The notes below the pieces were generated by a model. That model saw only the letters and a list, made by a program, of their open reading frames with translations, searched no databases and was not told the origin of the DNA. Shown in pieces: positions 1-64,000 of a stretch of DNA of 64,000 nt; position 1 is the stretch's first letter, and every line of letters starts with the position of its first letter. The stretch lies in the NCBI RefSeq assembly GCF_002836255.1, contig NZ_PJAU01000031.1, positions 248,001 to 312,000 on the forward strand. The letters are read 5' to 3'. The position numbers were made by a program, and so were the translations under genes. Origin of the DNA: Colwellia sp. 75C3. GTDB taxonomy: Bacteria > Pseudomonadota > Gammaproteobacteria > Enterobacterales > Alteromonadaceae.

Positions 1-1247
1 TTTATGTCGCTAAAGAAATGAAACGAACAGGCTTGAAACTGCCTTTATTAATTGGTGGTGCAACTACATCAAAGGCACATACGGCCGTTAAAATTGAACC
101 GCAATATGATGAACCGGTAGTTTATGTATCGAATGCTTCTCGCGCTGTATCTGTAGTGAGTAACTTGTTATCAAGTGAACATAAAGCAGGATTTTTTGCT
201 AGTACCCAGGAAGAGTATGAACGTGTACGTGTTCGCCATTACAAAAAAGGCCCACGTTCAAGTTTAATTAGTCTTGAAGCTGCGCGTGCTAATGCCACCA
301 AAATTAATTTTGAAGATTATACGCCTAAAAAACCCAACAAACTGGGTGTTACGGTACTTGATAATATCGATTTGAACGAAGTTAGAAAATATATTGATTG
401 GACACCATTTTTCATGACTTGGCAGATGTCGGGCAAGTATCCGCTAATTTTAAAACATGAAGTGATTGGTGTTGAAGCAACGAGTCTGTTTAATGATGCT
501 AACGCCATGCTTGATGACGTTATCAACAATAAAAAAATATCTGCTAGAGCGGTATTTGGTTTGTTTCCAGCAAACAGTAACCAAGATGATATACAGCTAT
601 ACACTGATGAAAGTCGCAGCGAAAAATTAATGAGACTTCATCAACTACGTCAACAAAGTAAAAAGCCAGCAGGGCAGTTTAACCGCTGTTTATCTGATTA
701 TATAGCACCAGAAGACTCAGGCATTGAAGATTATGTTGGTGCCTTTGCGGTGTCAGCAGGTTTTGGTGTTGAAGATTTAGTGAAGGTTTTTGATGCTGAT
801 CACGATGCCTATAATTCAATATTACTCAAAGCGGTCGCTGATCGATTAGCGGAAGCGAGTGCTGAATATTTGCATGAGAAAGTACGTAAAGAATATTGGG
901 GTTTTGCGCCTGATGAAGATCTTAATAATGACGCATTAATTCGCGAAAGTTATCAAGGTATTCGACCTGCGCCAGGTTACCCTGCTTGTCCTGAGCATAC
1001 TGAAAAAGGATTGTTGTGGGAGTTACTTAATGTTAAAGAAAACATTGATATGGACCTCACCTCAAGTTATGCGATGTGGCCAGGTGCTGCAGTAAGTGGT
1101 TGGTATTTCTCTCATCCAGAATCAAAGTACTTTGCGGTAGCAAAACTGGCTAAAGATCAGGTACTCGATTATGCCGCCCGTAAAGGTATGACGGTTGAAC
1201 AAGCAGAGCGCTGGTTATCTGCAAACTTAGATTACGAACCAGAGTAA
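1..1247 (+). CDS. metH: Methionine synthase, cobalamin-dependent (C-terminal part)
   Basis: This is the 3' part of cobalamin-dependent methionine synthase, which transfers a methyl group from methyltetrahydrofolate to homocysteine in the cytoplasm. The frame is open from the window edge, so the ATG at 18 is internal and the real start lies upstream. The first visible residues (LPLLIGGATTSKAHTA) match the end of the B12-binding domain. From about residue 120 onward comes the AdoMet activation domain, with RPAPGYPACPEHTEK near its end, the conserved SAM-binding loop used in reductive reactivation. The stop is followed by a strong intrinsic terminator at 1369. B12 uptake genes near 50 kb would supply its cofactor. 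Only about 415 residues of a protein usually near 1,230 are visible. Confidence 0.96.
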   Translation, partial: YVAKEMKRTGLKLPLLIGGATTSKAHTAVKIEPQYDEPVVYVSNASRAVSVVSNLLSSEHKAGFFASTQEEYERVRVRHYKKGPRSSLISLEAARANATKINFEDYTPKKPNKLGVTVLDNIDLNEVRKYIDWTPFFMTWQMSGKYPLILKHEVIGVEATSLFNDANAMLDDVINNKKISARAVFGLFPANSNQDDIQLYTDESRSEKLMRLHQLRQQSKKPAGQFNRCLSDYIAPEDSGIEDYVGAFAVSAGFGVEDLVKVFDADHDAYNSILLKAVADRLAEASAEYLHEKVRKEYWGFAPDEDLNNDALIRESYQGIRPAPGYPACPEHTEKGLLWELLNVKENIDMDLTSSYAMWPGAAVSGWYFSHPESKYFAVAKLAKDQVLDYAARKGMTVEQAERWLSANLDYEPE

Positions 1248-1368
1248 GATGAATCAGATCAAATGAGTTGATTAGAATAAGCTCAGTCGAATTATAACTA
1301 CTGAACTTATTCAGTCGTTATAATTGGTGACTTCAGTACCTATTTTAGCTCTATAATTTGATACCAAT

Positions 1369-1413
1369 AAAAAAGGCTGCACTATGATTTAATCAGAGTG
1401 CAGCCTTTTTTTT
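1369..1413 (+). terminator. Intrinsic terminator after metH
   Basis: Inverted arms AAAAAGGCTGCACT (from 1369) and AGTGCAGCC (from 1397) are followed by a run of eight T. The A run on the left arm could let it act on the minus strand for hpf too. The rest of the 1248-1554 spacer shows nothing recognisable. Confidence 0.85.
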
Positions 1414-1554
1414 ACCTACCAATAGCTTGCTAGCTAATAGTTTTCTGGTTGATATTTATTTGAGCTTTATCTAGTTAAGTTTTGCTTATAATGTCTTGCG
1501 ACACTATAAGCACTTCACTAACCTTGTTGGCTTATGTCTTAGTTTATCTCTAAG

Positions 1555-1890
1555 TTAAGCAGAGTGAAATAAGTCTGTTTGTGGAACAACAAACTTATTG
1601 TTAAATTTGGCTGATAACACACCTTTGCGACGAGCAAGGGCAACTTGTAGTTTCTTAGCAACTTTGGCGATGGCCACATACAGCTGCTTGTCAGAAGCGT
1701 TTACGGTAACTTTCTCTCCTTCGTACAATGTTGTTACTTCAAGTTTTTGTAGATGCGGCTCGACGGTAATGGTCGAGTTTAACGTCATGATTGACGGATA
1801 ATGCTTAGAGATTTTCGCAAACTTATTCTCGATAGATTGCTTGATACCTTCAGTTATTTCAACGTGGTGTCCAGAAATTTTAATCTTCAT
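1555..1890 (-). CDS. hpf: Ribosome hibernation promoting factor (HPF/YfiA family)
   Basis: This 111-residue protein belongs to the HPF/YfiA family, which binds the decoding region of the 30S subunit and puts ribosomes into an inactive state during starvation or stress. The N-terminus MKIKISGHHVEITEGI matches the first strand and helix of the family (VEITEALR in E. coli HPF). A basic helix (KVAKKLQVALARRKG) near residues 77-91 fits rRNA contact. The length suits the short HPF form; the long-HPF dimerisation domain is absent. The C-terminal tail after residue 91 has no clear counterpart in E. coli HPF. It is a single-gene unit, separated from the S9 peptidase gene by about 330 bp. Confidence 0.87.
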   Translation of the reverse strand: MKIKISGHHVEITEGIKQSIENKFAKISKHYPSIMTLNSTITVEPHLQKLEVTTLYEGEKVTVNASDKQLYVAIAKVAKKLQVALARRKGVLSAKFNNKFVVPQTDLFHSA

Positions 1891-2132
1891 AGTCTTACCT
1901 CTTTCGTTATCTTCATCTTTGTCTTCACCTTCATATTCCTCCTTCAGTCATAAAAATGCAATAGGAAAATGCTAGAAAAATGCAATTAAATGTAACCAGA
2001 GTTTTTGCCTGTTTTAGTCATTTTTGGGCATGAAAAATGCAAGTCGAAAAAGAGAAAAAAATAACATGCCCGGCGATCAATTAACGATGAAAATAATTAA
2101 TTTGTACTTTCGTTTTATTAGCGATAAAAATA

Positions 2133-2169
2133 AAAAAACGGCAAGTAACTTCTGTTACTTGCCGTTTTT
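2133..2169 (-). terminator. Intrinsic terminator of the S9 peptidase gene
   Basis: A 14-16 bp stem (arms ACGGCAAGTAAC and GTTACTTGCCGT) with a short loop is bracketed by A and T runs. It lies just past the stop of the minus-strand peptidase gene at 2224. Its symmetry could make it bidirectional. The remaining 1891-2223 sequence is AT-rich and holds no other clear element; the hpf promoter should lie in its first 100 bp. Confidence 0.8.
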
Positions 2170-2223
2170 GTCACTCTTGATAACTACGGGTTAATGCTTA
2201 ATAGCTAACACGAGCTAAAGACG

Positions 2224-4500
2224 TTATTTAAAGTGTCTATCAAAGAAGTCCATGATCGTAGTATTTAAGTGCACCTTAACTTTTTTACCGCGCATACTAT
2301 GTTTACTGCCAGGGTAGGTCATTAATTCAAATAACTTGCCTTCGTCCTGCAAGGCTTTAATTAACTTAGTGGTATTGGTAAACAATACGTTGTCATCAGC
2401 CATTCCATGATAAACCATCATTGGACCGCTTAAGCCCGAAACATAAGGAAATACACTACTTTGTTGGTAACCTGCTGCATTTACTTTAGGGTGATTTAGA
2501 TAACGTTCAGTATAATGGGTATCGTAGAGCATCCAATCAGTAACTGGCGCGCCACTAACCCCCGCTTTGAAATAATCACCGGCTTTGAACATCGTCATTA
2601 ATGCCATATAACCGCCATACGAATGACCAAAGACACCAATACGTTCTTTATCAACATAAGGCAGCGTATGTAGATATTTTACACCGGTAATTTGATCGGT
2701 AACTTCAACTTGACCCAATTTCTCATAGATTGGAAATTCAAAGGCTGTACCACGGTAGTTAGAGCCGCGATTATCAAGCTGATAAACAATATAACCTTGC
2801 TGTAGCATGTATTGCGTTATATCTGCACCTTTCCATGAGTTAGTAACAAGCTGTGCGTGAGGGCCACCATAAACTCTAACAATCACTGGATACTTTTTGC
2901 CCGGTTGCATATTTTTAGGTTTATAAAGTTTGTAGTACAAATCCGCTTGCCCGTCATCAGACTTTAATGAACCAAACTCAGGCATAACTAAATCATCATA
3001 ATATGGTGCGACAGGGTGAGCTGCAGTGACTTTATTTTCAGCTAGCCAAGTAATATGTTCACCATTAGCAAGATGTAAACTTACCTGTTTAGGGGTTTTA
3101 GTGTTTGAGAAACTGTCGATGTAACTTTCACTAGTAGCGCTGAAGTTGATGCTGTGAAAGCCATTACGCTTAGTAATTCGCTGGACATTTTCAGGTGATT
3201 TACCACTTAGAGGTACTTTATATAAATGACGTTCAAGCGGAGTATCAGCACGACCGGTGAAGTAAACCCAGCCATTTTTTTCATCAACACGTGTTAATGA
3301 ATCAACTACCCATTCGCCTTTAGTCAATTGTGATATTAACTCACCGTTTAAGTTGTAATGGTAAAGGTGTTTGTATCCGTCACGCTCAGAAGCCCAGATA
3401 AAGGTTTTATTATCACTTAAAAAGGTTAAATCTTTATGTAGGTTAAGCCAATGAGTAGATGTTTCTGTTAATAAAGTCTTTTGGCGACGCTTTTTTAGGT
3501 CATAGGTTTTTAATACTAAGGTTTTTTGATCACGACTCTGCCATTGATAGGATAATTTCTTACTATCAGCTAACCATTTTACTCGAGGTAAATAGATATC
3601 TTGGTCATCGCCCATATTTACGAAGCGAATCTTTTTGCCTTTAATATCTGTAACGGCTAATTGAATATGAACATTATTAGTACCTGTTGCCGGGTAGCGC
3701 TGTTCGATGAGTTCAATTTTTTCAGCATATATCTCGTTACGAATAACAACTTTTACCGGGGTTTCATCAACACGTAAAAAAGCAATGTGCTTTTCATCGG
3801 GTGACCACCAATAACCGGTCATGCGAGCCATTTCTTCTTGAGCTACAAATTCACTCATGCCGTTTTTAATCGTGCCAGCACCATCAATGGTTAACTGACG
3901 CTCTTCACCTGAAACAATAGTTAACACGTATATGTTTTGTTCACGAATATAGGAAACAAAATTACCTTTAGGTGAAAATTTCACATCGGTTTCAAAACCG
4001 GCTGTTTCGGTTAAGCGTTTAGCCGTTTTAGTCGCTAAATGGTAATAGTAAATATCCCCGTTAAGCGGGAATAATAATGCGCTGCCATCTTGTGAAAACT
4101 GGTATTCCATGATGCCAACACCATAGATTCTTTGGCGTTCACGGCGAGCTTTCTCTTCATCAGATAAACTTTCTGGACCACTAAACAGTGATTGTGAATC
4201 AACCAGCAGCTTATTTTCTTTACTGGCTAAGTTGTATTCCCATAAATCGTAACGGTGTAAGTCATCGCTTTTACCTTGTAGGTAAGTTACCCGTGTTCCG
4301 TCAGGTGAGAATTTTAAAGATTTGGGTGTTTGGCCATTAAGAGAAGGTGAACTATAAATGCGCTCAATGGTTAATTGCTCTGCGTTCATCGTAACGGCGG
4401 GCGTTTTGATATTTTCATCAATTGCATTAGCGTTTGCATTTAGCGGTAAGGCTAATGAGCAAGCAAGTGCAATAAGTGCTTTTTTAACAGTAAATTTCAT
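2224..4500 (-). CDS. S9 family dipeptidyl-peptidase IV
   Basis: This is a secreted serine peptidase of the DPP IV type, which releases X-Pro dipeptides from peptide N-termini and so helps a marine heterotroph digest protein. Residues 1-25 form a signal peptide (MKFTVKKALIALACSLAL, then NANA). The middle is a beta-propeller with the double-Glu motif AQEEMARMTGYWWSPD that holds the substrate amino terminus. The C-terminal alpha/beta hydrolase domain shows GHSYGG with Ser627, HGMADDNV with Asp702, and SKHS with His734, a complete triad in family order. The 758-residue length is normal. It is monocistronic with its own terminator at 2133. Cleavage after proline is inferred from family membership. 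Confidence 0.93.
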   Translation of the reverse strand: MKFTVKKALIALACSLALPLNANANAIDENIKTPAVTMNAEQLTIERIYSSPSLNGQTPKSLKFSPDGTRVTYLQGKSDDLHRYDLWEYNLASKENKLLVDSQSLFSGPESLSDEEKARRERQRIYGVGIMEYQFSQDGSALLFPLNGDIYYYHLATKTAKRLTETAGFETDVKFSPKGNFVSYIREQNIYVLTIVSGEERQLTIDGAGTIKNGMSEFVAQEEMARMTGYWWSPDEKHIAFLRVDETPVKVVIRNEIYAEKIELIEQRYPATGTNNVHIQLAVTDIKGKKIRFVNMGDDQDIYLPRVKWLADSKKLSYQWQSRDQKTLVLKTYDLKKRRQKTLLTETSTHWLNLHKDLTFLSDNKTFIWASERDGYKHLYHYNLNGELISQLTKGEWVVDSLTRVDEKNGWVYFTGRADTPLERHLYKVPLSGKSPENVQRITKRNGFHSINFSATSESYIDSFSNTKTPKQVSLHLANGEHITWLAENKVTAAHPVAPYYDDLVMPEFGSLKSDDGQADLYYKLYKPKNMQPGKKYPVIVRVYGGPHAQLVTNSWKGADITQYMLQQGYIVYQLDNRGSNYRGTAFEFPIYEKLGQVEVTDQITGVKYLHTLPYVDKERIGVFGHSYGGYMALMTMFKAGDYFKAGVSGAPVTDWMLYDTHYTERYLNHPKVNAAGYQQSSVFPYVSGLSGPMMVYHGMADDNVLFTNTTKLIKALQDEGKLFELMTYPGSKHSMRGKKVKVHLNTTIMDFFDRHFK

Positions 4501-4749
4501 AGGAAAGTTATCTTATTAAGTTGTTTTAATAGTATGTAAATAGGTGAGTTTGTACGTTGAGCCTATGACGTCCATGCCAATTTTATGACAGGTATTGTCT
4601 TTAAAACTTAACACGAGTGCAAGTTTTGATGACAAATGTTTTATATTGTAACGTGCAGTTTATGTCAGTTAAATTGCACGTTATTTGACTTATCCCCACT
4701 CAGTTCCCCGCTTAATCTAATATTTTCAAATGGAAAGCTTATATAGTCG

Positions 4750-6138
4750 CTATTTTAATAGCTCAATAAGTTCATGGATGGTTTTAACTGCCTTGATATT
4801 AGCGCCTAAACCTTCCATTGATTTATGATAATTTCGATAAGGAATATATATTTCGGTGAAACCATGTTGCGCAGCTTCTTTAACGCGAGGTACGCCGCTG
4901 TCTATTGGTCTAACATCTCCGTTTAGACTTAATTCACCCATAATGCAGGTGTTTCGAGGGATAACAAAGTCGTTCAGGCTGCTTAATAATGCTGATACCA
5001 GAGCTAAATCGATACAGGTTTCAGTCTCATCAATTCTTAGACCACCAACAATATTAAAAAAGGTATCGTGATATATCTTAGTTTTGGTATGTTTACGCAA
5101 GATCCCCGTTAACATTTTAATTCTGTTCATGTTTAAACCCACACAAACGCGTTGTGGAAACTCTGCTTCTGTTTCAGTGGTTAAACATTGAATTTCTAAC
5201 AACAGGTTTCGATTGCCTTTACGGATACAGGTAATGGTTGAGCCCGGCGATTCGGTACTCGATCCGGATAAAAATATCTCACTGGGGTTATCGACACTGA
5301 GCATACCGCGTTCACACATTTTAAAAATACCGACAGTGTCAATATCCCCAAAACGGTTTTTGTTTGCTCTAAGGGTACGAATTTGACCATCATTGGTATC
5401 AATATGTAAAAGTGCATCAACGATATGAACAAGAGTTTGTGGACCAGCTATTTCATTGTTTTTATTCACATGGGCAATAAGAAACATAGTAACGTCGTTT
5501 TGTTTACAATATTGCGTTAACGCTTGGGCGGCACTTTTTACTTGTGAAGGTGAGCCAGGGCTACCATTGGCATTGTCGGTAACAACCGCTTGTATAGAAT
5601 CAATGACAGCAAACTTTATCTTATGTGTATCTAGTTCATTAATTATTGACTCTACGCTGGTTTCTGAGAGTAAATATAGGTTGTCTTCGTTGTAGTCTAA
5701 CTTTAAACGTTGTACTCGATTTTTGAACTGGGACAATGACTCTTCCGCGGTACAATATAATGATGCGGTTGTTTGTGACATGCGAGCGACAAGATCTGAA
5801 AGTAGCGTAGTTTTTCCTGCACCCGGATCACCAGAGATAATATTTACAGAGCCAGTTGTTACGCCTCCACAAAGCACGCGGTCTAATTCACCTATGCCAG
5901 TAAGCTGCTTTTCTGCGTCAGTGGTTTGTATTTCATTAATCTTTTTAGATCCGCCACCAGTTAAGCCGGCATAACCGCCAGTAGTGCCTGAACGAGTAAC
6001 TGCACTTTTACTGCCTAGCTTAGGTATTTTCATTTCTACCAAGGTATTCCATGCACCACAACGGCATTGTCCTTGCCATCGGGTGTGATTCATACCGCAA
6101 TCAGTACATACAAATTCTATTTTTGCTACTTTTGCCAT
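4750..6138 (-). CDS. radA: DNA repair protein RadA (Sms)
   Basis: RadA is a RecA-like ATPase and branch-migration helicase acting in recombinational repair. Order of parts: an N-terminal zinc finger (C11, C14, C25, C27), Walker A GDPGAGKTT near residue 105, the RadA-specific KNRFG motif near residue 260, and a C-terminal Lon-protease-like domain (GELSLNGDVRPI). Length (462) is normal. The second zinc pair reads C-R-C, one residue shorter than the usual CxxC, as direct reading of the codons around 6060 shows. It is divergent from the PilZ gene. No partner gene (such as serB in E. coli) is adjacent here, although serB lies 3 kb away on the same strand. Confidence 0.96.
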   Translation of the reverse strand: MAKVAKIEFVCTDCGMNHTRWQGQCRCGAWNTLVEMKIPKLGSKSAVTRSGTTGGYAGLTGGGSKKINEIQTTDAEKQLTGIGELDRVLCGGVTTGSVNIISGDPGAGKTTLLSDLVARMSQTTASLYCTAEESLSQFKNRVQRLKLDYNEDNLYLLSETSVESIINELDTHKIKFAVIDSIQAVVTDNANGSPGSPSQVKSAAQALTQYCKQNDVTMFLIAHVNKNNEIAGPQTLVHIVDALLHIDTNDGQIRTLRANKNRFGDIDTVGIFKMCERGMLSVDNPSEIFLSGSSTESPGSTITCIRKGNRNLLLEIQCLTTETEAEFPQRVCVGLNMNRIKMLTGILRKHTKTKIYHDTFFNIVGGLRIDETETCIDLALVSALLSSLNDFVIPRNTCIMGELSLNGDVRPIDSGVPRVKEAAQHGFTEIYIPYRNYHKSMEGLGANIKAVKTIHELIELLK

Positions 6139-6457
6139 CTAGATTTTACCACCCTTTAAACGATAATATGACTGTAATAAGAGACCGTCATCGAACAATG
6201 TTATATTAATTAAACTATGTGAAAGCTTAACTATAGCGCTATCAATAAAGCGCATTCAGACAAATAAAATGCTTTTGATTGTGCACCATCATTGATAGGC
6301 ACATAAATTGCTTGGTTTTTAATGATAAAGTCGGTTAGATTATAATGCTTTTGATTTTTTTGTCTAAACTAAAAATAGTACTCAATCCCTTAATTTAGTA
6401 ACAACGTCATCTTTAGTTGTTAAAACATAGGGTAAACCAGAAATTAATAATAAAACT
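6139..6457. other. Divergent intergenic region radA / PilZ gene
   Basis: This 319-bp gap must hold the promoters of both divergent genes. A perfect TATAAT occurs at 6341-6346 on the plus strand, about 110 bp before the PilZ start, but I found no good -35 at the right distance. No repeat, RNA or terminator is recognisable. Confidence 0.4.
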
Positions 6458-8929
6458 ATGAATAAAGATTTCAGTAAACACCAGAAAATCATTAACAATT
6501 TACGTGGTGAGGTTAACAAGAAAAGTTTTGAAGCTAATTATAGTGCGGTAACTGAGCACCTTAATAAAACTGAAAAATTTTTATTGAAAATGGAACTGAA
6601 GCGATTGGCGAGCGCTTGTATGCGTGCCATCGATTTACGTGGTTTAGTTAATGGTGAATGTCAATTATTTGACTTTCAAGGTCAAAGCCATTTTTTGGAT
6701 GACGTCGCTATTGCTGCTTTCAATGAAAACATCGCAATCTATGGCGGTTATACTTTTGGTGTGTACGAAGCAGTCAAAGATGCGAAAAATAGCTTTCGTA
6801 ATATTTATCAAAATGAACAGAGTACTCCTAGCATAGTTGAAAATAACAATAAAAAAGCTGGCACAGAAAAACTCCAATATCCAGCCAAGTTACACCTGTT
6901 AGAAAACTATCCTAACCGCGTTGAAGAGCGAATGAACTTTGCTATTCCGATCACATTAACCATCTTAAATAAGCAAGAATTGGTGACCACAAGTATTGAC
7001 CTGAGTGTTATGGGCATAAAATTCAAACTGCTCAATGAAATTTCATTATTCAAAGGTGATCAATTAAATATTGCATTTACGGGATTAGAACAAGAGTTTC
7101 AATTTGGAAAAAATAGCTCATTTTCTTTTGAAGTTCAAAATGTATTACGTGATTCAGGTACTCAGATTATAGGTTGTCAGCGGATAGACACTCCTGAAAA
7201 TGATGGTTTTCAGCGATTCTTATTTGGTTATATCCAAGGAAATAAACGTCGTTACAAAATAAATTTAGATAATAGCTTAGTGGCATTACAGGCGAGAAGC
7301 TTTGAGCAGTACGCATTAGTTAAATTAAATGAATTAGTTATCTTTATGCACAGTGCCAATGGTGATCTGAATAAAGCGTCTCCTCGATATGCGCTAACCA
7401 CCAAAAATAATCAAAAACTTTACCAATATTGGCGAGATGAGAAAAAACGATCAGCTTTGCATTACCTTATCAACGATGATCGACTTCAACGACTCGAAGT
7501 ATTAAAGCAACAAGGTAAGAGTTTATTAGTCTTTAGTTTTATTCATCAACATAAAGGCCATAAGTTTTTCTATACAGTAGATGAAGGGCAACTGAAAAAC
7601 GACAATACTTTTTTTATGCAATTTTTAGCTTTTGCTGCCAGTAAAAGTAGCTTTGCTATAACAGCGTTACAATCTCATTCCGTCGATCCAACACAAGCAT
7701 ATTCGCCTTTTACTCTATCTACCGCGATGACTAAGCAACAAAATCATTTGAATCCACCATTAACAGATGAAGTGAATGATATCGTTGTCCATATACCTTG
7801 TACAATAACGGCAACGGATGTTACCAGTACCAGTGAACTGGCTGATTATCAAGCATTAGGTTATTCAGGTATTGATCTTGAACGACTTAAAAGCTTTGGT
7901 CACAAATATGAAGATAATGAAAATATAGTGGATGAGATAACCTTAGGTTATGGCCACCAACGTCAAGAAGTGCGCTTTAAATATCAGACCCCGGCAATCA
8001 TTGAGTGCGAAGCGTTAAATTGGTCAGGACAGTCGGCTGACTTTTCTGTTTCTGGTCTAAAAATTGACTTAGAAAATCCGGCTACGCTATCTAAGGGCGA
8101 TATCGTGCATTTAACTTTTCCAAAATTACAGAAAATAACCTCAGCTTTCGATCTAAAGCAATTACCTTATAGGATTATGAGGATCAGTAAAGATAAAAAA
8201 GTGGTGAATTTACGTGTGTCCGTTAAAGAGCATCAACACATAGGTAGATCATTTTTTAAATTGTTAATTGATAAGAACAAAGATAAATTAACCCCCGATG
8301 AATATGCCATGTTAACACCGGGTTTATCAGGAGCACTAAGAACTTTATATGCTGTGAATATGGAAATCCCTAGTGCTATGGTGCAATCAAGTGGTAGTCG
8401 TTATAAGGTTGAGAATTTAGTTGCTGGACAGCATGGCTATCAAAGCCATAAAAATTTACTATCTGCGATGTTGCGATTAAGTGATCGCCATGGTTATTAC
8501 AACCTATACCCTTTGTTAGGTAATTTACAGGTTAGAAACTTACTCGACCAACATATGAAAAAGTTAGTGGCAAGTGATACCGCAGTCAGTGAACTCATCT
8601 ATATTGCTATCAACCCAAGTATTACCGACATAGAAAAATCGATAACAATAAAACAAGCAAGTGAATTAAATACGCCACAGATGAGGAGCTTTTTTATTAA
8701 AAAGTCTTTGAAACAAGGTGATTTTTATAGTTTACAATTAAAACTATCACGAACTGATGAAGCAGATATGGCACATTTAAATCCTGAACTGGCTTATATT
8801 GGCTCTTATGCAATACATCGAGGTAAACAACTTGAGCAAGATATATATAGTGTCGCCGGGGTAGTTCAGTTAATTGATGTCACACAAGAAACGTTATTAA
8901 GACATGCACTGACAAGTAACGTTAGCTGA
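6458..8929 (+). CDS. PilZ domain protein with two PilZ-type c-di-GMP motifs
   Basis: An 823-residue cytoplasmic protein with no signal peptide or obvious membrane helix. Two separate PilZ signatures are visible: R154-VEE-R158 with D181-LSVM-G186, and R502-QEV-R506 with D528-FSVS-G533. Each matches the RxxxR plus D/NxSxxG pattern that binds cyclic di-GMP. Residues 1-120 are charged and probably helical; the regions between and after the PilZ domains resemble nothing I know. Large proteins of this kind recur in Colwellia and Shewanella relatives, annotated only as PilZ domain proteins. It is monocistronic, ends at a hairpin shared with serB, and may answer to the GGDEF-EAL enzyme near 40 kb. 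Its output is unknown. Confidence 0.85.
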   Translation: MNKDFSKHQKIINNLRGEVNKKSFEANYSAVTEHLNKTEKFLLKMELKRLASACMRAIDLRGLVNGECQLFDFQGQSHFLDDVAIAAFNENIAIYGGYTFGVYEAVKDAKNSFRNIYQNEQSTPSIVENNNKKAGTEKLQYPAKLHLLENYPNRVEERMNFAIPITLTILNKQELVTTSIDLSVMGIKFKLLNEISLFKGDQLNIAFTGLEQEFQFGKNSSFSFEVQNVLRDSGTQIIGCQRIDTPENDGFQRFLFGYIQGNKRRYKINLDNSLVALQARSFEQYALVKLNELVIFMHSANGDLNKASPRYALTTKNNQKLYQYWRDEKKRSALHYLINDDRLQRLEVLKQQGKSLLVFSFIHQHKGHKFFYTVDEGQLKNDNTFFMQFLAFAASKSSFAITALQSHSVDPTQAYSPFTLSTAMTKQQNHLNPPLTDEVNDIVVHIPCTITATDVTSTSELADYQALGYSGIDLERLKSFGHKYEDNENIVDEITLGYGHQRQEVRFKYQTPAIIECEALNWSGQSADFSVSGLKIDLENPATLSKGDIVHLTFPKLQKITSAFDLKQLPYRIMRISKDKKVVNLRVSVKEHQHIGRSFFKLLIDKNKDKLTPDEYAMLTPGLSGALRTLYAVNMEIPSAMVQSSGSRYKVENLVAGQHGYQSHKNLLSAMLRLSDRHGYYNLYPLLGNLQVRNLLDQHMKKLVASDTAVSELIYIAINPSITDIEKSITIKQASELNTPQMRSFFIKKSLKQGDFYSLQLKLSRTDEADMAHLNPELAYIGSYAIHRGKQLEQDIYSVAGVVQLIDVTQETLLRHALTSNVS

Positions 8930-8956
8930 TATTAAGCGAGATTATAAATACTATTG

Positions 8957-9001
8957 AAAAAGCCTAAACTGATAGTAGATTTAACTATTCGTTTAGGCTT
9001 T
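8957..9001 (-). terminator. Intrinsic terminator between the PilZ gene and serB
   Basis: Arms AAAGCCTAAAC and GTTTAGGCTTT enclose a further inner stem (GATAGT/ACTATT). Read on the minus strand the hairpin is followed by a T5 run, so it mainly serves serB; on the plus strand the T tract is shorter. Confidence 0.75.
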
Positions 9002-9034
9002 AAAACACTTAGACGTTGTAACTGTGGATAAAGG

Positions 9035-10045
9035 TTACGCTAACCAGTGTAACAGGCAGTCTAACCCTTGCACGTTGATGCTACTGTCAGCTTGCGCTAA
9101 TACAATAGGCTTAGCATGAAAAGCAACGCCAAAACTAGCCGCAGCCATCATGACTAAATCATTAGCACCATCACCCATAGCAACGGTTTGATTTTTCGGT
9201 ATTTGGTATTCTTTACTTAAGATAGCTAAAGAGTCCGCTTTAACTTGCGCATCAACCACACTACCTAATACCTTACCGGTAAGTTTGCCATCAATAATTT
9301 CAAGCGTGTTGGCAAACGCAGCATCTAGGTTTAGCGTTTCTTTTAGATGATCAGCAAAATAAGTAAAGCCGCCTGAAGCAATAGCAATGCGCCAGTTATG
9401 CTTTTTAAGCTCTGTGATAAGTGGCTTTAATCCAGCCATTAATGGGATGTTTTTTGCTACATCACTCAATATGGTGTCAGGAGAGTCAGCTAACGTTGCC
9501 ACACGTTGATGTAAGCTTTGGGCAAAATCAAGTTCACCTAACATAGCGCGCTCTGTTACTTCAGCGACTTCTTCACCAACACCAGCTAGCTTAGCTATTT
9601 CATCAATACACTCTATTTCTATTGTGGTTGAATCCATATCCATCACTAATAAACCGGGTTCACTCAAGGTAGGAACTTGCGTTAATAATGCTGCCTCAAT
9701 GTTATTAGCCAAAGCAAAATCGGCGAGAGCTTTACGTGCTGGAATAAAGTCAGCGCAGTTAACATGAAAGCGACAACTTGTTTGATTGTTTCGGTGATTA
9801 ATTGTGGTCAGTGCGGTGATTTTAAGCTGAGCTTGAGTTTGTAATGCTAATAGTTGATTAAGAGGCAGTTGTTGAAATACGACCAACTCTACCTGCTCAC
9901 CTGTTGCAGGATTCGATAGGGGGCGGTCAGCTAAAGTAAGCTCTTGCTCAGATAGGGTAAAAGCGACAGGGAATTGTTCATCTTTTAAGTTTTGGGCTAA
10001 ATACTGTTCAAGGGATAGGGGTAATATATTGGCGATAAAAGACAC
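9035..10045 (-). CDS. serB: Phosphoserine phosphatase
   Basis: SerB removes phosphate from L-phosphoserine, the last step of serine synthesis, in the cytoplasm. The HAD motif DMDSTTIEIE places the nucleophile at Asp136 and the general acid at Asp138; SGGF and GDGANDL give the later HAD motifs. About 125 residues precede the catalytic domain, the usual regulatory N-terminus of gammaproteobacterial SerB. Length 336 is typical. It is divergent from a membrane-protein gene of the YtjB/AhpA family, the same arrangement as in E. coli, which supports both calls. Confidence 0.96.
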   Translation of the reverse strand: MSFIANILPLSLEQYLAQNLKDEQFPVAFTLSEQELTLADRPLSNPATGEQVELVVFQQLPLNQLLALQTQAQLKITALTTINHRNNQTSCRFHVNCADFIPARKALADFALANNIEAALLTQVPTLSEPGLLVMDMDSTTIEIECIDEIAKLAGVGEEVAEVTERAMLGELDFAQSLHQRVATLADSPDTILSDVAKNIPLMAGLKPLITELKKHNWRIAIASGGFTYFADHLKETLNLDAAFANTLEIIDGKLTGKVLGSVVDAQVKADSLAILSKEYQIPKNQTVAMGDGANDLVMMAAASFGVAFHAKPIVLAQADSSINVQGLDCLLHWLA

Positions 10046-10199
10046 GTTAACTCTCTAGGGTATTAGTAGATATCCAGGCCACATGAATATTAAATCTTCA
10101 AGTCGCTTAGCTATATGATAAAAATAATAAACTTCACATCAGTTAATAATCTAACTATAGTGACACTATTAATGCGCTACAGTAGTCATCAGTGTTCTT

Positions 10200-10892
10200 A
10201 TGAAGCAAGCCGAACAGTCTTTATACCCTAAATTATCGTCAATTTATAATAAAATCCTGCAATTAGCTAGTGCAATTTTGCTTATCATAGTACTGATGAG
10301 TATCTTACAATCTACCGGCGGGAGAAATAACGATAATTTAACCGAACACTTTAACTATATTGCTAAGCAGCAAATTCAACAGGCCATTGCAGGTGTTGCA
10401 GTTATTCTTGAGCAATCTCACCAAAGCAAAATAGATCAAAATGCATTTTTACAGCGTTATTTAGATGGCCTGACAAAAGTTAATTTTGTTAGGCAAGCGC
10501 ATTTATATGATGCATCAGGTTTGCTGTTAATATCGAGTGTTTCGGTAGAAAAAGATAAGCAGGGTAATAAGGTTACTGGCCTTAAAGCTAAGAGTATTAA
10601 AGACCTTTACGGTGTTTCTCCACACCAGCGTAACTTAACAGAGACCTTAACGCCTTTTGTTGAAGAAATTAGACATACAGACTCAAATAGCTATAAACTT
10701 CACGGCTACCTACGATTCACTATAGAACAGTCTTATTTAACTGATATTTTAGCTAAAGCAGACGAAGAACAGCAGTCTTTACAGCGTTTAATGCTTTTAT
10801 TAGCGGGTGTTATTGGCTTTCTACTTACCCGTGGCTTAAATCGATTTAGTCGACGAGGTTATCGTTTAGATGCAAAGGTCGAAAGAGTTTAA
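10200..10892 (+). CDS. YtjB/AhpA (SMP) family membrane protein
   Basis: This 230-residue protein has an N-terminal membrane helix (about residues 20-38), a periplasmic domain of roughly 150 residues, and a second helix near 195-212 followed by a short basic tail. This matches the SMP/AhpA family, once described as affecting haemolysin expression, whose E. coli member YtjB sits divergently beside serB as here. The soluble part resembles a degenerate periplasmic sensor fold, but no kinase or cyclase follows. Its biochemical role is unknown. Its stop lies only 8 bp from the stop of the convergent TatD gene. Confidence 0.78.
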   Translation: MKQAEQSLYPKLSSIYNKILQLASAILLIIVLMSILQSTGGRNNDNLTEHFNYIAKQQIQQAIAGVAVILEQSHQSKIDQNAFLQRYLDGLTKVNFVRQAHLYDASGLLLISSVSVEKDKQGNKVTGLKAKSIKDLYGVSPHQRNLTETLTPFVEEIRHTDSNSYKLHGYLRFTIEQSYLTDILAKADEEQQSLQRLMLLLAGVIGFLLTRGLNRFSRRGYRLDAKVERV

Positions 10893-10900
10893 TCCCCTAT

Positions 10901-11794
10901 CTAACTAAAGAATAGCTGATCTACATTACGCTCAAGCTGAATCGCTATATCGTCAGGTTTTTCAGGGCGTATTGTCGCTAATACTTCAAAAATTTTGATA
11001 ATATTTACGGGTGAATTTACTGCTAAATTAGCTGGTGAGTTAACCGTAAGCCCATTTTCTACTTGCTCATTATCTAGATTAACAGTTAGAACTTCTTGCC
11101 CCATTACTTCTCGACTAATTGGCATTGACGGTGCGTCAGTTTCCAATACTAAACACTCTAACGGTAGGCGTTTGATGGCGTTGATGGTTTTTTTAGCGCG
11201 AGAATAAGTGATAGTGCTACCAACACCGAGTTTAAAGCCTAAATCTATATAACCAATAGCTTGTTGGTAACTACCTGAGAAACCGTGAATTATGCCAGCT
11301 CTATTTAACTTATATCGCTTTAAAAAAGGCATTATCTTATCGTGTGATTGCCTGTGATGAACTATTACCGGTAAGTTTTGTTCTTTAGCTAGGTTGAGTT
11401 GAAAATCAAAAAAGTGCTTTTGATGATGCCAATTATCTTCTGGTGTTTGCCCATGATTCTCAGCATTTTTGGCAATAGCGCCATCAAGGCCTATTTCGCC
11501 TATGGCAATAATATTATTTCGTGATGCAACTACAATCTTGGAGAGTTGGTCTAGGTGAGAGTCATCCAGCCCTTTTAAAAACCAGGGATGAATACCTAAG
11601 CAAGGATAAATCTTTATAGGATTATCATGGTGACGTTTGGCTAGGCTAAGTACTTGAGTAAAGTTATCAGGAGCAATGGAAGGAACAATGATACGCTTTA
11701 TGTCGAGCTCAGCGCATTGAGTTAGCAAAGCCGGTAAATACTCTTTAAAGGCTTTATCATCAAGGTGACAATGACTATCGGTAAACTGCATCAT
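10901..11794 (-). CDS. TatD family metal-dependent hydrolase
   Basis: A TatD-family TIM-barrel hydrolase, a group with metal-dependent DNase activity in several members. Visible metal-site motifs are DSHCHLD at the N-terminus, GEIGLDG near residue 100, HHRQSHD near 150, HGFSGS near 180 and LETDAP near 226, all in family order. At 297 residues it is about 30 longer than usual: between LETDAP and the final helix there is an insertion in which VNSPxN occurs twice (NSPANL, then NSPVNI), where the family has one NxPxN. The start could be the first or second Met. It may be YjjV-like, but the paralogue cannot be assigned by eye. Confidence 0.88.
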   Translation of the reverse strand: MMQFTDSHCHLDDKAFKEYLPALLTQCAELDIKRIIVPSIAPDNFTQVLSLAKRHHDNPIKIYPCLGIHPWFLKGLDDSHLDQLSKIVVASRNNIIAIGEIGLDGAIAKNAENHGQTPEDNWHHQKHFFDFQLNLAKEQNLPVIVHHRQSHDKIMPFLKRYKLNRAGIIHGFSGSYQQAIGYIDLGFKLGVGSTITYSRAKKTINAIKRLPLECLVLETDAPSMPISREVMGQEVLTVNLDNEQVENGLTVNSPANLAVNSPVNIIKIFEVLATIRPEKPDDIAIQLERNVDQLFFS

Positions 11795-11893
11795 TGCCTC
11801 CTTTGGTTGTTTACTCTATATTATTGAGCTTTGAATATTGAGCTCTAACTATTGAGAAGATAACCTCTATTCTTGAATACTAAACCTTTCAGT

Positions 11894-12016
11894 CGTCATG
11901 CTCGTGATGTCTTAATCGAGCATCCAGTTTTAGTTCTGGATTCAGGATAATATGCTCCTGCATTATCTAATAAGTAGCATCCATGCCACGTCCGATCAGT
12001 AACTTCGGGAATGACG
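11894..12016. repeat. Putative MITE-like intergenic element
   Basis: The ends CGTCATGCTCG (11894) and CGGGAATGACG (12006) are imperfect inverted repeats (9 of 11). Inside are two small hairpins: ATGCTCG/CGAGCAT (11898 and 11917) and ATCCAG/CTGGAT (11922 and 11936). The pattern of a CGTCAT end followed by a CCAG/CTGG hairpin resembles dispersed non-coding repeats common in marine gammaproteobacteria. Only one copy is visible here, so its repeat status is inferred. It sits between the TatD gene and argS, in a 294-bp gap with no gene. Confidence 0.45.
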
Positions 12017-12088
12017 TTGAGATTCTAGGTTAGCTTCTCATTTAAATTTATGACTAATTAGGACTAAGCTTTTATTAATAGATATAAA

Positions 12089-13849
12089 TTACATTCTGTC
12101 CATTACTTCAATGCCTAATATATCTAAACCTTGTTTTAATGTATCTGCAACAACTTTACATAAGGCTAAACGTGACGCTTTAATTTCATCGTTAATACCT
12201 TCTTTAAGAATAGGGCAGGCTTCATAAAAACTCATGTAAAGGCTGGCTAATTCATAAAGGTAGTTACATAACAAGTTAGGCGTACATTCGCTAATTACTG
12301 CATCAACGACATCTTCAAGTTGTAATAATTTTAATGCTAACGCTTTTTCTTGTGGTTCGATGATGCTGATAACAGCATCATTCTTTATTGTGCCAGCCTT
12401 ACTCTCTGCTTTAGAAAAGATACTTTGAATACGTGAGTAAGCGTATTGTAAATAAGGAGCGGTAGCACCTTCAAAGCTGAGCATAGTTTTCCAGTTGAAA
12501 ATATAATCACTGGTACGGTTTTTCGATAAATCGGCAAACTTAACTGCGCCAATACCTACTTTCTTTGATATTTCAGCTAAATCAGCATCGGTGATCTCTG
12601 GGTTTTTCTCTTTGATTAATGCTGCAGCACGAACGATAGATTCATCAAGTAATTCTGCTAACTTGATAGTACCGCCAGTACGGGTTTTAAATGGCTTGCC
12701 ATCATCACCCATCATCATACCAAATGGACAATGCTGGTAACCGACATTGTCAGGTAAGAAGCCAGCTTTACGTGAAACAATTTCAACTTGTTTAAAGTGT
12801 AATGCTTGACGAGCATCAGTAAAAATAATGATGCGATTAGCAGCTAGCTTACCGCTACGGTAGCGACATGCAGATAAATCGGTAGTAGCATATAAGAAAC
12901 CGCCACCCGACTTTTGTACGATGAATACTGGCGCTTCACCATCTTTGTTAGCCATTTCATTAATGAAAACAACTTTAGCGCCTTGACTCTCTTCAGCAAT
13001 CTTTGTCGCCATCAGTTCATCAACTACTGTTGATAAGTCATCATTATAAGCACTTTCGCCCATAATATCAGAGCGCTTTAATGACACATTTAATTTAGCG
13101 TAAATTTCTTCACTGTGGGTGATTGAAATATCAATAAATTGTTGCCATAACTTAGCACAGCCTTCATCACCACTTTGCAGCTTAACTACATCAGCACGGG
13201 CTCTATCGGCAAAACCTTCTTCGTTGTCAAAGCGTACTTTGGCTTCACGGTAAAAGTTCTCTAAATCGGCAAGGGCAGTTTCAGCCACTTCATCACTAGC
13301 AAGTTTATCGCTTAAATGTGCGATTAACATACCAAATTGCGTGCCCCAATCACCCATGTGATTTTGACGAATAACTTTGTCACCACGAAACTCTAGTGCG
13401 CGTACAACAGCGTCACCAATGATAGTTGAACGTAAGTGACCAACATGCATTTCTTTAGCAAGGTTAGGCGCTGAATAATCAACCACTACTGTTTGTGGCT
13501 CATCACCAGGAGTAGCACCGCGTTGTGCTACGCCGATGTTGTCATCTTTTGCAACTTTGTTAAGTTGCTCAGCTAACCAGTTTTCATCTAAATGAATATT
13601 GATAAAACCAGGACCAGCGAGTTCAATTTTACTAGCGATACCGGCTAGATCTAACTCGGCAACAACCTTGGTTGCTAACTCACGTGGGTTAGTTTTTAGC
13701 TTTTTTGCTGCGCCCATAACACCATTGGCTTGATAATCACCAAAATTCGGACGATTAGACAAACTAAGGGCAGGGTTAGTACCTATCGGTAAGCCCGCAG
13801 CAACCATAGCTGCACTGACTTTTTTACTTAAAATTTCTTTAATATTCAT
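12089..13849 (-). CDS. argS: Arginyl-tRNA synthetase
   Basis: ArgRS charges tRNA-Arg with arginine. It is a class I synthetase: the HIGH-like motif is HVGHLRS near residue 130 in the ArgRS context NLAKEMHVGHL, and MMGDDGKPFKTRTGG lies in the catalytic core at the KMSKS position, where ArgRS is often degenerate. The N-terminal Add1-type domain (about 1-110) and the C-terminal anticodon-binding helical domain ending in EVMDRM are both present. Length (586) is typical. The upstream spacer holds two different repeat elements. Confidence 0.97.
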   Translation of the reverse strand: MNIKEILSKKVSAAMVAAGLPIGTNPALSLSNRPNFGDYQANGVMGAAKKLKTNPRELATKVVAELDLAGIASKIELAGPGFINIHLDENWLAEQLNKVAKDDNIGVAQRGATPGDEPQTVVVDYSAPNLAKEMHVGHLRSTIIGDAVVRALEFRGDKVIRQNHMGDWGTQFGMLIAHLSDKLASDEVAETALADLENFYREAKVRFDNEEGFADRARADVVKLQSGDEGCAKLWQQFIDISITHSEEIYAKLNVSLKRSDIMGESAYNDDLSTVVDELMATKIAEESQGAKVVFINEMANKDGEAPVFIVQKSGGGFLYATTDLSACRYRSGKLAANRIIIFTDARQALHFKQVEIVSRKAGFLPDNVGYQHCPFGMMMGDDGKPFKTRTGGTIKLAELLDESIVRAAALIKEKNPEITDADLAEISKKVGIGAVKFADLSKNRTSDYIFNWKTMLSFEGATAPYLQYAYSRIQSIFSKAESKAGTIKNDAVISIIEPQEKALALKLLQLEDVVDAVISECTPNLLCNYLYELASLYMSFYEACPILKEGINDEIKASRLALCKVVADTLKQGLDILGIEVMDRM

Positions 13850-13874
13850 GTAATAGACTCTTTATCATTGTTAT

Positions 13875-13948
13875 TTGGCTCAAGGCATTCATCAATCGTG
13901 CTCATTGACATGCGTCAACTCCGCGCGATTTCTTTTCCCTTGAACCAA
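13875..13948 (+). repeat. Hairpin repeat, copy 1 (argS-prfC spacer)
   Basis: One of six copies of a long-hairpin repeat. Apex TTGAC-ATGC-GTCAA (13905-13918), middle arms ATCGTGC/GCGCGAT (13895 and 13923), outer arms TTGGCTCAAGG/CCTTGAACCAA (13875 and 13938, 10 of 11 paired). The middle-arm sequence differs from other copies on both sides together. Confidence 0.8.
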
Positions 13949-14064
13949 CTAACTGCGATAAAGAAGCTATTACGCAGTTAGTGAAATTTATTATTGTTTA
14001 TGTCCGATGTTTTACGAAATAAATCATCAAAAATAATATCAACTTACTCATGTTTGGTTAAGTA

Positions 14065-14166
14065 GATAGCGTTATAGCAAGGCGCTTAATCATTTTTATA
14101 AAAGAGCTTAGTACACTAAGTGACTGCATCAAAATGTTTAAGCAACGCCGCTAGAACGTTATATAC
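14065..14166. repeat. Second palindromic element, about 102 bp
   Basis: An imperfect inverted repeat centred on CTTAGT-AC-ACTAAG (14107-14120). The outer arms AGCGTTATAGCAAGGCGCTT (from 14068) and the reverse complement of the sequence ending at 14166 align with scattered mismatches over about 35 bp. It abuts the 3' end of prfC (stop at 14179) and may double as its terminator, though no T run follows on the minus strand. Confidence 0.55.
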
Positions 14167-14178
14167 GACACCAAAAGG

Positions 14179-15759
14179 TTAGTGTTCACGGGTCGAGTGA
14201 AACTGTATATCTGGGTTTCTTTCTTGTGCTAGCGATAAATTAACCATCGTCGGTGCGATGTACGTTAAGTTATTACCACCATCATATGCTAGGTAATCAC
14301 CCGATTTCTTTTTAAATTGCTCTAAAGTGCGCTCATCATCACAAGTACACCAGCGTGCAGTAGCAACACTAATGGCTTCGTATATAGCATCAACTTTATA
14401 TTCAGTTTTCAAACGTTGCACAACAACTTCAAACTGCAATACACCTACAGCACCAACAATCATATCGTTGTTAATGAATGGTCTAAATACTTGTACAGCA
14501 CCTTCTTCAGATAACTGAATCAGACCTTTCTGTAATTGTTTAGCTTTTAACGGATCACGAAGACGAATACGACGGAACATTTCAGGTGCGAAGTTAGGAA
14601 TACCACTAAACTTCATCATTTCACCCGAGGTAAACGTATCACCTATCTGAATACTACCGTGGTTGTGCAAACCAATAATATCACCGGCAAAGGCTTCCTC
14701 AACGTTTGATCGATCGCCAGCCATAAAGGTTACCGCATCGGCGATTTTGACATCTTTACCAATACGTACTTGTTTCATTTTCATACCTTTTTCATATTTG
14801 CCAGAGCAAATACGCATAAAGGCGATACGGTCACGATGTTTTGGATCCATATTGGCTTGAATTTTAAATATAAAACCTGAGAACTTTTCTTCTGTCGCAG
14901 TTACTTCGCGTAAATCTGTTTTGCGAGGTAATGGCTTCGGTGCCCATTTAGTCAAACCATCAAGCATGTGGTCAACACCAAAGTTACCTAGTGCAGTACC
15001 AAAGAATACTGGCGTTAATTCACCATTTAAGAATTCTTCTAAATTAAAATCATGAGAAGCGCCGGAAACAAGCTCTAATTCTTCACGTAAATCATCAGCA
15101 TAGTTACCAATTATTTTATCAAGTTCAGGATTATTAAGACCTTTAATAACGCGCTTTTCTTGAATCATGTGGCCTAGGCCTGATTGATACAAGGTGATTT
15201 CGTCATCAAGAATATGGTAAATGCCTTTAAATTCTTTACCCATGCCTATTGGCCAAGTAATAGCAGCACATTTAATTTTTAATACGTCTTCAACTTCATC
15301 CATAACTTCCATTGGGTCACGTACATCGCGATCCATTTTGTTCATGAAGGTAATGATTGGCGTATCGCGAAGACGAGTAACTTCCATTAACTTAACGGTA
15401 CGTGCTTCAACACCTTTGGCAACGTCAATTACCATTAAACATGAATCAACGGCGGTCAGTGTACGGTAAGTATCTTCTGAGAAATCTTCATGACCAGGAG
15501 TATCAAGTAAGTTTACTAAACAGTCATTGTAAGGAAATTGCATTACCGAGGTAGTAATTGATATACCACGCTCTTTTTCCATTTCCATCCAGTCAGATTT
15601 TGCGTGTTGACCTGATTTTTTACCTTTTACCGTACCGGCTCTTTGTAAGGCTTGGCCAAACAAAAGCACTTTTTCGGTGATGGTGGTTTTACCCGCATCG
15701 GGGTGAGAAATAATGGCAAAGGTGCGACGTAAATCGACTTGCTGTTGCTGTACAGACAT
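14179..15759 (-). CDS. prfC: Peptide chain release factor 3
   Basis: RF3 is the translational GTPase that drives RF1/RF2 off the ribosome after termination. G-domain motifs are in order: SHPDAGKTT (G1), RGISITTSV (G2), DTPGHEDF (G3) and NKMD (G4). The 526-residue length and the domain II/III sequence fit RF3 rather than EF-G. In E. coli the order is holD-rimI-yjjG-prfC; here holD and rimI also lie upstream on the same strand, but yjjG is replaced by an unrelated 82-codon gene. Confidence 0.97.
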
Positions 15760-16074
15760 GCAAATTACCTGTTAAGTAAATAGTGGAGAAGCTCCTTGAG
15801 TACTTGGCTTAGTATTAACCTTAGTACAGGGCTTTTCATCATAATTAAAAAATTGCGCGCATTATAACATTAAAATAGAAAAAATTTGTAAAAAGCAGCG
15901 TTTATAAAAACTAACTTTTTATATCGCTAAAAGGGGAATTAATGGAACTTAAAAATAATGGCAGGAGAGGTCTGTTTACTTTACTGTAACTTTAGATAAG
16001 CCGACATGAAATTGACGAAAAATATGTTGCTAAAGAGATAGTTTTCTAAAGTTTAATTAGCTTACTTTGAGCAA
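15760..16074. other. prfC upstream region
   Basis: This 315-bp gap holds a minus-strand TATAAT at 15861-15866 followed by a GC-rich stretch (GCGCGC), the kind of discriminator seen in growth-rate-controlled genes. No convincing -35 lies 16-18 bp before it. Nothing else is recognised. Confidence 0.4.
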
Positions 16075-16323
16075 TTAGATGAATAAGTTTGAAATAAATT
16101 GAGATTCATTTTGGTCCAATAAGGGGGTAGGTCGCGGGGTGAATTTTACCACTTTATTATCATTGCTTGCTGGATTCACTTGGCTAGATAATAATGCAAA
16201 AGCTTGATGTTCGCTAAGTCCCGTAAGTTGGCTGATTTTTCTCAATGCATCACTTACAACAAGGTTTGCTACACCTTCATTCGAGAGTTGGCTATCTGTA
16301 GTGGGAATTATTTTAGTAAACAT
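16075..16323 (-). CDS. Hypothetical protein, 82 residues
   Basis: I do not recognise this protein. It is predicted to be soluble, with a helical segment LRKISQLTGLSEHQAFALLS (about residues 27-46) that resembles a small helix-turn-helix or UBA-like fold, then a basic stretch VKFTPRP. No signal peptide or membrane helix is seen. It starts with ATG 184 bp downstream of rimI, codirectional with holD-rimI and prfC, in the slot occupied by yjjG in E. coli. Its codon use looks like its neighbours. It could be a real lineage-specific gene; coding status rests on the open frame and position only. Confidence 0.55.
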   Translation of the reverse strand: MFTKIIPTTDSQLSNEGVANLVVSDALRKISQLTGLSEHQAFALLSSQVNPASNDNKVVKFTPRPTPLLDQNESQFISNLFI

Positions 16324-16506
16324 ACTGTTCTCATCATCACTTGTTAAAAACCTTGTTAGGAATCTTAGTAAGTATCTTGTTGAGTATATTAACTAAAACA
16401 GAGAGATTAACTAGCCACTTTGCGTGTGAAAATGTTGTTGTTTGTTAATGGATGGCTAGTTTGGTATTTACTTAGGGGGTGATTATCAGTCTATTGACGT
16501 TTTTTA

Positions 16507-16995
16507 TTAGCATTTCAATGACATAACAATAGCATCTTCATAACCAAAGCCTGAACTGCTCGGGTAGTAACCTGTACGACGATCAATTTCGATAAAACCA
16601 GCATTCATATAAAGCATTTGAGCTGCTATATTTTTAGCGCGCACTTCTAAAAACACTTTAGTGGTACCCAGTTTTTTAGCTTGGGCTAAAAACTGGTTAA
16701 GCAATGCTTTACCGTATCCCTTACCTTGCTCTGTTGGTACTACACAAATATCCATCAGTGTTGCTTCACCAATAACATATTCACCAATATAAAAACCTAT
16801 AGCATGCTCGGCTGAGAGATCTTTTTCAGTTACTTGAAAAAAATCGCCAAAATAACGGCCACCAATACAGCTTGAAAAAGTTTTTTCACTCCAAGGATGT
16901 GAATGACAAGCAAGTTCAATGGGCATTAACTTATCTACATCGGCTTGTGCTATTTCAGTAAAGTATTTTGTGCTATTTTTTGCTGCATTACTCAT
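16507..16995 (-). CDS. rimI: Ribosomal protein S18 alanine N-acetyltransferase
   Basis: RimI is a GNAT acetyltransferase that modifies the N-terminal alanine of ribosomal protein S18. The acetyl-CoA loop EQGKGYGKALL (Q/RxxGxG/A) follows the strand ATLMDICVVP, and the RimI-typical FLEVRAKNIAAQMLYMNAGF and R-RTGYYP segments follow. Length 162 is close to the E. coli enzyme, with a slightly longer N-terminus. It lies 9 bp downstream of holD on the same strand, the standard holD-rimI pair. Confidence 0.92.
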   Translation of the reverse strand: MSNAAKNSTKYFTEIAQADVDKLMPIELACHSHPWSEKTFSSCIGGRYFGDFFQVTEKDLSAEHAIGFYIGEYVIGEATLMDICVVPTEQGKGYGKALLNQFLAQAKKLGTTKVFLEVRAKNIAAQMLYMNAGFIEIDRRTGYYPSSSGFGYEDAIVMSLKC

Positions 16996-17004
16996 TGTAT
17001 TTAC

Positions 17005-17385
17005 TTACTCTTGTGTTTTTTTAGTCAGTAATTGCCATAATTGCTTTTTAAGCGCAGGCGACTTTGATATTTCGGCGATAGTAGGCGTAATAAGCTGCTG
17101 CTCAAGCCATTGTATTTCATTCTTAGATGATACTGAGGTGAAATACCAGTTAAATAGCCCTAAGTTTAAGTGGTCATCTTGGTGACTAATTTCACCGATA
17201 CTTAAACCCGTTGCTAATAAAATGTCATTGAATAGTTGTTGCTTTGCTAACTCATTTAAATCGATATCAAGATAGCTGTTGGGTTGAGTTTGGGTTGCGG
17301 CATTTACAGACTGAGAAGTACGGCGCTGCCAAAGGCTGATGCCCATTTCAGTGAGTTGCTCAAATTGATGTTGGTTAATGCTCAT
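17005..17385 (-). CDS. holD: DNA polymerase III psi subunit
   Basis: Psi links the clamp-loader complex with chi and single-stranded-DNA-binding protein at the replication fork. The protein is fast-evolving, so the call relies on the N-terminal pattern QLTEMGISLWQRR (E. coli QLGITQWSLRR), the C-terminal helix with SPALKKQLWQLL, the size (126 residues; E. coli 137) and its place directly before rimI. No other family fits. The N-terminal motif is the part that contacts chi in the known family. Confidence 0.8.
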   Translation of the reverse strand: MSINQHQFEQLTEMGISLWQRRTSQSVNAATQTQPNSYLDIDLNELAKQQLFNDILLATGLSIGEISHQDDHLNLGLFNWYFTSVSSKNEIQWLEQQLITPTIAEISKSPALKKQLWQLLTKKTQE

Positions 17386-17577
17386 CAGTGATGGCTCATT
17401 TGCTAGTACAACGTAAGGTTAAATATAATGACAGAATTAGTTGCTGACTAAAAGCAGATAAATTAATGTTGCGCTAAGTATTATTTAATAAGTTATTTTG
17501 GTCATGGCTAGTAGTTTGACTTTTAAATTTACTAGATGATTTATCAGGGAGATATAGATATAACACAGGAGAAAAAA

Positions 17578-17654
17578 TGGCAGGGGTGGAGAGACTCGAA
17601 CTCCCAACCATCGGTTTTGGAGACCGCTGTTCTACCAATTGGAACTACACCCCT
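17578..17654 (-). tRNA. tRNA-Trp (anticodon CCA)
   Basis: A full cloverleaf on the minus strand: acceptor AGGGGTG pairs with CACCCCT, discriminator G, and CCA is encoded (17578-17580). The anticodon loop CTCCAAA carries CCA at 17618-17620, and the T arm contains GTTCGAGTC. It is a single tRNA gene, 77 nt including CCA, about 190 bp before holD. Confidence 0.97.
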
Positions 17655-17667
17655 GCAGCTGAAACGA

Positions 17668-17695
17668 ATTATACTGATGCGAGCTAAAAGGTAAA
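17668..17695 (-). promoter_or_regulatory. Promoter of tRNA-Trp
   Basis: Minus-strand TTTACC (17690-17695) and TATAAT (17668-17673) are 16 bp apart. They lie 13 bp before the mature 5' end of the tRNA. Confidence 0.6.
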
Positions 17696-17815
17696 GCTCT
17701 AATACGATTTATTTACTAAAAATTGACTGTTTGCCTGATTTAACAACAAACTGGCAGTTAAGTAAGCAGTTTGTTGCTAGGTTAATTCTGAATTTTGTTT
17801 TAAAATTCAATTTTG

Positions 17816-19579
17816 TTACTTACCGGGTAGCCCTTGATGACAAAAACGGTATTTCTCTGGATAAGGAAAAACATCTTTATAAATACCATTGGCGACATCT
17901 TTTTGGCATTGTTGCCAATATTTTGCTGTTAACAAATCGTCATGGTGTATTTTAAATGCTTTTAAATAACTGGGATTTGCCAATGCAAAGGTCGCTATTT
18001 CTTCTGGGAACATATCTCCAGGTAATACTGTATACCAAGGTTCAGCAGCGTATAGTTGTTCTTCAGTAACCGCCTTAGGCTTCTCCCGAAAGTTGACCTC
18101 ATTCATATAGGTTATTTCATCGTAATCATAAAAAATCACCCGTCCATGGCGAGTAACACCAAAGTTTTTGAGTAACATATCACCTGGAAATATATCTGCG
18201 GAGATAAGTTGTTTAATCGCTTCACCATAACCAAACATGGCATTGTCTATTTTTTCTTGGGCTTTGTTTTTAAGGGCATCTATTAGATATAGATTAAGTG
18301 GCACCATACGACGCTCTATATAGACATGCTCAATAATAAGAAGCTCGTCTTCTCCCTCTCCCTCATAACGAATAATTGATGAAGCTACTTTTTGTAATTC
18401 AGCTAACAGTTCATCGTTAAAACGTTTTTTGGGGAAAGCGACTTCGGAATACTCCATGGTATCCGCCATGCGACCGACTCTGTCATGTAGCTTAACTAAA
18501 CGATACTTGCCTTTGACATCTTTTTTAGTCATGTTTTTACTGGGTGAGAACTTATCTTTAATAATCTTAAAAACATAGGGGTATGAGGGCAGGGTAAATA
18601 CCGACATCACCATACCTTTGATACCGGCAGCTAATTCAAATTGGTCATCACTGCTCTCTAGGTGGTTAAGGAAATCTCGATAGAATTGTGTTTTACCTTG
18701 TTTATGAAAGCCAATTGCCGAATATAAATCAGCTTTAGTTTTATGAGGCATAAGCCCTTGTAGGAAATTAACTAAGGCATAAGGATGCTGACAATCTACA
18801 AAAAAGTAAGCGCGGGCAAAACCAAATACCACCGCCATACTTTCGCTGGTAGTTAATAGTGCATCTAAGTATAAACCGCCTTTTTCGTTATTAAGTACCG
18901 CGACAATAAATGGAGTTTCTCCTGCAGGAGATAAAACCCGACCAATTAAATAGGCACCTTTGTTACGGTAAAAAGTAAAGTTTAAAATATCAAACTGTAA
19001 ATCTTCTAGTTTTACGCGAGTTTTATGTGCTTTACGGCGAAAGGTATTGATAAGTGCATCAACATCACGGTCGAGGTTTTCAAAAGGAATAACCGTTCTA
19101 TGATTGTTCATAATGTCACAGATGGTTTGTTTTAAGCCCAATACTTCCGGCTTATAAGAGGTATAAATTTCTGGTGCTGCTTTATCATCAAGTCGGTGCG
19201 CGGTACTTTCCACAAAAATATAATCATTATGATAATACTTACGTTCAAATAAATGACAAAAAACCGAGTTATAAAAGGTTTCAGCCAATTCAGGTTGCAT
19301 ATGATTGGTTAATAAATCGGAGTAAACAGCTTTAACTTGCTGCCACAACGCGTTATCAAGTGAGCTAATATCGAAGTTTTCTTTTATATGGTTGAAAGTT
19401 TCAGTTACACGATCATCATAAAAAGTAGTTCTGGCTCTGGCCGAACGATGAATTTCATTCCATTGGCATTGTTGAAATCGCTCTCGGGCTGATTGAGTAA
19501 TCTCAGTGAAAAGTGCAACATGGTGTTCAAAGCCGTTAATAATAGTGGAGGCTATAGTAAGCGCAAGTTCATTTTTCAT
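17816..19579 (-). CDS. aceK: Isocitrate dehydrogenase kinase/phosphatase
   Basis: AceK phosphorylates and dephosphorylates isocitrate dehydrogenase, setting the split between the TCA cycle and the glyoxylate bypass during growth on acetate or fatty acids. The 587-residue length and the N-terminal regulatory half followed by an atypical kinase half (AGIKGMVMSVFTLPSYPYVFKI around residue 315; FFDYDEI-like DYDEITYMNEVNFR near 500) match the family. It is monocistronic here and not linked to aceA or aceB inside this window, as in many Alteromonadales. Confidence 0.95.
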   Translation of the reverse strand: MKNELALTIASTIINGFEHHVALFTEITQSARERFQQCQWNEIHRSARARTTFYDDRVTETFNHIKENFDISSLDNALWQQVKAVYSDLLTNHMQPELAETFYNSVFCHLFERKYYHNDYIFVESTAHRLDDKAAPEIYTSYKPEVLGLKQTICDIMNNHRTVIPFENLDRDVDALINTFRRKAHKTRVKLEDLQFDILNFTFYRNKGAYLIGRVLSPAGETPFIVAVLNNEKGGLYLDALLTTSESMAVVFGFARAYFFVDCQHPYALVNFLQGLMPHKTKADLYSAIGFHKQGKTQFYRDFLNHLESSDDQFELAAGIKGMVMSVFTLPSYPYVFKIIKDKFSPSKNMTKKDVKGKYRLVKLHDRVGRMADTMEYSEVAFPKKRFNDELLAELQKVASSIIRYEGEGEDELLIIEHVYIERRMVPLNLYLIDALKNKAQEKIDNAMFGYGEAIKQLISADIFPGDMLLKNFGVTRHGRVIFYDYDEITYMNEVNFREKPKAVTEEQLYAAEPWYTVLPGDMFPEEIATFALANPSYLKAFKIHHDDLLTAKYWQQCQKDVANGIYKDVFPYPEKYRFCHQGLPGK

Positions 19580-19830
19580 AAGGCATCAACTCTTTAGTCG
19601 TTTTAAAAAGGGGAGGATATAAGTAGTGTTTATCACCCAACATACACTAAAAGCCTTATAGCAGAGATAATTATCATAAATACTGGTTATCACTGGCAAT
19701 AATGTTGTTTCAACACAACTTTGTTCTCTCTTCTTCAAGCTTACGCTTTAAAAGTGGCGAATTAACTTGCTATCAAGGGCGTGCAGCTCTAAAATTACGC
19801 CTTTTTTAAGCCAGAAAAATAGCCAATATC

Positions 19831-20901
19831 ATGCGTGTTTCAGACTTTTCCTTCGATTTACCCGAAGCTCTTATTGCTCGTTATCCAAAAGCAGAGCGCA
19901 CTTCTAGTCGTTTAATGGCCTTAAATGGTAATTCTGGCGCAATAACCGACGGTGTTTTTACCGATATCGTTGCGCAATTGAATTCAGGTGATTTACTCGT
20001 TTTCAACAATACCCGCGTAATTCCAGCAAGGATGTTTGGTCAAAAAGCCAGTGGTGGTAAAATTGAGGTATTGGTTGAGCGTATTATCGACCAAAATACT
20101 GCCTTTGCTCATATTCGTGCCAGTAAATCGCCTAAAGTTGGCAATGAGCTATACCTTGGGAATGAAGGTAGTGACGTTAAAGTTAAAGCAACAATGGTTG
20201 CGCGCCACGGTGCACTTTTTGAGTTAAAGTTTCATGGTGACCAATCAGTTTTAGATATTTTAGATGATATAGGGCATATGCCACTACCACCTTATATAGA
20301 TAGACCTGATGAAGACAGCGATAAAGAACGCTATCAAACAGTTTACAATGAAAAGCCTGGCGCAGTTGCCGCGCCAACGGCAGGTTTACACTTTGATGAA
20401 GCTTTATTAGAACAGATAAAAGCCAAAGGCGTTGAGCTGGCATTTGTTACTTTGCATGTTGGCGCAGGGACTTTTCAACCGGTTAAGGTTGACGAGATTG
20501 CCGATCATATTATGCATGCTGAATATGTTGAAGTATCAGATGAAGTTGTTGCGCAAATATCAAAAACCAAAGCAGCAGGCGGTCGAGTCGTCGCCGTTGG
20601 CACAACATCAGTTCGTTCACTCGAAAGTGCAGCTAAAGCCTCACAAGAAAAAGGCGAAGCGTTAAGTGCCTTTTATGGTGATACTGATATCTTCATTACT
20701 CCTGGTTGTGAATTTAGAGTAATCGATGCCTTAGTGACTAATTTTCACTTATCAGAGTCGACCTTATTGATGTTAGTGAGTGCCTTTTCAGGTTATGACC
20801 ATATTATGTCTGCTTATCAACATGCGATAAGCAAAGAATACCGATTTTTTAGTTATGGCGATGCGATGTTTCTAACTAAACAAGAGCTGAGCAATAGCTA
20901 A
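19831..20901 (+). CDS. queA: S-adenosylmethionine:tRNA ribosyltransferase-isomerase
   Basis: QueA transfers and isomerises the ribosyl part of SAM onto preQ1 in tRNA, making epoxyqueuosine. Family motifs are visible from the N-terminus ([19 protein letters not shown]) through [31 protein letters not shown] and [10 protein letters not shown] to FSYGDAMF at the end. Length 356 is typical. It starts the cluster queA-tgt-yajC-secD-secF, with tgt following after 82 bp. Confidence 0.97.
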
Positions 20902-20971
20902 CTAAGTAACGTTACCTAAGTAAAACCTTATTTTAAACCAAACACCGCCAGCCTGTTTTGCTAGTGGGTGA

Positions 20972-22141
<1,170 letters not shown>

Positions 22142-22210
22142 GGTCAATTTACCTTAAAATATTTAGAAGAGTTTTAAAAATCCAGTAGCTTGTCAATTTG
22201 AAGCTATTCG

Positions 22211-22278
22211 GTTTGATTTATAAGAAAAGGCACAGAGTTGACGTTAGTCAATGAGTACCTTTGACACCTAAATCAAAC
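22211..22278 (-). repeat. Hairpin repeat, copy 2 (tgt-yajC spacer)
   Basis: Inverted relative to copy 1. The outer arms GTTTGATTTA (22211) and TAAATCAAAC (22269) pair perfectly; the middle arms AAAAGGCAC and GTACCTTT (22225 and 22255) pair with one G-T; apex TTGAC-GTTA-GTCAA (22238-22251). Confidence 0.85.
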
Positions 22279-22344
22279 TTAATGGCAATAAAGTGATAAG
22301 TTACTAACTAATTAGCTAATCAATAATAAGAAGTAGAGACAAAT

Positions 22345-22680
22345 ATGAGTTTATTTATCAGTACAGCACACGCAGCAGACGCACCAGCAGCAGCCGGCGG
22401 CGGAATGGAAATGATCATAATGCTAGCCGTTTTTGGTTTAGTATTCTTTTTCATGATTTATCGTCCACAAGCGAAACGTGTAAAAGAACATAAAGGTTTA
22501 ATGTCTTCACTAGCTAAAGGCGATGAAGTCTTAACGCAAGGCGGCATTGTTGGCAAAATCGTTAAAGTTTCTGATGAAAAAGACTTTATTGTTGTTAGCA
22601 TTAGCGAAGGTACTGAAGTGACAGTACAGAAAGGCGCGATAAACGCGGTGCTTCCTAAAGGTACAATGAAATCTCTGTAG
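22345..22680 (+). CDS. yajC: Preprotein translocase subunit YajC
   Basis: YajC is the small inner-membrane partner of SecDF. It has one transmembrane helix (about residues 24-42, MIIMLAVFGLVFFFMIY), then the family motif RPQAKRVKEHKGLMSSL and a cytoplasmic beta domain ending in KGAINAVLPKGTMKSL. Length 111 is typical. It is followed by about 290 bp before secD, a gap unusually long for this operon because it holds two hairpin-repeat copies in opposite orientation. Confidence 0.96.
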   Translation: MSLFISTAHAADAPAAAGGGMEMIIMLAVFGLVFFFMIYRPQAKRVKEHKGLMSSLAKGDEVLTQGGIVGKIVKVSDEKDFIVVSISEGTEVTVQKGAINAVLPKGTMKSL

Positions 22681-22699
22681 CACATAACCTCATTGCCAT

Positions 22700-22773
22700 T
22701 TAACACGCTAGCGGCATCGGGAATACTCATTGACATTCGTCAACTCCGTGTTCCCTTTTTGCTAGTGTATTAA
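22700..22773 (+). repeat. Hairpin repeat, copy 3 (yajC-secD spacer)
   Basis: Outer arms TTAACACGCTAGC (22700) and GCTAGTGTATTAA (22761), middle arms GGGAATAC and GTGTTCCC (22719 and 22748) paired with one wobble, apex TTGAC-ATTC-GTCAA (22730-22743). Confidence 0.85.
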
Positions 22774-22853
22774 CTGATTGCGAGCTTAAGTACTATGGTA
22801 AAGATAAACTCTATAAAGAGTATAATTAAAGTTAGTAGATCTCTGATTTGTGG

Positions 22854-22935
22854 TCTATTGAAATAAGTACAAGGCGAAAGCGCGGAGTTGACCCATGTCA
22901 ACGAGCACATTCAACGCCGTAATTATAAAAATAGA
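22854..22935 (-). repeat. Hairpin repeat, copy 4 (yajC-secD spacer)
   Basis: Inverted copy closely matching copy 5 in its middle: GGCGAAAGCGC (22873), TTGAC-CCAT-GTCAA (22888-22901) and GCACATTCAACGCC (22905). Weaker outer arms are TCTATT (22854) and AATAGA (22930). It ends 35 bp before the secD start. Confidence 0.8.
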
Positions 22936-22970
22936 GCGGCAATACAACAGCCCTCTAAAAAGGACATATT

Positions 22971-24818
22971 GTGTTAAACAAATACCCCTTATGGAAAACA
23001 CTCATGGTGGCAATGGTTGTCGCTTTTGGTGCACTCTATGCCACACCAAACCTATACGGTGAATCACCTGCTGTTCAAGTCTCAGGTTTACGCGGCGTTG
23101 AAGCTGATACCGCTACCCTTGATAGAATCAGAGCACAACTAGAAAAAAACAAGCTGACCTTTGACAGTATTGCATTAGAAAATGGTCAAGTCTTAACGCG
23201 TTTTAGTAATACTGAAGATCAACTGAAAGCCCGTGATGTACTAGATGATAATTTAGGTAAGCAGTTTTCTGTTGCCCTAAACTTAACACCTAATACACCT
23301 GAATGGTTAGCAGCCATTGGTGGTACGCCAATGAAGAAAGGCTTAGATTTAAGTGGTGGTGTTAGCTTCTTGATAGAAGTAAACATGAAAGAAGCCATTA
23401 ATAAAGCTAAAACAGGTATGGTAAGTGATTTTCGTGGTGATTTACGCAATGAAAAAATTCGCTACCGCAGTGTTAAAGAAAGTAATGATGCTGTTAATGT
23501 AGTTTTCCGTAAAATTGAAGACTTAGAAGCCGCGCAATCATTATTGAAAAAGCGCTATCGTGATTTACTGCTAACCACAGATGACGATAAGCTGATGCTA
23601 ACAGCAAAAATGACTAAGCAAAAGATTAAAGTAATACGTGAATATGCCTTAGAACAGAATATCACTATTATTCGTAATCGAGTTAACGAGTTAGGCGTTG
23701 CAGAGCCGCTTGTTCAACGCCAAGGTAAAAAACATATTGTTATCGAATTACCAGGTGTTCAAGATACTGCTACAGCGAAAGAAATTCTTAGTGCAACGGC
23801 AACTATTGAATTTCGATTAGTTGATACCGAAGGTGATTTATCAAATGCATTAAATGGTCGCGTGCCTGCAAACTCTATCTTATTAAGAGATAAAGACGGT
23901 AAGCCAAGCTTATTGAAAAAGCGTGTTATGTTAACCGGTGATCATATTACCGATGCTAAATCAGGCTTTGATGAGTACTCACGACCACAAGTTAATATTT
24001 CACTTGATAGTGCTGGTGGCTCTAAAATGTCAAGTGGCACCAAAAGTAATATTGGTAAGCCTATGGCAACAGTATTCATTGAATACAAAACCACTGACAA
24101 AAAAGATGCTGAAGGTAATTTAATCTTTGAAAAACATCAAGAAATCATCTCAATTGCAACGATTCAATCACGTCTAGGTAAGTCTTTCCGTATTACCGGA
24201 GCAGGTAGCCCAGCGGAAGCGCATAACCTTGCCTTATTATTACGTGCAGGTGCTTTAGTGGCACCTATTGCTATTGTCGAAGAGCGAACGGTAGGTCCTA
24301 CTTTAGGTGCTGAAAACGTAAGACTTGGCTTCGAAGCTATTTTGATGGGCTTTGGTTTAGTGTTTATCTTTATGATGATTTATTACCGTGCCTTTGGCGT
24401 AGTTGCTAACCTTGCATTAGGCGCTAACTTAGTACTAATTGTCGGTATTATGTCATTAATACCGGGTGCTACGCTTACTTTACCTGGCATGGCTGGTATC
24501 GTGTTAACGGTTGGTATGGCTGTTGATGCTAACGTACTTATTTTTGAACGTATCCGTGAAGAAATACGTGAAGGTAAAACGATTCAACAAGCAATTCACC
24601 AGGGTTATGATGCAGCATTTTCAACGATCATTGATGCGAATATCACCACGTTAATTGCCGCATTGATTCTGTTTGCCATTGGTACTGGTCCAGTAAAAGG
24701 TTTTGCCATAACATTATCTATCGGTATCATTACTTCAATGTTTACCTCTGTTGTTGGTACGCGTGCTGTAGTTAACGCTATTTGGGGCGGAAAACGCCTT
24801 GATAAACTTCCTATATAA
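22971..24818 (+). CDS. secD: Protein translocase subunit SecD
   Basis: SecD works with SecF to pull exported proteins through SecYEG using the proton gradient. The first membrane helix (residues 8-25), a long periplasmic domain with the P1 head, and five C-terminal helices are all readable, including the SecD signatures [11 protein letters not shown] near residue 120 and [16 protein letters not shown] near 520. The start is GTG, preceded by AAGGAC at good spacing. Length 615 is normal. secF follows after 21 bp. Confidence 0.97.
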
Positions 24819-24839
24819 TAAGGACAGGAATTTAAATTT

Positions 24840-25787
24840 ATGCAAATTTTACAATTAAAAGACACTGTCAACTTTATGAGCTATCGCAAGATAGCCATGG
24901 TGTTTAGTGCGTTACTCATGATTGCTTCAGTTATATCGTTAGCAACCAACAAGTTAAACTTTGGTTTAGACTTTACTGGCGGTACCTTAATTGAAGTGGG
25001 TTTTCAAGAAGCGGCTGATTTAGAAAAAATTCGTGGCGTGATGAAAACTAATGGCTTTGATGATGCTAAAGTTCAACTTTATGGTAGTAGTCGTGATGTT
25101 GTTATTCGTTTAGGCTTACGTGAAGACGTTAAAGCTGAAATGCTTGGTAATGAAGTCTTAGCCATATTAGAAAGTGGCTCAGGTCAAAAAGTTGATATGC
25201 GCCGCATTGAGTTTGTTGGTGCAAGCGTTGGTGATGAATTAGCAGAGCAGGGTGGTTTAGCTATGCTAACAGCACTTATCTGTATTTTGATATACGTTGC
25301 TTTTCGATTTGAATGGCGCTTTGCTGTTGGCTCTGTCGTAGCGTTATTCCATGATGTGTTGTTAACACTTGGTTTGTTTTCTGTTTTACAACTAGAGTTC
25401 GATTTAACTGTACTCGCTGCGATTCTAGCGGTTATTGGTTATTCACTCAACGATACTATTGTTGTTTCAGATCGTATTCGTGAGAATTTTAGAAAAATAC
25501 GCAACAGTGAATCAGAAGAAGTCATTAATATCTCTTTGACGCAAACACTAAGCCGAACCTTTATAACTTCAATTACTACCTTATTAGTATTAGCAGCCTT
25601 GTTCTTTCAAGGTGGCGCACTGATACATGGTTTTGCTACCGCATTATTATTTGGTGTATTTGTAGGTACTTACTCTTCAATTTATGTGGCTAGCTTAGTG
25701 GCATTAGGTTTAGGTATTTCAAGAGAAGACTTGATACCTGAAGTGATTGAAAAAGAAGGTGCAGATCAAGAAGCTATGATGCCTTAA
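24840..25787 (+). CDS. secF: Protein translocase subunit SecF
   Basis: SecF is the partner of SecD. The first helix (about 18-36) is followed by NFGLDFTGGTLIEV, a periplasmic segment, and five helices with VIGYSLNDTIVVSDRIREN, the SecF version of the conserved proton-relay helix. Length 315 is typical. It is the last gene of the queA-secF run and is closed by a strong terminator at 25812. Confidence 0.97.
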   Translation: MQILQLKDTVNFMSYRKIAMVFSALLMIASVISLATNKLNFGLDFTGGTLIEVGFQEAADLEKIRGVMKTNGFDDAKVQLYGSSRDVVIRLGLREDVKAEMLGNEVLAILESGSGQKVDMRRIEFVGASVGDELAEQGGLAMLTALICILIYVAFRFEWRFAVGSVVALFHDVLLTLGLFSVLQLEFDLTVLAAILAVIGYSLNDTIVVSDRIRENFRKIRNSESEEVINISLTQTLSRTFITSITTLLVLAALFFQGGALIHGFATALLFGVFVGTYSSIYVASLVALGLGISREDLIPEVIEKEGADQEAMMP

Positions 25788-25811
25788 GTTTCATCAGTTA
25801 AAGATCTAGCT

Positions 25812-25846
25812 AAAAAGCCGAGTAACGAAAGTTACTCGGCTTTTTT
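25812..25846 (+). terminator. Intrinsic terminator after secF
   Basis: A 15-bp perfect stem (AAGCCGAGTAAC/GTTACTCGGCTT) with a GAAA tetraloop and a T6 tail. Confidence 0.93.
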
Positions 25847-26268
25847 ATTTAATGCGTTTTATTTTATCGATAAAAAGGCACTACACTTAACGCGACAAGT
25901 GTAAATCATACAGAATAATAGACTTGGAATGATCCTTGCTGTATGCTGCACGCCCTTTCATGCTGCCAACATTCTTAATAACGCTGTCAGTATTTGATTA
26001 GGGGCTGTTTAACTTTGCTGCTACATTTTGCAGCCGTTTATTTGCTTTTTATTCAAGGCTGAGCAGAAATTTCGTCGTGACTCTTTTATACGATTACGAA
26101 GTAGAAGTGCCTAATTAGAGTGTTAAAGCACTTATTGCTATTCGCGGTGAAGAGTTTACATCGTATAACTAGACTACATTCCTAGCGCCTTAATCAACAG
26201 CATTTAATTCGAACAAGATTTTGAACATTAAAGGTCAACAGACCCTAATACTTTTTAAAGAGATACTT
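25847..26268. other. Long gene-free region before rhlE
   Basis: About 420 bp without a gene. Several short self-complementary stretches occur, such as GCTGCTACATTTTGCAGC near 26021, TTTCGTCGT against ACGATTACGAA near 26070, and AAGTGC against GCACTT near 26110. They could form a structured 5' leader of the RNA helicase gene or be a decayed repeat. No promoter stands out. Confidence 0.35.
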
Positions 26269-27669
26269 ATGAGCGATACCCCAACCAATTTTACTGATTT
26301 AGGTTTATCTGAAGCATTACTAAAAGCAGTGCGTGACAAGGGATACGACACGCCTTCACCTATCCAAGCACAAGCGATCCCAGCGGTTCTTTCTGGACGT
26401 GATGTCATGGCTGCAGCACAAACGGGTACTGGTAAAACGGCAGGATTTACTTTGCCATTATTACAGCGCCTTTCTAGCAGTAATGGTAACAAGGTTTCAT
26501 CTAACAACGTAAGAGCGCTAATATTGACGCCTACTCGTGAGTTAGCTGCGCAAATAAGTGTAAATATTGAAGAATATGGTAAGTACTTAAACTTACACTC
26601 AACCGTTGTATTTGGTGGTGTTAAAATTAATCCACAAATGGCGCGTCTTCGCCAAGGTGTTGATGTACTAGTAGCAACGCCAGGACGTCTATTAGATTTA
26701 TACAATCAAAGAGCTGTTAAGTTTAGCCAACTAGAAGTATTCATTCTTGATGAAGCTGACCGTATGTTAGATATGGGCTTTATTCGTGATATTAAAAAAT
26801 TGATGACAGCTTTGCCAAAAGAGCGTCAAAATTTACTTTTCTCGGCAACATTTTCACCTGATATTCGCGCCTTAGCTAAAGGCATGGTAAATAATCCATT
26901 AGAAATTTCAGTTGATGCAGAAAATAGCACCGCAGAAAAAGTGACTCAATGGTTAACTGCGGTTGATAAAAAACGTAAACCTGCTGTATTAACGCATTTA
27001 ATAAAAGAAAATGACTGGCAACAAGTATTGGTTTTCACAAAAACCAAACATGGTGCAAACAAGCTTACTAAGCACCTTGAAGCTGAAGGCCTAACTGCGG
27101 CGGCTATTCATGGTAATAAAAGCCAAGGCGCACGTACAAAAGCCCTTGCTGCCTTTAAAGATGGCTCAGTGAAGATATTAGTAGCAACTGATATTGCTGC
27201 CCGTGGTATTGATATTGATTTATTACCACAAGTGGTTAACTTTGATTTACCGAATGTTCCTGAGGATTATGTTCACCGTATTGGTAGAACAGCCCGTGCA
27301 GGTAATACCGGACAAGCATTGTCTTTAGTGTGTGCCGATGAGTTAGATTTATTGTGGGGCATTGAGCATGTTATTCAGCAGCACATCGAACGAAAAGTTA
27401 TTGAGACGTTTATACCTGCAAATGAGTTAGGCGAATCCCGTGCTATCAAACCGTTAAGACAAGGTAAGCCACCAAAGTCAGGTAAGTCTCAATCGGCAGG
27501 TAAGGGCAGAGTTGAGCACAAAGATGGTCAACGTTCAGGTCGTAATGCTAATGGTAACAATACCAGTGGAAATAAAGCAAAGCCGGGCAATGATTCTTCT
27601 AGACGTAAAAAACCTGAATACGATGGTACTAGTCCTAAACCTCGTAGAGCAATACGCCCTACAAAATAA
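26269..27669 (+). CDS. rhlE: DEAD-box ATP-dependent RNA helicase, RhlE type
   Basis: A DEAD-box helicase that unwinds RNA duplexes in ribosome assembly, mRNA decay and cold adaptation. Motifs are in order: F/Q motif with [17 protein letters not shown] (I), PTRELAAQ (Ia), ATPGRLLD (Ib), [11 protein letters not shown] (II), SATF (III), [10 protein letters not shown] (V) and [10 protein letters not shown] (VI). The basic, Gly/Asn/Ser-rich tail after about residue 385 is typical of RhlE. I chose the ATG at 26269, preceded by AAAGAGA, over a TTG at 26221, because [14 protein letters not shown] is the family N-terminus. This gives 466 residues. Confidence 0.9.
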
Positions 27670-27716
27670 CCAGCACAGTTAATTCAGTACTTAATTCATT
27701 CTCAGAATTATGTAAC

Positions 27717-27766
27717 TAAAAAGCCTTATGACGAATAGCTAATATTCTTCATAAGGCTTTTTTTAT
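27717..27766 (+). terminator. Intrinsic terminator after rhlE
   Basis: Arms AAAGCCTTATGACGAATA and ATATTCTTCATAAGGCTTT form a long stem with one mismatch and a T7 tail. It lies between convergent rhlE and cobA and could serve both. Confidence 0.85.
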
Positions 27767-27806
27767 ACTAAATTTTGACAACCAACACCTTGGATTAATT
27801 AAAATA

Positions 27807-28610
27807 TTAAGGTGTTAAGTAACCTAAGTTAGTCAGTTGTTCACTAGGAAATATGCCCACCACATCACCAATAACAATTAAACTTGGTGGTGTTATCTTA
27901 TGTAAAGCGACTAACTTGGTTAAATTAGCTAACGTTCCCTTTATCACTTGTTGGTCTTTGTGAGTACCTTTTCGAATCAACGCCGCCGGTGTATTGATAT
28001 CACGGCCCGCTTCTATGAGCTGAGCGGTGATTATTGGCAAACTTTTTATGCCCATGTAAAAAACAATGGTCTGTTCTTTATCATTTAATGCCTGCCACGG
28101 AAGGTCTAATGCACCATCATCTTGCACATGACCGGTTATAAATGTGCAGCTTCTTGCTACTTTTCGGTGGGTCAATGGAATGCCAGCATAACTAGTACAT
28201 GCCGATGCCGCTGTCATGCCAGGAACGATGTGGCAAGCGACGCCATGACTCAATAAAAATTGAGCTTCTTCAGATCCGCGTCCAAAAACAAAAGGATCAC
28301 CGCCTTTTAAGCGAACAACTTTTTTACCCAATAAAGCATTATCAACCAATAACTGATTAATGCCATCTTGCGGAACTCTATGATCTGCTTGTTTTTTTCC
28401 TACATATATCTGTTGGCAAGTACTCGGTAGTAGCGACATGATTTCTGCACTAACTAACCTATCATAAATGACAACTTCAGCTTGCTTAATAAACCGATAG
28501 GCCTGCAATGTGAGTAAGTCTGGATCTCCAGGTCCTGAGCCAACGAGGGCAACCTCTCCAGCAATAAAGGCTTGTTTTGTTGTGTTCGTATAAGTATTAG
28601 TATTTTCCAT
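27807..28610 (-). CDS. cobA: Uroporphyrinogen-III C-methyltransferase (SUMT)
   Basis: SUMT adds two SAM methyl groups to uroporphyrinogen III, making precorrin-2 for siroheme (or corrinoids). The SAM-binding loop VGSGPGDPDLLTL opens the protein after an 18-residue leader, and RLKGGDPFVFGRG, PGMTAASAC and PLTHR follow in family order. Length 267 is that of the stand-alone enzyme rather than the CysG fusion. B12 import genes occur in this window but no other corrin-ring synthesis genes, so siroheme is the likelier product; that is inference. Confidence 0.93.
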   Translation of the reverse strand: MENTNTYTNTTKQAFIAGEVALVGSGPGDPDLLTLQAYRFIKQAEVVIYDRLVSAEIMSLLPSTCQQIYVGKKQADHRVPQDGINQLLVDNALLGKKVVRLKGGDPFVFGRGSEEAQFLLSHGVACHIVPGMTAASACTSYAGIPLTHRKVARSCTFITGHVQDDGALDLPWQALNDKEQTIVFYMGIKSLPIITAQLIEAGRDINTPAALIRKGTHKDQQVIKGTLANLTKLVALHKITPPSLIVIGDVVGIFPSEQLTNLGYLTP

Positions 28611-28661
28611 GGGCTCTCTTAATCGATTCTTCTATTGACTACTTAGCTAACCTAAAGCAAA

Positions 28662-28708
28662 AAAGGCGCCACGTTCTCTTTATTTAAAAAGATAACGTGG
28701 CGCCTTTA
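28662..28708 (-). terminator. Intrinsic terminator after suhB
   Basis: Arms AAAGGCGCCACGTT and AACGTGGCGCCTTT with an inner stem; on the minus strand it ends in a T6 run. It lies 84 bp past the suhB stop. Confidence 0.88.
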
Positions 28709-28791
28709 AGTATAGCGTTTAATGTATACCCGTTCTCATTCAAAGTGCTCTAAGATATGCATCTTGATTGTTACGGAGTATAAATGCAAAA

Positions 28792-29595
28792 TTACTTGCT
28801 AAGAGCATCACCTAAATGTGGGCGAATTTCTTTTAAAACATCTTTTAATATACGTGTGTTTGCTGCAACAATATTGCCTGAATTTGAATGATTATGACCG
28901 CCAGTAAAGTCAGTAACTAAACCACCTGCTTCAATCACTAATAATTCACCTGCAGCAGTATTAAATGGTTTAGTACCAATTTCAAAGAAACCATCAACAC
29001 GGCCCGCTGCTACATAAGCAAGGTCAAGTGCAGTTGAACCGGCACGACGTATATCAGATGATTTTTGGAATAATGCTGAGAACATTGCCATGTAAGCAAG
29101 GCTATGTTGTTTGTGCTTAATAGGGAATCCAGTCGCTAAGATAGTGCCTGAAATCTCTTTGTTTTTATTAACACGGATTCTGAAACCGTTTAATTGTGCA
29201 CCTTTACCACGACTCGCTGAGAATAATTCTCCACGAATTGGATCAAATACAACAGCTTGGTCTAATTTGCCTTTAACTTTTAAAGCAATTGAAACCGCAA
29301 AGTGTGGAATACCTTTGATGAAGTTGGTTGTGCCATCTAACGGATCGATAATCCATTGATAATCGTCATCACTGCCTTTTAAAACACCAGACTCTTCACC
29401 AATAATGGTGTGATCTGGGTATGATTTACGAATAGTCTCAATAATGGCTTCTTCAGAGCTAATATCAACACTGGTGACGAAATCGTTAGTGCCTTTTGAT
29501 TCAATTTCAACTTTATCAAGTTGCTCCATAGAGCGAACGATAACTTTACCTGCTGTACGCGCTGCGCGCACGGCAATATTTAGCATGGGATGCAT
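28792..29595 (-). CDS. suhB: Inositol-1-monophosphatase SuhB
   Basis: SuhB hydrolyses inositol monophosphate in vitro; in enterobacteria it also joins the Nus factor complex that supports rRNA antitermination. Mg-binding motifs are present: GEESG near residue 66, WIIDPLDGTTNF (81-92) and, near the C-terminus, FNTAAGELLVIEAGG in place of the usual WDxAAG. Length 267 equals the E. coli protein. A minus-strand TATAAT (29678-29683) followed by a GCGCGC discriminator suggests growth-rate control. It is divergent from trmJ. Confidence 0.95.
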   Translation of the reverse strand: MHPMLNIAVRAARTAGKVIVRSMEQLDKVEIESKGTNDFVTSVDISSEEAIIETIRKSYPDHTIIGEESGVLKGSDDDYQWIIDPLDGTTNFIKGIPHFAVSIALKVKGKLDQAVVFDPIRGELFSASRGKGAQLNGFRIRVNKNKEISGTILATGFPIKHKQHSLAYMAMFSALFQKSSDIRRAGSTALDLAYVAAGRVDGFFEIGTKPFNTAAGELLVIEAGGLVTDFTGGHNHSNSGNIVAANTRILKDVLKEIRPHLGDALSK

Positions 29596-29952
29596 AATAG
29601 AGTACCTATTTGTAAATAATTTTTAAAAGAACGATTCATTTCCAAGCAAACATTGTCTTGGAAAATTGAGCGCGCAAATTATAGCAAATATAAACGCACT
29701 TAGCGACAGAATTATTAAAGTAACGTTTAATAATTGAACTATTTGTTTAATTACGTTTCTTTAGAGTGAAAAAAACTATTAAATATCAAATTGCCATAGA
29801 TAAATAGCGCTAATATGCGTGCTTTTTGTTAGCTACAGCAGTACTCTTCTATGTTAGAATATTGGCCATCTAGATGGGCTGTTAATAACGAGCGGGCAAT
29901 AAATTGTTCTCGCTGTTAATAAGCACGAATAAGCAAACAAGAAGAGTAAACA

Positions 29953-30759
29953 ATGTCAGATTCTCAGCAAAGTACTACAGGTTCACTATTAGACCGCGTT
30001 AAAATTGTTTTAGTTAATACTTCCGACTGTCGAAATATCGGTAGTGCAGCACGCGCAATGAAAACAATGGGATTAAGTCAGCTTATATTAGTCGACCCTA
30101 TTGAAATGCCTAATGGTCAAGCTCAAGCGATGGCTGCAGGTGCAACCGACGTTTTAGCTAATGCTAAAGTGGTTAGTACTCTCGCCGAAGCAATTGAAGA
30201 TTGTGGTTTAGTTGTTGGTACAAGTGCCCGTTCACGTACATTACCTTGGCCTATGTTAGAGCCTAGAGGTTGTGGTGAAAAAATGATTGCTGAAGCACAA
30301 GAGTATCCTGTCGCATTAGTCTTTGGCCGCGAAAATAGCGGCTTAACGAATGAAGAATTACAACTTTGTCATTTTCATGTGCAGATACCGGCAAATCCAG
30401 ATTACAGTTCGTTAAATTTAGCGATGGCTGTACAAACATTAAGTTATGAAGTCCGTACTAGTTATTTATTAGCGCATGATCAAAATTATCAAGAGCGTAG
30501 TACAGGGAATGGTAATTCAATTGCCAAACCTAAAAATGAAGATGATGAACTCTATCCTGTTATAGAAGAATCGGAACGTTTTTATGAGCACTTTGAAAAA
30601 TCACTTAAAGCGACCGGTTTTATTGTCGAAAACCACCCTGGTTTAGTGATGACTAAACTAAGACGTTTATTTAATCGTGCCAGACCTGATGTTAAAGAAA
30701 TTAAGATGATGCGTGGGATTTTTGCCTCGATGGAAAGGTCTAGTAAAGAGAAGTCGTAA
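29953..30759 (+). CDS. trmJ: tRNA (cytidine/uridine-2'-O-)-methyltransferase TrmJ
   Basis: TrmJ methylates the 2'-OH of nucleotide 32 in tRNA. It is a SPOUT enzyme: N-terminal [22 protein letters not shown], then [23 protein letters not shown] and the knot segment [18 protein letters not shown] helical C-terminal extension ends at 268 residues, longer than the E. coli protein (246). trmJ upstream of cysE and the isc operon is a common gammaproteobacterial order. Confidence 0.94.
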
Positions 30760-30791
30760 CAGCCACTTAAAAGAAAGAGAAGGAATAGTTT

Positions 30792-31601
30792 ATGTTTAGC
30801 CGTATCAAAGAAGATATCAATAGTGTCTTTGATAGAGATCCAGCCGCTCGTACCAGTTTTGAAGTTATTCTCAATTACCCGGGCTTACATGCAATTTGGA
30901 TTCACCGATTAAGTCATAGATTATGGTGCGCTAATTGGAAACTTTTAGCGCGGGTAATATCAACCTTCTCTCGCTGGTTAACGGGCATTGAGATCCATCC
31001 CGGTGCAAAATTAGGCCGTCGCGTTTTTATTGACCATGGTATGGGCATTGTCATCGGTGAAACTGCTGAAGTAGGCAATGACGTAACGCTTTATCACGGT
31101 GTAACCTTAGGTGGAACAAGTTGGAAAGCGGGTAAACGTCATCCGACTCTAGAAGATAATGTTGTTATCGGTGCTGGCGCACAAGTGCTTGGACCAATAA
31201 CGATAGGTAAGGGCGGTAAAGTTGGCTCTAACTCTGTTGTTGTTAAAGATTTACCTGCAAATGCTACCGCAGTAGGTATTCCAGGACGCATTGTTCCGGA
31301 TAAGCACAGTAAAGATGAAGGTCAACAGCGAGAAGAAGCGGCTAAAAAATATGGCTTTGATGCTTATGCCGTTTCTCACGACAACCCGGATCCTGTCGCT
31401 AAGGCGATTGGTCGCTTACTCGATCATGTGCATCTAATGGATGATCGGGTCAGTGCGCTCTGCAAAGAAATAAATACTTTAGGTGGTAATATCTGTGATA
31501 AAAACCTACCTGAGTTAAGAGTGGGTGAGTTTGTCGAAGATGAAAAGGCCGCTGCGGAACGACGTGAAAATAAAGTGGCCAGCTTTGATCCTGAAATTTA
31601 A
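30792..31601 (+). CDS. cysE: Serine O-acetyltransferase
   Basis: CysE makes O-acetylserine from serine and acetyl-CoA, the committed step to cysteine, and so feeds the sulfur donor of the downstream isc operon. Left-handed beta-helix hexapeptide repeats run from [13 protein letters not shown] to [20 protein letters not shown], with the catalytic [13 protein letters not shown] and YHGVTLGGT segments. The N-terminal helical domain is shorter than in E. coli CysE, and the C-terminus is extended to 269 residues, a form often found next to trmJ and iscR. It lies 32 bp after trmJ and is probably cotranscribed. Confidence 0.95.
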
Positions 31602-31655
31602 CCTCGTTATTCCCTTTTTAGTACGCTATCTGTAGTCTATCTCGTCATTAAAAAT

Positions 31656-31682
31656 AATAGTTGAGTAAAACACTCAACTATT
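31656..31682 (+). terminator. Probable terminator after cysE
   Basis: An 11-bp perfect stem AATAGTTGAGT/ACTCAACTATT with a 5-nt loop. The trailing sequence ACTTTTCG is a weak T tract, so leaky termination into the isc region is possible. Confidence 0.55.
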
Positions 31683-31707
31683 ACTTTTCGCAAAACTTCT
31701 CTTGGTG

Positions 31708-31761
31708 TATAATACCCGAGTAAACTGCTAGGGTATTTACTTGACTAATTTGTAGGGTTAT
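31708..31761 (+). promoter_or_regulatory. isc promoter with two tandem IscR type 1 operators
   Basis: TATAAT sits at 31708-31713. A 25-bp site at 31712-31736 has half-sites ATACCCGAGT and AGGGTAT and matches the known IscR type 1 consensus at about 20 of 25 positions. A second site follows directly at 31737-31761, with TTACTTGACT and TAGGGTTAT (about 19 of 25). Both cover the -10 and start region, the layout expected for repression by holo-IscR. The count was made by eye. Confidence 0.75.
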
Positions 31762-31887
31762 GTAAAATTGCGCAGCATTTGCAATATAAGCCATTTTTTT
31801 CATGCTTTTTTGTCAAATGGTTTTGATTTAGTCATCCTACTAAATTGATATTTTGAGTACACCAACAGAGTGTTTTGAGAACAGATT

Positions 31888-32394
31888 ATGAAACTTACCT
31901 CTAAAGGTCGTTACGCAGTTACTGCTATGTTAGATGTTACTATTCATGCGGTCTCTGGACCTGTATCTCTAGCTGATATTTCAGAACGCCAAGGCATCTC
32001 TTTGTCGTATTTAGAGCAGCTTTTTTCTCGTTTACGTAAAGAAGGTCTAGTGACGAGTGTTCGCGGTCCTGGTGGCGGTTATCGCTTGGGCAGATGCTCA
32101 GCACAAATTGCCGTTGCAGATGTTATTTATGCGGTGAATGAAAGTGTTGATGCAACTAAATGCTCGGGTAAAGGAAATTGTCAGGGTGGAGAACAATGTT
32201 TAACGCATTCCTTATGGGAAGGCTTAAGCCAACGAATTGAAGAATTTTTGAAAAACATTACCTTATCCGAATTAGTCGCGAAGGGTGATGTGCAAGAAGT
32301 TTCTAAGCGCCAAGATGAATTACATATCAATGCTCACAAAAGCATAGCCTTAGAAACATTAATAACCACTAAAAATGTAATGAACGACTGGTAA
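31888..32394 (+). CDS. iscR: Iron-sulfur cluster regulator IscR
   Basis: IscR is the Rrf2-type repressor that senses the [2Fe-2S] supply and controls the isc operon. The winged helix is [16 protein letters not shown] through [13 protein letters not shown]. Cluster ligands C92, C98, C104 and H107 are at the same positions as in E. coli IscR. Length is 168. It is the first gene of iscR-iscS-iscU-iscA-hscB-hscA-fdx, and two type 1 operators overlap its promoter. Confidence 0.97.
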
Positions 32395-32442
32395 TAACTA
32401 GTCGAGTCGTATTAAAGATTTACCATCGGAGAGTGTTAGCGA

Positions 32443-33657
32443 ATGAAGCTTCCTATATATTTTGATTACTCAGCTACTACACCAGTAGACAAACGTGTAG
32501 CAGAAAAAATGATGCAGTATATGACCAACGATGGTCATTTTGGTAACCCTGCATCTCGTTCACATAAATTTGGCTGGCAAGCTGAAGAAGCGGTTGATAT
32601 CGCTCGTAATCAAATTGCTGAGTTAATTAATGCTGACCCACGTGAAATTGTTTTCACGTCTGGTGCTACTGAATCAAACAACCTTGCTATTAAAGGTGCT
32701 GCTAATTTCTATAATAAGAAAGGTAAGCACATCATTACTTGTAAAACTGAACATAAAGCAGTTTTAGATACCTGTCGTGAATTAGAACGTCAAGGTTTTG
32801 AAGTAACGTACCTTGATCCAGAAGAAAATGGTTTAATTGATTTAAATAAACTGAATGACGCTATGCGTGATGACACTATTTTAGTGAGTATCATGCATGT
32901 AAACAATGAAATTGGTGTTATTCAAGACATCAGCGAAATTGGCGAAATGTGTCGTGCACGTAAAATTATCTTCCATGTTGATGCTGCACAAAGTGCCGGT
33001 AAAATTAACATCGACATGCAAGCATTGAAAGTTGATTTAATGTCAATTTCAGCACATAAAATGTATGGACCAAAAGGCATTGGCGCATTATATGTAAGCC
33101 GTAAGCCGCGTATTCGTTTAGAAGCACAAACACACGGTGGCGGACATGAGCGTGGTATGCGTTCTGGCACTTTAGCGACACATCAAATAGTCGGTATGGG
33201 TGAAGCTTGTCGACTAGCTAAAGACGAAATGGCACAAGACCAAGCACACGTTACTGCAATGCGTGATCGTTTATGGGCTGGCGTAAATAGCATGGAACAA
33301 GTATTTATTAACGGTGATGCTGATAAACGCTACCCTGGTAATTTAAATGTTAGTTTCAACTTTGTTGAAGGTGAGTCACTCATCATGGCATTGAAAGATT
33401 TAGCTGTATCGTCTGGTAGTGCATGTACATCAGCAAGTTTAGAGCCGTCTTATGTACTTCGCGCTTTAGGTCTAAATGATGAAATGGCACATAGCTCAAT
33501 TCGTTTTAGCTTTGGTCGTTTTACTACGACAGAAGAAATTGATTATGCAATTGACCTTATTAAAGGTGCAATTGGTCATTTACGTGACATGTCACCGCTT
33601 TGGGAAATGTTCAAAGATGGTATCGATTTAGATTCAATTGAATGGGCTGCTCACTAA
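32443..33657 (+). CDS. iscS: Cysteine desulfurase IscS
   Basis: IscS is the PLP enzyme that takes sulfur from cysteine as a persulfide and hands it to IscU and other acceptors (tRNA thiolation, for example). The PLP lysine K206 is in SAHKMYGP and the persulfide cysteine C328 in [11 protein letters not shown], both at the E. coli positions. The length of 404 also equals E. coli IscS, and the protein ends in EWAAH, as expected. It lies 48 bp after iscR. Confidence 0.98.
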
Positions 33658-33770
33658 GTTATTTCTAGGCTAATACCTATAATATAACTTAGTAAACAAT
33701 TCATTATTTTAAATAACATTTGGTGTTAAATAGTTCCTAGGAATTATTTAGCACATGCTAGGAGAGTCAC

Positions 33771-34154
33771 ATGGCTTACAGCGAAAAAGTACTAGATCAT
33801 TATGAAAACCCACGTAACGTAGGTTCAATGGATAAAAACGATCCATCAGTAGCAACTGGTATGGTTGGCGCACCAGCGTGTGGCGACGTAATGAAGTTAC
33901 AACTTAAAATTTCTGATGACGGCATCATTGAAGATGCAAAATTCAAAACTTACGGTTGTGGTTCTGCGATTGCTTCAAGCTCATTAGTTACTGAGTGGGT
34001 TAAAGGTAAATCAATTGAAGAAGCCGGTAAAATTAAAAATACTGCTATTGCTGAAGAATTAGCGTTACCACCAGTAAAAATTCATTGCTCTATTTTAGCA
34101 GAAGATGCTATTAAAGCAGCGATTGAAGATTATAAATCCAAGCAAAGTAAATAA
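33771..34154 (+). CDS. iscU: Iron-sulfur scaffold protein IscU
   Basis: IscU is the scaffold on which new Fe-S clusters form. The three cluster cysteines are C37 (in GAPACGD, with Asp39), C63 (in [11 protein letters not shown]) and C106 (in KIHCSILAE). The HscA recognition motif LPPVK precedes the third cysteine. Length 127 is typical. It is codirectional with iscS. Confidence 0.98.
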
Positions 34155-34165
34155 CGGAGATAGCA

Positions 34166-34489
34166 ATGGCTGTTACCATGACTCCTGCTGCAGCTGAACG
34201 CGTTCAATCGTTCATGAAAAACCGTGGCAAAGGACTTGGACTTCGTTTAGGTATTAAAACCACCGGTTGTTCAGGTTTAGCCTATGTGCTCGAATTTGTT
34301 GATGATTTAAATGAAGATGATCAATTGTTTAACATTAAAGATGTTAATATCATCATCGACGAAAAAAGCTTAGTTTACCTTGATGGTATTGAACTCGACT
34401 TTACTAAAGAAGGTTTGAACGAAGGCTTTAAATTCACCAATCCCAACGCCAAAGGTGAGTGTGGGTGTGGTGAGTCGTTCAACGTATAA
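34166..34489 (+). CDS. iscA: Iron-sulfur assembly protein IscA
   Basis: IscA is an A-type carrier that passes clusters to target proteins. The three conserved cysteines lie in TTGCSGLAY (near 35) and in the C-terminal ECGCGESF. Length 107 is standard. It starts 11 bp after iscU, so the two are tightly coupled. The spacer after it holds hairpin-repeat copy 5, which could modulate expression of the distal hscBA-fdx genes. Confidence 0.97.
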
Positions 34490-34505
34490 TGTGTAAACTC
34501 TTTGC

Positions 34506-34585
34506 AACTTGATTCAATTACGGCGTTGAAAGTGCTCATTGACTAACGTCAACTCCGCGCTTTCGCCTTGTACTTGAACCGAGTT
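34506..34585 (+). repeat. Hairpin repeat, copy 5 (iscA-hscB spacer)
   Basis: The best-paired copy: outer arms AACTTGATTCAA (34506) and TTGAACCGAGTT (34574), middle GGCG-tt-GAAAGTGC with GCGCTTTCGCC, apex TTGAC-TAAC-GTCAA. It lies inside the isc operon, so it is almost certainly transcribed. Confidence 0.88.
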
Positions 34586-34660
34586 CCTTCGAGTTTTAAA
34601 CATTATTAAATTTTAGCTTACTATAGAAAGCTTTTAGACCATTTCCTCTAGGTATAAGCA

Positions 34661-35188
34661 GTGAATTACTTTCAATTATTCAACATTGAAGTTTCCTTTG
34701 ATGTCGATTTACAACAACTTTCATCAAATTATCAAACCTTGCAAAAGACTGTGCATCCTGACAAGTTTGCCCATGCATCTGAGCAAGAGCAGCGAATTGC
34801 TGTACAAAAATCTGCGCATATTAACGACGCTTATCAAACACTGAAAAATCCATTACAACGTGCCCAATATATTCTTGTGCAACGTGGTGTAGAAATGCCG
34901 AACGAACAGCATTCTTTCCAAGATACCAGTTTTTTAATGCGTCAAATGGAATTGCGAGAAATGCTTGAAGACGTTAGACACTCTGGTGACGTTGATGCAG
35001 CATTACTGGAAGTACAAAGTGTTTTGTCGACAGAATACTTAGCGCTTTCTCAAATAATGAGAACGCAGCTCAGTGAAAATAATGCAGCATCAAATAGTGC
35101 AGCGTGCGATAATTTACGTAAATTAAAGTTTTATCAAAAGTTAAATGTTGAAGTGGACCGTCTTGAAGACAGTTTATTGGATGACTAG
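34661..35188 (+). CDS. hscB: Fe-S co-chaperone HscB
   Basis: HscB is the J-domain protein that brings IscU to HscA and stimulates its ATPase. The J-domain HPD is in TVHPDKFAHAS near residue 32, followed by helix III with AYQTLKNPLQRAQYIL. The C-terminal helical bundle binding IscU occupies about residues 90-175. The start chosen is GTG at 34661 (MNYFQLFNIEVSF), preceded by AGGTATAAGCA, which gives the usual family length. Confidence 0.96.
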   Translation: MNYFQLFNIEVSFDVDLQQLSSNYQTLQKTVHPDKFAHASEQEQRIAVQKSAHINDAYQTLKNPLQRAQYILVQRGVEMPNEQHSFQDTSFLMRQMELREMLEDVRHSGDVDAALLEVQSVLSTEYLALSQIMRTQLSENNAASNSAACDNLRKLKFYQKLNVEVDRLEDSLLDD

Positions 35189-35288
35189 TGTGACTAGCAA
35201 ACACTTCAACGTTAAACACTTTTGATTAAACTAAGAAAAAAAAACTAAACTTGAATTTAACCTTAAACTAAATCATTGAAATAACATC

Positions 35289-37151
35289 ATGGCTTTATTA
35301 CAAATTGCAGAACCCGGTCAAAGTACCGTTCCTCATGAACACAGATTAGCTGCAGGCATTGATCTTGGTACCACTAATTCCTTAATAGCTAGTGTACAAA
35401 GCGGTAACGCAAGTACCTTAAGCGATGATGAAGGCCGTGATATATTGCCATCTATTGTTAGCTATCAAGCAGACAATATTTTAGTTGGTCAAACAGCGCA
35501 GGCACTTAGCATTGAAGATGCTCAAAATACCATTACGTCTGCTAAACGTTTGATAGGTCGTTCATTGAAAGACATTCAAGGTAAATATCCTTCTTTACCT
35601 TATGAGTTTTGTGGTGATGAAAATCATCCTGAAATCAAAACAAGGCAAGGCGCTGTTAACCCAGTTCAAGTCTCAGCAGAAATATTAAAAACGTTAAAGC
35701 TTCGAGCACAAGCTGCTTTAGGTGGAGAGCTCACAGGTGTTGTAATTACCGTGCCAGCTCACTTTGATGATGCTCAAAGACAAAGTACAAAAGATGCAGC
35801 GAAATTAGCGGGTGTTAGCGTACTACGTCTGTTAAATGAACCGACAGCGGCCGCGGTAGCTTACGGGTTAGATTCAGGACAAGAAGGTGTTATTGCTGTC
35901 TACGACTTAGGCGGTGGTACCTTTGATATCTCTATTTTACGTTTAAATAAAGGTGTTTTTGAAGTATTAGCTACGGGTGGTGATTCTGCACTTGGTGGTG
36001 ATGACTTTGATGTTGTATTGGTTGATTATCTTGTTGAACAAGCGGGATTAATAAGACCTTTATCACCTTCGTTAGAACGTCAATTGATGCAGCAAGCTTG
36101 TTTTGCTAAAGAACAGCTAACAACTAATGAACAAGTTGATATTACTATTTCTCTTGATGACAATAGTGACTTCAAAACAAGTTTAACCAAAGCACAATTG
36201 AATGAACTTATTGGCTCATTAGTTAATAAAACATTACGTGCTTGTCGTCGCACACTTAAAGATGCTGATATTACTATTGATGAAGTCATCGAAGTTGTGA
36301 TGGTTGGTGGTTCAACGCGCGTGCCATTGGTACGTAGCGAAGTTGAAAAACATTTTCAGAAAACACCGTTAACGTCAATTGATCCTGATAAAGTGGTCGC
36401 TATTGGCGCTGCTATTCAAGCGGATATTTTAGTGGGTAATAAACCTGATAGTGATATGTTATTACTTGATGTGACTCCGTTATCGCTTGGTTTAGAAACC
36501 ATGGGCGGTTTAGTAGAGAAAGTCATTCCACGAAACACCACAATACCGGTTGCTAAAGCACAAGAGTTTACCACTTTTAAAGATGGTCAAACGGCAATGG
36601 CTGTTCATGTATTACAAGGTGAGCGTGAATTAGTTGAAGGTTGTCGTTCGTTAGCCCGTTTCGAATTACGTGGTATTCCGGCAATGACAGCTGGTGCAGC
36701 ACATATTAGAGTAACCTTTAAGGTTGATGCCGATGGTTTACTCTCTGTCTCAGCGATGGAAAAGTCTTCAGGTGTTGAATCGAGTATTGAAGTTAAACCT
36801 TCATTTGGTCTTGATGACAATCAAATTAGTCAGATGATCAAAGACTCAATGAGTAATGCTGCCGAAGATATGCAAGCCCGTATGTTGAAAGAGCAACAAG
36901 TTGAAGCTTCACGCGTTATAGAGTCAGTTCAAGCGGCTTTAGTTGCTGATAGCCATTTACTTAATAGTGACGAAGTAGCAGTGATAGAAAGTTTGATAAA
37001 GTCACTTGCTAAAGTAAGCATGGGTTTGGATATAAAAGCGATAGAGAATGGACTTGATAAGTTAAGCGCAGGTACAGATGTATTTGCAGAACGACGTATG
37101 GACAGTTCAATTAGCCAAGCACTTGCGGGTCAGGCTGTTGATAAAATTTAG
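35289..37151 (+). CDS. hscA: Fe-S protein assembly chaperone HscA
   Basis: HscA is the specialised Hsp70 that acts on IscU. The ATPase motifs [37 protein letters not shown] and [10 protein letters not shown] are all present, followed by the substrate-binding domain ([23 protein letters not shown]). The short 620-residue length without a DnaK-type C-terminal tail fits HscA. It lies 100 bp after hscB. Confidence 0.97.
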
Positions 37152-37243
37152 CGTTTCGTTAGAATATGCTTTAAACAATGTTTAAAGCGCACTCAAATAA
37201 TATTTAAGTTAGGCGAAAGCCTTGCAAGCAGAGAATAATTAAA

Positions 37244-37582
37244 ATGCCAAAAATTATATTTTTACCCAATGCAGAGCTATGCCCTGATGGCGCAGTAGTT
37301 GAAGCCGAAAAAGGCGAGAGCGTATTAAACGTTGCTTTAAGAAATGACATCGGTATTGAACATGCTTGTGAAAAAGTATGTGCGTGTACTACCTGTCACG
37401 TTATTATTCGTGAAGGTTTTGACTCTATCGAAGAAGGTGATGAACTTGAAGAAGACATGCTTGATAAAGCTTGGGGACTAGAGCCTGAATCACGTCTTAG
37501 TTGCCAATCTATTGTTGGTGATGAAGACTTAGTTGTAGATATCCCTAAGTACACTGTAAATATGGTTTCAGAGAATCACTAA
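37244..37582 (+). CDS. fdx: ISC-type [2Fe-2S] ferredoxin
   Basis: An adrenodoxin-type ferredoxin that donates electrons during cluster assembly. The cluster cysteines are in HACEKVCACTTCHV and SRLSCQS in the usual spacing. Length 112 is normal. It ends the operon: the small iscX gene that follows fdx in E. coli is absent, and a terminator begins 21 bp after the stop. Confidence 0.97.
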   Translation: MPKIIFLPNAELCPDGAVVEAEKGESVLNVALRNDIGIEHACEKVCACTTCHVIIREGFDSIEEGDELEEDMLDKAWGLEPESRLSCQSIVGDEDLVVDIPKYTVNMVSENH

Positions 37583-37602
37583 CTAAACTATCAAAAATCA
37601 AT

Positions 37603-37639
37603 AAAAAGGGTAATAGCAGTAATGTTATTACCCTTTTTT
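37603..37639 (+). terminator. Intrinsic terminator after fdx
   Basis: Stem AAAAAGGGTAATA/TATTACCCTTTTT with a T6 tail. The right arm is partly duplicated just downstream (TTATTACCCTTTTTT appears twice in tandem), perhaps by slippage. Confidence 0.85.
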
Positions 37640-37791
37640 ATTACCCTTTTTTATTGCCCGGTGATTTTTTATAATTGAAATAGTAAGGAGGATCGGCAGG
37701 CTTGATTACTTTTTTTGTTGTTTATCTTGAATTATACGAATTAGCGACAATACTAGATATGGTTTTACTTGAAAAGGGTATGGGGTGAAAT

Positions 37792-38226
37792 ATGAATCTA
37801 AAACATTATATCCTACAATTAATTGCTCTTTTAGTCTACATTTCTCTTATTAAGCAAAGTTATGCAATTGAAATAATAGTCAATGAATCTGTTAATTTAT
37901 CAAAAATATCTTACCAGCAAATTAAATCAATTTACCTAGGGCAGCAATCTCATTGGCCTAATGGCCACTTAATTAAGCTTTATAAGTTACCTTCAAAACA
38001 TAAAACCCATCAATTATTCGTTAAACAGACTCTTGGTCTTTACCCTTACCAATTTAATCGTCGTTGGCAAAAACTGTTTTTTAGTGGTTTTGCGGCAAAA
38101 CCTATTGAAGTTTTTACCGAGAACGATATAGCAAAAGCTGTAGCTAATACCCCAGGGGCAATTGGTTATATTGAAAATAAAATAATAATGAAAGGTGTCC
38201 GCTATGTTGCGTTTTTTGATGAATAA
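37792..38226 (+). CDS. Phosphate-binding-like periplasmic protein
   Basis: A small exported protein of the PstS/PBP-like superfamily (144 residues). The signal peptide covers about residues 1-25, ending SYA. The mature part keeps the half-domain pattern IKSIYLGQQSHWPNGHLI, FVKQTLGLYPYQFNRRW, FFSGFAAKPIEVF and the terminal NTPGAIGYIE, all typical of short stand-alone PBP-like proteins. At this size it is one lobe rather than a full transporter subunit, and no pst permease genes are adjacent. Its stop overlaps the start of the barrel gene. It may bind phosphate or another anion as the sensing partner of the downstream GGDEF-EAL enzyme; that is inference. Confidence 0.8.
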   Translation: MNLKHYILQLIALLVYISLIKQSYAIEIIVNESVNLSKISYQQIKSIYLGQQSHWPNGHLIKLYKLPSKHKTHQLFVKQTLGLYPYQFNRRWQKLFFSGFAAKPIEVFTENDIAKAVANTPGAIGYIENKIIMKGVRYVAFFDE

Positions 38227-39436
38227 TAAGTGGATAATACTCTCAATACTACCTTGCTTGGCTTTTGCAAACGGGAAAAATGATTTGTCTTTTGCCGGCT
38301 TTGTCTCCCAAGGTATTTCTTATACTTCAGATAATCAATTCTTTGATGCAGAAGATAATACCTCATTTAATATGACTACATTAGCTTTGCAAGCAAACTA
38401 TCTTTTTAACGACCAAATAAGGCTCTCGGGTCAGGCCTTATATCGAAACTGGGGAAAAATAGAAAGTTCTAGAATAGATTTTTTGATGGCGGACTATCAA
38501 TTTATTAACCAACAAAATTACAATATTGGTTTTCGTTTGGGACGAATAAAAAGTGATCTTGGTGTTTTTAATTCTACTCGAGATATTCCCAGTGCGAGAC
38601 CCTCAATATTCTTACCTCAGTCGGTCTATCAAGACACCTTACGCGATACGACAACATCTTATGATGGACTTTCTCTGTATGGAAACCAGGTATTTGATCT
38701 TGGTCGACTTAATTGGACATTGGCTTATGGACGTTATCCAGTATCAAGTGATTTAAGTGAAAGTATTCTAGGCAAAGAGCTTGGCGGTGAGATAAGTACA
38801 AAAAATAATACCCAGATACATTCCACTTGGGAGTCTGTTGCTGGTAATTGGTCTGTTTCATTGGGTTATGAAAACCCCCAAGCTTTTGCAAAACCTCTTT
38901 TTGACATTAATGATCCTATCGCAATGGAAGCAGGGGATATAAAATTTGATCGCTATATTTTTTCTCATCAATATTTTTCAGCGCTGTGGGATCTAACCTT
39001 TGAGTTTATTTATCAAGATACAGAAATTAAAGGTTTTGAATTATTTATACCTTATTTACCATCGTTTATTCAACAACCAGTCTTTCCCGAAATAACAACA
39101 GACAGTTTAGTTAATGTTGGTTTTTACGCGCAGTGGCGCTATTTCCTTAATGAGGATTTAACCTTAATGTTACGTTATGGTAAGTACTTTACCGATATTG
39201 ATGACAAGGACGGCTCTCAATACCAGCAAGACACAGGTATGCCTGATTTTAGTCGTTACAGCTTTGACTTTAGCACTGGGGTAAAGTGGAAATTATCATC
39301 TAGATGGCAAATTAATTTTGAAGGCCATTTTTTTGAAGGTACAGCGGCCATTTCACCTACGATTAAATTAGATCACAGCGATAACGATGAAAAATATTGG
39401 CAGTTGTGGTCTTTACAAGTTTCTTATAGTTTTTAG
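38204..39436 (+). CDS. Outer-membrane beta-barrel (porin-like) protein
   Basis: A secreted protein with a signal peptide (MLRFLMNNKWIILSILPCLA, cleavage near FA-NG) and a mature sequence full of alternating aromatic beta strands, ending in the outer-membrane signature LQVSYSF with terminal Phe. This fits a barrel of roughly 16 strands; no named porin family is evident. I chose the ATG at 38204 because AAAGGTG sits 6 bp before it; GTG 38195 and ATG 38219 are alternatives. The start lies inside the upstream gene, so translation is probably coupled. The GGDEF-EAL gene begins 8 bp after its stop, making a three-gene unit. Confidence 0.78.
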   Translation: MLRFLMNNKWIILSILPCLAFANGKNDLSFAGFVSQGISYTSDNQFFDAEDNTSFNMTTLALQANYLFNDQIRLSGQALYRNWGKIESSRIDFLMADYQFINQQNYNIGFRLGRIKSDLGVFNSTRDIPSARPSIFLPQSVYQDTLRDTTTSYDGLSLYGNQVFDLGRLNWTLAYGRYPVSSDLSESILGKELGGEISTKNNTQIHSTWESVAGNWSVSLGYENPQAFAKPLFDINDPIAMEAGDIKFDRYIFSHQYFSALWDLTFEFIYQDTEIKGFELFIPYLPSFIQQPVFPEITTDSLVNVGFYAQWRYFLNEDLTLMLRYGKYFTDIDDKDGSQYQQDTGMPDFSRYSFDFSTGVKWKLSSRWQINFEGHFFEGTAAISPTIKLDHSDNDEKYWQLWSLQVSYSF

Positions 39437-39444
39437 GGGAGATT

Positions 39445-41910
39445 ATGAAGCACAAGCAGCTTGCACATAAGAATATAAGTTTAATATGGAAGGTATTATT
39501 TATTTTATTTTTATTCCAATCGATAGTTATACTGTCATATGCTTACTTGGCAAAGCAAGAGCTTGATGAACGACTCATTCAGGAAAAAATTAACTTCAGA
39601 CAGGTGTCAGAGGTATACCTGAAAAATGCCATTGACCTTCATGTACAAACAATTGAGGATGCCATTTATAAACTTGTTAGTGTGCAAGATAATTCAGAAC
39701 AAGTTTTAGTTGATTATTTTAAACAAGAATGGCCTAACCTTTCTATAGATTGGGGATCAACGGGGGCTGCTCTTTATTACCAAAGTAATCTAAGAGCTTT
39801 TGAATATGGGCAGGTCGAACTTAGTGATGTTAAGCAATATATACAATCAAGTAGCCAGTCAGGCCTTCCTGAGCACTATATCGCCTGTAATAATAGCTGT
39901 TTGCTCAATATTCTTATTCCTTTAGAATTTAATACAGGTGATGCTACTTTAATTATTAGTACCAGCTTACTTAATCCTATTACTCAGTTCCAACAGCTTT
40001 TAAATTTAAAAGCAGTCATGATTACTCCCGTTGATATAGAAGACCAACCAAGAGATGAGCTGAATCAATTGTTTTGGCTTGATACTCAGTTCCAAATGTT
40101 AAAAATAGAAGCAAATAAGTATTACTATCAGATATTGAAGATGGTCAATAAGGAAATGTCAGTAGGAGATCTCTTAAAAAAAGGAGTGATTAGTGAACTT
40201 GAAAGTGCACACTATTTTATTAGTCTTTTTCCGATACCTTTTGTTAAGAATGGTAGAAGTTTTTTTGTTATTTTTAATGATGTTAGCCAAACACTGTCTT
40301 TGGACAAAAGGTTCAATCAAACATTTATTTTGTTTTCTATTATCACCATTTTTATCATGTTCTTTGTTATTTTAATTGTTTTATGGAAGCCTATTGCTCG
40401 AATTAAAAAGTTAGAAGAGTACTTACCGACTCTAGCGAAAAGTAAGCATATTAAGGCATTTTCATCAGGGGAACATGACAACATTTTTTGGGATGAAATT
40501 GATGTTTTAGAAGAGTGCTCTAATGACTTGGCTGTGCGATTAAATCAGTTAAATAATGTGGTAAATGACCGAGAAAATGAGTTAAAAAAAATAGCAATGT
40601 TTGATAGTACAACGGGAATTGCCAACCGAGATAATTTTTTAGCAGCGCTACAACAAAAAGTGAGTAAGCTGAAAAAGGATGGCTCTTTCATTGCTATATT
40701 TTTTATTGATTTAGATCGATTTAAGCATATTAATGACACCTTAGGTCACGATGTTGGCGACAAAGTATTAACAACTGTGGCACAGCGTTTGCAAAATAGT
40801 ATTAGAAAAAGCGACCTTGTTGCACGGCTTGGTGGTGATGAATTTACCGTATTATTAGATAACCTTAATAGCCAAGAAAACATCTTGAAAATAGTAAAAT
40901 TGATATTAAAGAGCTTTGAAGAGCCAGCTAATATCGACAATAAAATGATCAATATACAATTGAGCATAGGTATTACGACGGTTAACAACCCTAAAGATTC
41001 AATTACAGATATTATTAAAAAAGCTGATATCGCCATGTACACAGCTAAAGGTTCTAAAATTCAACGTTTTTCATTTTTTAAAACTGAGATGGAAAGCATT
41101 ATTTTAAATCAGTTTAATCTGTTGAATGACTTTCCTAAAGCACTCATTAAAAAAGAACTGCAACTTCATTTTCAACCTTTTTATTCCATTAAAGACAATA
41201 ATTTATTTGGTTTTGAGTGTTTAATTCGTTGGCATCACGATGAGCGAGGTTTGCTGATGCCTGATAGTTTTTTACCGATATTAAAAGATACTGAATATAT
41301 GCCAGTACTCGAAGAGTGGGTTTTGGAGGAGGGGATTAAGCGCTGTCAGCAATTATGTGAATTAAGTGCAAGGCCATTAGTTTTTGCTATTAACTTAAGT
41401 GCAGATACTTTTATGTCATCTAGAGTAGTAGAAAAAATTGCACGCTTCTTAAATACTTATAAAGTTAGCCCACAAAATATATACATAGAAATAGTCGAAG
41501 ATACTTTAATTAGTAATATTGATGAGGCCATTATTCGAATTAAAGAACTACAATATATTGGCATAAAAGTTTCAATGGATGACTTTGGTGTCGGTTATTC
41601 TTCGCTGAATTATTTAAGGCGCTTGCCAGCTGATAATATTAAAATTGATAGGAGTTTTGTAAGTGAATTATTGCAGGATGAAACCAGTCAGAAATTACTG
41701 GCATCCTTAATTGATTTACTCATCAATATTGGTAAAACAGTAACCGCTGAAGGTATTGAAACCAAAGAGCAATTAGCGTGGTTAAAGCGGCATGGATGTC
41801 ACATTGGTCAAGGTTATTACTTTAGTAAGCCAGTAGCTATTGATGAAGCAATTAAGTTAATTACTACATCCCTTGATAATGTTAGTTATGTTGAATTTAA
41901 ACGAGACTAA
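39445..41910 (+). CDS. Membrane GGDEF-EAL cyclic di-GMP enzyme
   Basis: A bifunctional diguanylate cyclase/phosphodiesterase candidate of 821 residues. TM1 is about 12-33, a periplasmic sensor spans 34-290 with C148-NNS-C152 as a possible disulfide, TM2 is about 293-314, then a HAMP-like linker. The GGDEF motif is intact at 463-467, with inhibitory site R454-KS-D457 exactly five residues before it. In the EAL domain, EAL reads ECL (E591-L593), while DDFGVGYSSLNYL, IKIDRSFV and TAEGIE are conserved, so hydrolysis is likely. It follows the barrel gene by 8 bp with AGGGGAG as ribosome site. The sensed ligand is unknown. Confidence 0.9.
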   Translation: MKHKQLAHKNISLIWKVLFILFLFQSIVILSYAYLAKQELDERLIQEKINFRQVSEVYLKNAIDLHVQTIEDAIYKLVSVQDNSEQVLVDYFKQEWPNLSIDWGSTGAALYYQSNLRAFEYGQVELSDVKQYIQSSSQSGLPEHYIACNNSCLLNILIPLEFNTGDATLIISTSLLNPITQFQQLLNLKAVMITPVDIEDQPRDELNQLFWLDTQFQMLKIEANKYYYQILKMVNKEMSVGDLLKKGVISELESAHYFISLFPIPFVKNGRSFFVIFNDVSQTLSLDKRFNQTFILFSIITIFIMFFVILIVLWKPIARIKKLEEYLPTLAKSKHIKAFSSGEHDNIFWDEIDVLEECSNDLAVRLNQLNNVVNDRENELKKIAMFDSTTGIANRDNFLAALQQKVSKLKKDGSFIAIFFIDLDRFKHINDTLGHDVGDKVLTTVAQRLQNSIRKSDLVARLGGDEFTVLLDNLNSQENILKIVKLILKSFEEPANIDNKMINIQLSIGITTVNNPKDSITDIIKKADIAMYTAKGSKIQRFSFFKTEMESIILNQFNLLNDFPKALIKKELQLHFQPFYSIKDNNLFGFECLIRWHHDERGLLMPDSFLPILKDTEYMPVLEEWVLEEGIKRCQQLCELSARPLVFAINLSADTFMSSRVVEKIARFLNTYKVSPQNIYIEIVEDTLISNIDEAIIRIKELQYIGIKVSMDDFGVGYSSLNYLRRLPADNIKIDRSFVSELLQDETSQKLLASLIDLLINIGKTVTAEGIETKEQLAWLKRHGCHIGQGYYFSKPVAIDEAIKLITTSLDNVSYVEFKRD

Positions 41911-42083
41911 TAAAAGAAATACCACTGACTAAGGCTGAAACGTCACTTTATAGGTTTTTTATATCGTCCTATGCTTTGCAATGCAGAAACAGATGAAAAG
42001 GTAACTGTTTATGAACAAACATCTATAAACAAATGTAACAACGAGTATTTTAGCTCAGGTTCCCCCAAAGCACTGCTTTATAA

Positions 42084-42116
42084 TAGCTTATACTTCACTA
42101 AATGAAGCATAAGCTA
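42084..42116 (-). terminator. Possible terminator hairpin between GGDEF-EAL and U32 genes
   Basis: 14-bp arms TAGCTTATACTTCA/TGAAGCATAAGCTA with one mismatch and a 5-nt loop. No strong T run follows on either strand, so the role is uncertain. It lies 38 bp past the U32 stop. Confidence 0.45.
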
Positions 42117-42153
42117 AATAACCAAGGAAGCTAATTTTTAATGTTTTTCGACT

Positions 42154-44493
42154 TTACAGACCGTTATGGTATTGCACATTGGTTGAGTCTGGCACTAGTG
42201 AGTTAAGTTTATCTTGTGCGTCTGATTGCTCGCTCGATAGTTCGTTTGAGTAGCCAACTGATGCGCTATTTTCATTGTTAAGCAACTGTTCAAATTGCTT
42301 AATGAGAAGAGCTTTATCAGGCGATTCTTTATCACCAGCACCTATGTTTGTTAAATCAATCATAAAGCCATCAAATAACTGCGTTAAGTCTTTTATGATT
42401 TCGGTATTTAAAAACTGATCTTTATTATAAATACTTGGGTAACCTGCTTTTTGCTTATCAATAGCAAAAGAAATCCCTTTAAGATTAGTGATACTGGTCG
42501 ACTTATCGCATGACAGCATACAGCCATTATCAATGCGCGGCTTTTCACAACCAACACTTTGTTGGAAGAAACACTGCCTGCTAGTCATTAATAAAATAGG
42601 GTGGTAAACGCTGTAAAGCATCTTAAAGTTTTCAGGACGGGCGATAGTTTTCATTTGTTGACGGTTTATTTCATTTGAAATAAACGCACCGCTACAGTTA
42701 AAGGATTCTTTCATCGCTAATAACGCATAAGAGTTAGTCGTATTTAAGAACGGCCCTGCAATCCACTCTATGCCTAATTCAAATGCTCTATTGGCTATAC
42801 CGGTATTATTGGTGACGATTAATTTAGGTTTTACTTGTTCTAAAATATTTACTGCAACATCATAGTCTTTACCAATTAGTACCGAAGGGAACCATGGAAT
42901 AAGGCGTGGGTTTTCTTTGAAAAAGCTAACGTATTTAGTGCAGCCACGCTTATAAGCATCAGGTAACTTAAAGTAAATATCGGCATCGGTTACATCACCA
43001 AGGTTAATATCGCTTTCATCACATATTAATAGCGATAATTTTGCCGTATCGTCTTTTTTATCGTGACGTATTAATTTAGGTAATTCTACTTCTGCTAATA
43101 CAGTTTTACCGTCATTGAGTAGTGCGGCTATTTTATTTTTAAGCGTAGTAAGCTCTTTAAAAGCAATGGTGACACTTTCTGGCATATCGTCAGTAGATAG
43201 CTCGCTTAAGTTAAATTCTGCGTTATTGAAGCTTTTAAAACGCTTTTCTATAGCACTATGATCAATGCAGTTTTTTTCACTAGCGATAAGTGCACGTTCA
43301 GAATGCATAACATGTATTTGCTCTTGCGGCGCTTTATTGGAAAAGCCTTGGCTTATTTTTTGATTATCTGTTTCGTTAATTTTGATAGTAACGGTTAATG
43401 GCTCGCCGACTTCACCTGAGAATACTAACGAGAGATCACGTTTATCAATACTTAGGTGTTTTATTTTATCAAATACATCTGCGTGAATTTCTTCTTTTTC
43501 GTCATTTAAGCTTTGTTCAACGTCTTGAATTTGGACCACAGAAATAGCATTACTTTTATCAATAGCGTGATATTTAGAATTATCACGTGGGTTTTCAATA
43601 AACATTGATTGGTTTAAATCGCCACGTAAAAAAGCATTAGAAAAATCGCGGTTGAAAACCTTGTACAAGCGTTCGCCATCTTCAAGTAATTCACCGGTTT
43701 CTACAAATCCATCTATTTGTTTACGGAAGCTATCAATAACTGTGTGAACATAACTTGCACCTTTGATACGACCTTCAACTTTAAATGAGTGAACGCCAGC
43801 CTCTATGAGGGCAGGTAAATCAAAAAATGCCGAGTTGTCTTTAATATTTAATGGGAATTTATTACCTGATTCGGTAGGTTTATATTCTTCGCGACACGCT
43901 TGGCTGCAACGACCTCTATTACCTGAATTACCGACACTGGCTGAGGTTGAATAACATAAACCAGAAAAGGCGACACATAACGAACCGTGCACAAATACTT
44001 CGGTAAGCACGTTTTCTTCCTGTGATACGGCAGTAATCGCGGTGATTTCTTTTAAATCTAATTCACGCGATAAGTTAACACGCGAGGCACCGAGCTTTTT
44101 CAAAAAGGGAATTTGGCCAATGTTATGGGTTGTTAATTGTGTCGACGCATGAATATCAAGGGTAGGGAAGTGCTTCTTAAGGATATAGAGCATGCCCAAA
44201 TCTTGCACTATGACACCATCAAGTGTGGTGTTGGCTAATTTACTTAATAATTTAGCCAGCGTTTTAAATTCGCGTTCTAGAATAATGATGTTTAGCGTTA
44301 AGAATATTTGGCATTCATACTCATGTGCTAGTCGAATAATACCGACGAGTTCATCAAAAGAAATATTAGCAGCACGATTTCGTGCATTAAAAGTATCTAA
44401 ACCGCAGTACACCGCATCTGCGCCAGCAATAATTGCTGCTTTTATCGCGTCGATATCACCACCGGGGGCTAATAATTCAATTTTAGGACTCAT
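42154..44493 (-). CDS. U32 family protein (RlhA-like)
   Basis: A member of the peptidase-U32 family, now known mostly as Fe-S-dependent RNA or ubiquinone hydroxylation factors. The N-terminal TIM-barrel motif is ELLAPGGDIDAIKAAIIAGADAVYCG, and the family cysteine cluster is GLCYSTSASVGNSGNRGRCS-QACR near residue 175. At 779 residues it is longer than E. coli RlhA (about 650). Its C-terminal third carries extra cysteines, including RQCFFQQSVGC, suggesting a second U32-like module. Closest known role is 23S rRNA C2501 hydroxylation, but assignment within the family is uncertain. It is monocistronic and divergent from the GST gene. Confidence 0.82.
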   Translation of the reverse strand: MSPKIELLAPGGDIDAIKAAIIAGADAVYCGLDTFNARNRAANISFDELVGIIRLAHEYECQIFLTLNIIILEREFKTLAKLLSKLANTTLDGVIVQDLGMLYILKKHFPTLDIHASTQLTTHNIGQIPFLKKLGASRVNLSRELDLKEITAITAVSQEENVLTEVFVHGSLCVAFSGLCYSTSASVGNSGNRGRCSQACREEYKPTESGNKFPLNIKDNSAFFDLPALIEAGVHSFKVEGRIKGASYVHTVIDSFRKQIDGFVETGELLEDGERLYKVFNRDFSNAFLRGDLNQSMFIENPRDNSKYHAIDKSNAISVVQIQDVEQSLNDEKEEIHADVFDKIKHLSIDKRDLSLVFSGEVGEPLTVTIKINETDNQKISQGFSNKAPQEQIHVMHSERALIASEKNCIDHSAIEKRFKSFNNAEFNLSELSTDDMPESVTIAFKELTTLKNKIAALLNDGKTVLAEVELPKLIRHDKKDDTAKLSLLICDESDINLGDVTDADIYFKLPDAYKRGCTKYVSFFKENPRLIPWFPSVLIGKDYDVAVNILEQVKPKLIVTNNTGIANRAFELGIEWIAGPFLNTTNSYALLAMKESFNCSGAFISNEINRQQMKTIARPENFKMLYSVYHPILLMTSRQCFFQQSVGCEKPRIDNGCMLSCDKSTSITNLKGISFAIDKQKAGYPSIYNKDQFLNTEIIKDLTQLFDGFMIDLTNIGAGDKESPDKALLIKQFEQLLNNENSASVGYSNELSSEQSDAQDKLNSLVPDSTNVQYHNGL

Positions 44494-44638
44494 TTATACA
44501 ACTTTAGCCAATTAAACGGCGGTTAAATTTTAAAGGGGGGATTTTACTCGTATAATGAGCCAATGAATACCGTTTAAGTCGCTTATTTATTGTGATACTT
44601 ACTATCATAAAGCATTACAGCAGTGGAATACCCTATCA

Positions 44639-45340
44639 ATGAATGACACTTTTCATGAAAAAAGTAATAAAAAAACGAATGGTACGAGTACGTTACCCAT
44701 TCTTTATTCGTTAAGAAATTGCCCTTATGCCATGCGTGCCCGACTTGCTATTTTTAAAGCTAAACAGACAGTATTACTTCGCGATCTGGTATTAAGTAAT
44801 AAACCCGCAGAAATGATAGCCGTTTCACCGAAAGGGACAGTACCGGTAATAGTGCTAGCCAATGGTACGGTAATCGAAGAAAGTTTAGAGGTTATGTTGT
44901 GGGCTTTACAAGAAACGGACCCTAATGATCTGCTAGATTGTCAAAACGAGAGCGCATTATCAGACATGCTTATGCTCATTAATGAATTCGACAGTGATTT
45001 TAAAACGTGTTTAGAAGCCTATAAATGTGCCAAACGTTATCAAGAAGATAATGTTGTTGAGTGCCGTGAAGTTTGTCAGTTATATATTCAACAATTAGAA
45101 CAACGTTTAACAGCACACAGCTTTCTAATGTCGAATAAAGAAAGTCTAGCCGATATTGCGTTAATTCCCTTTATTCGACAATTTGCACGAATAGAGCGGC
45201 AGTGGTACTTACAATCACCTTATCCAATGGTAAGGCAATGGTTAAATGGTTATTTGCAGAGCCCCGTCTTTACTAAAGTAATGGCAAAACATCCTTTATG
45301 GGTCGATGAGCCACAAGATGTTTTATTTGGCGGAAATTAA
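44639..45340 (+). CDS. Glutathione S-transferase family protein
   Basis: A 233-residue protein with an N-terminal thioredoxin-fold domain beginning LPILYSLRNCPYAMRARLA (CPYA-type site), the cis-proline in SPKGTVPVIV, and the glutathione gamma-Glu contact motif EESLEVMLWAL. A helical C-terminal domain follows, ending near FTKVMAKHPLW. This CPYA class resembles glutaredoxin-like or omega-type GSTs more than classical detoxification enzymes; its substrate is unknown. The stop codon overlaps that of the convergent NUDIX gene by the bases of a shared TTAA. Confidence 0.85.
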   Translation: MNDTFHEKSNKKTNGTSTLPILYSLRNCPYAMRARLAIFKAKQTVLLRDLVLSNKPAEMIAVSPKGTVPVIVLANGTVIEESLEVMLWALQETDPNDLLDCQNESALSDMLMLINEFDSDFKTCLEAYKCAKRYQEDNVVECREVCQLYIQQLEQRLTAHSFLMSNKESLADIALIPFIRQFARIERQWYLQSPYPMVRQWLNGYLQSPVFTKVMAKHPLWVDEPQDVLFGGN

Positions 45341-45870
45341 CACTGCAGAGATTCGGTCAGTAATTCACTGACAATAAGTTTGAGTAAAAAGGTCTCTCGC
45401 TCTATCGAAAGGCCTTTTTTGTCACTTTTAGCTATGGTTTCTTCATTGTGAGCAATGGCCTGATGTATATTCATCCAAACAGGGTGCATGCCATTATTCA
45501 ATTCATGGGCTTCAAGTTCCGGCTCAAGTAATTCATCATCAATTGTGCAGGTGTAGCAATAAGATTGCATATGCATAATATCAAAACCACTTTTATGCCA
45601 TGGTCGATACTCTTCATAAAGACCAAATTCTTCAATGTTTTTTACATTATGAGCGCCGGTTTCTTCTTTTAGCTCTCTAATTAATCCATCGATATTGCTT
45701 TCGCCTTCATCAATGCCACCACCGGGTAAACTATAGTCGTGATAACGCTTGGTATAAAGAAGCAAGATATTTTCACCGTTAAGCACTATCGCTCTAGTGG
45801 CTTTTCGAGTAAAACTTTTGGCTGAAAGAATGCTGATATCAGCATTAATTGTTGATTTGAGTAGACGCAT
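45337..45870 (-). CDS. NUDIX hydrolase
   Basis: A NUDIX-fold pyrophosphatase with a complete Nudix box, GGIDEGE-x7-RELKEETGA, preceded by LLLYTKRYHDYSLPGGG. The reading frame extends upstream to a TTG at 45942, but I prefer the ATG at 45870 (MRLLKSTINA) because the extension has no ribosome site and unusual composition; this gives 177 residues. The substrate (a nucleoside diphosphate derivative) cannot be told. It shares the 4-bp TTAA stop overlap with the convergent GST gene. Confidence 0.85.
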   Translation of the reverse strand: MRLLKSTINADISILSAKSFTRKATRAIVLNGENILLLYTKRYHDYSLPGGGIDEGESNIDGLIRELKEETGAHNVKNIEEFGLYEEYRPWHKSGFDIMHMQSYCYTCTIDDELLEPELEAHELNNGMHPVWMNIHQAIAHNEETIAKSDKKGLSIERETFLLKLIVSELLTESLQC

Positions 45871-45994
45871 AATAGGACAGTTAATAAGATAATGATTAAT
45901 ATTTATTGTGCTATAGATGGGGACTTTCGTGACGTTTATCAAGCCAGCTGAACTAACAGTAATAATAAATACAGGAATTAATATAGGGGGAGGA

Positions 45995-46020
45995 GTCGCG
46001 TTAACAATGATTAACGCGAC
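45995..46020. terminator. Hairpin downstream of the XRE gene
   Basis: A 10-bp perfect stem GTCGCGTTAA/TTAACGCGAC with a 6-nt loop, 21 bp past the XRE stop. There is no T run on either side, so termination would need another factor. Confidence 0.4.
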
Positions 46021-46040
46021 AAGTATTTAGCATCTACACT

Positions 46041-46244
46041 TTAGACTGTTTCAACTTCATCATGAAAAATATCTTCAATGGATAAGTTAAATAACCTTGC
46101 TGCTTTAAATGCCAAAGGTAAGCTTGGATCAAACTTACCTTTTTCAATGGCATTAATAGTCTGTCTTGATACTTCAAGAGCGCTAGCAAGTTGTGCTTGT
46201 GTCCAGTCACGTTCAGCACGTAATACTTTCAAGCGATTTTTCAT
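46041..46244 (-). CDS. XRE family transcriptional regulator
   Basis: A 67-residue single-domain helix-turn-helix protein. The HTH is WTQAQLASALEVSRQTINAIE (positions 14-34), with the family-typical FDPSLPLAFKAARLFNLSIEDIF afterwards. It resembles the YozG/YgzD-type regulators usually paired with a small membrane protein, as here: its start overlaps the membrane gene's stop by ATGA (46241-46244). The probable operator is the inverted repeat at 46687-46744 ahead of the pair, implying autoregulation. Confidence 0.9.
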   Translation of the reverse strand: MKNRLKVLRAERDWTQAQLASALEVSRQTINAIEKGKFDPSLPLAFKAARLFNLSIEDIFHDEVETV

Positions 46245-46663
46245 TGGTATTTCCTATGGCCAGAGATGACTGCTATCAGATAAGTGATACCCATTAAGAT
46301 AACCAAATGAGCAATTTCTGGTTGAAAAGTTATCAACTTTATATCTTCTAGTAACTCATAGCTTAAACCAACTACTAAGCCGATCCCTAGTGCTAAAGCC
46401 ATTGCTTCAAGCAGTATTTTTTGCTGCATTTCATCTAGACCACGCAAATACGCTCGGTTGGCAATTAACATGCGAAAACCAATACCTAAATTAACAACTA
46501 ACGCAATAATAGTTAAACTTGTATTGAAATCCCAAATGAATTTTGGTGCAAAAGCGGCTATAGCCATGGTGACTACCCAAGCAATGGTCCAGTTTCTTAA
46601 TTTCACCGTATTGGCACTATTTTTTATTTGATAGTTATTTTTATCATGTTCTTGTTTAGACAT
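46241..46663 (-). CDS. Four-helix membrane protein partnered with the XRE regulator
   Basis: A 140-residue inner-membrane protein with four predicted helices, about residues 25-42, 48-66, 85-104 and 113-133. A short charged loop with ANRAYLRGLDEMQQKILLEA lies between helices two and three. It has no signal peptide and no known catalytic motif. Pairs of a small XRE regulator and such a membrane protein are common in bacteria, but their job is not established. The pair is translated with a 4-bp overlap and preceded by a long operator-like inverted repeat. Confidence 0.75.
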   Translation of the reverse strand: MSKQEHDKNNYQIKNSANTVKLRNWTIAWVVTMAIAAFAPKFIWDFNTSLTIIALVVNLGIGFRMLIANRAYLRGLDEMQQKILLEAMALALGIGLVVGLSYELLEDIKLITFQPEIAHLVILMGITYLIAVISGHRKYQ

Positions 46664-46686
46664 AAGTAAAATCTCTTTGATTAAAT

Positions 46687-46744
46687 GTAAAGTAAGTTTG
46701 ACTTTACTATAGTCTTGCTAGCTTTAAAGTCAAGCTTACTTTAC
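46687..46744 (-). promoter_or_regulatory. Operator and promoter of the XRE/membrane pair
   Basis: Two 20-bp arms, GTAAAGTAAG-TTTGACTTTA and TAAAGTCAAG-CTTACTTTAC, form an inverted repeat with one mismatch and an 18-bp spacer. The minus strand reads -35 TTGACT (46728-46733) inside one arm and -10 TATAGT (46706-46711) at the other arm's edge, 16 bp apart. Binding of a dimer pair here would cover the promoter. Confidence 0.8.
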
Positions 46745-46911
46745 AAAAAAGATTGGTTTGTTAGTCTTTTTGATGTTTAGTCATAAATTGTTATTAGGGG
46801 GGAAATTAATGAGGTAGTGGAAAAGTAATTACGGACAGCTATAATTTTTACTTAATATTTTATTTAAGCTTTTATTTGAAAGCAGACTTTTAATCAAAAG
46901 GATTTATTAAG

Positions 46912-47289
46912 ATGAAGATATTAGTAGTTGATGACATGCCATCAATGCGTCAGGTGATGATGCACATGCTTACCAGTTTAGGGTATAACAATCCAGATGA
47001 AGCAAATTGTGGGATACAAGCATTGAAAATGTTGCGACTAAATGATTATGACTTACTCATTACAGATTTACATATGCCTAATTTAAATGGCGAACAATTG
47101 TTGAGTAAAGTGAGGGGGGATAAAAAACTCTGTAATTTACCTGTATTAATGGTATCTAGTGAAGATGATAAAGCTAAAATAATGAATCTTATTGCCTGTA
47201 AAGTAACAGGATTTATGGTTAAACCTTTTGATTTAAATACCTTAAAAAAGCAACTGTCTAGGATACACGGCAATATTCAAACTGCTTGA
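46912..47289 (+). CDS. CheY-like response regulator receiver
   Basis: A 125-residue single-domain receiver. The acidic pair D7-D8, phospho-acceptor D52 (LLITDLHMPN), switch residue S82/S83 (MVSSE) and K104 (MVKPF) are all in place, so it should be phosphorylated. The VVDDMPSMRQVMMHML opening is like chemotaxis-type CheY (MRRI variants). No kinase or effector is adjacent; the remnant of an EAL domain lies directly downstream on the other strand, which may once have been its partner. Confidence 0.9.
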   Translation: MKILVVDDMPSMRQVMMHMLTSLGYNNPDEANCGIQALKMLRLNDYDLLITDLHMPNLNGEQLLSKVRGDKKLCNLPVLMVSSEDDKAKIMNLIACKVTGFMVKPFDLNTLKKQLSRIHGNIQTA

Positions 47290-47320
47290 TAAATGTGCAT
47301 CTGTCGTTTTGATTTATCAA
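47286..47320 (+). terminator. Weak hairpin after the receiver gene
   Basis: A perfect 9-bp stem TTGATAAAT/ATTTATCAA overlaps the stop codon, but with a 17-nt loop and only CTTT after it. Confidence 0.35.
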
Positions 47321-47373
47321 CTTTAAGTTAGTATCAGGCTAATTCGATGAACCCTATATTTTACTAAGCGACG

Positions 47374-47526
47374 CTAATTATCACTTTCATGGGTCTGCTT
47401 CTCATGCAAGTCATGCCGTATTTTGGCTAAGTCGACTTGTAACCAATGCACTAATTTTTTAGCATCCATAGGCCTAGCAAAATAATAACCTTGTACTAAA
47501 TCGACAAGCATTATTGTTCCTATGGG
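47374..47526 (-). pseudogene. Remnant of an EAL domain gene (3' end)
   Basis: Below the size of ordinary gene calls, the minus strand encodes VDLVQGYYFARPMDAKKLV (47505 downward), which is the exact C-terminal signature of EAL phosphodiesterases (usually CDxxQGYYFSRP), then a charged tail and TAG at 47374. Upstream the frame meets a stop at 47527 and no further EAL sequence follows. So about 45 codons of a lost c-di-GMP phosphodiesterase gene remain. Confidence 0.8.
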
Positions 47527-47867
47527 TCATGGAAAGTTGTTTGATGAAAATTTACGGTAAAATCAAGATAAAAATTTCTCTTATAAATTAGCGTAGAGAA
47601 TGAAATTGAATAAAACAAGGTGGCTAGTTATAAGGTAAGTGACTGTCAAAAATAACTATTGTGATTGTATTTGTTTAGTTATTCTTGTTGTGATTAGTAA
47701 GGAAATAGTCATAACAAAAGTTAACTAATTGAGGTTTAAAGTAGGTATAATTCTACGGAACACGCTCTGTCAGGGTCATATTATCTTTCAGTTTATTACG
47801 CTGAAGTCATGGCAGTTATATCATTTCATTTATCCGTTATTTTGAATAACGACTTGAGGAACTTCCC
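47527..47867. other. Gene-free region before the lipoprotein
   Basis: Beyond the EAL remnant I see no gene, repeat or RNA. A plus-strand TATAAT occurs near 47748 without a good -35. It is AT-rich and probably residual sequence from the deleted gene plus the lipoprotein promoter. Confidence 0.35.
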
Positions 47868-49217
47868 TTGAACAAATACCTAATCCCCCCTCTATTGCTT
47901 ACCCTGTTTCTTCAAGGTTGTGGTAGTAGTTCATCAGATACACCAGATATACCAGTAGAGCCAGTAGAATATACTTTTTCATTAACAGCACAATTGACTA
48001 ACGATTGTGGTGTAGCCAGTGCTTTTACTGATGTTGAACTATTACTTCAAGATGACACATGGCAAACCCTTGATACCTATCAGGCTGATGTAAATGGATT
48101 AATAACTTTCGTCACTGAAAGTGAGTTTATTAATTATACTCTAGTGGCCAAAGACCAGCAGGGTACTGAAGCTGAAGGCTTAAATGTAGTAAGCTATTAT
48201 CAAGCCAATAGTGCAACCCCATCGCATTATCAGGCACAGTTTGATAATAAACTTGATGATCTTAATGAAATAACTTGTGAGTGTGTGAAGCAAGACCTGA
48301 AATTAACGCATCGCTCCTTTGCGGCTCAAACATCGGTGACGAGTTCTTTGGATTTCGCTAGCTCTAGCATTATAGATAGTGGCACTACATTATTTGAAGG
48401 GGTTAGAGCTTGTAAAACCTTGGATGGAGTTTGGCCATTAAGTTCATTTTCTATATCTGGTAGAGATATAAATGAAAAATCGATAGGGGTTGCTGGATTT
48501 ATTGATGAGTTTACGGTCAATGATGAAGGTCTTTGGTTATTATCAGCATTAGAATTTGCAGATGAATTTCAATTAACCCCCCCTTATCAAGAGACTAGCA
48601 CTAATCAGATAATTCAAGGAACGGAACACTTTTCTGTAGAAGTCGCTAAAGATGAGCAAAGCTTACTTATTTTTGATACTCATCCATATGTCAGTGAAGC
48701 CTATTATCAATCTCATGCCAGCGTTACTTTTGTACCAAGTGACTCTATTTTTCGTAGTTCTGTGATTAAAAATCATCATCAAATCATTTCACCGAGTGCA
48801 GAAGAATCTTTGTCTATAATGGCTAGTGAGTATCAACCTGCTTTTAACGAACCATACTTTGATGAAATTAACGCTGATGGTAGCTACGACTATAGCGCAG
48901 TTGCAGGGTATCCTATGGCCATCATCAACTTTACCTTTACCGCTTATGATCCCGATACAAAGCTATTAATGCCTGCAAAGTGGACATTTTATGGAGCAGA
49001 TAAAGGTGTATTAGCGATAAGTGCGCCATTAACGGGTTATGAAGATATTATTAATCTTGATACTAATATAGAAAGCACCAATGTACGCTTAATAAAAAGT
49101 AATATGAATAATGACTATCAAGATTATATTAAACATTATCAAGGTGATAGTGCTTTGGATGTCAATAATGACTTTGTTAGGAATATGACCGCTGCAGAAC
49201 TTGCGCTTAAATTTTAA
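47868..49217 (+). CDS. Predicted outer-membrane lipoprotein, unknown function
   Basis: I do not recognise the family. The N-terminus MNKYLIPPLLLTLFLQGC is a lipoprotein signal with lipobox LQGC (Cys18), then a Ser-rich spacer. A first domain (about 30-110) looks like a carboxypeptidase-regulatory or Ig-like beta fold (TDVELLLQDDTW-QTLDTYQADVNG). The remaining 300 residues are mixed alpha/beta without catalytic motifs. The start is TTG, supported by GAGGA seven bases before it. It is monocistronic with a strong terminator. It is probably surface-exposed or periplasmic. Confidence 0.75.
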   Translation: MNKYLIPPLLLTLFLQGCGSSSSDTPDIPVEPVEYTFSLTAQLTNDCGVASAFTDVELLLQDDTWQTLDTYQADVNGLITFVTESEFINYTLVAKDQQGTEAEGLNVVSYYQANSATPSHYQAQFDNKLDDLNEITCECVKQDLKLTHRSFAAQTSVTSSLDFASSSIIDSGTTLFEGVRACKTLDGVWPLSSFSISGRDINEKSIGVAGFIDEFTVNDEGLWLLSALEFADEFQLTPPYQETSTNQIIQGTEHFSVEVAKDEQSLLIFDTHPYVSEAYYQSHASVTFVPSDSIFRSSVIKNHHQIISPSAEESLSIMASEYQPAFNEPYFDEINADGSYDYSAVAGYPMAIINFTFTAYDPDTKLLMPAKWTFYGADKGVLAISAPLTGYEDIINLDTNIESTNVRLIKSNMNNDYQDYIKHYQGDSALDVNNDFVRNMTAAELALKF

Positions 49218-49236
49218 TTAACTAATTTATACTATT

Positions 49237-49263
49237 AAAAAGCCTGCAATTGCAGGCTTTTTT
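49237..49263 (+). terminator. Bidirectional terminator between lipoprotein gene and btuB
   Basis: A perfect palindrome AGCCTGCAATTGCAGGCT flanked by A5 and T7 runs, between convergent genes. Confidence 0.9.
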
Positions 49264-49298
49264 TGTTCTCAAATTATAAAGCTTATTCAGTATCAGAA

Positions 49299-51179
49299 TT
49301 AAAATTTATAATCTAACGTTATGCTATAACCACGCTCAGCTCCAGGGTATTCACTTGCAGTGTTATAATTTTTATCAGTTAGGTTTGTCACTTTAGCGAA
49401 TACATTTATTTGGCTATTTAAGCGATAATTTACACCTACATCAAACAATGTATAAGCTTTTAACGTTTTATCTACTGCATTGGCATTATCGTAACTACTA
49501 CCTTGATAATTAGTATCGAAAGTAAAATCGATCTCTCCAAATGAGTAGATAAGATTATAATTAGCTGTGAAATTTGGTCGACGAGCTAACTGTTGTGCTG
49601 TTGTTTTATCTTCAGCATCAACATGACTCAATGTTAACGTGTTATTGGTGTTGTAAATGTCTGCTGTAAAAGTTGCTTCAGCACCTAATATTTTAGCTTG
49701 GGCAATATTTTTAGGCTGCCAAGGGCTGTATGGATCAGAAATATCCACAGGAGCCCATTCTATCAAGTTATCAATATCTGTTTGATAGATAGATAATTCC
49801 GCAGAAAAGCTATCATTTTGATAGCGAGTTAAAAACTCTGAGCTATCAGCGGTTTCTGAAACTAAGTCAGAGTTTCCTGACCAAGGATAATACAAATCAT
49901 TAAAGCTAGGTGCTTTAAAAGCAGTACCGTGGCTTAAAGAGAACAGTAACTGTTCACTCACTTGGTAGCCAGCTGCTAATTGGTAAGTAGTTTCACCATT
50001 TATATCACCCACTTTATCGTAACGTACTGACGCTTCTAACTTTATCTGCTCAATATCATGACGACCTGTAACAAAAATAGCGTTAGCATCACGTTTAGTT
50101 TCATCGTATGCGTTATTACTATCAATGCTTTCCGTATACCACTCTATACCCGCAGTGACTTCTGAAGAGTCAGCAAAAGGAAGCTGAGCTAAAGCTGTTA
50201 CTTGATCACGCGTTGTGGTGAATAAACTATTTGGATTATTAAAGCCATTTTGATCATTGAAATCACTGTAGTTATCTTCATTACTGTCTTGAGAAGTACT
50301 TAAACCCAATTGCAAATATAGCTGTTCTAACTGAAGATGATTTCTTAATAAAAAATGATAGTTTTCGTAATTGCTTTCATCACCACTGTATTGAGTGTCA
50401 GCATCAATTTCTGTGTTGCCTTTGTCATATTGGGTGTTTAATTCAAGCGCATATTGTTTGGTAAATTGACTTGTTCCAGCAAGCCCTACAGATTGACGGT
50501 CATAACCATCATTATCAGTTTGGTCAACCGTATAGATACTGCTGCCATCAGGTACAATCACATCAAAACCATCAGATTTTTCCGCCGTAGCACTTAATGT
50601 ATAACTGTGTTCTTCATTGCCAAAGCCTAAAGCACCATAACCTTGATATAAACTATTATTGCCTAACTTTATTCCTGCTTGGCCTTCACCTGCACTTAAG
50701 TCACGGGTAAAAATTTGGATTACGCCACCAACGGCATCTGAACCCCATAAGGCAGCTCTAGGTCCTTTAATTACTTCCACACGTTCAACCAATTGAACAG
50801 GTATGTCAGCAATGCTCTTTACGCCAAGTGTGGCAGAGCCTACGCGAACGCCATTCACTAACACTAATATGTGATTTGAATTAGTACCACGTACAAATGA
50901 TGAAGACTTATGAGCAGAAGTACCTTGTGTACTAATTGAAATACCAGCAACACGACCCAGTAAGTCACTGATAGACAATGGTTGGATTTGCTCTATTTTT
51001 TCTCTAGTGAAGATATTCACTGCAGCTAAGGTATCAAATTTGTTCTGAATGCTGCGGTTAGCAGTAATGACAATGTTTTCATCAGCTTTATTAATCATTG
51101 CAGTGTTAGTTGGCTCTGCAAAAGAAAGTGATGAGTAAAGTAGGCTGCTAATACTTAGTGCTATTATTGTTTTTTTCAT
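49299..51179 (-). CDS. btuB: TonB-dependent vitamin B12 receptor, BtuB type
   Basis: An outer-membrane TonB-dependent receptor of 626 residues. The signal peptide is MKKTIIALSISSLLYSSLSF-A; the TonB box is ENIVITA (34-40); the plug (about 45-160) has LGRVAGISIS, FVRGTNSNHILVLVNGVR and VERVEVIKGPRAALWGSDAVGG. The barrel ends with YSITLDYKF. I chose the ATG at 51179 (GAGGAAA before it), not the longer frame. BtuB identity rests on similarity plus the cobalamin riboswitch directly upstream and the btuF-cobO-btuCD genes next to it. It imports cobalamin across the outer membrane. Confidence 0.93.
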   Translation of the reverse strand: MKKTIIALSISSLLYSSLSFAEPTNTAMINKADENIVITANRSIQNKFDTLAAVNIFTREKIEQIQPLSISDLLGRVAGISISTQGTSAHKSSSFVRGTNSNHILVLVNGVRVGSATLGVKSIADIPVQLVERVEVIKGPRAALWGSDAVGGVIQIFTRDLSAGEGQAGIKLGNNSLYQGYGALGFGNEEHSYTLSATAEKSDGFDVIVPDGSSIYTVDQTDNDGYDRQSVGLAGTSQFTKQYALELNTQYDKGNTEIDADTQYSGDESNYENYHFLLRNHLQLEQLYLQLGLSTSQDSNEDNYSDFNDQNGFNNPNSLFTTTRDQVTALAQLPFADSSEVTAGIEWYTESIDSNNAYDETKRDANAIFVTGRHDIEQIKLEASVRYDKVGDINGETTYQLAAGYQVSEQLLFSLSHGTAFKAPSFNDLYYPWSGNSDLVSETADSSEFLTRYQNDSFSAELSIYQTDIDNLIEWAPVDISDPYSPWQPKNIAQAKILGAEATFTADIYNTNNTLTLSHVDAEDKTTAQQLARRPNFTANYNLIYSFGEIDFTFDTNYQGSSYDNANAVDKTLKAYTLFDVGVNYRLNSQINVFAKVTNLTDKNYNTASEYPGAERGYSITLDYKF

Positions 51180-51229
51180 GTTTTCCTCAGTTATAGGCAC
51201 CCACCGTGCTTACAATGATAAATTAAATT

Positions 51230-51372
51230 TTAGGCCGGTCTCCGGACTTGAATTATCAACAATTGATAGCTCACACCGTTGCGGGGGCAGTATTGGTTTT
51301 ACCAATTTCCCGTTTCACCTTTAGCTATGATTGAGATCAGTTGATAACTCAGAAATAAAGCTATTAGGCACC
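51230..51372 (-). promoter_or_regulatory. Cobalamin riboswitch upstream of btuB
   Basis: On the minus strand: GGTGCC start (51367-51372), GTGAAACGGGAAATTGG, ACTGCCCCCGCAACGGTGTG and the B12 box AGTCCGGAGACCGGCC (51232-51248). These are the conserved blocks of the cobalamin class in the right order. A small hairpin GCAC/GTGC just before the ribosome site (about 51197-51210) could complete translational control. Confidence 0.93.
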
Positions 51373-51402
51373 TAAAATATTTCTTAGTGACTAGCGTTTA
51401 GA

Positions 51403-52299
51403 CTAGCTATGTTTTTGTTGCAAAATCGTCCTTGTTTGATCGATGGTTGCACACAAATTTTTTAATTCCGTTAAGCTACGTATTGACATTCGATGCATGG
51501 CATCAGCATCAGGTTGAATTATCTGTTTATTGGCAACAGCTGGTATTATTGGCCAATCTTGCCAATTAAAAGCTTCCCGATCTTTTTGATTTACCGATAG
51601 CGGCTGAATAATGAGTTGTACTGAGGCTGGTAGTACTTGCTCAATACTAATTTGCGGGTATGGTGTGATTACCTGTTGAAACGGGTTTTTGACTCTGCAT
51701 ATATTTAAAAACTGCTGAGGCCAACTGCCTTTAGCTACGGTTGTTAAAGGGCGTGACCAAAGCTCGTAAAAGCCAGTGATTTCAGTCTTATTTTTGTAGG
51801 TGTTTTTTATTATCGCTAATTCGTGTTCAAATTTTTTCGCAACTTGTTCGCCTTGTGCAGTGTGACCGGTAATTTTAGCAAAGCGTCGTACTTCGTTGGC
51901 GATATCTAAAAACGTGTGAGGTTGAGAGTAAATAACCTTGAAACCTAGTTGTTCTAATCTCGCTAAATCATCACTTGGATTACCACTTTTCCACGCGATT
52001 ATTAAGTCTGGCTGAAGCTCAATAACACGCTCTAGCTGTAAGCGTACATAATTACCTATCCGGGGTATTTTTTTTGCTTCTTCAGGATAGTCTGCAAAAG
52101 CTGTGGTACCAATTATTTGTTCGCCGGCGCCAATATTATAAAGCATTTCGACAATGTGTGGGGCTAACGCGATAATGGTTGGTTTGCTTTTATCTTTTGT
52201 TAATTCATAACCCGTTTCTTTAAAAGGCACAGCAAAAGCAGCGCTTGAAATGACAAGTAAAGTACAAAGTAGGGCAGTTAATTTTATTGTATATTTCAT
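51403..52299 (-). CDS. btuF: Cobalamin ABC transporter substrate-binding protein
   Basis: BtuF captures B12 in the periplasm and passes it to BtuCD. The signal peptide is MKYTIKLTALLCTLLVISSA. The fold is the two-lobe type III binding protein with IIALAPHIVEMLYNIGAG, GNYVRLQLERVIELQPDLIIAW and the second-lobe segment GSWPQQFLNIC. The open frame runs further upstream, but the ATG at 52299 gives the signal peptide and avoids overlapping cobO. Length 298 is a little over E. coli BtuF (266). It lies 112 bp after cobO and directly before the btuB riboswitch. Confidence 0.92.
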   Translation of the reverse strand: MKYTIKLTALLCTLLVISSAAFAVPFKETGYELTKDKSKPTIIALAPHIVEMLYNIGAGEQIIGTTAFADYPEEAKKIPRIGNYVRLQLERVIELQPDLIIAWKSGNPSDDLARLEQLGFKVIYSQPHTFLDIANEVRRFAKITGHTAQGEQVAKKFEHELAIIKNTYKNKTEITGFYELWSRPLTTVAKGSWPQQFLNICRVKNPFQQVITPYPQISIEQVLPASVQLIIQPLSVNQKDREAFNWQDWPIIPAVANKQIIQPDADAMHRMSIRSLTELKNLCATIDQTRTILQQKHS

Positions 52300-52411
52300 G
52301 GTATAGTTATGTGCGCTTTCTATTTGGTTATATGAAATGTATGTCGCTTTCTTGAGTGAAAATCTAGCCAAATAATGGCCCGTTTTCATTCTTTTATTAA
52401 TGAGGCGAACC

Positions 52412-53026
52412 TTACCAATCAATACCTTTTTGCGCCTTAATACCGTTATCAAAAGCATGTTTGATTGATTGTACTTCGCTGACAGTATCAGCAAGTTCAA
52501 TAATAGCGCGATGACATGCACGGCCAGTAATAATGACATGTTGATGTTTAGGACGATTATTTAATGTTTCAATAACGTCATCTAAATCGAGATACTTATA
52601 TGACAACATGTAGGTCATCTCATCTAATAAAACTAAGTCAAGGCTCGGGTCGCTGAGTAATTCTTTACACTTAAGCCATACTTGTTTTGCAGCAGCAATG
52701 TCTTTTTCTTTGTCTTGAGTATTCCAAGTAAAACCTGTGCCCATGACACTAAATTTCACCCCCGCATTTTCAAGTAAGTTGCGTTCACCACAAGCCCAAG
52801 TGCCTTTGATAAATTGCGCTACAGCAGCATTAAGGCCATGACCTACCGCGCGGGCAACTGTGCCAAAACCAGACGTGCTTTTACCTTTACCGTTGCCCGT
52901 GATAACAATCAGTAAACCGCGTTCATCAGTAGCACTATCAATGCGAGAATCAACTTTCTCTTTTAACTTTTGCATTCTTTGCTTGTGCTTCTCAGTCGTG
53001 TTACCAGTCATTTTTTCATCAGTCAT
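52412..53026 (-). CDS. cobO: Corrinoid adenosyltransferase
   Basis: CobO (BtuR in E. coli) transfers the adenosyl group of ATP to cob(I)alamin, making coenzyme B12, the step after import. The P-loop is VITGNGKGKSTSGFG near residue 42, then VAQFIKGTW and LVLLDEMTYMLSYKYL, and the C-terminal RACHRAIIELADTVSEVQSIKHAF-DNGIKAQKGIDW, all in family order. Length 204 is normal. It lies between btuC and btuF in one presumed operon, coupling uptake to activation. Confidence 0.96.
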   Translation of the reverse strand: MTDEKMTGNTTEKHKQRMQKLKEKVDSRIDSATDERGLLIVITGNGKGKSTSGFGTVARAVGHGLNAAVAQFIKGTWACGERNLLENAGVKFSVMGTGFTWNTQDKEKDIAAAKQVWLKCKELLSDPSLDLVLLDEMTYMLSYKYLDLDDVIETLNNRPKHQHVIITGRACHRAIIELADTVSEVQSIKHAFDNGIKAQKGIDW

Positions 53027-53063
53027 AGTGGGATCTCTGCTGTTTGAATTTATTGAATCTTTA

Positions 53064-54050
53064 TTAAGTTATTGCACGAGAGCGATACATAATAAATAAG
53101 AAAAATATACTACCGAGTGCTGACGTTATAATACCAATAGGTATTTCTGCATGAGGCAGTGAAGAGCGAGCAATTACATCTACCCAAATAAGAAATATTG
53201 CGCCTATTAATGCACTGCCGATGATTAATTTAAGTGTTGTTACACCAATGAGCTGTCTAACAATGTGAGGGATCATCAAACCAACAAAGCCAATTCCGCC
53301 ACAATAAGCGACTATGGTTGCGGTAAGCGCAGCACAAATTCCTAACATGAGTAAACGTAGTTTATCGACATCAACACCTAAGCTAGCCGCACTTTCATCA
53401 CCCAATAATAGCGCGTCAATTTGTCTATGCAGTGCGAATACGGTGATCATTGCGATTAATAAAATACTGGCAATGACATAGAAGTTACTCATTTCAACGC
53501 GGGCTAAACTGCCCATTAACCAAAAGATAACGCGGTTGGTAGCAAAAGGTTCGCCAAAATATAAAATGAACTGAGTTATTGAGGCGAGCATAAAGGATAC
53601 CGCTACACCAGCGAGTAGTAGTTGCTCCATACTTCTAAGTACTTTAGCGATAAAAACGACAATGACGACGGAAAACAATGCACCGAGAAATGCAGCGAGT
53701 GGTAGCGCAATAGTTAGGTTATCAGCCAAGGAAATATTGGCGATTGTTGCCCCTAAGCCAGCACCTGAAACAATACCAAAAAGGTAAGGATCAGCAAGAG
53801 GATTTCGTGTGGTATTTTGCAATATCGCACCGGCAATAGCTAAACCCATGCCGGCTACTAGTGCAACAAGCACCCTTGGAATACGTACTTGCCAGATAAC
53901 AACATTCGCTATTTGATTTTGGCAAGTGCCAACTAAGCAATTCAGCAATTGGGCTGAATCAATGTCAGCGGGGCCAAATGTTATAGCAGCAAGAGCAGAT
54001 AAAATAACTAATATCGCCAATACGAATAAGGTTATTGAGACTTTATTCAC
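53064..54050 (-). CDS. btuC: Cobalamin ABC transporter permease
   Basis: A FecCD-family permease of 329 residues with about ten membrane helices, including RIPRVLVALVAGMGLAIAG, TRNPLADPYLFGI and IGFVGLMIPHIVR, the coupling-helix motif that meets BtuD. The open frame extends to 54119, but the GTG at 54050 is preferred: GGAG lies eight bases before it, and it overlaps the btuD stop as GTGAATAA. It forms the membrane part of BtuCDF; a heme or siderophore role is possible for this family but unlikely beside the riboswitches and cobO. Confidence 0.92.
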   Translation of the reverse strand: MNKVSITLFVLAILVILSALAAITFGPADIDSAQLLNCLVGTCQNQIANVVIWQVRIPRVLVALVAGMGLAIAGAILQNTTRNPLADPYLFGIVSGAGLGATIANISLADNLTIALPLAAFLGALFSVVIVVFIAKVLRSMEQLLLAGVAVSFMLASITQFILYFGEPFATNRVIFWLMGSLARVEMSNFYVIASILLIAMITVFALHRQIDALLLGDESAASLGVDVDKLRLLMLGICAALTATIVAYCGGIGFVGLMIPHIVRQLIGVTTLKLIIGSALIGAIFLIWVDVIARSSLPHAEIPIGIITSALGSIFFLFIMYRSRAIT

Positions 54051-54873
54051 CGAGAGACTCCAAAAAATAGTTATCTTGAGTATCAGTATTATTAAGGTAG
54101 AACGATACTTGTGTCGCACCTGTTATGGCATCAATACTCTGTTGGCAAGGTAAGCCAAAGACCTGACTTAATTGCTTGGGAGCTAATACTTCTTTAGGGG
54201 AACCATCACAAATTAATTCACCTTGGTTTAACAGTAATAAACGCTGACAATATAAGCTGGCTAAATTCAGATCATGAACGGTCATGATTACGGTGATATT
54301 GAGTTTGTTTACCAACTGCAATACTTGATGTTGGTAATAAACATCAAGGTGATTGGTTGGTTCATCAAGAATTAAAATTTGGCTTGCTTGTACTAGTGCT
54401 CTAGCAATTAATACGCGTTGCTGTTCGCCACCAGAGAGAAGATTAAAGTGACTATTCGCAGCGTGACTCAAACCAACCTTGCTTAATGCTAATGTTATCT
54501 GAGCTTTATCATGATCACTGTCTAATGAGAAAAGCGTTTTGTGCGGTAATAAGCCCATTTTCATAACATCTTGTACCGATAGGGCAAAGATGGTTTCATT
54601 TTTTTGCATAACAAGCGCAAAATGTTGGGCAATTTCTTTAGCACTGTACTGTGTTATCGCACGGTTTTTTAGCTGAACGCTACCACTTATATTTTTACTG
54701 GCAAGAATATTGGCTTGATTAGTTAAGCAACGTAACAGGCTTGTTTTACCTGCGCCATTTGGCCCAATAATACCGATCACTTCACCTTTGCTGACATTAA
54801 AATTAATGTTATGCAAAATAGCTTTATTTGGAACTCTCCAGCTAAGACCAGAGATATTAAGAAGTGTAGACAT
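54043..54873 (-). CDS. btuD: Cobalamin ABC transporter ATPase
   Basis: The ATP-binding subunit of BtuCDF. Walker A is GPNGAGKTS, the Q-loop is at ALVMQKNE, the signature is LLSGGEQQRV and Walker B is LILDEPTNHLD, followed by VMTVHDLN. The start used is the ATG at 54873 (MSTLLNISGL), giving 276 residues; an upstream in-frame GTG at 54897 has no ribosome site. It is the first gene of btuD-btuC-cobO-btuF, behind a cobalamin riboswitch. Confidence 0.93.
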   Translation of the reverse strand: MSTLLNISGLSWRVPNKAILHNINFNVSKGEVIGIIGPNGAGKTSLLRCLTNQANILASKNISGSVQLKNRAITQYSAKEIAQHFALVMQKNETIFALSVQDVMKMGLLPHKTLFSLDSDHDKAQITLALSKVGLSHAANSHFNLLSGGEQQRVLIARALVQASQILILDEPTNHLDVYYQHQVLQLVNKLNITVIMTVHDLNLASLYCQRLLLLNQGELICDGSPKEVLAPKQLSQVFGLPCQQSIDAITGATQVSFYLNNTDTQDNYFLESLGE

Positions 54874-54916
54874 ATTTAGACTCGTGTTTTCCCGCACGGA
54901 AGTAAGTATAGTTTTT

Positions 54917-55030
54917 TTGGTTAGCTATCTGACTTTGAAATAATACTTTATGTAAAAATAAATATCAGTTCATTCACAGTTGCGGGCACAGTGATGGATT
55001 TTAACCATCTTCGTTAACACAATAAAACCT
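54917..55030 (-). promoter_or_regulatory. Cobalamin riboswitch upstream of btuD
   Basis: Minus strand: AGGTTTTATT start, GATGGTTAAAATCCATC, ACTGTGCCCGCAACTGTGA, and a degenerate B12 box AAGTCAGATAGCTAACC (54919-54936), where the consensus has GGAGACC. The core is unmistakable but the box departs from the btuB copy. The operon promoter lies just upstream. Confidence 0.85.
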
Positions 55031-55043
55031 TTGAGAAGCGGAT

Positions 55044-55071
55044 TCTATAGTGATTCATAATCATTAGCAAA
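55044..55071 (-). promoter_or_regulatory. btuD promoter with Fur-like site
   Basis: Minus-strand TTTGCT (55066-55071) and TATAGA (55044-55049) are 16 bp apart and sit 14 bp before the riboswitch. A Fur-box-like sequence at 55050-55068 (TAATCATTA core) matches the 19-bp consensus at about 14 positions and overlaps this promoter. It could also act on bfr, 210 bp away. Confidence 0.45.
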
Positions 55072-55277
55072 TTTTAGATGTTTAGATGGCTATTTGTTAT
55101 GCGTTATTGAAATTGAATTGTGGTATTTTGAGGTAGCAACAGAGATTATAATTTTCACTTTAAATATAAATAGTTAGTAACATCAATTCACTGTATTAAT
55201 TCGATAAATTCTTATCCATCTACTACGCTTTAAGGCAACTGATTTTCAGTATTTTAACAACTTAGATAGAGGTTAAT

Positions 55278-55763
55278 ATGAAGGGTAGCCCAAAAGTTAT
55301 AGCCAGTCTTAACGGCTTGTTGCACAACGAATTAGCAGCCATTGATCAATACTTTATTCATTCTCGAATGTATCAGGACTGGGGACTAGATAAACTTTTT
55401 GACCAACTCGATCATGAGATGCAAGAAGAAATTACCCATGCAGATGCGTTAATAAAACGAATTTTATTTCTTGAGGGGATACCTAATTTAGCTGATCGAC
55501 GAGATCTACTTATTGGCAGTGATGTTCCTAGTATGTTGACTAATGATCTAATCCTTGAAATGGAAGTTGTTACGGCATTAAAAGCTTCTATTACTTTGTG
55601 TGAAAGTGAAGGAGACTTTCAAAGTAGAGAGATGTTAGAAAAACTACTTGAAGATACCGAAGAAGATCACGTTTATTGGCTTGAAAAACAACTAGGGCTT
55701 ATCGACAAAATAGGTCTGCAAAATTATATCCAATCTCATATGGGTCAGCATTTACCAGGGTAG
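55278..55763 (+). CDS. bfr: Bacterioferritin, ferroxidase-type subunit
   Basis: A bacterioferritin subunit of 161 residues that oxidises and stores iron in the 24-mer cage. All six ferroxidase ligands align with E. coli Bfr: E18, E51, H54, E94, E127 and H130. The heme-ligand Met52 is replaced by isoleucine, so this subunit should not bind heme between like subunits. The next gene has the complementary pattern, and the two probably form a mixed shell, as with BfrA/BfrB pairs in Neisseria and Pseudomonas. The pair is codirectional, 9 bp apart, and faces bfd. Confidence 0.95.
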
Positions 55764-55772
55764 GGGGTTGTC

Positions 55773-56240
55773 ATGAAAGGTAATAAAAATATTATTGCAC
55801 TGTTAAATAGTACTTTAGCTATTGAGTTGATAGCGATTAATCAATATTTTTTGCATGCTCGTATGTACAAAAACTGGGGCCTGGAGAAACTCAATAAAGC
55901 TGATTATAAATTATCCATTGATAAAATGAAGCAAGCGGATGACCTTATTGAGCGGATATTGTTTTTAGAAGGCTTGCCAAACTTACAAGATTTGGGACGT
56001 TTACATATCGGTGAACATGCGGCAGAGATGTTACAAGCGAATATGGATTTAGAGTACGTCTCTCAAAAGGCTTTACAAACTCTTATTGTGGAGAGTGAAA
56101 AGCTACAAGATTATATCAGCAGGGATTTAGCTGAGGATTTACTAGAAAATGTAGAAGAACAAATAGACTGGATTGAATCTCAACAATATATTATTGACCA
56201 TGCAGGTATAGAAAACTATTTGCAATCAATGATGAGCTAA
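55773..56240 (+). CDS. bfr: Bacterioferritin, heme-binding subunit
   Basis: The second bacterioferritin subunit (155 residues). It keeps Met52, the heme ligand, in IDKMKQAD, but the ferroxidase ligands are changed: E51 is Lys and H54 is Gln, and H130 is Gln, while E18, E94 and E127 remain. So it should bind heme at subunit interfaces but not oxidise iron efficiently. It follows its partner by 9 bp and is convergent with bfd, whose product reduces the heme to release iron. Confidence 0.95.
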   Translation: MKGNKNIIALLNSTLAIELIAINQYFLHARMYKNWGLEKLNKADYKLSIDKMKQADDLIERILFLEGLPNLQDLGRLHIGEHAAEMLQANMDLEYVSQKALQTLIVESEKLQDYISRDLAEDLLENVEEQIDWIESQQYIIDHAGIENYLQSMMS

Positions 56241-56326
56241 CCTTTAGCATCCTAAGTAATGTGTGAAGTGCAGTTAAAAGTTAGTCTGTTAACGGTTAAA
56301 TTCGCTAACCGGTAGTTAACCAGTAG

Positions 56327-56521
56327 TTAAGCAACTTGTGGCTGTGCTTCAGCAATTTGCATTAATTTTTTGTTTAATACTCGTTTAGTGCATTGACAAC
56401 ATTTACCGCATTGTGAGCCTACTTTAAGCTCTTGAGTCAATTGTTTCATCGTTTCTGCGCCATTATCTATAGCGGATTCTATTTGTGTATCGGTAACACC
56501 ATGACAAATACAAATGAACAT
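56327..56521 (-). CDS. bfd: Bacterioferritin-associated ferredoxin
   Basis: Bfd is the small [2Fe-2S] protein that docks on bacterioferritin near the heme and delivers electrons to release iron. The cluster cysteines are MFICICHGV (C4, C6) and GSQCGKCC near residue 40, the C-x-C...C-xx-C pattern of BFD-type domains. I chose the ATG at 56521, which gives 64 residues, the family size; the longer open frame would add an implausible hydrophobic leader. A Fur box lies 55 bp upstream, implying induction when iron is low. Confidence 0.94.
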   Translation of the reverse strand: MFICICHGVTDTQIESAIDNGAETMKQLTQELKVGSQCGKCCQCTKRVLNKKLMQIAEAQPQVA

Positions 56522-56575
56522 AAAAACAGCACTCAACTTGAAAAACAACGTATAAACAGTGATGCTTATAATAAC

Positions 56576-56594
56576 CGTAATGATAATAATTATC
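56576..56594 (-). promoter_or_regulatory. Fur box upstream of bfd
   Basis: The 19-bp sequence with core TAATGATAATAATTATC matches the Fur consensus at about 16 of 19 positions by eye. It lies upstream of the minus-strand bfd gene, a known Fur target in gammaproteobacteria. Confidence 0.75.
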
Positions 56595-56596
56595 AA

Positions 56597-56905
56597 TAAG
56601 ATTGTTTAGTAGTAAAATTAATGACTTAGTCTATTTAGGTATTTTGTTGATCATCTTGAAGAGTTTTTTATAAGATTATTGAGTATTATTAGTCTTATTT
56701 ATGGTAATGAAATAGCTGTTAATAAGTGCTATATCTTAATTTTTATCTTTCAACAACTCGGGGTGTTGACAGGTTTGAGTGACTTTTACTGCTAAACTTA
56801 GTTGAAGTATATTTGTACTTTAACTAAGTCTAATTAAGTTTAACTATTGTTGCATACTTATAATGTAAGTGTGGCAGAGGACGGTAAAGTTTTAGGTCTA
56901 TTATT
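56597..56905. other. Gene-free region before the solute-binding-like gene
   Basis: About 310 bp without a gene. A good TTGACA occurs at about 56765 on the plus strand, with only weak -10 candidates. No repeat or RNA is recognised. Confidence 0.3.
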
Positions 56906-57619
56906 TTGCATTCTTTCTTTTGTAATCTATTTATTATCAGTGCCGTACTTTTTTATTCATTAAGTGCAAAATCTGCTGCGAATAAAACCATAACATTAGG
57001 TACTACTAATGCGACTGTAACACCTTTATATCAAAAAGCTCATCGCATTTTAACTTATGCGTTTCTTCAATTTGGCTATGACCTTTCAATAAAGGTTCTC
57101 CCGAACAAACGCAGCTTAATTTGGGCTAATCATGGTGTACTTGATGGTGATCTATTTCGTATCAGTAATCTAGATTTAACAACATTTATGAATTTGCAGC
57201 GAGTTGATGAACCACTTTTTGTTATTGATCAATCCGTGATTGGAAAAGCAGGTATTAAGGTTAATGGTTGGCAAAGTATGAATAAGTATATTGTTGCTTA
57301 TGAAAGAGGGACAAAATTTATTGAGACTCATCAAGATAAATTTAAAGGTGTTATTTTAGTTAATACATTTGATCAAGCGGTAGCACTTATTCATGCTGGT
57401 CGTGCTGATATTACGATTACAAGTAGAAATACAGCAAACACTTTCCTAGCTCGTTTAAAATATGATCATGAAGTTATGGTTCATCAGCCCCCTTTAGTTG
57501 AAATAGCATTACATGTTTATATTAATAAGTATAAACACCCAGAATTGGCTGATAAGCTGTCAGCGTTATTAAGATTAATGAAAAGTAATGGTCAATTTGA
57601 GGCATTATTATCTGAATAA
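56906..57619 (+). CDS. Periplasmic solute-binding-like protein (SBP_bac_3 type)
   Basis: A secreted protein of 237 residues resembling amino-acid type solute-binding proteins. The signal peptide covers about residues 1-25 (FIISAVLFYSLSAKSA). The mature part has the two-lobe features KAHRILTYAFLQFGYDLSIKVLP, DGDLFRISNLDLTTF and FDQAVALIHAGRADITITS. Such stand-alone proteins are common in Colwellia, unlinked to transporters, and may sense ligands. The start is TTG (ATT at 56900 is an alternative); no ATG fits. It ends at a bidirectional terminator. Confidence 0.72.
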   Translation: MHSFFCNLFIISAVLFYSLSAKSAANKTITLGTTNATVTPLYQKAHRILTYAFLQFGYDLSIKVLPNKRSLIWANHGVLDGDLFRISNLDLTTFMNLQRVDEPLFVIDQSVIGKAGIKVNGWQSMNKYIVAYERGTKFIETHQDKFKGVILVNTFDQAVALIHAGRADITITSRNTANTFLARLKYDHEVMVHQPPLVEIALHVYINKYKHPELADKLSALLRLMKSNGQFEALLSE

Positions 57620-57653
57620 TCATTTACTATTATAGCAACTTATTTCGCTCAAT

Positions 57654-57680
57654 AAAAAAGGAGCCTAAGCTCCTTTTTTA
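57654..57680 (+). terminator. Bidirectional terminator between convergent genes
   Basis: Stem AAAAGGAGC/GCTCCTTTT with a CTAA loop and T/A runs on both sides, between the solute-binding-like gene and the M13 peptidase gene. Confidence 0.88.
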
Positions 57681-57700
57681 TTGTTATATAGGCAAACTAA

Positions 57701-59764
57701 TTACCAAATTTTAACGCGTTTTTCTGGTGCTATATACATTGCATCGCCTTCTTTAACATCAAATGCTTGATAAAACTCATTCATGTTAGAAAGTGAACCA
57801 AGAGCACGGAACTCTGCAGGTGAATGTGGGTCTGTAGCTACACGATTACGTGCAGATTTCTCAACAATTTTCGCACGCCAGATTTGAGCATAACCCATAA
57901 AGAAACGTTGATCGCCAGTTAAGCCATCCAGAACCGGTGCTTCTTCACCATTTAATGACGTTTTATAGGCTCTATAAGCGATAGTTACCCCTGATAAATC
58001 ACCGATATTTTCACCGAGTGTCAACTTACCATTTACAGCTAAGTCGTCAAAAACGTGATATTCATCATATTGCTCAACTAACGCTTTAGTACGGTTAGAA
58101 AATTCTGCTAAATCTTGCTCAGTCCACCAATTACGTAAGTTACCTTCAGCATCATACTTACTACCTTGATCATCAAAGCCGTGGCCCATCTCATGGCCAA
58201 TTACTGCACCAATGCCACCGTAGTTAACGGCATCATCAGCTTTCATATTAAAAAACGGTGCTTGTAATATAGCGGCAGGGAAAACAATTTCGTTTACCGT
58301 TGGATTATAATAAGCATTAACCGTTTGTGGTGTCATGCCCCATTCCCAATTTTTAATTGGACCACCAAGTTTAGCAACTTCTTTATCATGAGATAAACGT
58401 GAAGAACGCAGAATATTACCGACTAAATCATTACCATCAATACTTAGTGCAGAGTAATCTTCCCATCTATCAGGGTAACCAATTTTAGGTGTAAAAGCGG
58501 CTAACTTAACATGTGCTGCTTTTTTGGTATCTGTAGACATCCACTCAAGATCATCAATGCTATTACCATAAGATGAACGTAAGTTTTCAACTAATTCACT
58601 CATGCGCGCCTTAGCTTGTGGAGTAAAGTGACGATTAACATACACTTTACCAATGACTTCTCCTAAATTACCGTTAACAACACCTACACCACGTTTCCAT
58701 TGTGGACGTTGCTCTTGTCGGCCACTTAATTGTTTTGAATAAAAATCAAAGTTCTCATTATCTATATCAGTAGTTAAGTAGCTAGAAAAGTTACTTAAAC
58801 TATGGAAGTTTAAATACGTTTTCCAATCTTCTAGTGATGTTTCAGCAAATATTTCACCGAAACCAGCAACAAAATCTGGTTGGTTAATAATAATATCTTT
58901 TTGAGAAGCAACTCCTTGAGCAGCAAGGTAAGCTGACCAATCAAAAGCATCAGTTAATTCATTGAGTTTATTAACTGCATACTTGTTGTAACGTTTTTCA
59001 CTGTCTCGACTTTGAACTTGCGTCCAGTGAAACTTAGCTAATTTTGTTTCTAATGCCATGATAGTTTTAGCTGCTTTTTTACCATCAGCAATACCGGCTA
59101 AATTGAACATTTTTTCAATATGAGCGATATAACCAGCACGTAAAGCAGTAAAACGCTCAGTTTCATTAAAGTAGTAGTCTTTATCAGGTAAGCCCAAGCC
59201 ACTTTGCCAGATGTGCGTTGCATAACTGCTAGAATCTTTAGCATTAACGCTAATGTAAAAAGCTAAAGGACTGCCAACACCCACCGCTTGATATTCACCA
59301 AAAAAGCTTGCTAATTCTGATTTATTATTAAGATTGTTAATTGCATCAAAAATAGGTTGGATTGGCTTAACACCTAAACTGTTGCGTTTTTCTGTGTCCA
59401 TGTACGAGCGAAAGATGTCAGCTACTTTTTGTTCATCGCTACCTTTAGTTAGGTTTTTAGCGACAGCCAGTTCTTCAATGATGGCTTTAACATCATCATC
59501 AGCTTTATCTCGAAGATCATAGAATGAACCGATAGCCGTTTTATCACCTGGAATGGTATGGTTCTTCAACCAATTGCCATTTACATAACGATAAAAATTG
59601 TCTTGTGGACGGATAGTGTTGTCAATGTTGGCTTTTTCTATACCAGAAGCTAGTGCGGTTTTTTGTGTAGTAAATGGTACGTTATTGCTGGTATCAGCTT
59701 GGGTAGTACAGCCAGTCATTAGCAATAATGATGAACATATTGCACTGGTAATAATTGCTTTCAT
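57701..59764 (-). CDS. M13 family zinc metallopeptidase (lipoprotein)
   Basis: A neprilysin/PepO-type peptidase that cleaves small peptides outside the cytoplasm. The signal MKAIITSAICSSLLLMTGC has a lipobox (MTGC, Cys19). The catalytic zinc motif is HEMGH (about 524-528), with the third ligand in GENIGDLSG and the substrate motif NAYYNPTVNEIVFPA before it. It ends RVKIW, typical of the family. I chose the ATG at 59764, preceded by GGAATTTTC, which starts the lipoprotein signal. Length 687 is normal. It and the DPP IV suggest a peptide-degrading lifestyle. Confidence 0.94.
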   Translation of the reverse strand: MKAIITSAICSSLLLMTGCTTQADTSNNVPFTTQKTALASGIEKANIDNTIRPQDNFYRYVNGNWLKNHTIPGDKTAIGSFYDLRDKADDDVKAIIEELAVAKNLTKGSDEQKVADIFRSYMDTEKRNSLGVKPIQPIFDAINNLNNKSELASFFGEYQAVGVGSPLAFYISVNAKDSSSYATHIWQSGLGLPDKDYYFNETERFTALRAGYIAHIEKMFNLAGIADGKKAAKTIMALETKLAKFHWTQVQSRDSEKRYNKYAVNKLNELTDAFDWSAYLAAQGVASQKDIIINQPDFVAGFGEIFAETSLEDWKTYLNFHSLSNFSSYLTTDIDNENFDFYSKQLSGRQEQRPQWKRGVGVVNGNLGEVIGKVYVNRHFTPQAKARMSELVENLRSSYGNSIDDLEWMSTDTKKAAHVKLAAFTPKIGYPDRWEDYSALSIDGNDLVGNILRSSRLSHDKEVAKLGGPIKNWEWGMTPQTVNAYYNPTVNEIVFPAAILQAPFFNMKADDAVNYGGIGAVIGHEMGHGFDDQGSKYDAEGNLRNWWTEQDLAEFSNRTKALVEQYDEYHVFDDLAVNGKLTLGENIGDLSGVTIAYRAYKTSLNGEEAPVLDGLTGDQRFFMGYAQIWRAKIVEKSARNRVATDPHSPAEFRALGSLSNMNEFYQAFDVKEGDAMYIAPEKRVKIW

Positions 59765-60071
59765 GAAAATTCCTTGTCTATATGTCATAGAATGTTTTGA
59801 GTAATCAAAGATATAATGAGAATTTTAATTTTTTAATTTTTTATACTTTGAACATGCTAAATACGCACGATTGCTCGATTCTACTGGGTATTTTTAAGGA
59901 TTTCTAGCGAATGAAACATCTGTTTACATATTTGTTTTATTTAGAAATATCATCAGAAATTAATATTTAGGAAGGTTATTACGCAAGGTCTTGCTTTTAT
60001 TGGTTTAACACCTAGTTAACAAATGTTTGACTAGGTGTTACAGACGCTTAATGTGATGATGCAAATATTAA
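59765..60071. other. Gene-free region between M13 and ThrE-like genes
   Basis: A 307-bp gap. Apart from the hairpin at 60006 (listed separately) I see no gene, repeat or RNA. It should include the M13 promoter. Confidence 0.4.
60006..60040 (-). terminator. Possible terminator hairpin after the ThrE-like gene
   Basis: A perfect 11-bp stem TAACACCTAGT/ACTAGGTGTTA with a partly self-complementary loop (CAAA-TG-TTTG). It sits 32 bp past the minus-strand stop, but no T run follows. Confidence 0.5.
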
Positions 60072-61298
60072 TTATAAGGTTTTTCCATGAGGCAATACTG
60101 CATTGGAGAAAATAATACCAGCAACCAGTGACATAAATATTAAGAATGTTTGGGAACCTAAATCAGGTACGTTCAACATATTCTGTCCAGAGACCGCACT
60201 ATTTAAGCCAATATAAACTTTGGATCCAGGTACAAGTACGACTAAGCCGAGGATTCTTACAATGCTAGAAGGCAGGTTCATCATTCGAGAAAATAAATTA
60301 CTGTATAAGCCTAGTGCAAAAGCGCCAACAAATGCGCCTAACGCTACGCCTAAATAATTACTTGCCCAAATGCTAACACCAAAGGCAATATAACCAGAAA
60401 TCATACCCCAAGGAGCGTCTTTTAATCTTACTTTAAAGAGAATAACTAGACTGGCAGAAAGTGTTGTTACCGCAAGCCATGAAGTCCACACTGGCATAGT
60501 GTCAGGAGGAATGAATACTGAAGTTCCCCATATCAAATTACCCAGAGCCATACCTAATACAGCACCAAAATACAGCTTAAATAACATCATTATACTGTCC
60601 ATGATGCGCGCAGTACCAGACATTAAATGCCGTGCCGCAAGTTCAGATAAACCCACGGTTAAAGATAGCCCCGGTATAAATACAATGATGCTTGACAGAA
60701 TTACCATAGGGATATTTATGCTAGGATCAATTATTGATATGGCCGAAGCTAATAGTGATGCCACAAGAGCTGCCATTGGTTCGAGTAAATCAGACATGCG
60801 TCGTGAGCGCTCAGCCCAAAGTACAAAAGCAAAGGTAACCCAACCTAAAATAGTCGACCAAAAAACATCGTGCCAGCTAGTATGCATTAACATAGCAAAA
60901 GCGCCGCTTGATGCTCCGTACGCTAAAAAAGATAACATAGTACCGTAAGGTGCTGGTTTATTTTTTACTTCGGCTAAACGATCAATCGCTTCACTTAGTG
61001 TACGCTGACCGTTGATTAGCTCATCAACAAGCTCATCAATACGTGCTAAAGAACCAAGGTCGATATCACCAGGACTAACACGGACTAAATGATTATATTG
61101 CTGATCATCTTCATCATCAGATAAGATAAAAGTTAATGCGGTAGGCGTGATGATAAATGAAGCGCGAATATCGAGGAAACTTGCAATAGATAATAGGTTA
61201 TCTTCTAAACGATATGCGGTAGAGCCTAGCTTATGTAAAGCTTTGCCTAATTTTATGATAAAACGACGTTTTTGGTAGAAATTATCGGTTTGTTGCAT
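60072..61298 (-). CDS. ThrE-like threonine/serine exporter family protein
   Basis: A membrane protein of 408 residues with a cytoplasmic N-terminal part (1-125) carrying LGKALHKLGSTAYRLEDNLLSIA and PAPYGTMLSFLAYGASSGAFAML, then about ten helices. This is the DUF1212/ThrE architecture as one polypeptide. Family members export threonine and serine (Corynebacterium glutamicum ThrE); many others are untested. It is divergent from a tiny membrane-protein gene that begins about 90 bp away. Confidence 0.85.
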   Translation of the reverse strand: MQQTDNFYQKRRFIIKLGKALHKLGSTAYRLEDNLLSIASFLDIRASFIITPTALTFILSDDEDDQQYNHLVRVSPGDIDLGSLARIDELVDELINGQRTLSEAIDRLAEVKNKPAPYGTMLSFLAYGASSGAFAMLMHTSWHDVFWSTILGWVTFAFVLWAERSRRMSDLLEPMAALVASLLASAISIIDPSINIPMVILSSIIVFIPGLSLTVGLSELAARHLMSGTARIMDSIMMLFKLYFGAVLGMALGNLIWGTSVFIPPDTMPVWTSWLAVTTLSASLVILFKVRLKDAPWGMISGYIAFGVSIWASNYLGVALGAFVGAFALGLYSNLFSRMMNLPSSIVRILGLVVLVPGSKVYIGLNSAVSGQNMLNVPDLGSQTFLIFMSLVAGIIFSNAVLPHGKTL

Positions 61299-61387
61299 TG
61301 CTATATTTGATGGTAAGTTGCACTGTTTGCTATGGTAATCGATTTTGCTAAAACAGGGTATAAAAAACTAATAAAAAGAGAAAAAAA

Positions 61388-61561
61388 ATGACATTAATAA
61401 TTATTTTGGCTTGTGTTTTTTTAGCGGTATTTCTGATGGTTACTTTGGGGGAGAAGTTTGGTAAATCCATGACCGATGAACAGCAAGGTAAGTACGGTAA
61501 AATATTACCAATATTGGTATTTATATTATTAATCGCTGCTATTATCAAAGCAATGTTTTAA
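61388..61561 (+). CDS. Small two-helix membrane protein, 57 residues
   Basis: Not a usual gene call because of its size, but well supported: ATG at 61388 after AAAAAGAGAAA, then two hydrophobic helices (residues 2-19, TLIIILACVFLAVFLMVT, and 39-56, ILPILVFILLIAAIIKAM) separated by a charged cytoplasmic-type loop GEKFGKSMTDEQQGKYGK. No match to a named family. It lies between the ThrE-like gene and the aldolase gene and might be a membrane-complex accessory subunit. Confidence 0.75.
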   Translation: MTLIIILACVFLAVFLMVTLGEKFGKSMTDEQQGKYGKILPILVFILLIAAIIKAMF

Positions 61562-61637
61562 ACGGCTTTATTGCCTATTCATCATCAGGTAAAATCTAGC
61601 GATAACCAACTATTCTTACACATAGAGAGCTCTTGTA

Positions 61638-62408
61638 ATGCAGCCACTGCCTAAACTCGATTTAAAAAATAAAGTATCAGCCCAAGAATGGCAATTACGG
61701 GTAGATTTGGCGGCTTGTTACCGGTTATTACAAATGCACGGTTGGGATGATCTTATTCATACTCATATTTCTGTCTGCATCCCGGGTACTGAACATATTT
61801 TGATAAATGCTTTCGGTTTAGCTTTTGAAGAAATAACCGCCTCAAATTTAGTTAAAATTGATATTGACGGTAATATTATCGACAAAGATTGTCCGTTTGA
61901 AATAAACCCAGCAGGCTTTACTATTCATAGTGCAGTACATCAAGTACGCCACGATGACATTTGTGCATTGCATATACACACTAATGAAACTATTGCCGTT
62001 GCTAGTGTAGAAGAGGGGCTATTGCCTTTAAGTCAATATTCAATGTTTGCCTTAGCGTCTATGAGTTACCATGATTATGAAGGTCTAGCGGTTAATGATG
62101 ATGAAAAGCGTAGATTGCAACATGATTTAGGTGATAAAAACTTTATGTTATTACGCAATCATGGTGCTTTAACCATGGGCAAAACCATTGGTGATGCCTT
62201 TATGCATATGTATGATTTAACACGTGCTTGTGAAATACAGCTTCAAGTAATGGCGACAGGCATGAAACCTATTTATGCCCCGCAAAGTATTATTGATGGC
62301 ATTAAGGCGCAAGCTAATATTGTGCATTCTGGCGAAACGGGCGGTCAAAAAGCATGGCCAGCCATGCTCAGAAGAGTTTATCGTAATGACCCCACTTTTG
62401 CTCAGTAG
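61638..62408 (+). CDS. Class II aldolase/adducin family protein
   Basis: A 256-residue cytoplasmic protein with the aldolase/adducin fold. Zinc-ligand histidines are visible in LHIHTN and RNHGALTMG. At the place of the catalytic glutamate of fuculose-phosphate aldolase the sequence reads NPAGFTIHSAVHQV, with Gly or Ala instead of Glu, so classical aldol cleavage is doubtful. Such proteins are often near sugar-acid genes, as here with a dehydratase and an amidohydrolase, but the substrate is unknown. Hairpin-repeat copy 6 follows. Confidence 0.8.
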   Translation: MQPLPKLDLKNKVSAQEWQLRVDLAACYRLLQMHGWDDLIHTHISVCIPGTEHILINAFGLAFEEITASNLVKIDIDGNIIDKDCPFEINPAGFTIHSAVHQVRHDDICALHIHTNETIAVASVEEGLLPLSQYSMFALASMSYHDYEGLAVNDDEKRRLQHDLGDKNFMLLRNHGALTMGKTIGDAFMHMYDLTRACEIQLQVMATGMKPIYAPQSIIDGIKAQANIVHSGETGGQKAWPAMLRRVYRNDPTFAQ

Positions 62409-62423
62409 TCACCTTCTTTTTGC

Positions 62424-62503
62424 TGTATCGCTCAATTTAGGCGTCAAAGGTACTCATTGACTAGCGTCAACTCCGTGCATTTTCCTTTAACTTGAACGAT
62501 ACA
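62424..62503 (+). repeat. Hairpin repeat, copy 6 (aldolase-dehydratase spacer)
   Basis: Outer arms TGTATCG (62424) and CGATACA (62497) pair perfectly, then TCAA/TTGA, middle AAAGGTAC with GTGCATTTT (one mismatch, one wobble), apex TTGAC-TAGC-GTCAA. The outer arm sequence is unlike the other copies. Confidence 0.85.
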
Positions 62504-62624
62504 TCGTCAAGAAAGATGACTACTCCTTTTGAACATAATTATAAAGTTTATTAAAAAATTTAAAAATGAGAGTTAACTAGATAGAAGTTAACTAAATAAA
62601 AGAATTAACTTAGTCGAGAAAAAT

Positions 62625-63800
62625 ATGAAGATTACTCACGTTGAAGTTTTTGATATCCATTGCCCTAAGCGCATTGGTTGGAACCCTATTTTTGTGCGTA
62701 TACACACGGATGAAGGTATTAGTGGTGTTGGTGAAGCAGGCTTAGCTTATGACTGGGGGCATAGCGCTGCAGCAGCCATGATTAAAGAGATCAGTGAAGC
62801 AGTACTTATTGGCTTTAATCCTTTTAACACTGAGCTTTTATGGTCGCGCATGTTACGTGAGAGCTTTTGGGGCTTAGGCGGCGGACCTGTTTTATATTCA
62901 GCAATGAGCGCCATTGATACGGCGCTATGGGACATTAAAGGTAAGGCTTTAGGTGTACCTGTTTACCAGCTACTTGGTGGTAAGGTAAACGATAAATTGC
63001 GCACTTATGCGAGTCAACTTCAGTTTGATTGGGACACTGAAATTAAAAAGCTTATTGAGCCTGAGCAGTATGCAGAAGCTGCTTTAAAAGCTGTTGCACA
63101 AGGTTATGATGCCGTAAAGGTTGATCCAATCGTTTATAACGGTGATGGCAGTTCTTCTTTTGATCGCACCAAGTTATTTACTAAACCACAAATGCGTTTA
63201 TTTGGTAATAGACTACGCGCTATTCGTGATGCCGTCGGTGAAGATGTCGACATTATTTTTGAATCTCATTCATTAATGGGCGCAGCTTCAGCAATACAAA
63301 TGGGCAGAATTGTCGAAGAAGTGGGTTGTATGATGTACGAAGAGCCGGTTAACTATTTAAATCCGGCCGTACATAAAAAAGTGTCTGATAACGTTAATGT
63401 ACCGATTGCCGGTGGTGAACGTTTGTATCATCGTTGGGATGTAAGACCTTACTTTGAAGATCAAAGTATTGATGTATTACAACCTGATGTCGGTTTATGT
63501 GGCGGTTTTACTGAATCGAAAAAAGTTTGTGATTATGCTGATGTTTACGATATTCGTATACAAGCACACGTTTGTGGCGGCCCTGTTGCAACAGCTGCAT
63601 CATTGCACTTAGAAACAGCTATTCCAAACTTCTTAATTCATGAGCATCATACTTATGCGATTAAAGATTGGAACCGTGAGTTGTGCTTACAAGATCCGCA
63701 GCCTGTTGATGGCTTTTTCCAAGTGACAGAAGTACCGGGTATAGGTATTGAACTTAATGATGCGATAGTGAAAAAATCACCGCACGTTACTATTAAGTAG
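62625..63800 (+). CDS. Mandelate racemase/muconate lactonizing family sugar-acid dehydratase
   Basis: An enolase-superfamily enzyme of 391 residues. The N-terminal capping domain (1-120) is followed by a TIM barrel with YDAVKVDP, the metal region FESHSLMGAASA, YEEPVN, GGERLYHRWD and the terminal histidine region IQAHVCGGPVATAAS. These belong to the acid-sugar dehydratase group (galactonate, fuconate or mannonate type) that makes 2-keto-3-deoxy acids. Which acid is used cannot be read by eye. It lies 217 bp after the aldolase-family gene and is convergent with an amidohydrolase gene. Confidence 0.87.
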   Translation: MKITHVEVFDIHCPKRIGWNPIFVRIHTDEGISGVGEAGLAYDWGHSAAAAMIKEISEAVLIGFNPFNTELLWSRMLRESFWGLGGGPVLYSAMSAIDTALWDIKGKALGVPVYQLLGGKVNDKLRTYASQLQFDWDTEIKKLIEPEQYAEAALKAVAQGYDAVKVDPIVYNGDGSSSFDRTKLFTKPQMRLFGNRLRAIRDAVGEDVDIIFESHSLMGAASAIQMGRIVEEVGCMMYEEPVNYLNPAVHKKVSDNVNVPIAGGERLYHRWDVRPYFEDQSIDVLQPDVGLCGGFTESKKVCDYADVYDIRIQAHVCGGPVATAASLHLETAIPNFLIHEHHTYAIKDWNRELCLQDPQPVDGFFQVTEVPGIGIELNDAIVKKSPHVTIK

Positions 63801-63837
63801 ATAATTAGATAGACAGTTAAGTAGGCCGTTTAATCGG

Positions 63838-64000
63838 CTAACTTTCAATGTTATCAAGTTGATAAATACGAAGCGCATTGTTATATAACAATGCGTTTTT
63901 TTCATTTTTACTACATTGTTTTATGACTGTAGATTTCAGAATATCCTGCCAATAACTGGCGTAACTATTGTTACCTTCTTCATTATCTAGCCTATTACCG
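63838..64000 (-). CDS. Amidohydrolase family protein (C-terminal fragment)
   Basis: Only the last 54 codons are inside the window. The sequence SYWQDILKSTVIKQC and then NALLYNNALRIYQL, ending at TAG 63838, fits the terminal helix pair of amidohydrolase-2 (TIM-barrel lactonase) proteins, where NAxRxYxL is conserved. These are often lactonases in L-fucose or L-rhamnose type oxidative pathways, suiting the adjacent dehydratase. The sugar specificity is inference. The same DNA encodes a perfect transcription terminator for the opposite strand. Confidence 0.7.
   Translation of the reverse strand, partial: GNRLDNEEGNNSYASYWQDILKSTVIKQCSKNEKNALLYNNALRIYQLDNIES
63874..63902 (+). terminator. Intrinsic terminator inside the convergent gene
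   Basis: A perfect 22-bp palindrome (arms CGCATTGTTAT and ATAACAATGCG, 63874-63895) is followed by T7. It is 74 bp past the dehydratase stop and lies wholly within the amidohydrolase coding end, encoding part of NALLYNNALR there. Confidence 0.88.

Follow-up and report, generated by a model that had tools for sequence, protein, structure and literature searches.

An ERIC-like family of intercistronic hairpins in Colwellia with a probable role in mRNA

Introduction

Six hairpins in a 64-kb stretch of the Colwellia sp. 75C3 genome (the window) share an apex while their arms differ and still pair, which raises the question of whether such repeats are leftover mobile DNA or working elements kept for their structure. 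For ERIC, a repeat used for typing, the choice between mobile debris and a functional mRNA element is in our judgement unsettled. ERIC (enterobacterial repetitive intergenic consensus), or IRU, has a length of 127 bp and has been reported since 1990-91, according to the literature cited in PMC2759123. Among the genomes treated in PMC2267715 it was detected in E. coli, Y. pestis and V. cholerae, and that account gives the V. cholerae copies as 20 bp shorter and with no fold predicted. ERIC is reportedly co-transcribed and, in the accounts of PMC2229807 and PMC10969869, lowers the stability of upstream mRNA, an effect that depends on orientation and is linked to RNase E.

Results

Six copies in the window

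An apex search of the window recovered the six hairpin copies at all positions given in a preliminary description of this DNA. The apex TCATTGAC-N4-GTCAACTCCG was exact in four of the six, and one mismatch was present in the minus-strand copies at 22233 and 22883. With up to 3 mismatches allowed, the pattern occurred 6 times against 0.02 expected, a number reached in 0 of 100 shuffles. The middle arms quoted earlier do pair, differently in each copy; the spans of 68-82 bp were real but covered the inner part only, and pairing extends to ~118 bp (Table 1). All six copies lie between co-directional ORFs, as had been stated. The preliminary description found the hairpins but overlooked their gene polarity, their abutment on stop codons, a near-invariant T.G pair and the match of the apex to that of ERIC. 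When folded as + strand RNA, each copy beat all 200 of its dinucleotide shuffles; the weakest fold of the six belonged to the 22838 copy, for which the + strand minimum-energy fold was not one long hairpin.

Table 1. Repeat elements and neighbouring genes in the window. Element ends were set by eye for the 13851, 22186, 22678, 34487 and 62406 copies, and the 22838 span is the R1 match. ORFs came from a simple ORF picker, with approximate start codons, and Pfam names were given to ten window genes only.
Feature	Position	Strand	Context or Pfam match	R1 (bits)	R3 (bits)	z
Element, RF3 (prfC-like)/argS gap	13851..13972	+	opposite strand to both genes (-); 5' end faces argS start	92.3 (match 13857-13968)	86.5	-8.1
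Element, tgt/yajC gap	22186..22303	-	against transcription; 5' end 42 nt from yajC start	99.4		-7.6
yajC	22345..22680	+	PF02699, E 4.1e-26; element on either side			
Element, yajC/secD gap	22678..22795	+	first TAG is yajC stop codon (22678-22680)	88.3		-4.5
Element directly before secD	22838..22949	-	against transcription; 5' end ~18 nt from secD start	80.8		-3.1
secD	22971..24818	+	SecD-TM1, E 3.5e-40			
iscA-like Fe-S biosynthesis gene	34166..34489	+	PF01521, E 2.6e-23; upstream of 34487 element			
Element, iscA-like/hscB-like gap	34487..34605	+	first TAA is iscA-like stop codon (34487-34489)	108.2		-6.6
Element, aldolase-II/enolase-superfamily gap	62406..62522	+	first TAG is aldolase-II stop codon (62406-62408)	108.1		-4.6

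With the window included in each count, the 13851 element was found at the same place in 16 loci, the 22186 element in 19, and the 22838 and 34487 elements in 11 each; deletion remnants of the 22186 element were seen in loci L106 and L109. The yajC-secD gap held a plus-strand element in 26 matches, of two kinds. In an Rfam scan, the matches listed for the window were a cobalamin riboswitch and a tRNA alone, and no element scored above gathering.

The family in the genome and genus

The element is an imperfect palindrome of ~118 bp, with ~41 copies in the Colwellia sp. 75C3 genome. The search of the complete genome and its relatives that the preliminary description had proposed was positive in every one of the 25 genus genomes, at 8-47 copies each, and orthologous copies held the same place and orientation across Colwellia species. 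The Colwellia-only covariance model is designated R1. The genus copies analysed were the best-scoring among the matches listed, a sample that leans towards well-folded copies. This genus set (A5) drew its 109 matches from 97 loci, of which L085 and L086 seemingly lie outside the genus; counts of gene context omit 6 of the 109, namely L085, L086, the second match in L072 and three members of an array in L266. L201, a short stretch with no core, was left out of the other-genera set. A single match on a viral contig (L169) was rejected as a chance apex match, as it had no R1 or R3 match and its arms were absent by eye.

Compensatory changes in the arms

The core in Colwellia consists of a 5-bp stem, a 4-nt loop and a TCA/CTCC internal loop, and the outer ends, which differ locus by locus, pair with each other. 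Thirty copies selected by apex alone contained 127 compensated pair cells, versus 42 in shuffled sequences and 22-30 in slid registers, with compensated changes in 17 of 22 pairs; because the copies are related by descent, the shuffle-based counts overstate certainty. An order-wide set had compensated changes in 28 of 30 pairs. The T.G pair was near-invariant (29/30 apex-chosen, 32/32 order-wide; further counts 43/44, 105/108 and 81/87). The earlier claim of structural selection thus stands, with compensated pairs far above both controls, and the identical arms that would have spoken against it did not appear. Retention of the hairpin fold under selection on structure is supported.

Close orthologues differed by 84 one-sided versus 12 compensated changes, and the compensated share caught up as divergence grew, so changes mostly arise singly, one side first. 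On these one-sided changes, template switching in quasi-palindromes was rejected as the only cause of the matching arms. Homogenisation of this kind, with no selection, would suit arms that match within otherwise unrelated sequence, as well as the replacement of the whole apex stem at one locus (TTGAC/GTCAA versus CATGC or CATGT/GCATG; L095, L110, L119), but it would remove the T.G pair as well as the internal loops, and all of these persist. We consider it very improbable.

Orientation relative to stop and start codons

Among own and genus copies, 101 of 114 same-strand copies began within 10 nt of the upstream stop codon (40 of 45 groups after collapsing by upstream gene), versus 0 of 40 (0 of 20 groups) for an opposite-strand stop facing the copy. 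The corresponding numbers in other genera were 27/27 (14/14 groups) and 0/7 (0/3). In most opposite-strand copies, 16-42 nt separated the 5' end from a downstream start codon (5/7 own, 18/21 genus), with start positions being approximate. Both orientations do occur, as first described, but the wording "either orientation" obscures the rule that same-strand copies sit at stops and opposite-strand copies mostly before starts. Of 98 copies examined, 56 paired the third base of the stop codon with their 3' arm; 10,000 shuffles gave a mean of 41 and a maximum of 54.

Between co-directional genes lay 39 of the 41 own copies, with 2 between convergent genes; gaps between divergent genes held 0/41 own and 1/103 genus copies. 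This near absence from divergent gaps, together with strong hairpins at gene ends, would be consistent with transcription terminators or attenuators placed after genes. Such a function is nonetheless hardly probable: the 3' consensus of 102 same-strand copies has no T-run after the hairpin, opposite-strand copies sit before start codons, and some copies lie inside clusters (tgt-yajC-secD and iscA-hscB) that form operons in other genomes.

Insertion could also place the copies. A pure ERIC-like MITE that inserts at TA, favours stops since these offer TA and tolerate insertion, and folds for mobility alone would fit the many intergenic copies in both orientations. The tgt-yajC gap measured 188-253 bp with the element in 18 of 19 sources (373 bp in L107) and 22-117 bp without it in nearly all Colwelliaceae loci (281 bp in L105). 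No clean empty site with a TA target duplication was seen. TA..TA termini fit the Colwellia copies, and 8 of 30 measured exactly 118 bp when read from TA to TA, though the end search presupposed TA. Against mobility alone, the ends vary by locus and co-vary, with no single conserved inverted repeat, and positions are kept across species. Most copies read TAA or TAG at both ends, so either end could restore a stop, yet one end alone abuts it (101/114 versus 0/40). Stop types at elements (TAA 64, TAG 31, TGA 3) follow the background of the same loci (123, 48 and 10) and thus give no sign of TA targeting; an argument for targeting from the low TGA share at abutting stops was dropped on the same comparison. 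We regard the pure MITE as unlikely.

Relation to ERIC

A covariance model (R3) was built from 27 other-genera copies and 5 own copies, with ERIC left out. Searched against 70 ERIC loci (211 kb) at E<=10, it returned 64 matches, one per locus, all on the ERIC element and on the expected strand; 29 were full-length and 35 confined to the 21-nt core. Because the ERIC loci were chosen by a core pattern containing the common apex, the core-only matches are partly built in, and the full-length matches carry the weight. The best match scored 38.3 bits (E 1.2e-6) and 15 fell below E 0.05, while six Vibrio loci and eight Y1-transposase loci (162 kb), searched as controls, gave 0 matches. In the reverse direction, the ERIC model R2 gave 23 matches in 49 family loci, 19 of them on the element and strand and 6 full-length (best E 0.0035); it hit the element in only 2 of 22 Colwellia loci. 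R1 gave one match in 30 ERIC loci (E 0.55).

When consensus sequences were aligned, 1549 of 5000 shuffles matched ERIC as well as the Colwellia consensus did, a result no better than shuffled sequence; for the other-genera consensus, which did better, the number was 19 of 5000. The core of the 127-bp ERIC consensus (CCCCAGGAGCTTAC..GTAAGTGACTGGGG, <=3 mismatches) had 0 matches in the Colwellia sp. 75C3 genome. Fourteen of 290 order genomes contained the ERIC core pattern, with no overlap with the 63 R1-positive genomes.

For 40 ERICs, RNAalifold predicted a stem of 5 bp, a loop of 4 nt and an internal loop of the TCA/CTC form. The preliminary description likened the repeat to REP/ERIC but called its 4-nt loop and changing arms distinctive; the locus-specific arms, unlike those of ERIC, are indeed so, but the stem, the loop and the internal loop are ERIC's own. 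Colwellia copies match the ERIC core of GGAG/TGA (complement CTCC/TCA) round a 5-bp stem and 4-nt loop, with the internal loop being TCA/CTC in ERIC versus TCA/CTCC in Colwellia. Length class, intergenic placing and a long hairpin are also common to both, and the outer motifs are alike by eye. Stop-codon polarity is present in ERIC too, though weaker (<=9 nt in 16/31 versus 4/33), and a 2005 study of Yersinia reportedly found that ERIC prefers one orientation beside stop codons. ERIC has an extra helix beside the core that by eye the Colwellia copies lack, and a conserved terminal inverted repeat of the ERIC type (TATACCC type) is absent from the Colwellia ends, which vary by locus and pair mutually.

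Judged by these sequence comparisons, the Colwellia repeats are related to ERIC, though not ERIC proper, and they probably form a branch of a wider ERIC-related family of intergenic palindromes. We claim these relatives as new against the literature searched, which a 2011 article by Zo may precede; entitled "Reductive divergence of ERIC sequences among Gammaproteobacteria genomes", it may already describe relatives outside enterobacteria and vibrios.

Like REP, BIME and REPIN, the Colwellia elements are intergenic palindromes that sometimes occur in opposed pairs; unlike the 20-40 bp palindrome of REP/REPIN, they span ~118 bp. A link to RAYT was rejected, as 7 of 25 genus genomes without a Y1_Tnp match (E<=1e-5) still carry 8-40 copies. 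YPAL/RU-2, RU-3 and NEMIS are likewise small hairpin MITEs near genes, a likeness drawn from the description in PMC2229807.

Discussion

Level of selection

Counted in transcript orientation, G.U exceeded A.C in orthologue groups (35 versus 18). Own and genus copies gave 34 versus 33, or 29 versus 20 without the outermost pair, which was omitted post hoc. The tRNA yardstick, 21 versus 2, leans to G.U because ARAGORN draws G.U as pairs. As a sign of selection at the RNA level, these G.U counts are weak. A structure acting in DNA, as a cruciform or a single-strand hairpin read by a protein, would agree with the even count in own and genus copies and with the near-Watson-Crick pairing, in which changed cells that still pair were 7 one-sided versus 127 two-sided. 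Polarity to stop and start codons, the near-invariant T.G pair and the G.U excess in orthologue groups argue against it, and we find it quite improbable. Scarce G.U as proof of DNA-level pairing was dropped in view of that mild excess by transcript orientation.

Proposed role

Copies that start at stop codons, with a fold kept while the sequence changes, suggest a working role, probably in mRNA, rather than leftover mobile DNA. In the reading that we favour as probable, the element is an ancient, ERIC-like hairpin between cistrons, kept by selection on its structure; the function that we infer for it is probably exerted on mRNA decay. Insertion of the ERIC kind presumably gave rise to the copies, which were afterwards retained. 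The hairpin would form part of the transcript of its flanking genes and act within it: ribosomes terminating at the stop codon would open and close the outer stem and so control the access of RNases to the 3' arm, which could give the messages upstream and downstream of the element unequal decay rates within the same operon. A protein or ribonuclease may make contact at the conserved internal loop and the T.G pair.

More tentatively, and with some doubt on our part, ERIC could be an enterobacterial offshoot of an old, order-level family of structured mRNA elements at fixed intercistronic places, in which the outer stem co-evolved with the host stop codon and termination gates the hairpin, setting the relative stability of neighbouring genes in clusters that include tgt-yajC-secDF and isc. 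An old sister family that occupies orthologous places, starts at stops and keeps its fold by compensation offers comparative evidence on ERIC function of a sort that near-identical ERIC copies could hardly supply. Its precise places, explicit structure and predicted base changes make the question of ERIC's role testable.

A further observation concerns Rfam V_AS5 (RF02818) and Ysr49 (RF02766). Neither had an on-element match at E<=0.5 in Colwellia loci L013, L016 and L024 or in other-genera loci L180 and L187. In ERIC loci, V_AS5 matched L206 and L227 (54.7 and 54.8 bits) and Ysr49 matched L206 (30.6 bits), all below the gathering score, so ERIC-like transcripts may be filed under these families.

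Copies in the window and in the genome

The six hairpin copies of the preliminary description were recovered in the window as six apex-pattern matches at ≤3 mismatches, against 0.02 expected by chance, and each folded better than every one of its own 200 shuffles. The quoted span of 68-82 bp proved too short, the palindrome extending to about 118 bp. Three of the six lie within 0.8 kb around yajC. The apex (a 5-bp stem TTGAC/GTCAA, a 4-nt loop and a flanking TCA/CTCC internal loop) was found at ≤2 mismatches at 32 places in the 5.4 Mb genome. A covariance model built from Colwellia copies only (R1) gave 42 matches there at E ≤ 1, 41 of these at E below 0.01. Six of the 41 fall in the 64 kb window, as compared to 0.49 expected (Poisson 1.2e-5).

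Covariation of the arms

Thirty copies were picked on the apex sequence alone, so that their arms were unselected. Both sides had changed in 17 of the 22 consensus pairs, and 91.9% of cells could pair. The compensating arm changes proposed earlier were borne out, with 127 compensated cells observed, well above both controls (41.7 in shuffles, 22-30 in slid registers), and 7 one-sided changes that still paired. A U-G pair was kept in 29/30 of these copies and in 43/44, 105/108 and 81/87 copies of larger sets. In A7, an alignment across the order that combines 27 copies of other genera with 5 of the Colwellia sp. 75C3 genome, 28/30 pairs were compensated and the U-G pair was present in 32/32 copies; these figures lean towards the R1 structure because the copies of other genera were found with R1.

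Fixed places across species

The window, the 80 loci of the SecD scan and L169 (a viral-contig match taken to be a chance apex match), 82 sources in all, gave 87 matches to R1; 83 were at the same few intergenic positions, also in the same orientation, and four were elsewhere.

Positions of the repeat matches (gap counts include the window) and of individual features
Feature	Position	Strand	Matches or observation
RF3 gene-argS gap			16 matches
tgt-yajC gap			19 matches
yajC-secD gap		plus	26 matches
yajC-secD gap		minus	11 matches
iscA-hscB gap			11 matches
Tandem array, one genus genome	L266:1079-1512		four elements, ~107 bp spacing, three with changed 5' arm
Vibrio sp. 10N.261.55.A7 copy	L145:2723-2833		apex stem CTTAT/ATAAG instead, inner loops unchanged
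Weak R3 match	L119:328-470		E 0.0024
Weak R3 match	L130:9831-9933		E 0.35
ERIC-model (R2) matches off the element	L183:1632; L188:1956; L008:204; L011:2607		4 matches
Cobalamin riboswitch (RF00174)	window 51216-51367	minus	59.9 bits

When a single locus was compared between species, the arms differed, yet paired in each. Orthologue pairs with <10% changed sites had 84 one-sided versus 12 compensated changes; one-sided changes were still the more frequent at intermediate divergence, and from 40% changed sites the two were about equal (172 to 193; 243 to 250), the sequence pairs in all these counts being non-independent. This excess followed by near parity is consistent with stepwise compensation. 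Two loci (L106, L109) retained only the outer arms of the tgt-yajC copy, the hairpin interior being deleted, and palindromes can thus be lost.

Two distinct plus-strand elements, A and B, occupy the yajC-secD gap, both in L101 and either one in other species. The RF3 gene-argS copy of three loci (L095, L110, L119) had its entire apex stem changed (CATGC or CATGT/GCATG versus TTGAC/GTCAA) and its loop shortened, with the internal loop retained.

Distribution among genomes

With R1, each of the 25 genus genomes, the own genome among them, had 8-47 copies; of 16 other genomes of the order, two had 1-2 matches each. A wider sample at E ≤ 1e-4 gave matches in 63/295 genomes and 14/99 genera; scoring was limited to 12 candidates in each genome, so the copy numbers of this sample are lower bounds. 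In the SecD scan, from which the names of relatives were taken, 29 of 80 loci had an R1 match (27 from Colwellia, one from Litorilituus lipolyticus and one from Vibrio sp. 10N.261.55.A7); the 51 loci without one included three from Colwellia (L111, L112, L114). The two weak matches to R3, the model built from the A7 copies without ERIC, were unreported by R1 and are possibly eroded copies in other Colwellia species. As 7 of the 25 genus genomes had no Y1 transposase match, this transposase is not required for the presence of Colwellia copies.

Polarity to stop and start codons

Gene context, taken from a simple ORF caller, placed 39 of 41 own copies between co-directional genes, 2 between convergent and none between divergent genes; the genus set (n = 103) had 91 tandem, 10 convergent, 1 divergent and 1 edge copy. 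The 5' end lay ≤9 nt from a same-strand stop codon in 25/34 own and 74/80 genus cases, and the 3' end facing an opposite-strand stop was as close in 0/9 and 0/31. Because many genus copies are orthologous, counts were collapsed by upstream gene. Own and genus copies together were ≤10 nt from the stop in 101/114 copies (40/45 groups) on the same strand versus 0/40 (0/20 groups) on the opposite strand; in other genera the values were 27/27 (14/14) versus 0/7 (0/3).

For opposite-strand genus copies, the 5' end was 16-42 nt (mostly 21-27) from the downstream start in 18/21, the remaining three being at -36, -13 and 459; the same 16-42 nt range held for 5/7 own copies, the others lying at -52 and 4. 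Pairing between the last base of the stop codon and the 3' arm occurs in 56/98 copies, above the shuffles (mean 41, maximum 54 in 10,000), although the copies, being related, are non-independent. Stop codon types match the background.

Relation to ERIC

On its complementary strand the apex reads GGAG-N5-N4-N5-TGA, as does the core of the enterobacterial repetitive intergenic consensus (ERIC). The core search pattern, that of the PCR primers, was present in 14/290 genomes of the order and had no match in Colwellia sp. 75C3. RNAalifold on 40 ERIC elements gave a 5-bp stem, a 4-nt loop and a TCA/CTC loop.

Across a sample of 70 ERIC loci, R3 gave 64 matches at E ≤ 10, no locus having more than one; each lay on the element in the correct strand (15 below E 0.05; best E 1.2e-6). 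Six Vibrio SecD and eight Y1-transposase control loci (162 kb) gave no R3 match. Since the loci were chosen by core, the 35 core-only matches are weak evidence, and the weight rests on the 29 full-length ones. The ERIC model R2 gave 23 matches (best E 0.0035) on 49 family loci, and 19 of them lay on the element in the correct strand (6 over the full length, 13 over the core alone); among the 22 Colwellia loci, just 2 had a match on the element. Neither R1 alone nor a Colwellia-only consensus alignment detected ERIC.

ERIC is also polar, with a stop ≤9 nt away in 16/31 same-strand versus 4/33 opposite-strand cases, a count that leaves out 11 of the 70 loci as lying inside called ORFs. A 2005 Yersinia study reportedly found stop-adjacent ERICs in one preferred orientation.

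Passages in print describe ERIC in Enterobacteriaceae and Vibrionaceae (PMC10969869), and in E. coli, Y. pestis and V. cholerae (PMC2267715). No description of ERIC in Colwellia was found in the literature searched, which did not cover the content of Zo 2011. We therefore class the Colwellia repeats as a family sister to ERIC and separate from ERIC proper.

Possible RNA-level selection and proposed mechanism

In the transcribed orientation, orthologue groups had 35 G.U versus 18 A.C pairs. Own and genus copies, counted without convergent, divergent and edge copies, had 34 versus 33, or 29 versus 20 with the outermost pair excluded, an exclusion decided after the data were seen. The tRNAs of the fetched loci (25 distinct genes) had 21 versus 2, a benchmark biased towards G.U, since ARAGORN draws G.U as a pair. 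The polarity and the kept U-G pair make RNA-level selection plausible; the pair spectrum is no proof.

Structure, place, polarity and the ERIC relation form the established part of the case for a mechanism. The hairpin would be transcribed inside the operon mRNA, ribosomes at the stop codon would open the outer stem, and ribonuclease access to the 3' arm would thereby differ. Passages on ERIC report an orientation-dependent, RNase E-linked destabilisation of upstream transcripts (PMC2229807, PMC10969869).

Compared with Rfam, ERIC loci gave matches below the gathering score to V_AS5 (L206, L227) and Ysr49 (L206), so these catalogued sRNAs may be ERIC transcripts.

Follow-up and report, generated by a model that had tools for sequence, protein, structure and literature searches.

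Hairpin Repeats with Co-varying Arms in Colwellia as Putative Members of a Gammaproteobacterial ERIC Superfamily

A 64,000-nucleotide stretch of the Colwellia sp. 75C3 genome (hereafter the window) carries six copies of a repeat that, judged by model searches and shared architecture, represent in Colwellia an ERIC superfamily that spans the Gammaproteobacteria. The elements are non-coding imperfect palindromes of ∼120–145 bp with a fixed apex, a fixed second internal loop, and changing, co-evolving arms. ERIC has served as a typing tool for decades. Through its arm-variable relatives in Colwellia, Shewanella, Pseudomonas, and Halomonas, this near-frozen repeat gains an evolutionary signal, which reveals which parts are fixed (apex and second loop), which need only pair, which strand folds, and where the elements settle; the mover and function of ERIC therefore become testable.

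Six Copies and Their Anatomy

A pattern search of the window allowing up to three mismatches found six apexes and no more, against 0.10 expected; none of 100 shuffled windows reached that number. The same six intergenic places were matched by R1, a Colwellia-only model, with spans of 124–129 bp and E values of 2e-14 to 3e-25, the three copies at 13850, 22675, and 34484 matching by construction as part of the R1 alignment. R2, built from Pseudomonas, Shewanella, and Halomonas copies without Colwellia and without ERIC, recovered 6/6 (E 6e-10 to 8e-5). These searches confirm the six hairpins of the original prediction, whose quoted middle arms are present in the window sequence; the length of 68–82 bp given there was too short, the elements measuring ∼125 bp by the R1 model. 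The whole genome holds ∼32 copies. The window copies are listed below, with gene names that interpret Pfam matches and gene contexts taken from ORF calling at 80 aa or more, not from annotation.

13850..13974, + strand: copy 1, in the prfC–argS gap; both genes on the − strand, argS starting at 13849; TCA strand antisense with respect to them; no stop-codon anchoring
22182..22306, − strand: copy 2, in the tgt–yajC gap; TCA strand antisense; apex variant CTCT; not anchored
22675..22799, + strand: copy 3, in the yajC–secD gap, beginning at the yajC stop codon (22678–22680); sense
22832..22960, − strand: copy 4, also between yajC and secD; antisense; apex variant TCG; not anchored
34484..34609, + strand: copy 5, beginning at the stop of an iscA-like gene (ends 34489), before hscB; sense
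62403..62526, + strand: copy 6, beginning at the stop of an aldolase-II gene (ends 62408), with a mandelate-racemase-like gene downstream; sense

All six lie between codirectional genes, as had been claimed. Two parts of the element are conserved, and can be placed in the window as follows.

22727..22747, + strand: conserved apex (example), comprising TCA, the 5-bp stem TTGAC/GTCAA, a 4-nt loop, and CTCC
34522..34527, + strand: left side (GGCGTT) of the second conserved internal loop; right partner GCCTTG at 34565–34570

The apex had been described as common to all six copies. It is exact (TCATTGAC-N4-GTCAACTCC) in four, and the copies at 22211 (CTCT) and 22854 (TCG) have one mismatch each. 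One fixed T–G pair adjoins the apex in 71/78 representatives, and the G–T pairs noted in several copies come mainly down to this one; G–T is not favoured elsewhere.

Kinship with ERIC

The likeness to ERIC that had been suggested is real, in that the two share an apex and an internal loop and R2 detects both. Like ERIC (IRU, RU-1), the Colwellia elements are long imperfect palindromes near 125 bp situated between genes. They have in common the apex TCA-5 bp-4 nt-5 bp-CTC(C) and a GCGTTG/GCCTT internal loop, the latter observed in Klebsiella ERIC as well as in Colwellia, Pseudomonas, and Halomonas, and in both the GGAG strand folds better. The Pseudomonas, Shewanella, and Halomonas elements have this anatomy too. 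The 4-nt loop had been considered distinctive of the window repeats, as had the changing arms, but ERIC shares the 4-nt loop, and its Klebsiella copies include apex and arm variants that pair. The differences are that the Colwellia arms have little sequence in common with ERIC, that the Colwellia inner arm is shorter (by eye), and that Colwellia copies are strongly biased in orientation at stop codons. Of 16 Klebsiella ERIC copies examined, four begin at a stop codon in sense, and one (L425) is borderline antisense.

R2 found Klebsiella ERIC at seven places with E below 0.01 (best 4e-5) and a Rahnella locus at 0.035; its hits to E. coli (0.66) and Salmonella (0.91) were to the apex only and not significant, and 7 of the 20 sources tried gave no match. 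R1 did not reach ERIC, with a best E of 0.73 over five loci at four places. Scoring 12 candidates per genome, R1 matched at least 22 of 274 genomes of the class, that of Colwellia sp. 75C3 included. One betaproteobacterial match (L121) consisted of an apex without arms and was taken as chance, and another labelled Betaproteobacteria (L174), a full copy in Colwellia-orthologous flanks, probably derives from a mis-binned contig.

The accessible text of a 2024 review places ERIC in the Enterobacteriaceae and Vibrionaceae (PMC10969869), and in a literature search of mainly openly available papers we recognised no ERIC relatives outside the enterics and vibrios. The Pseudomonas elements may already have been published under another name, as PMC2267715, in its accessible part, lists repeat families without names from both P. 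aeruginosa and P. putida.

Arm Covariation and Change at Orthologous Sites

Arms with almost no common sequence still pair. The pool comprised 222 copies with an exact TCA/CTCC apex, 5/5 stem pairs, and at least 3/4 of the next pairs, 7 of which were then dropped; the 147 short-arm copies also needed at least 6/8 inner-arm pairs, so that inner-arm pairing is biased upward. In the middle stem, Watson–Crick pairs number 905 against 512 after shuffling, with 47 versus 112 G–T and 89 versus 150 A–C pairs. The covariation originally claimed is strong, exceeds both shuffled and slid controls, and goes on at a given chromosomal site once the element has inserted. A1 and R1 were built from the 40 best-paired of 78 representatives, so that one of the control comparisons leans towards structure. 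Unrelated copies have a mean arm identity of 0.57, and a simple mobile repeat whose arms are all identical was rejected for this reason.

When one site is compared across species, its arms either change with compensation or are exchanged wholesale, which is a new observation; compensation after insertion is not demanded by a model of mobility only. Two or more arm groups are present at 13/27 orthologous sites, and at 12 of these 13 all members are sense-anchored. The ortholog comparison covers 57 pairs, including some long-arm pairs in approximate register, and excludes columns 47, 48, 52, and 67, as does the pair count for sense copies. Middle-stem pairing is just 26% in one orthologous group of three. 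In Colwellia the elements persist at orthologous sites. Among the 30 loci read at the 62424 locus, 18 have the element, 3 have remnants, and 9 have none, with no clean empty site.

Arms could also stay paired without selection if template switching during replication mends quasi-palindromes, a process described in the accessible part of PMC8794818. Such neutral mending would account for pairs that are Watson–Crick only with few G–T stepping stones, and for the short stretches of flanking DNA copied in inverse orientation at Pseudomonas and E. coli junctions; at one site in Pseudomonas the right arm has a coding end as its pairing partner, and 14 one-arm runs of at least two adjacent columns (one of five, one of three) switch between mismatch and pair, some of them perhaps through misregister. 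However, double arm changes are unclustered (6 adjacent vs. 4.1 expected; 416/2000 shuffles reach 6). Of 60 loci fetched via flanking DNA at two sites, 42 have an asymmetric apex (up to three mismatches) and none has a perfectly palindromic, mended one, and the loops are therefore kept; an earlier tally of 0 palindromic versus 233 asymmetric apexes was biased, most loci having been fetched by the asymmetric apex. Template switching moreover predicts neither the orientation bias nor the strand bias. We reject it as the sole cause on these grounds and regard the neutral account as improbable.

Orientation at Stop Codons and the Folding Strand

Occurrence in either orientation had been reported, and the six window copies bear this out (three each way). 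Over 97 independent sites, though, copies starting at a gene stop codon are sense at 53 and opposite at 3. In this count the "Shewanella" group (n = 12) takes in L056 (G029) as well, and Pseudomonas L142 and L165 and Billgrantia L148 were placed under "other." Oriented stop-codon anchoring is a new observation from which Pseudomonas is excepted, its anchoring having no polarity (4 sense, 5 antisense, n = 19).

The anchoring is explained more naturally at the level of RNA or translation, and one such explanation is an mRNA 3′ element, in which a sense hairpin at the stop codon is opened by the terminating ribosome and controls RNase access. Besides the sense anchoring itself, it is favoured by the codirectional next gene at 136/151 anchored copies, compared with 0.68–0.75 of background 3′ ends. 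The last base of the stop codon is also associated with its right-arm partner (TAA-T 32, TAA-C 6, TAG-T 5, TAG-C 8; Fisher p 0.003 for the 51/76 scored copies with T or C, which are related, and p 0.12 in a non-redundant set). In the accessible parts of two publications, the effect of Yersinia ERIC on transcripts is reported to come from exposure of an RNase E site (PMC2229807, PMC10969869), with orientation described as crucial (PMC2229807).

The stems themselves speak against the mRNA 3′ element. A structured RNA on the sense strand is expected to prefer G–U over A–C, and this preference is absent from the stems of sense copies (those with the TCA strand in the mRNA), where A–C exceeds G–T in both the outer (130 vs. 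70) and middle (69 vs. 47) arms. In the window, copies 1, 2, and 4 are antisense, Pseudomonas lacks polarity, and the strand predicted to fold better is the other one. When only the arms are considered, folding favours the GGAG strand in 61/78 Colwellia-type representatives using RNA energies and 65/78 using DNA energies, in 16/19 Pseudomonas, 8/11 Shewanella/Halomonas, and 12/14 ERIC copies; because the sequences in these tests are related, the p-values come out too small, and the energies cannot distinguish DNA from RNA. Neutralising three conserved columns lowers the Colwellia RNA-energy figure to 51/78. The mean energy of the Colwellia GGAG strand, usually antisense to the gene, is lower in 62 sense-anchored copies and also in 9 antisense copies. 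Better predicted folding of the GGAG strand in every family tested is a new observation. Of the interpretation originally offered, the covariation is borne out, but selection on the sense mRNA is not the simplest reading, and the strand tests weaken a purely mRNA-based account; we consider the mRNA 3′ element rather unlikely.

A folded antisense RNA, with the GGAG strand transcribed and overlapping the 3′ end of the upstream gene, would reconcile better folding of this strand with its antisense position at anchored Colwellia copies. The Rfam family RF02818 (V_AS5, Vibrio RNA AS5, typed antisense) matches the GGAG strand of E. coli ERIC (E 2e-7) and of one Klebsiella ERIC (2e-3), spanning both copies end to end, although below the gathering cut-off. 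V_AS5 had no match at E ≤ 1 to the six Colwellia loci tried, and the six window copies had no Rfam match. We judge a function as antisense RNA to be improbable.

Mobility and a Candidate Mechanism

Empty sites show past mobility of the relatives in Pseudomonas and E. coli. Clean examples are found at two Pseudomonas sites (L081, two filled and two empty; L330, one filled and three empty) and at E. coli yafP–prfH, where two of four strains read are empty and two have an internally deleted copy; at L333 the element is absent from three genomes and the site has diverged. Small palindromes are present at two of these three clean empty sites. A target that is always a terminator-like hairpin was rejected, being true of one Pseudomonas site, not of L330, and not seen in Colwellia. 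Reading the L081 outer arm as a coding end was likewise dropped, because a hairpin already exists in the empty site. ERIC is associated with a TA target duplication; many copies run TAR…YTA, and the Pseudomonas and E. coli empty sites are without simple TA duplication.

REP and attC hairpins are recognised through a folded single strand. The best explanation of our observations, which we hold tentatively, is by analogy with these that superfamily elements may work as one-strand hairpins, likely of single-stranded DNA, recognised by an enzyme from elsewhere. The working form would be the hairpin of the GGAG strand alone, most likely exposed as single-stranded DNA during replication or transcription, with the fixed apex and loops recognised by the supplied enzyme. 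Oriented insertion at stop codons and repeated same-site replacement could then follow from the chemistry of insertion, and non-pairing copies would be lost or replaced. A bolder proposal, which we rate as doubtful, makes ERIC a single branch of a family of strand-specific hairpin DNA elements, free-running in their arms, that extends across the class. In Colwellia, such elements would home to stop codons in one orientation and there give way, time and again, to relatives whose arms are unrelated; this would imply an oriented insertion machinery, shared with ERIC, that reads gene 3′ ends.

REP hairpins, too, are strand-specific. A resemblance to REP had been noted, and the GGAG of the Colwellia elements is, as in REP/REPIN, a four-letter tag adjoining a short hairpin. 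The resemblance does not extend to the features that define REP/RAYT systems: the elements measure 125 bp rather than 20–40 bp, the tag is GGAG rather than GTAG or CGTC (as given in the accessible part of PMC3733652), and no apex is linked to a Y1 transposase. Y1_Tnp was detected in 27/39 genus genomes, and its absence from the other 12, together with the apex in 0/30 fetched Y1_Tnp loci, led us to reject a Y1 transposase (RAYT) as the partner. Integron attC sites are characterised by R/L boxes and an integrase context. By description alone, the elements are also like the Correia/NEMIS repeats of Neisseria, small palindromic repeats transcribed with genes, whose transcripts are processed by RNase III according to the accessible text of PMC10969869.

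Anatomy and Pairing of the Repeat

The six hairpin copies noted in the window are present, with six apexes found against 0.10 expected, and the whole 5.4-Mb genome contains 32 apexes (≤2 mismatches) compared with 0 for a reversed-pattern control. The repeat family is real but its proposed size of 68–82 bp is not, as elements are ∼125 nt with a nearly constant length (126 alignment columns suffice for 40 pieces of 125 nt). Co-variation of the arms, also part of the original observation, withstood a statistical test of pairing, exceeding shuffled partners at columns almost devoid of sequence information; for example, pairing is 0.83 versus 0.41 shuffled at a column with 0.12 bits (78 representatives, <80% identity). 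In the 40 best-paired of these representatives, 83.3% of cells are paired (shuffled, 62.3%; slid, 32–40%) and both-side changes number 410 cells versus 140 shuffled, although the 78-representative pairing is the fairer figure because the 40 copies were chosen for pairing. The window also contains the following features:

17581–17654, − strand, tRNA gene
51216–51367, − strand, cobalamin riboswitch

Relationship to ERIC

The suspected resemblance to ERIC is genuine. The ERIC of E. coli, Klebsiella, and Rahnella have the same apex (TCA-CTTAC-N4-GTAAG-CTCC) and the same second internal loop as the Colwellia copies. Changing arms had been considered distinctive, a view we could not uphold, as Klebsiella ERIC arms vary too; Klebsiella ERIC also includes apex variants that still pair (CATAC/GTATG). 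R1, a model built from Colwellia copies, matches 16 of 16 supplied Halomonas, Shewanella, and Pseudomonas loci (E 2e-9 to 1.4e-3) and did not reach ERIC when searched against five ERIC loci (single listed locus, E 0.73). R2, built from Pseudomonas, Shewanella, and Halomonas copies, recovers all six window copies and matches Klebsiella ERIC at seven places with E < 0.01 (best 4e-5); it has no significant match to ERIC of E. coli (0.66) or Salmonella (0.91), and no match in 7 of 20 sources, three of these seven being weak pattern hits. Because R2 finds both the window copies and Klebsiella ERIC, and R1 misses ERIC, the sequence models place the Colwellia copies in an ERIC superfamily rather than among classical ERIC.

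The apex (≤1 mismatch) occurs in all 25 genus genomes examined but in only 1 of 16 genomes of the order's other genera. Matches listed in an apex scan of named genomes include Colwellia, Cognaticolwellia, Thalassotalea, Shewanella, Pseudomonas, Halomonas, and Billgrantia, and nearly all scan loci that were folded have a long hairpin. Across the class, R1 hits (E ≤ 0.001) were obtained in 19 of 222 genera and 22 of 274 genomes (own genome counted), likely a lower bound because R1 misses ERIC and the search filters were strict. PMC2267715 mentions ERIC for E. coli, Y. pestis, and V. cholerae, along with further unnamed repeat families in two Pseudomonas species; among the papers listed in literature searches, we recognized none on ERIC relatives outside enterics and vibrios.

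Klebsiella CP125156.1, 5.4 Mb long though filed as a plasmid, carries a tandem array of five ERIC copies (4851885–4852397, L435–L439) with a spacing of ∼123 bp. In loci L410, L411, L413, and L414, from other families of the class, the outer stems are very long and almost free of mismatches, reaching ∼20 bp in L414. A contig titled Betaproteobacteria (L174) has a complete Colwellia-type copy within orthologous flanks and is probably mis-binned.

Placement at Stop Codons

Gene contexts of 215 copies, in element orientation, are ++ (141), −− (30), +− (20), −+ (7), unresolved (15), and inside an ORF (2). In 151 of the 215 (sense-anchored), the stem base coincides with the stop codon of the upstream gene, 34–66 nt ahead of the apex, and the mirror antisense placement is found in 6; among representatives these figures are 62 and 1 of 78, and with one count per site (n = 97) there are 53 sense, 3 antisense, and 41 neither. 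Anchoring in Colwellia is oriented. Window copies 22700, 34506, and 62424 are sense-anchored, and the remaining three are antisense and unanchored.

Stop-codon anchoring by group of copies
Short-arm copies (n = 145): sense-anchored 114, antisense 0
Other copies, mostly Colwellia (n = 37): sense-anchored 25, antisense 0
Shewanella group (n = 12): sense-anchored 8, antisense 1
Pseudomonas (n = 19): sense-anchored 4, antisense 5
Halomonas (n = 2): sense-anchored 0

Action of the element at the mRNA level keeps weight because of this anchoring and the Yersinia ERIC work reported in PMC2229807 and PMC10969869.

The Folding Strand

Considering the arms alone, the GGAG strand of the element folds more stably than its complement in 61 of 78 representatives and less stably in 17, or 51 and 27 once three conserved columns are neutralized; DNA energies favor it in 65 of 78 (59 when neutralized), the p-values of these strand tests being optimistic because the sequences are related. 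Shuffling arms between copies left little strand difference. The same strand is favored in Pseudomonas (16/19), Shewanella/Halomonas (8/11), and ERIC (12/14). Since mean fold energy favors GGAG in sense-anchored (62) and antisense (9) copies alike, the predicted strand-specific fold is a property of the element and not of mRNA. We infer that the folded GGAG strand would be the form recognized by a putative enzyme, most likely as a single-stranded DNA hairpin. The GGAG strand possibly acts instead as an antisense RNA, as Rfam V_AS5 matches ERIC on this strand, below cut-off.

An E. coli ERIC (L329, 659–782) is covered end to end by Rfam RF02818 (Vibrio RNA AS5), below cut-off, and this family may itself be an ERIC copy.

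Mobility and Site Age

Relatives of the element have moved in two other genera. Pseudomonas site L081 is filled in two genomes and empty in two, the empty site being a small hairpin with the element inserted in its loop. Pseudomonas site L330, filled in one genome and empty in three, has the element exactly at a stop codon; native stops are involved here, the C-terminus being equally long whether the site is filled or empty. At E. coli yafP-prfH, comparison of four strains with K-12 revealed two empty sites, comprising a small palindrome, and two internally deleted copies. At L081 and in E. coli, a short stretch of the flanking DNA is also repeated in inverted orientation at the filled site. 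The upstream gene's final codons differ between filled L330 and empty L370–L372 (Pseudomonas), and those of the filled site pair with the element's right arm.

Sites are also lasting, with 36 orthologous groups among the 215 copies. The locus of window copy 62424 is matched in 38 further genomes of the genus (partial matches counted), and the 30 loci read comprise 18 with the element, 3 with remnants, and 9 with none; four of the 18 have another insert in the apex. At this locus in three Colwellia genomes (L283, L284, and L291), ∼100 bp from a palindromic repeat of another kind interrupts the apex, following CTCA (or CTCT) and preceding TTGAC/TGAC. Another interspersed repeat of larger size (GCGAGARTTTAAAG...CTTTAAAACTCGCC) lies within the L285 apex; L295, from another genome, has this repeat in the same intergenic region, with the element absent.

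Turnover of the Arms

Both-side changes affect 122 column pairs versus 37.7 expected in 57 independent ortholog pairs, and single changes between Watson–Crick and other states in ortholog pairs comprise 39 G-T, 63 A-C, and 126 other mismatches. Compensation is thus real, yet many single changes break pairs. Whole arms are also replaced, L023 and L094 having flanks 93% identical and arms 48% identical, compared with a mean arm identity of 57% between unrelated copies. For 109 of 223 ortholog pairs (four flank-identity bins; pairs non-independent), arm identity falls inside the 95% range obtained for unrelated copies. Of 27 sites, 13 have at least two arm groups (threshold for joining, >0.70) and 10 have at least one pair at arm identity ≤0.60; mid-stem pairing is just 26% in one orthologous group of three. 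Template switching alone as the means of keeping arms paired is consistent with some one-arm runs but is disfavored, as double changes are unclustered and the apex is left unmended.

L273 and L093 are hybrid-looking copies whose outer arms mismatch because the left arm comes from one lineage and the right from another. L022, L117, and L243, from three Colwellia genomes, have a common half element in which the right half is intact and the left half has been swapped for other sequence.
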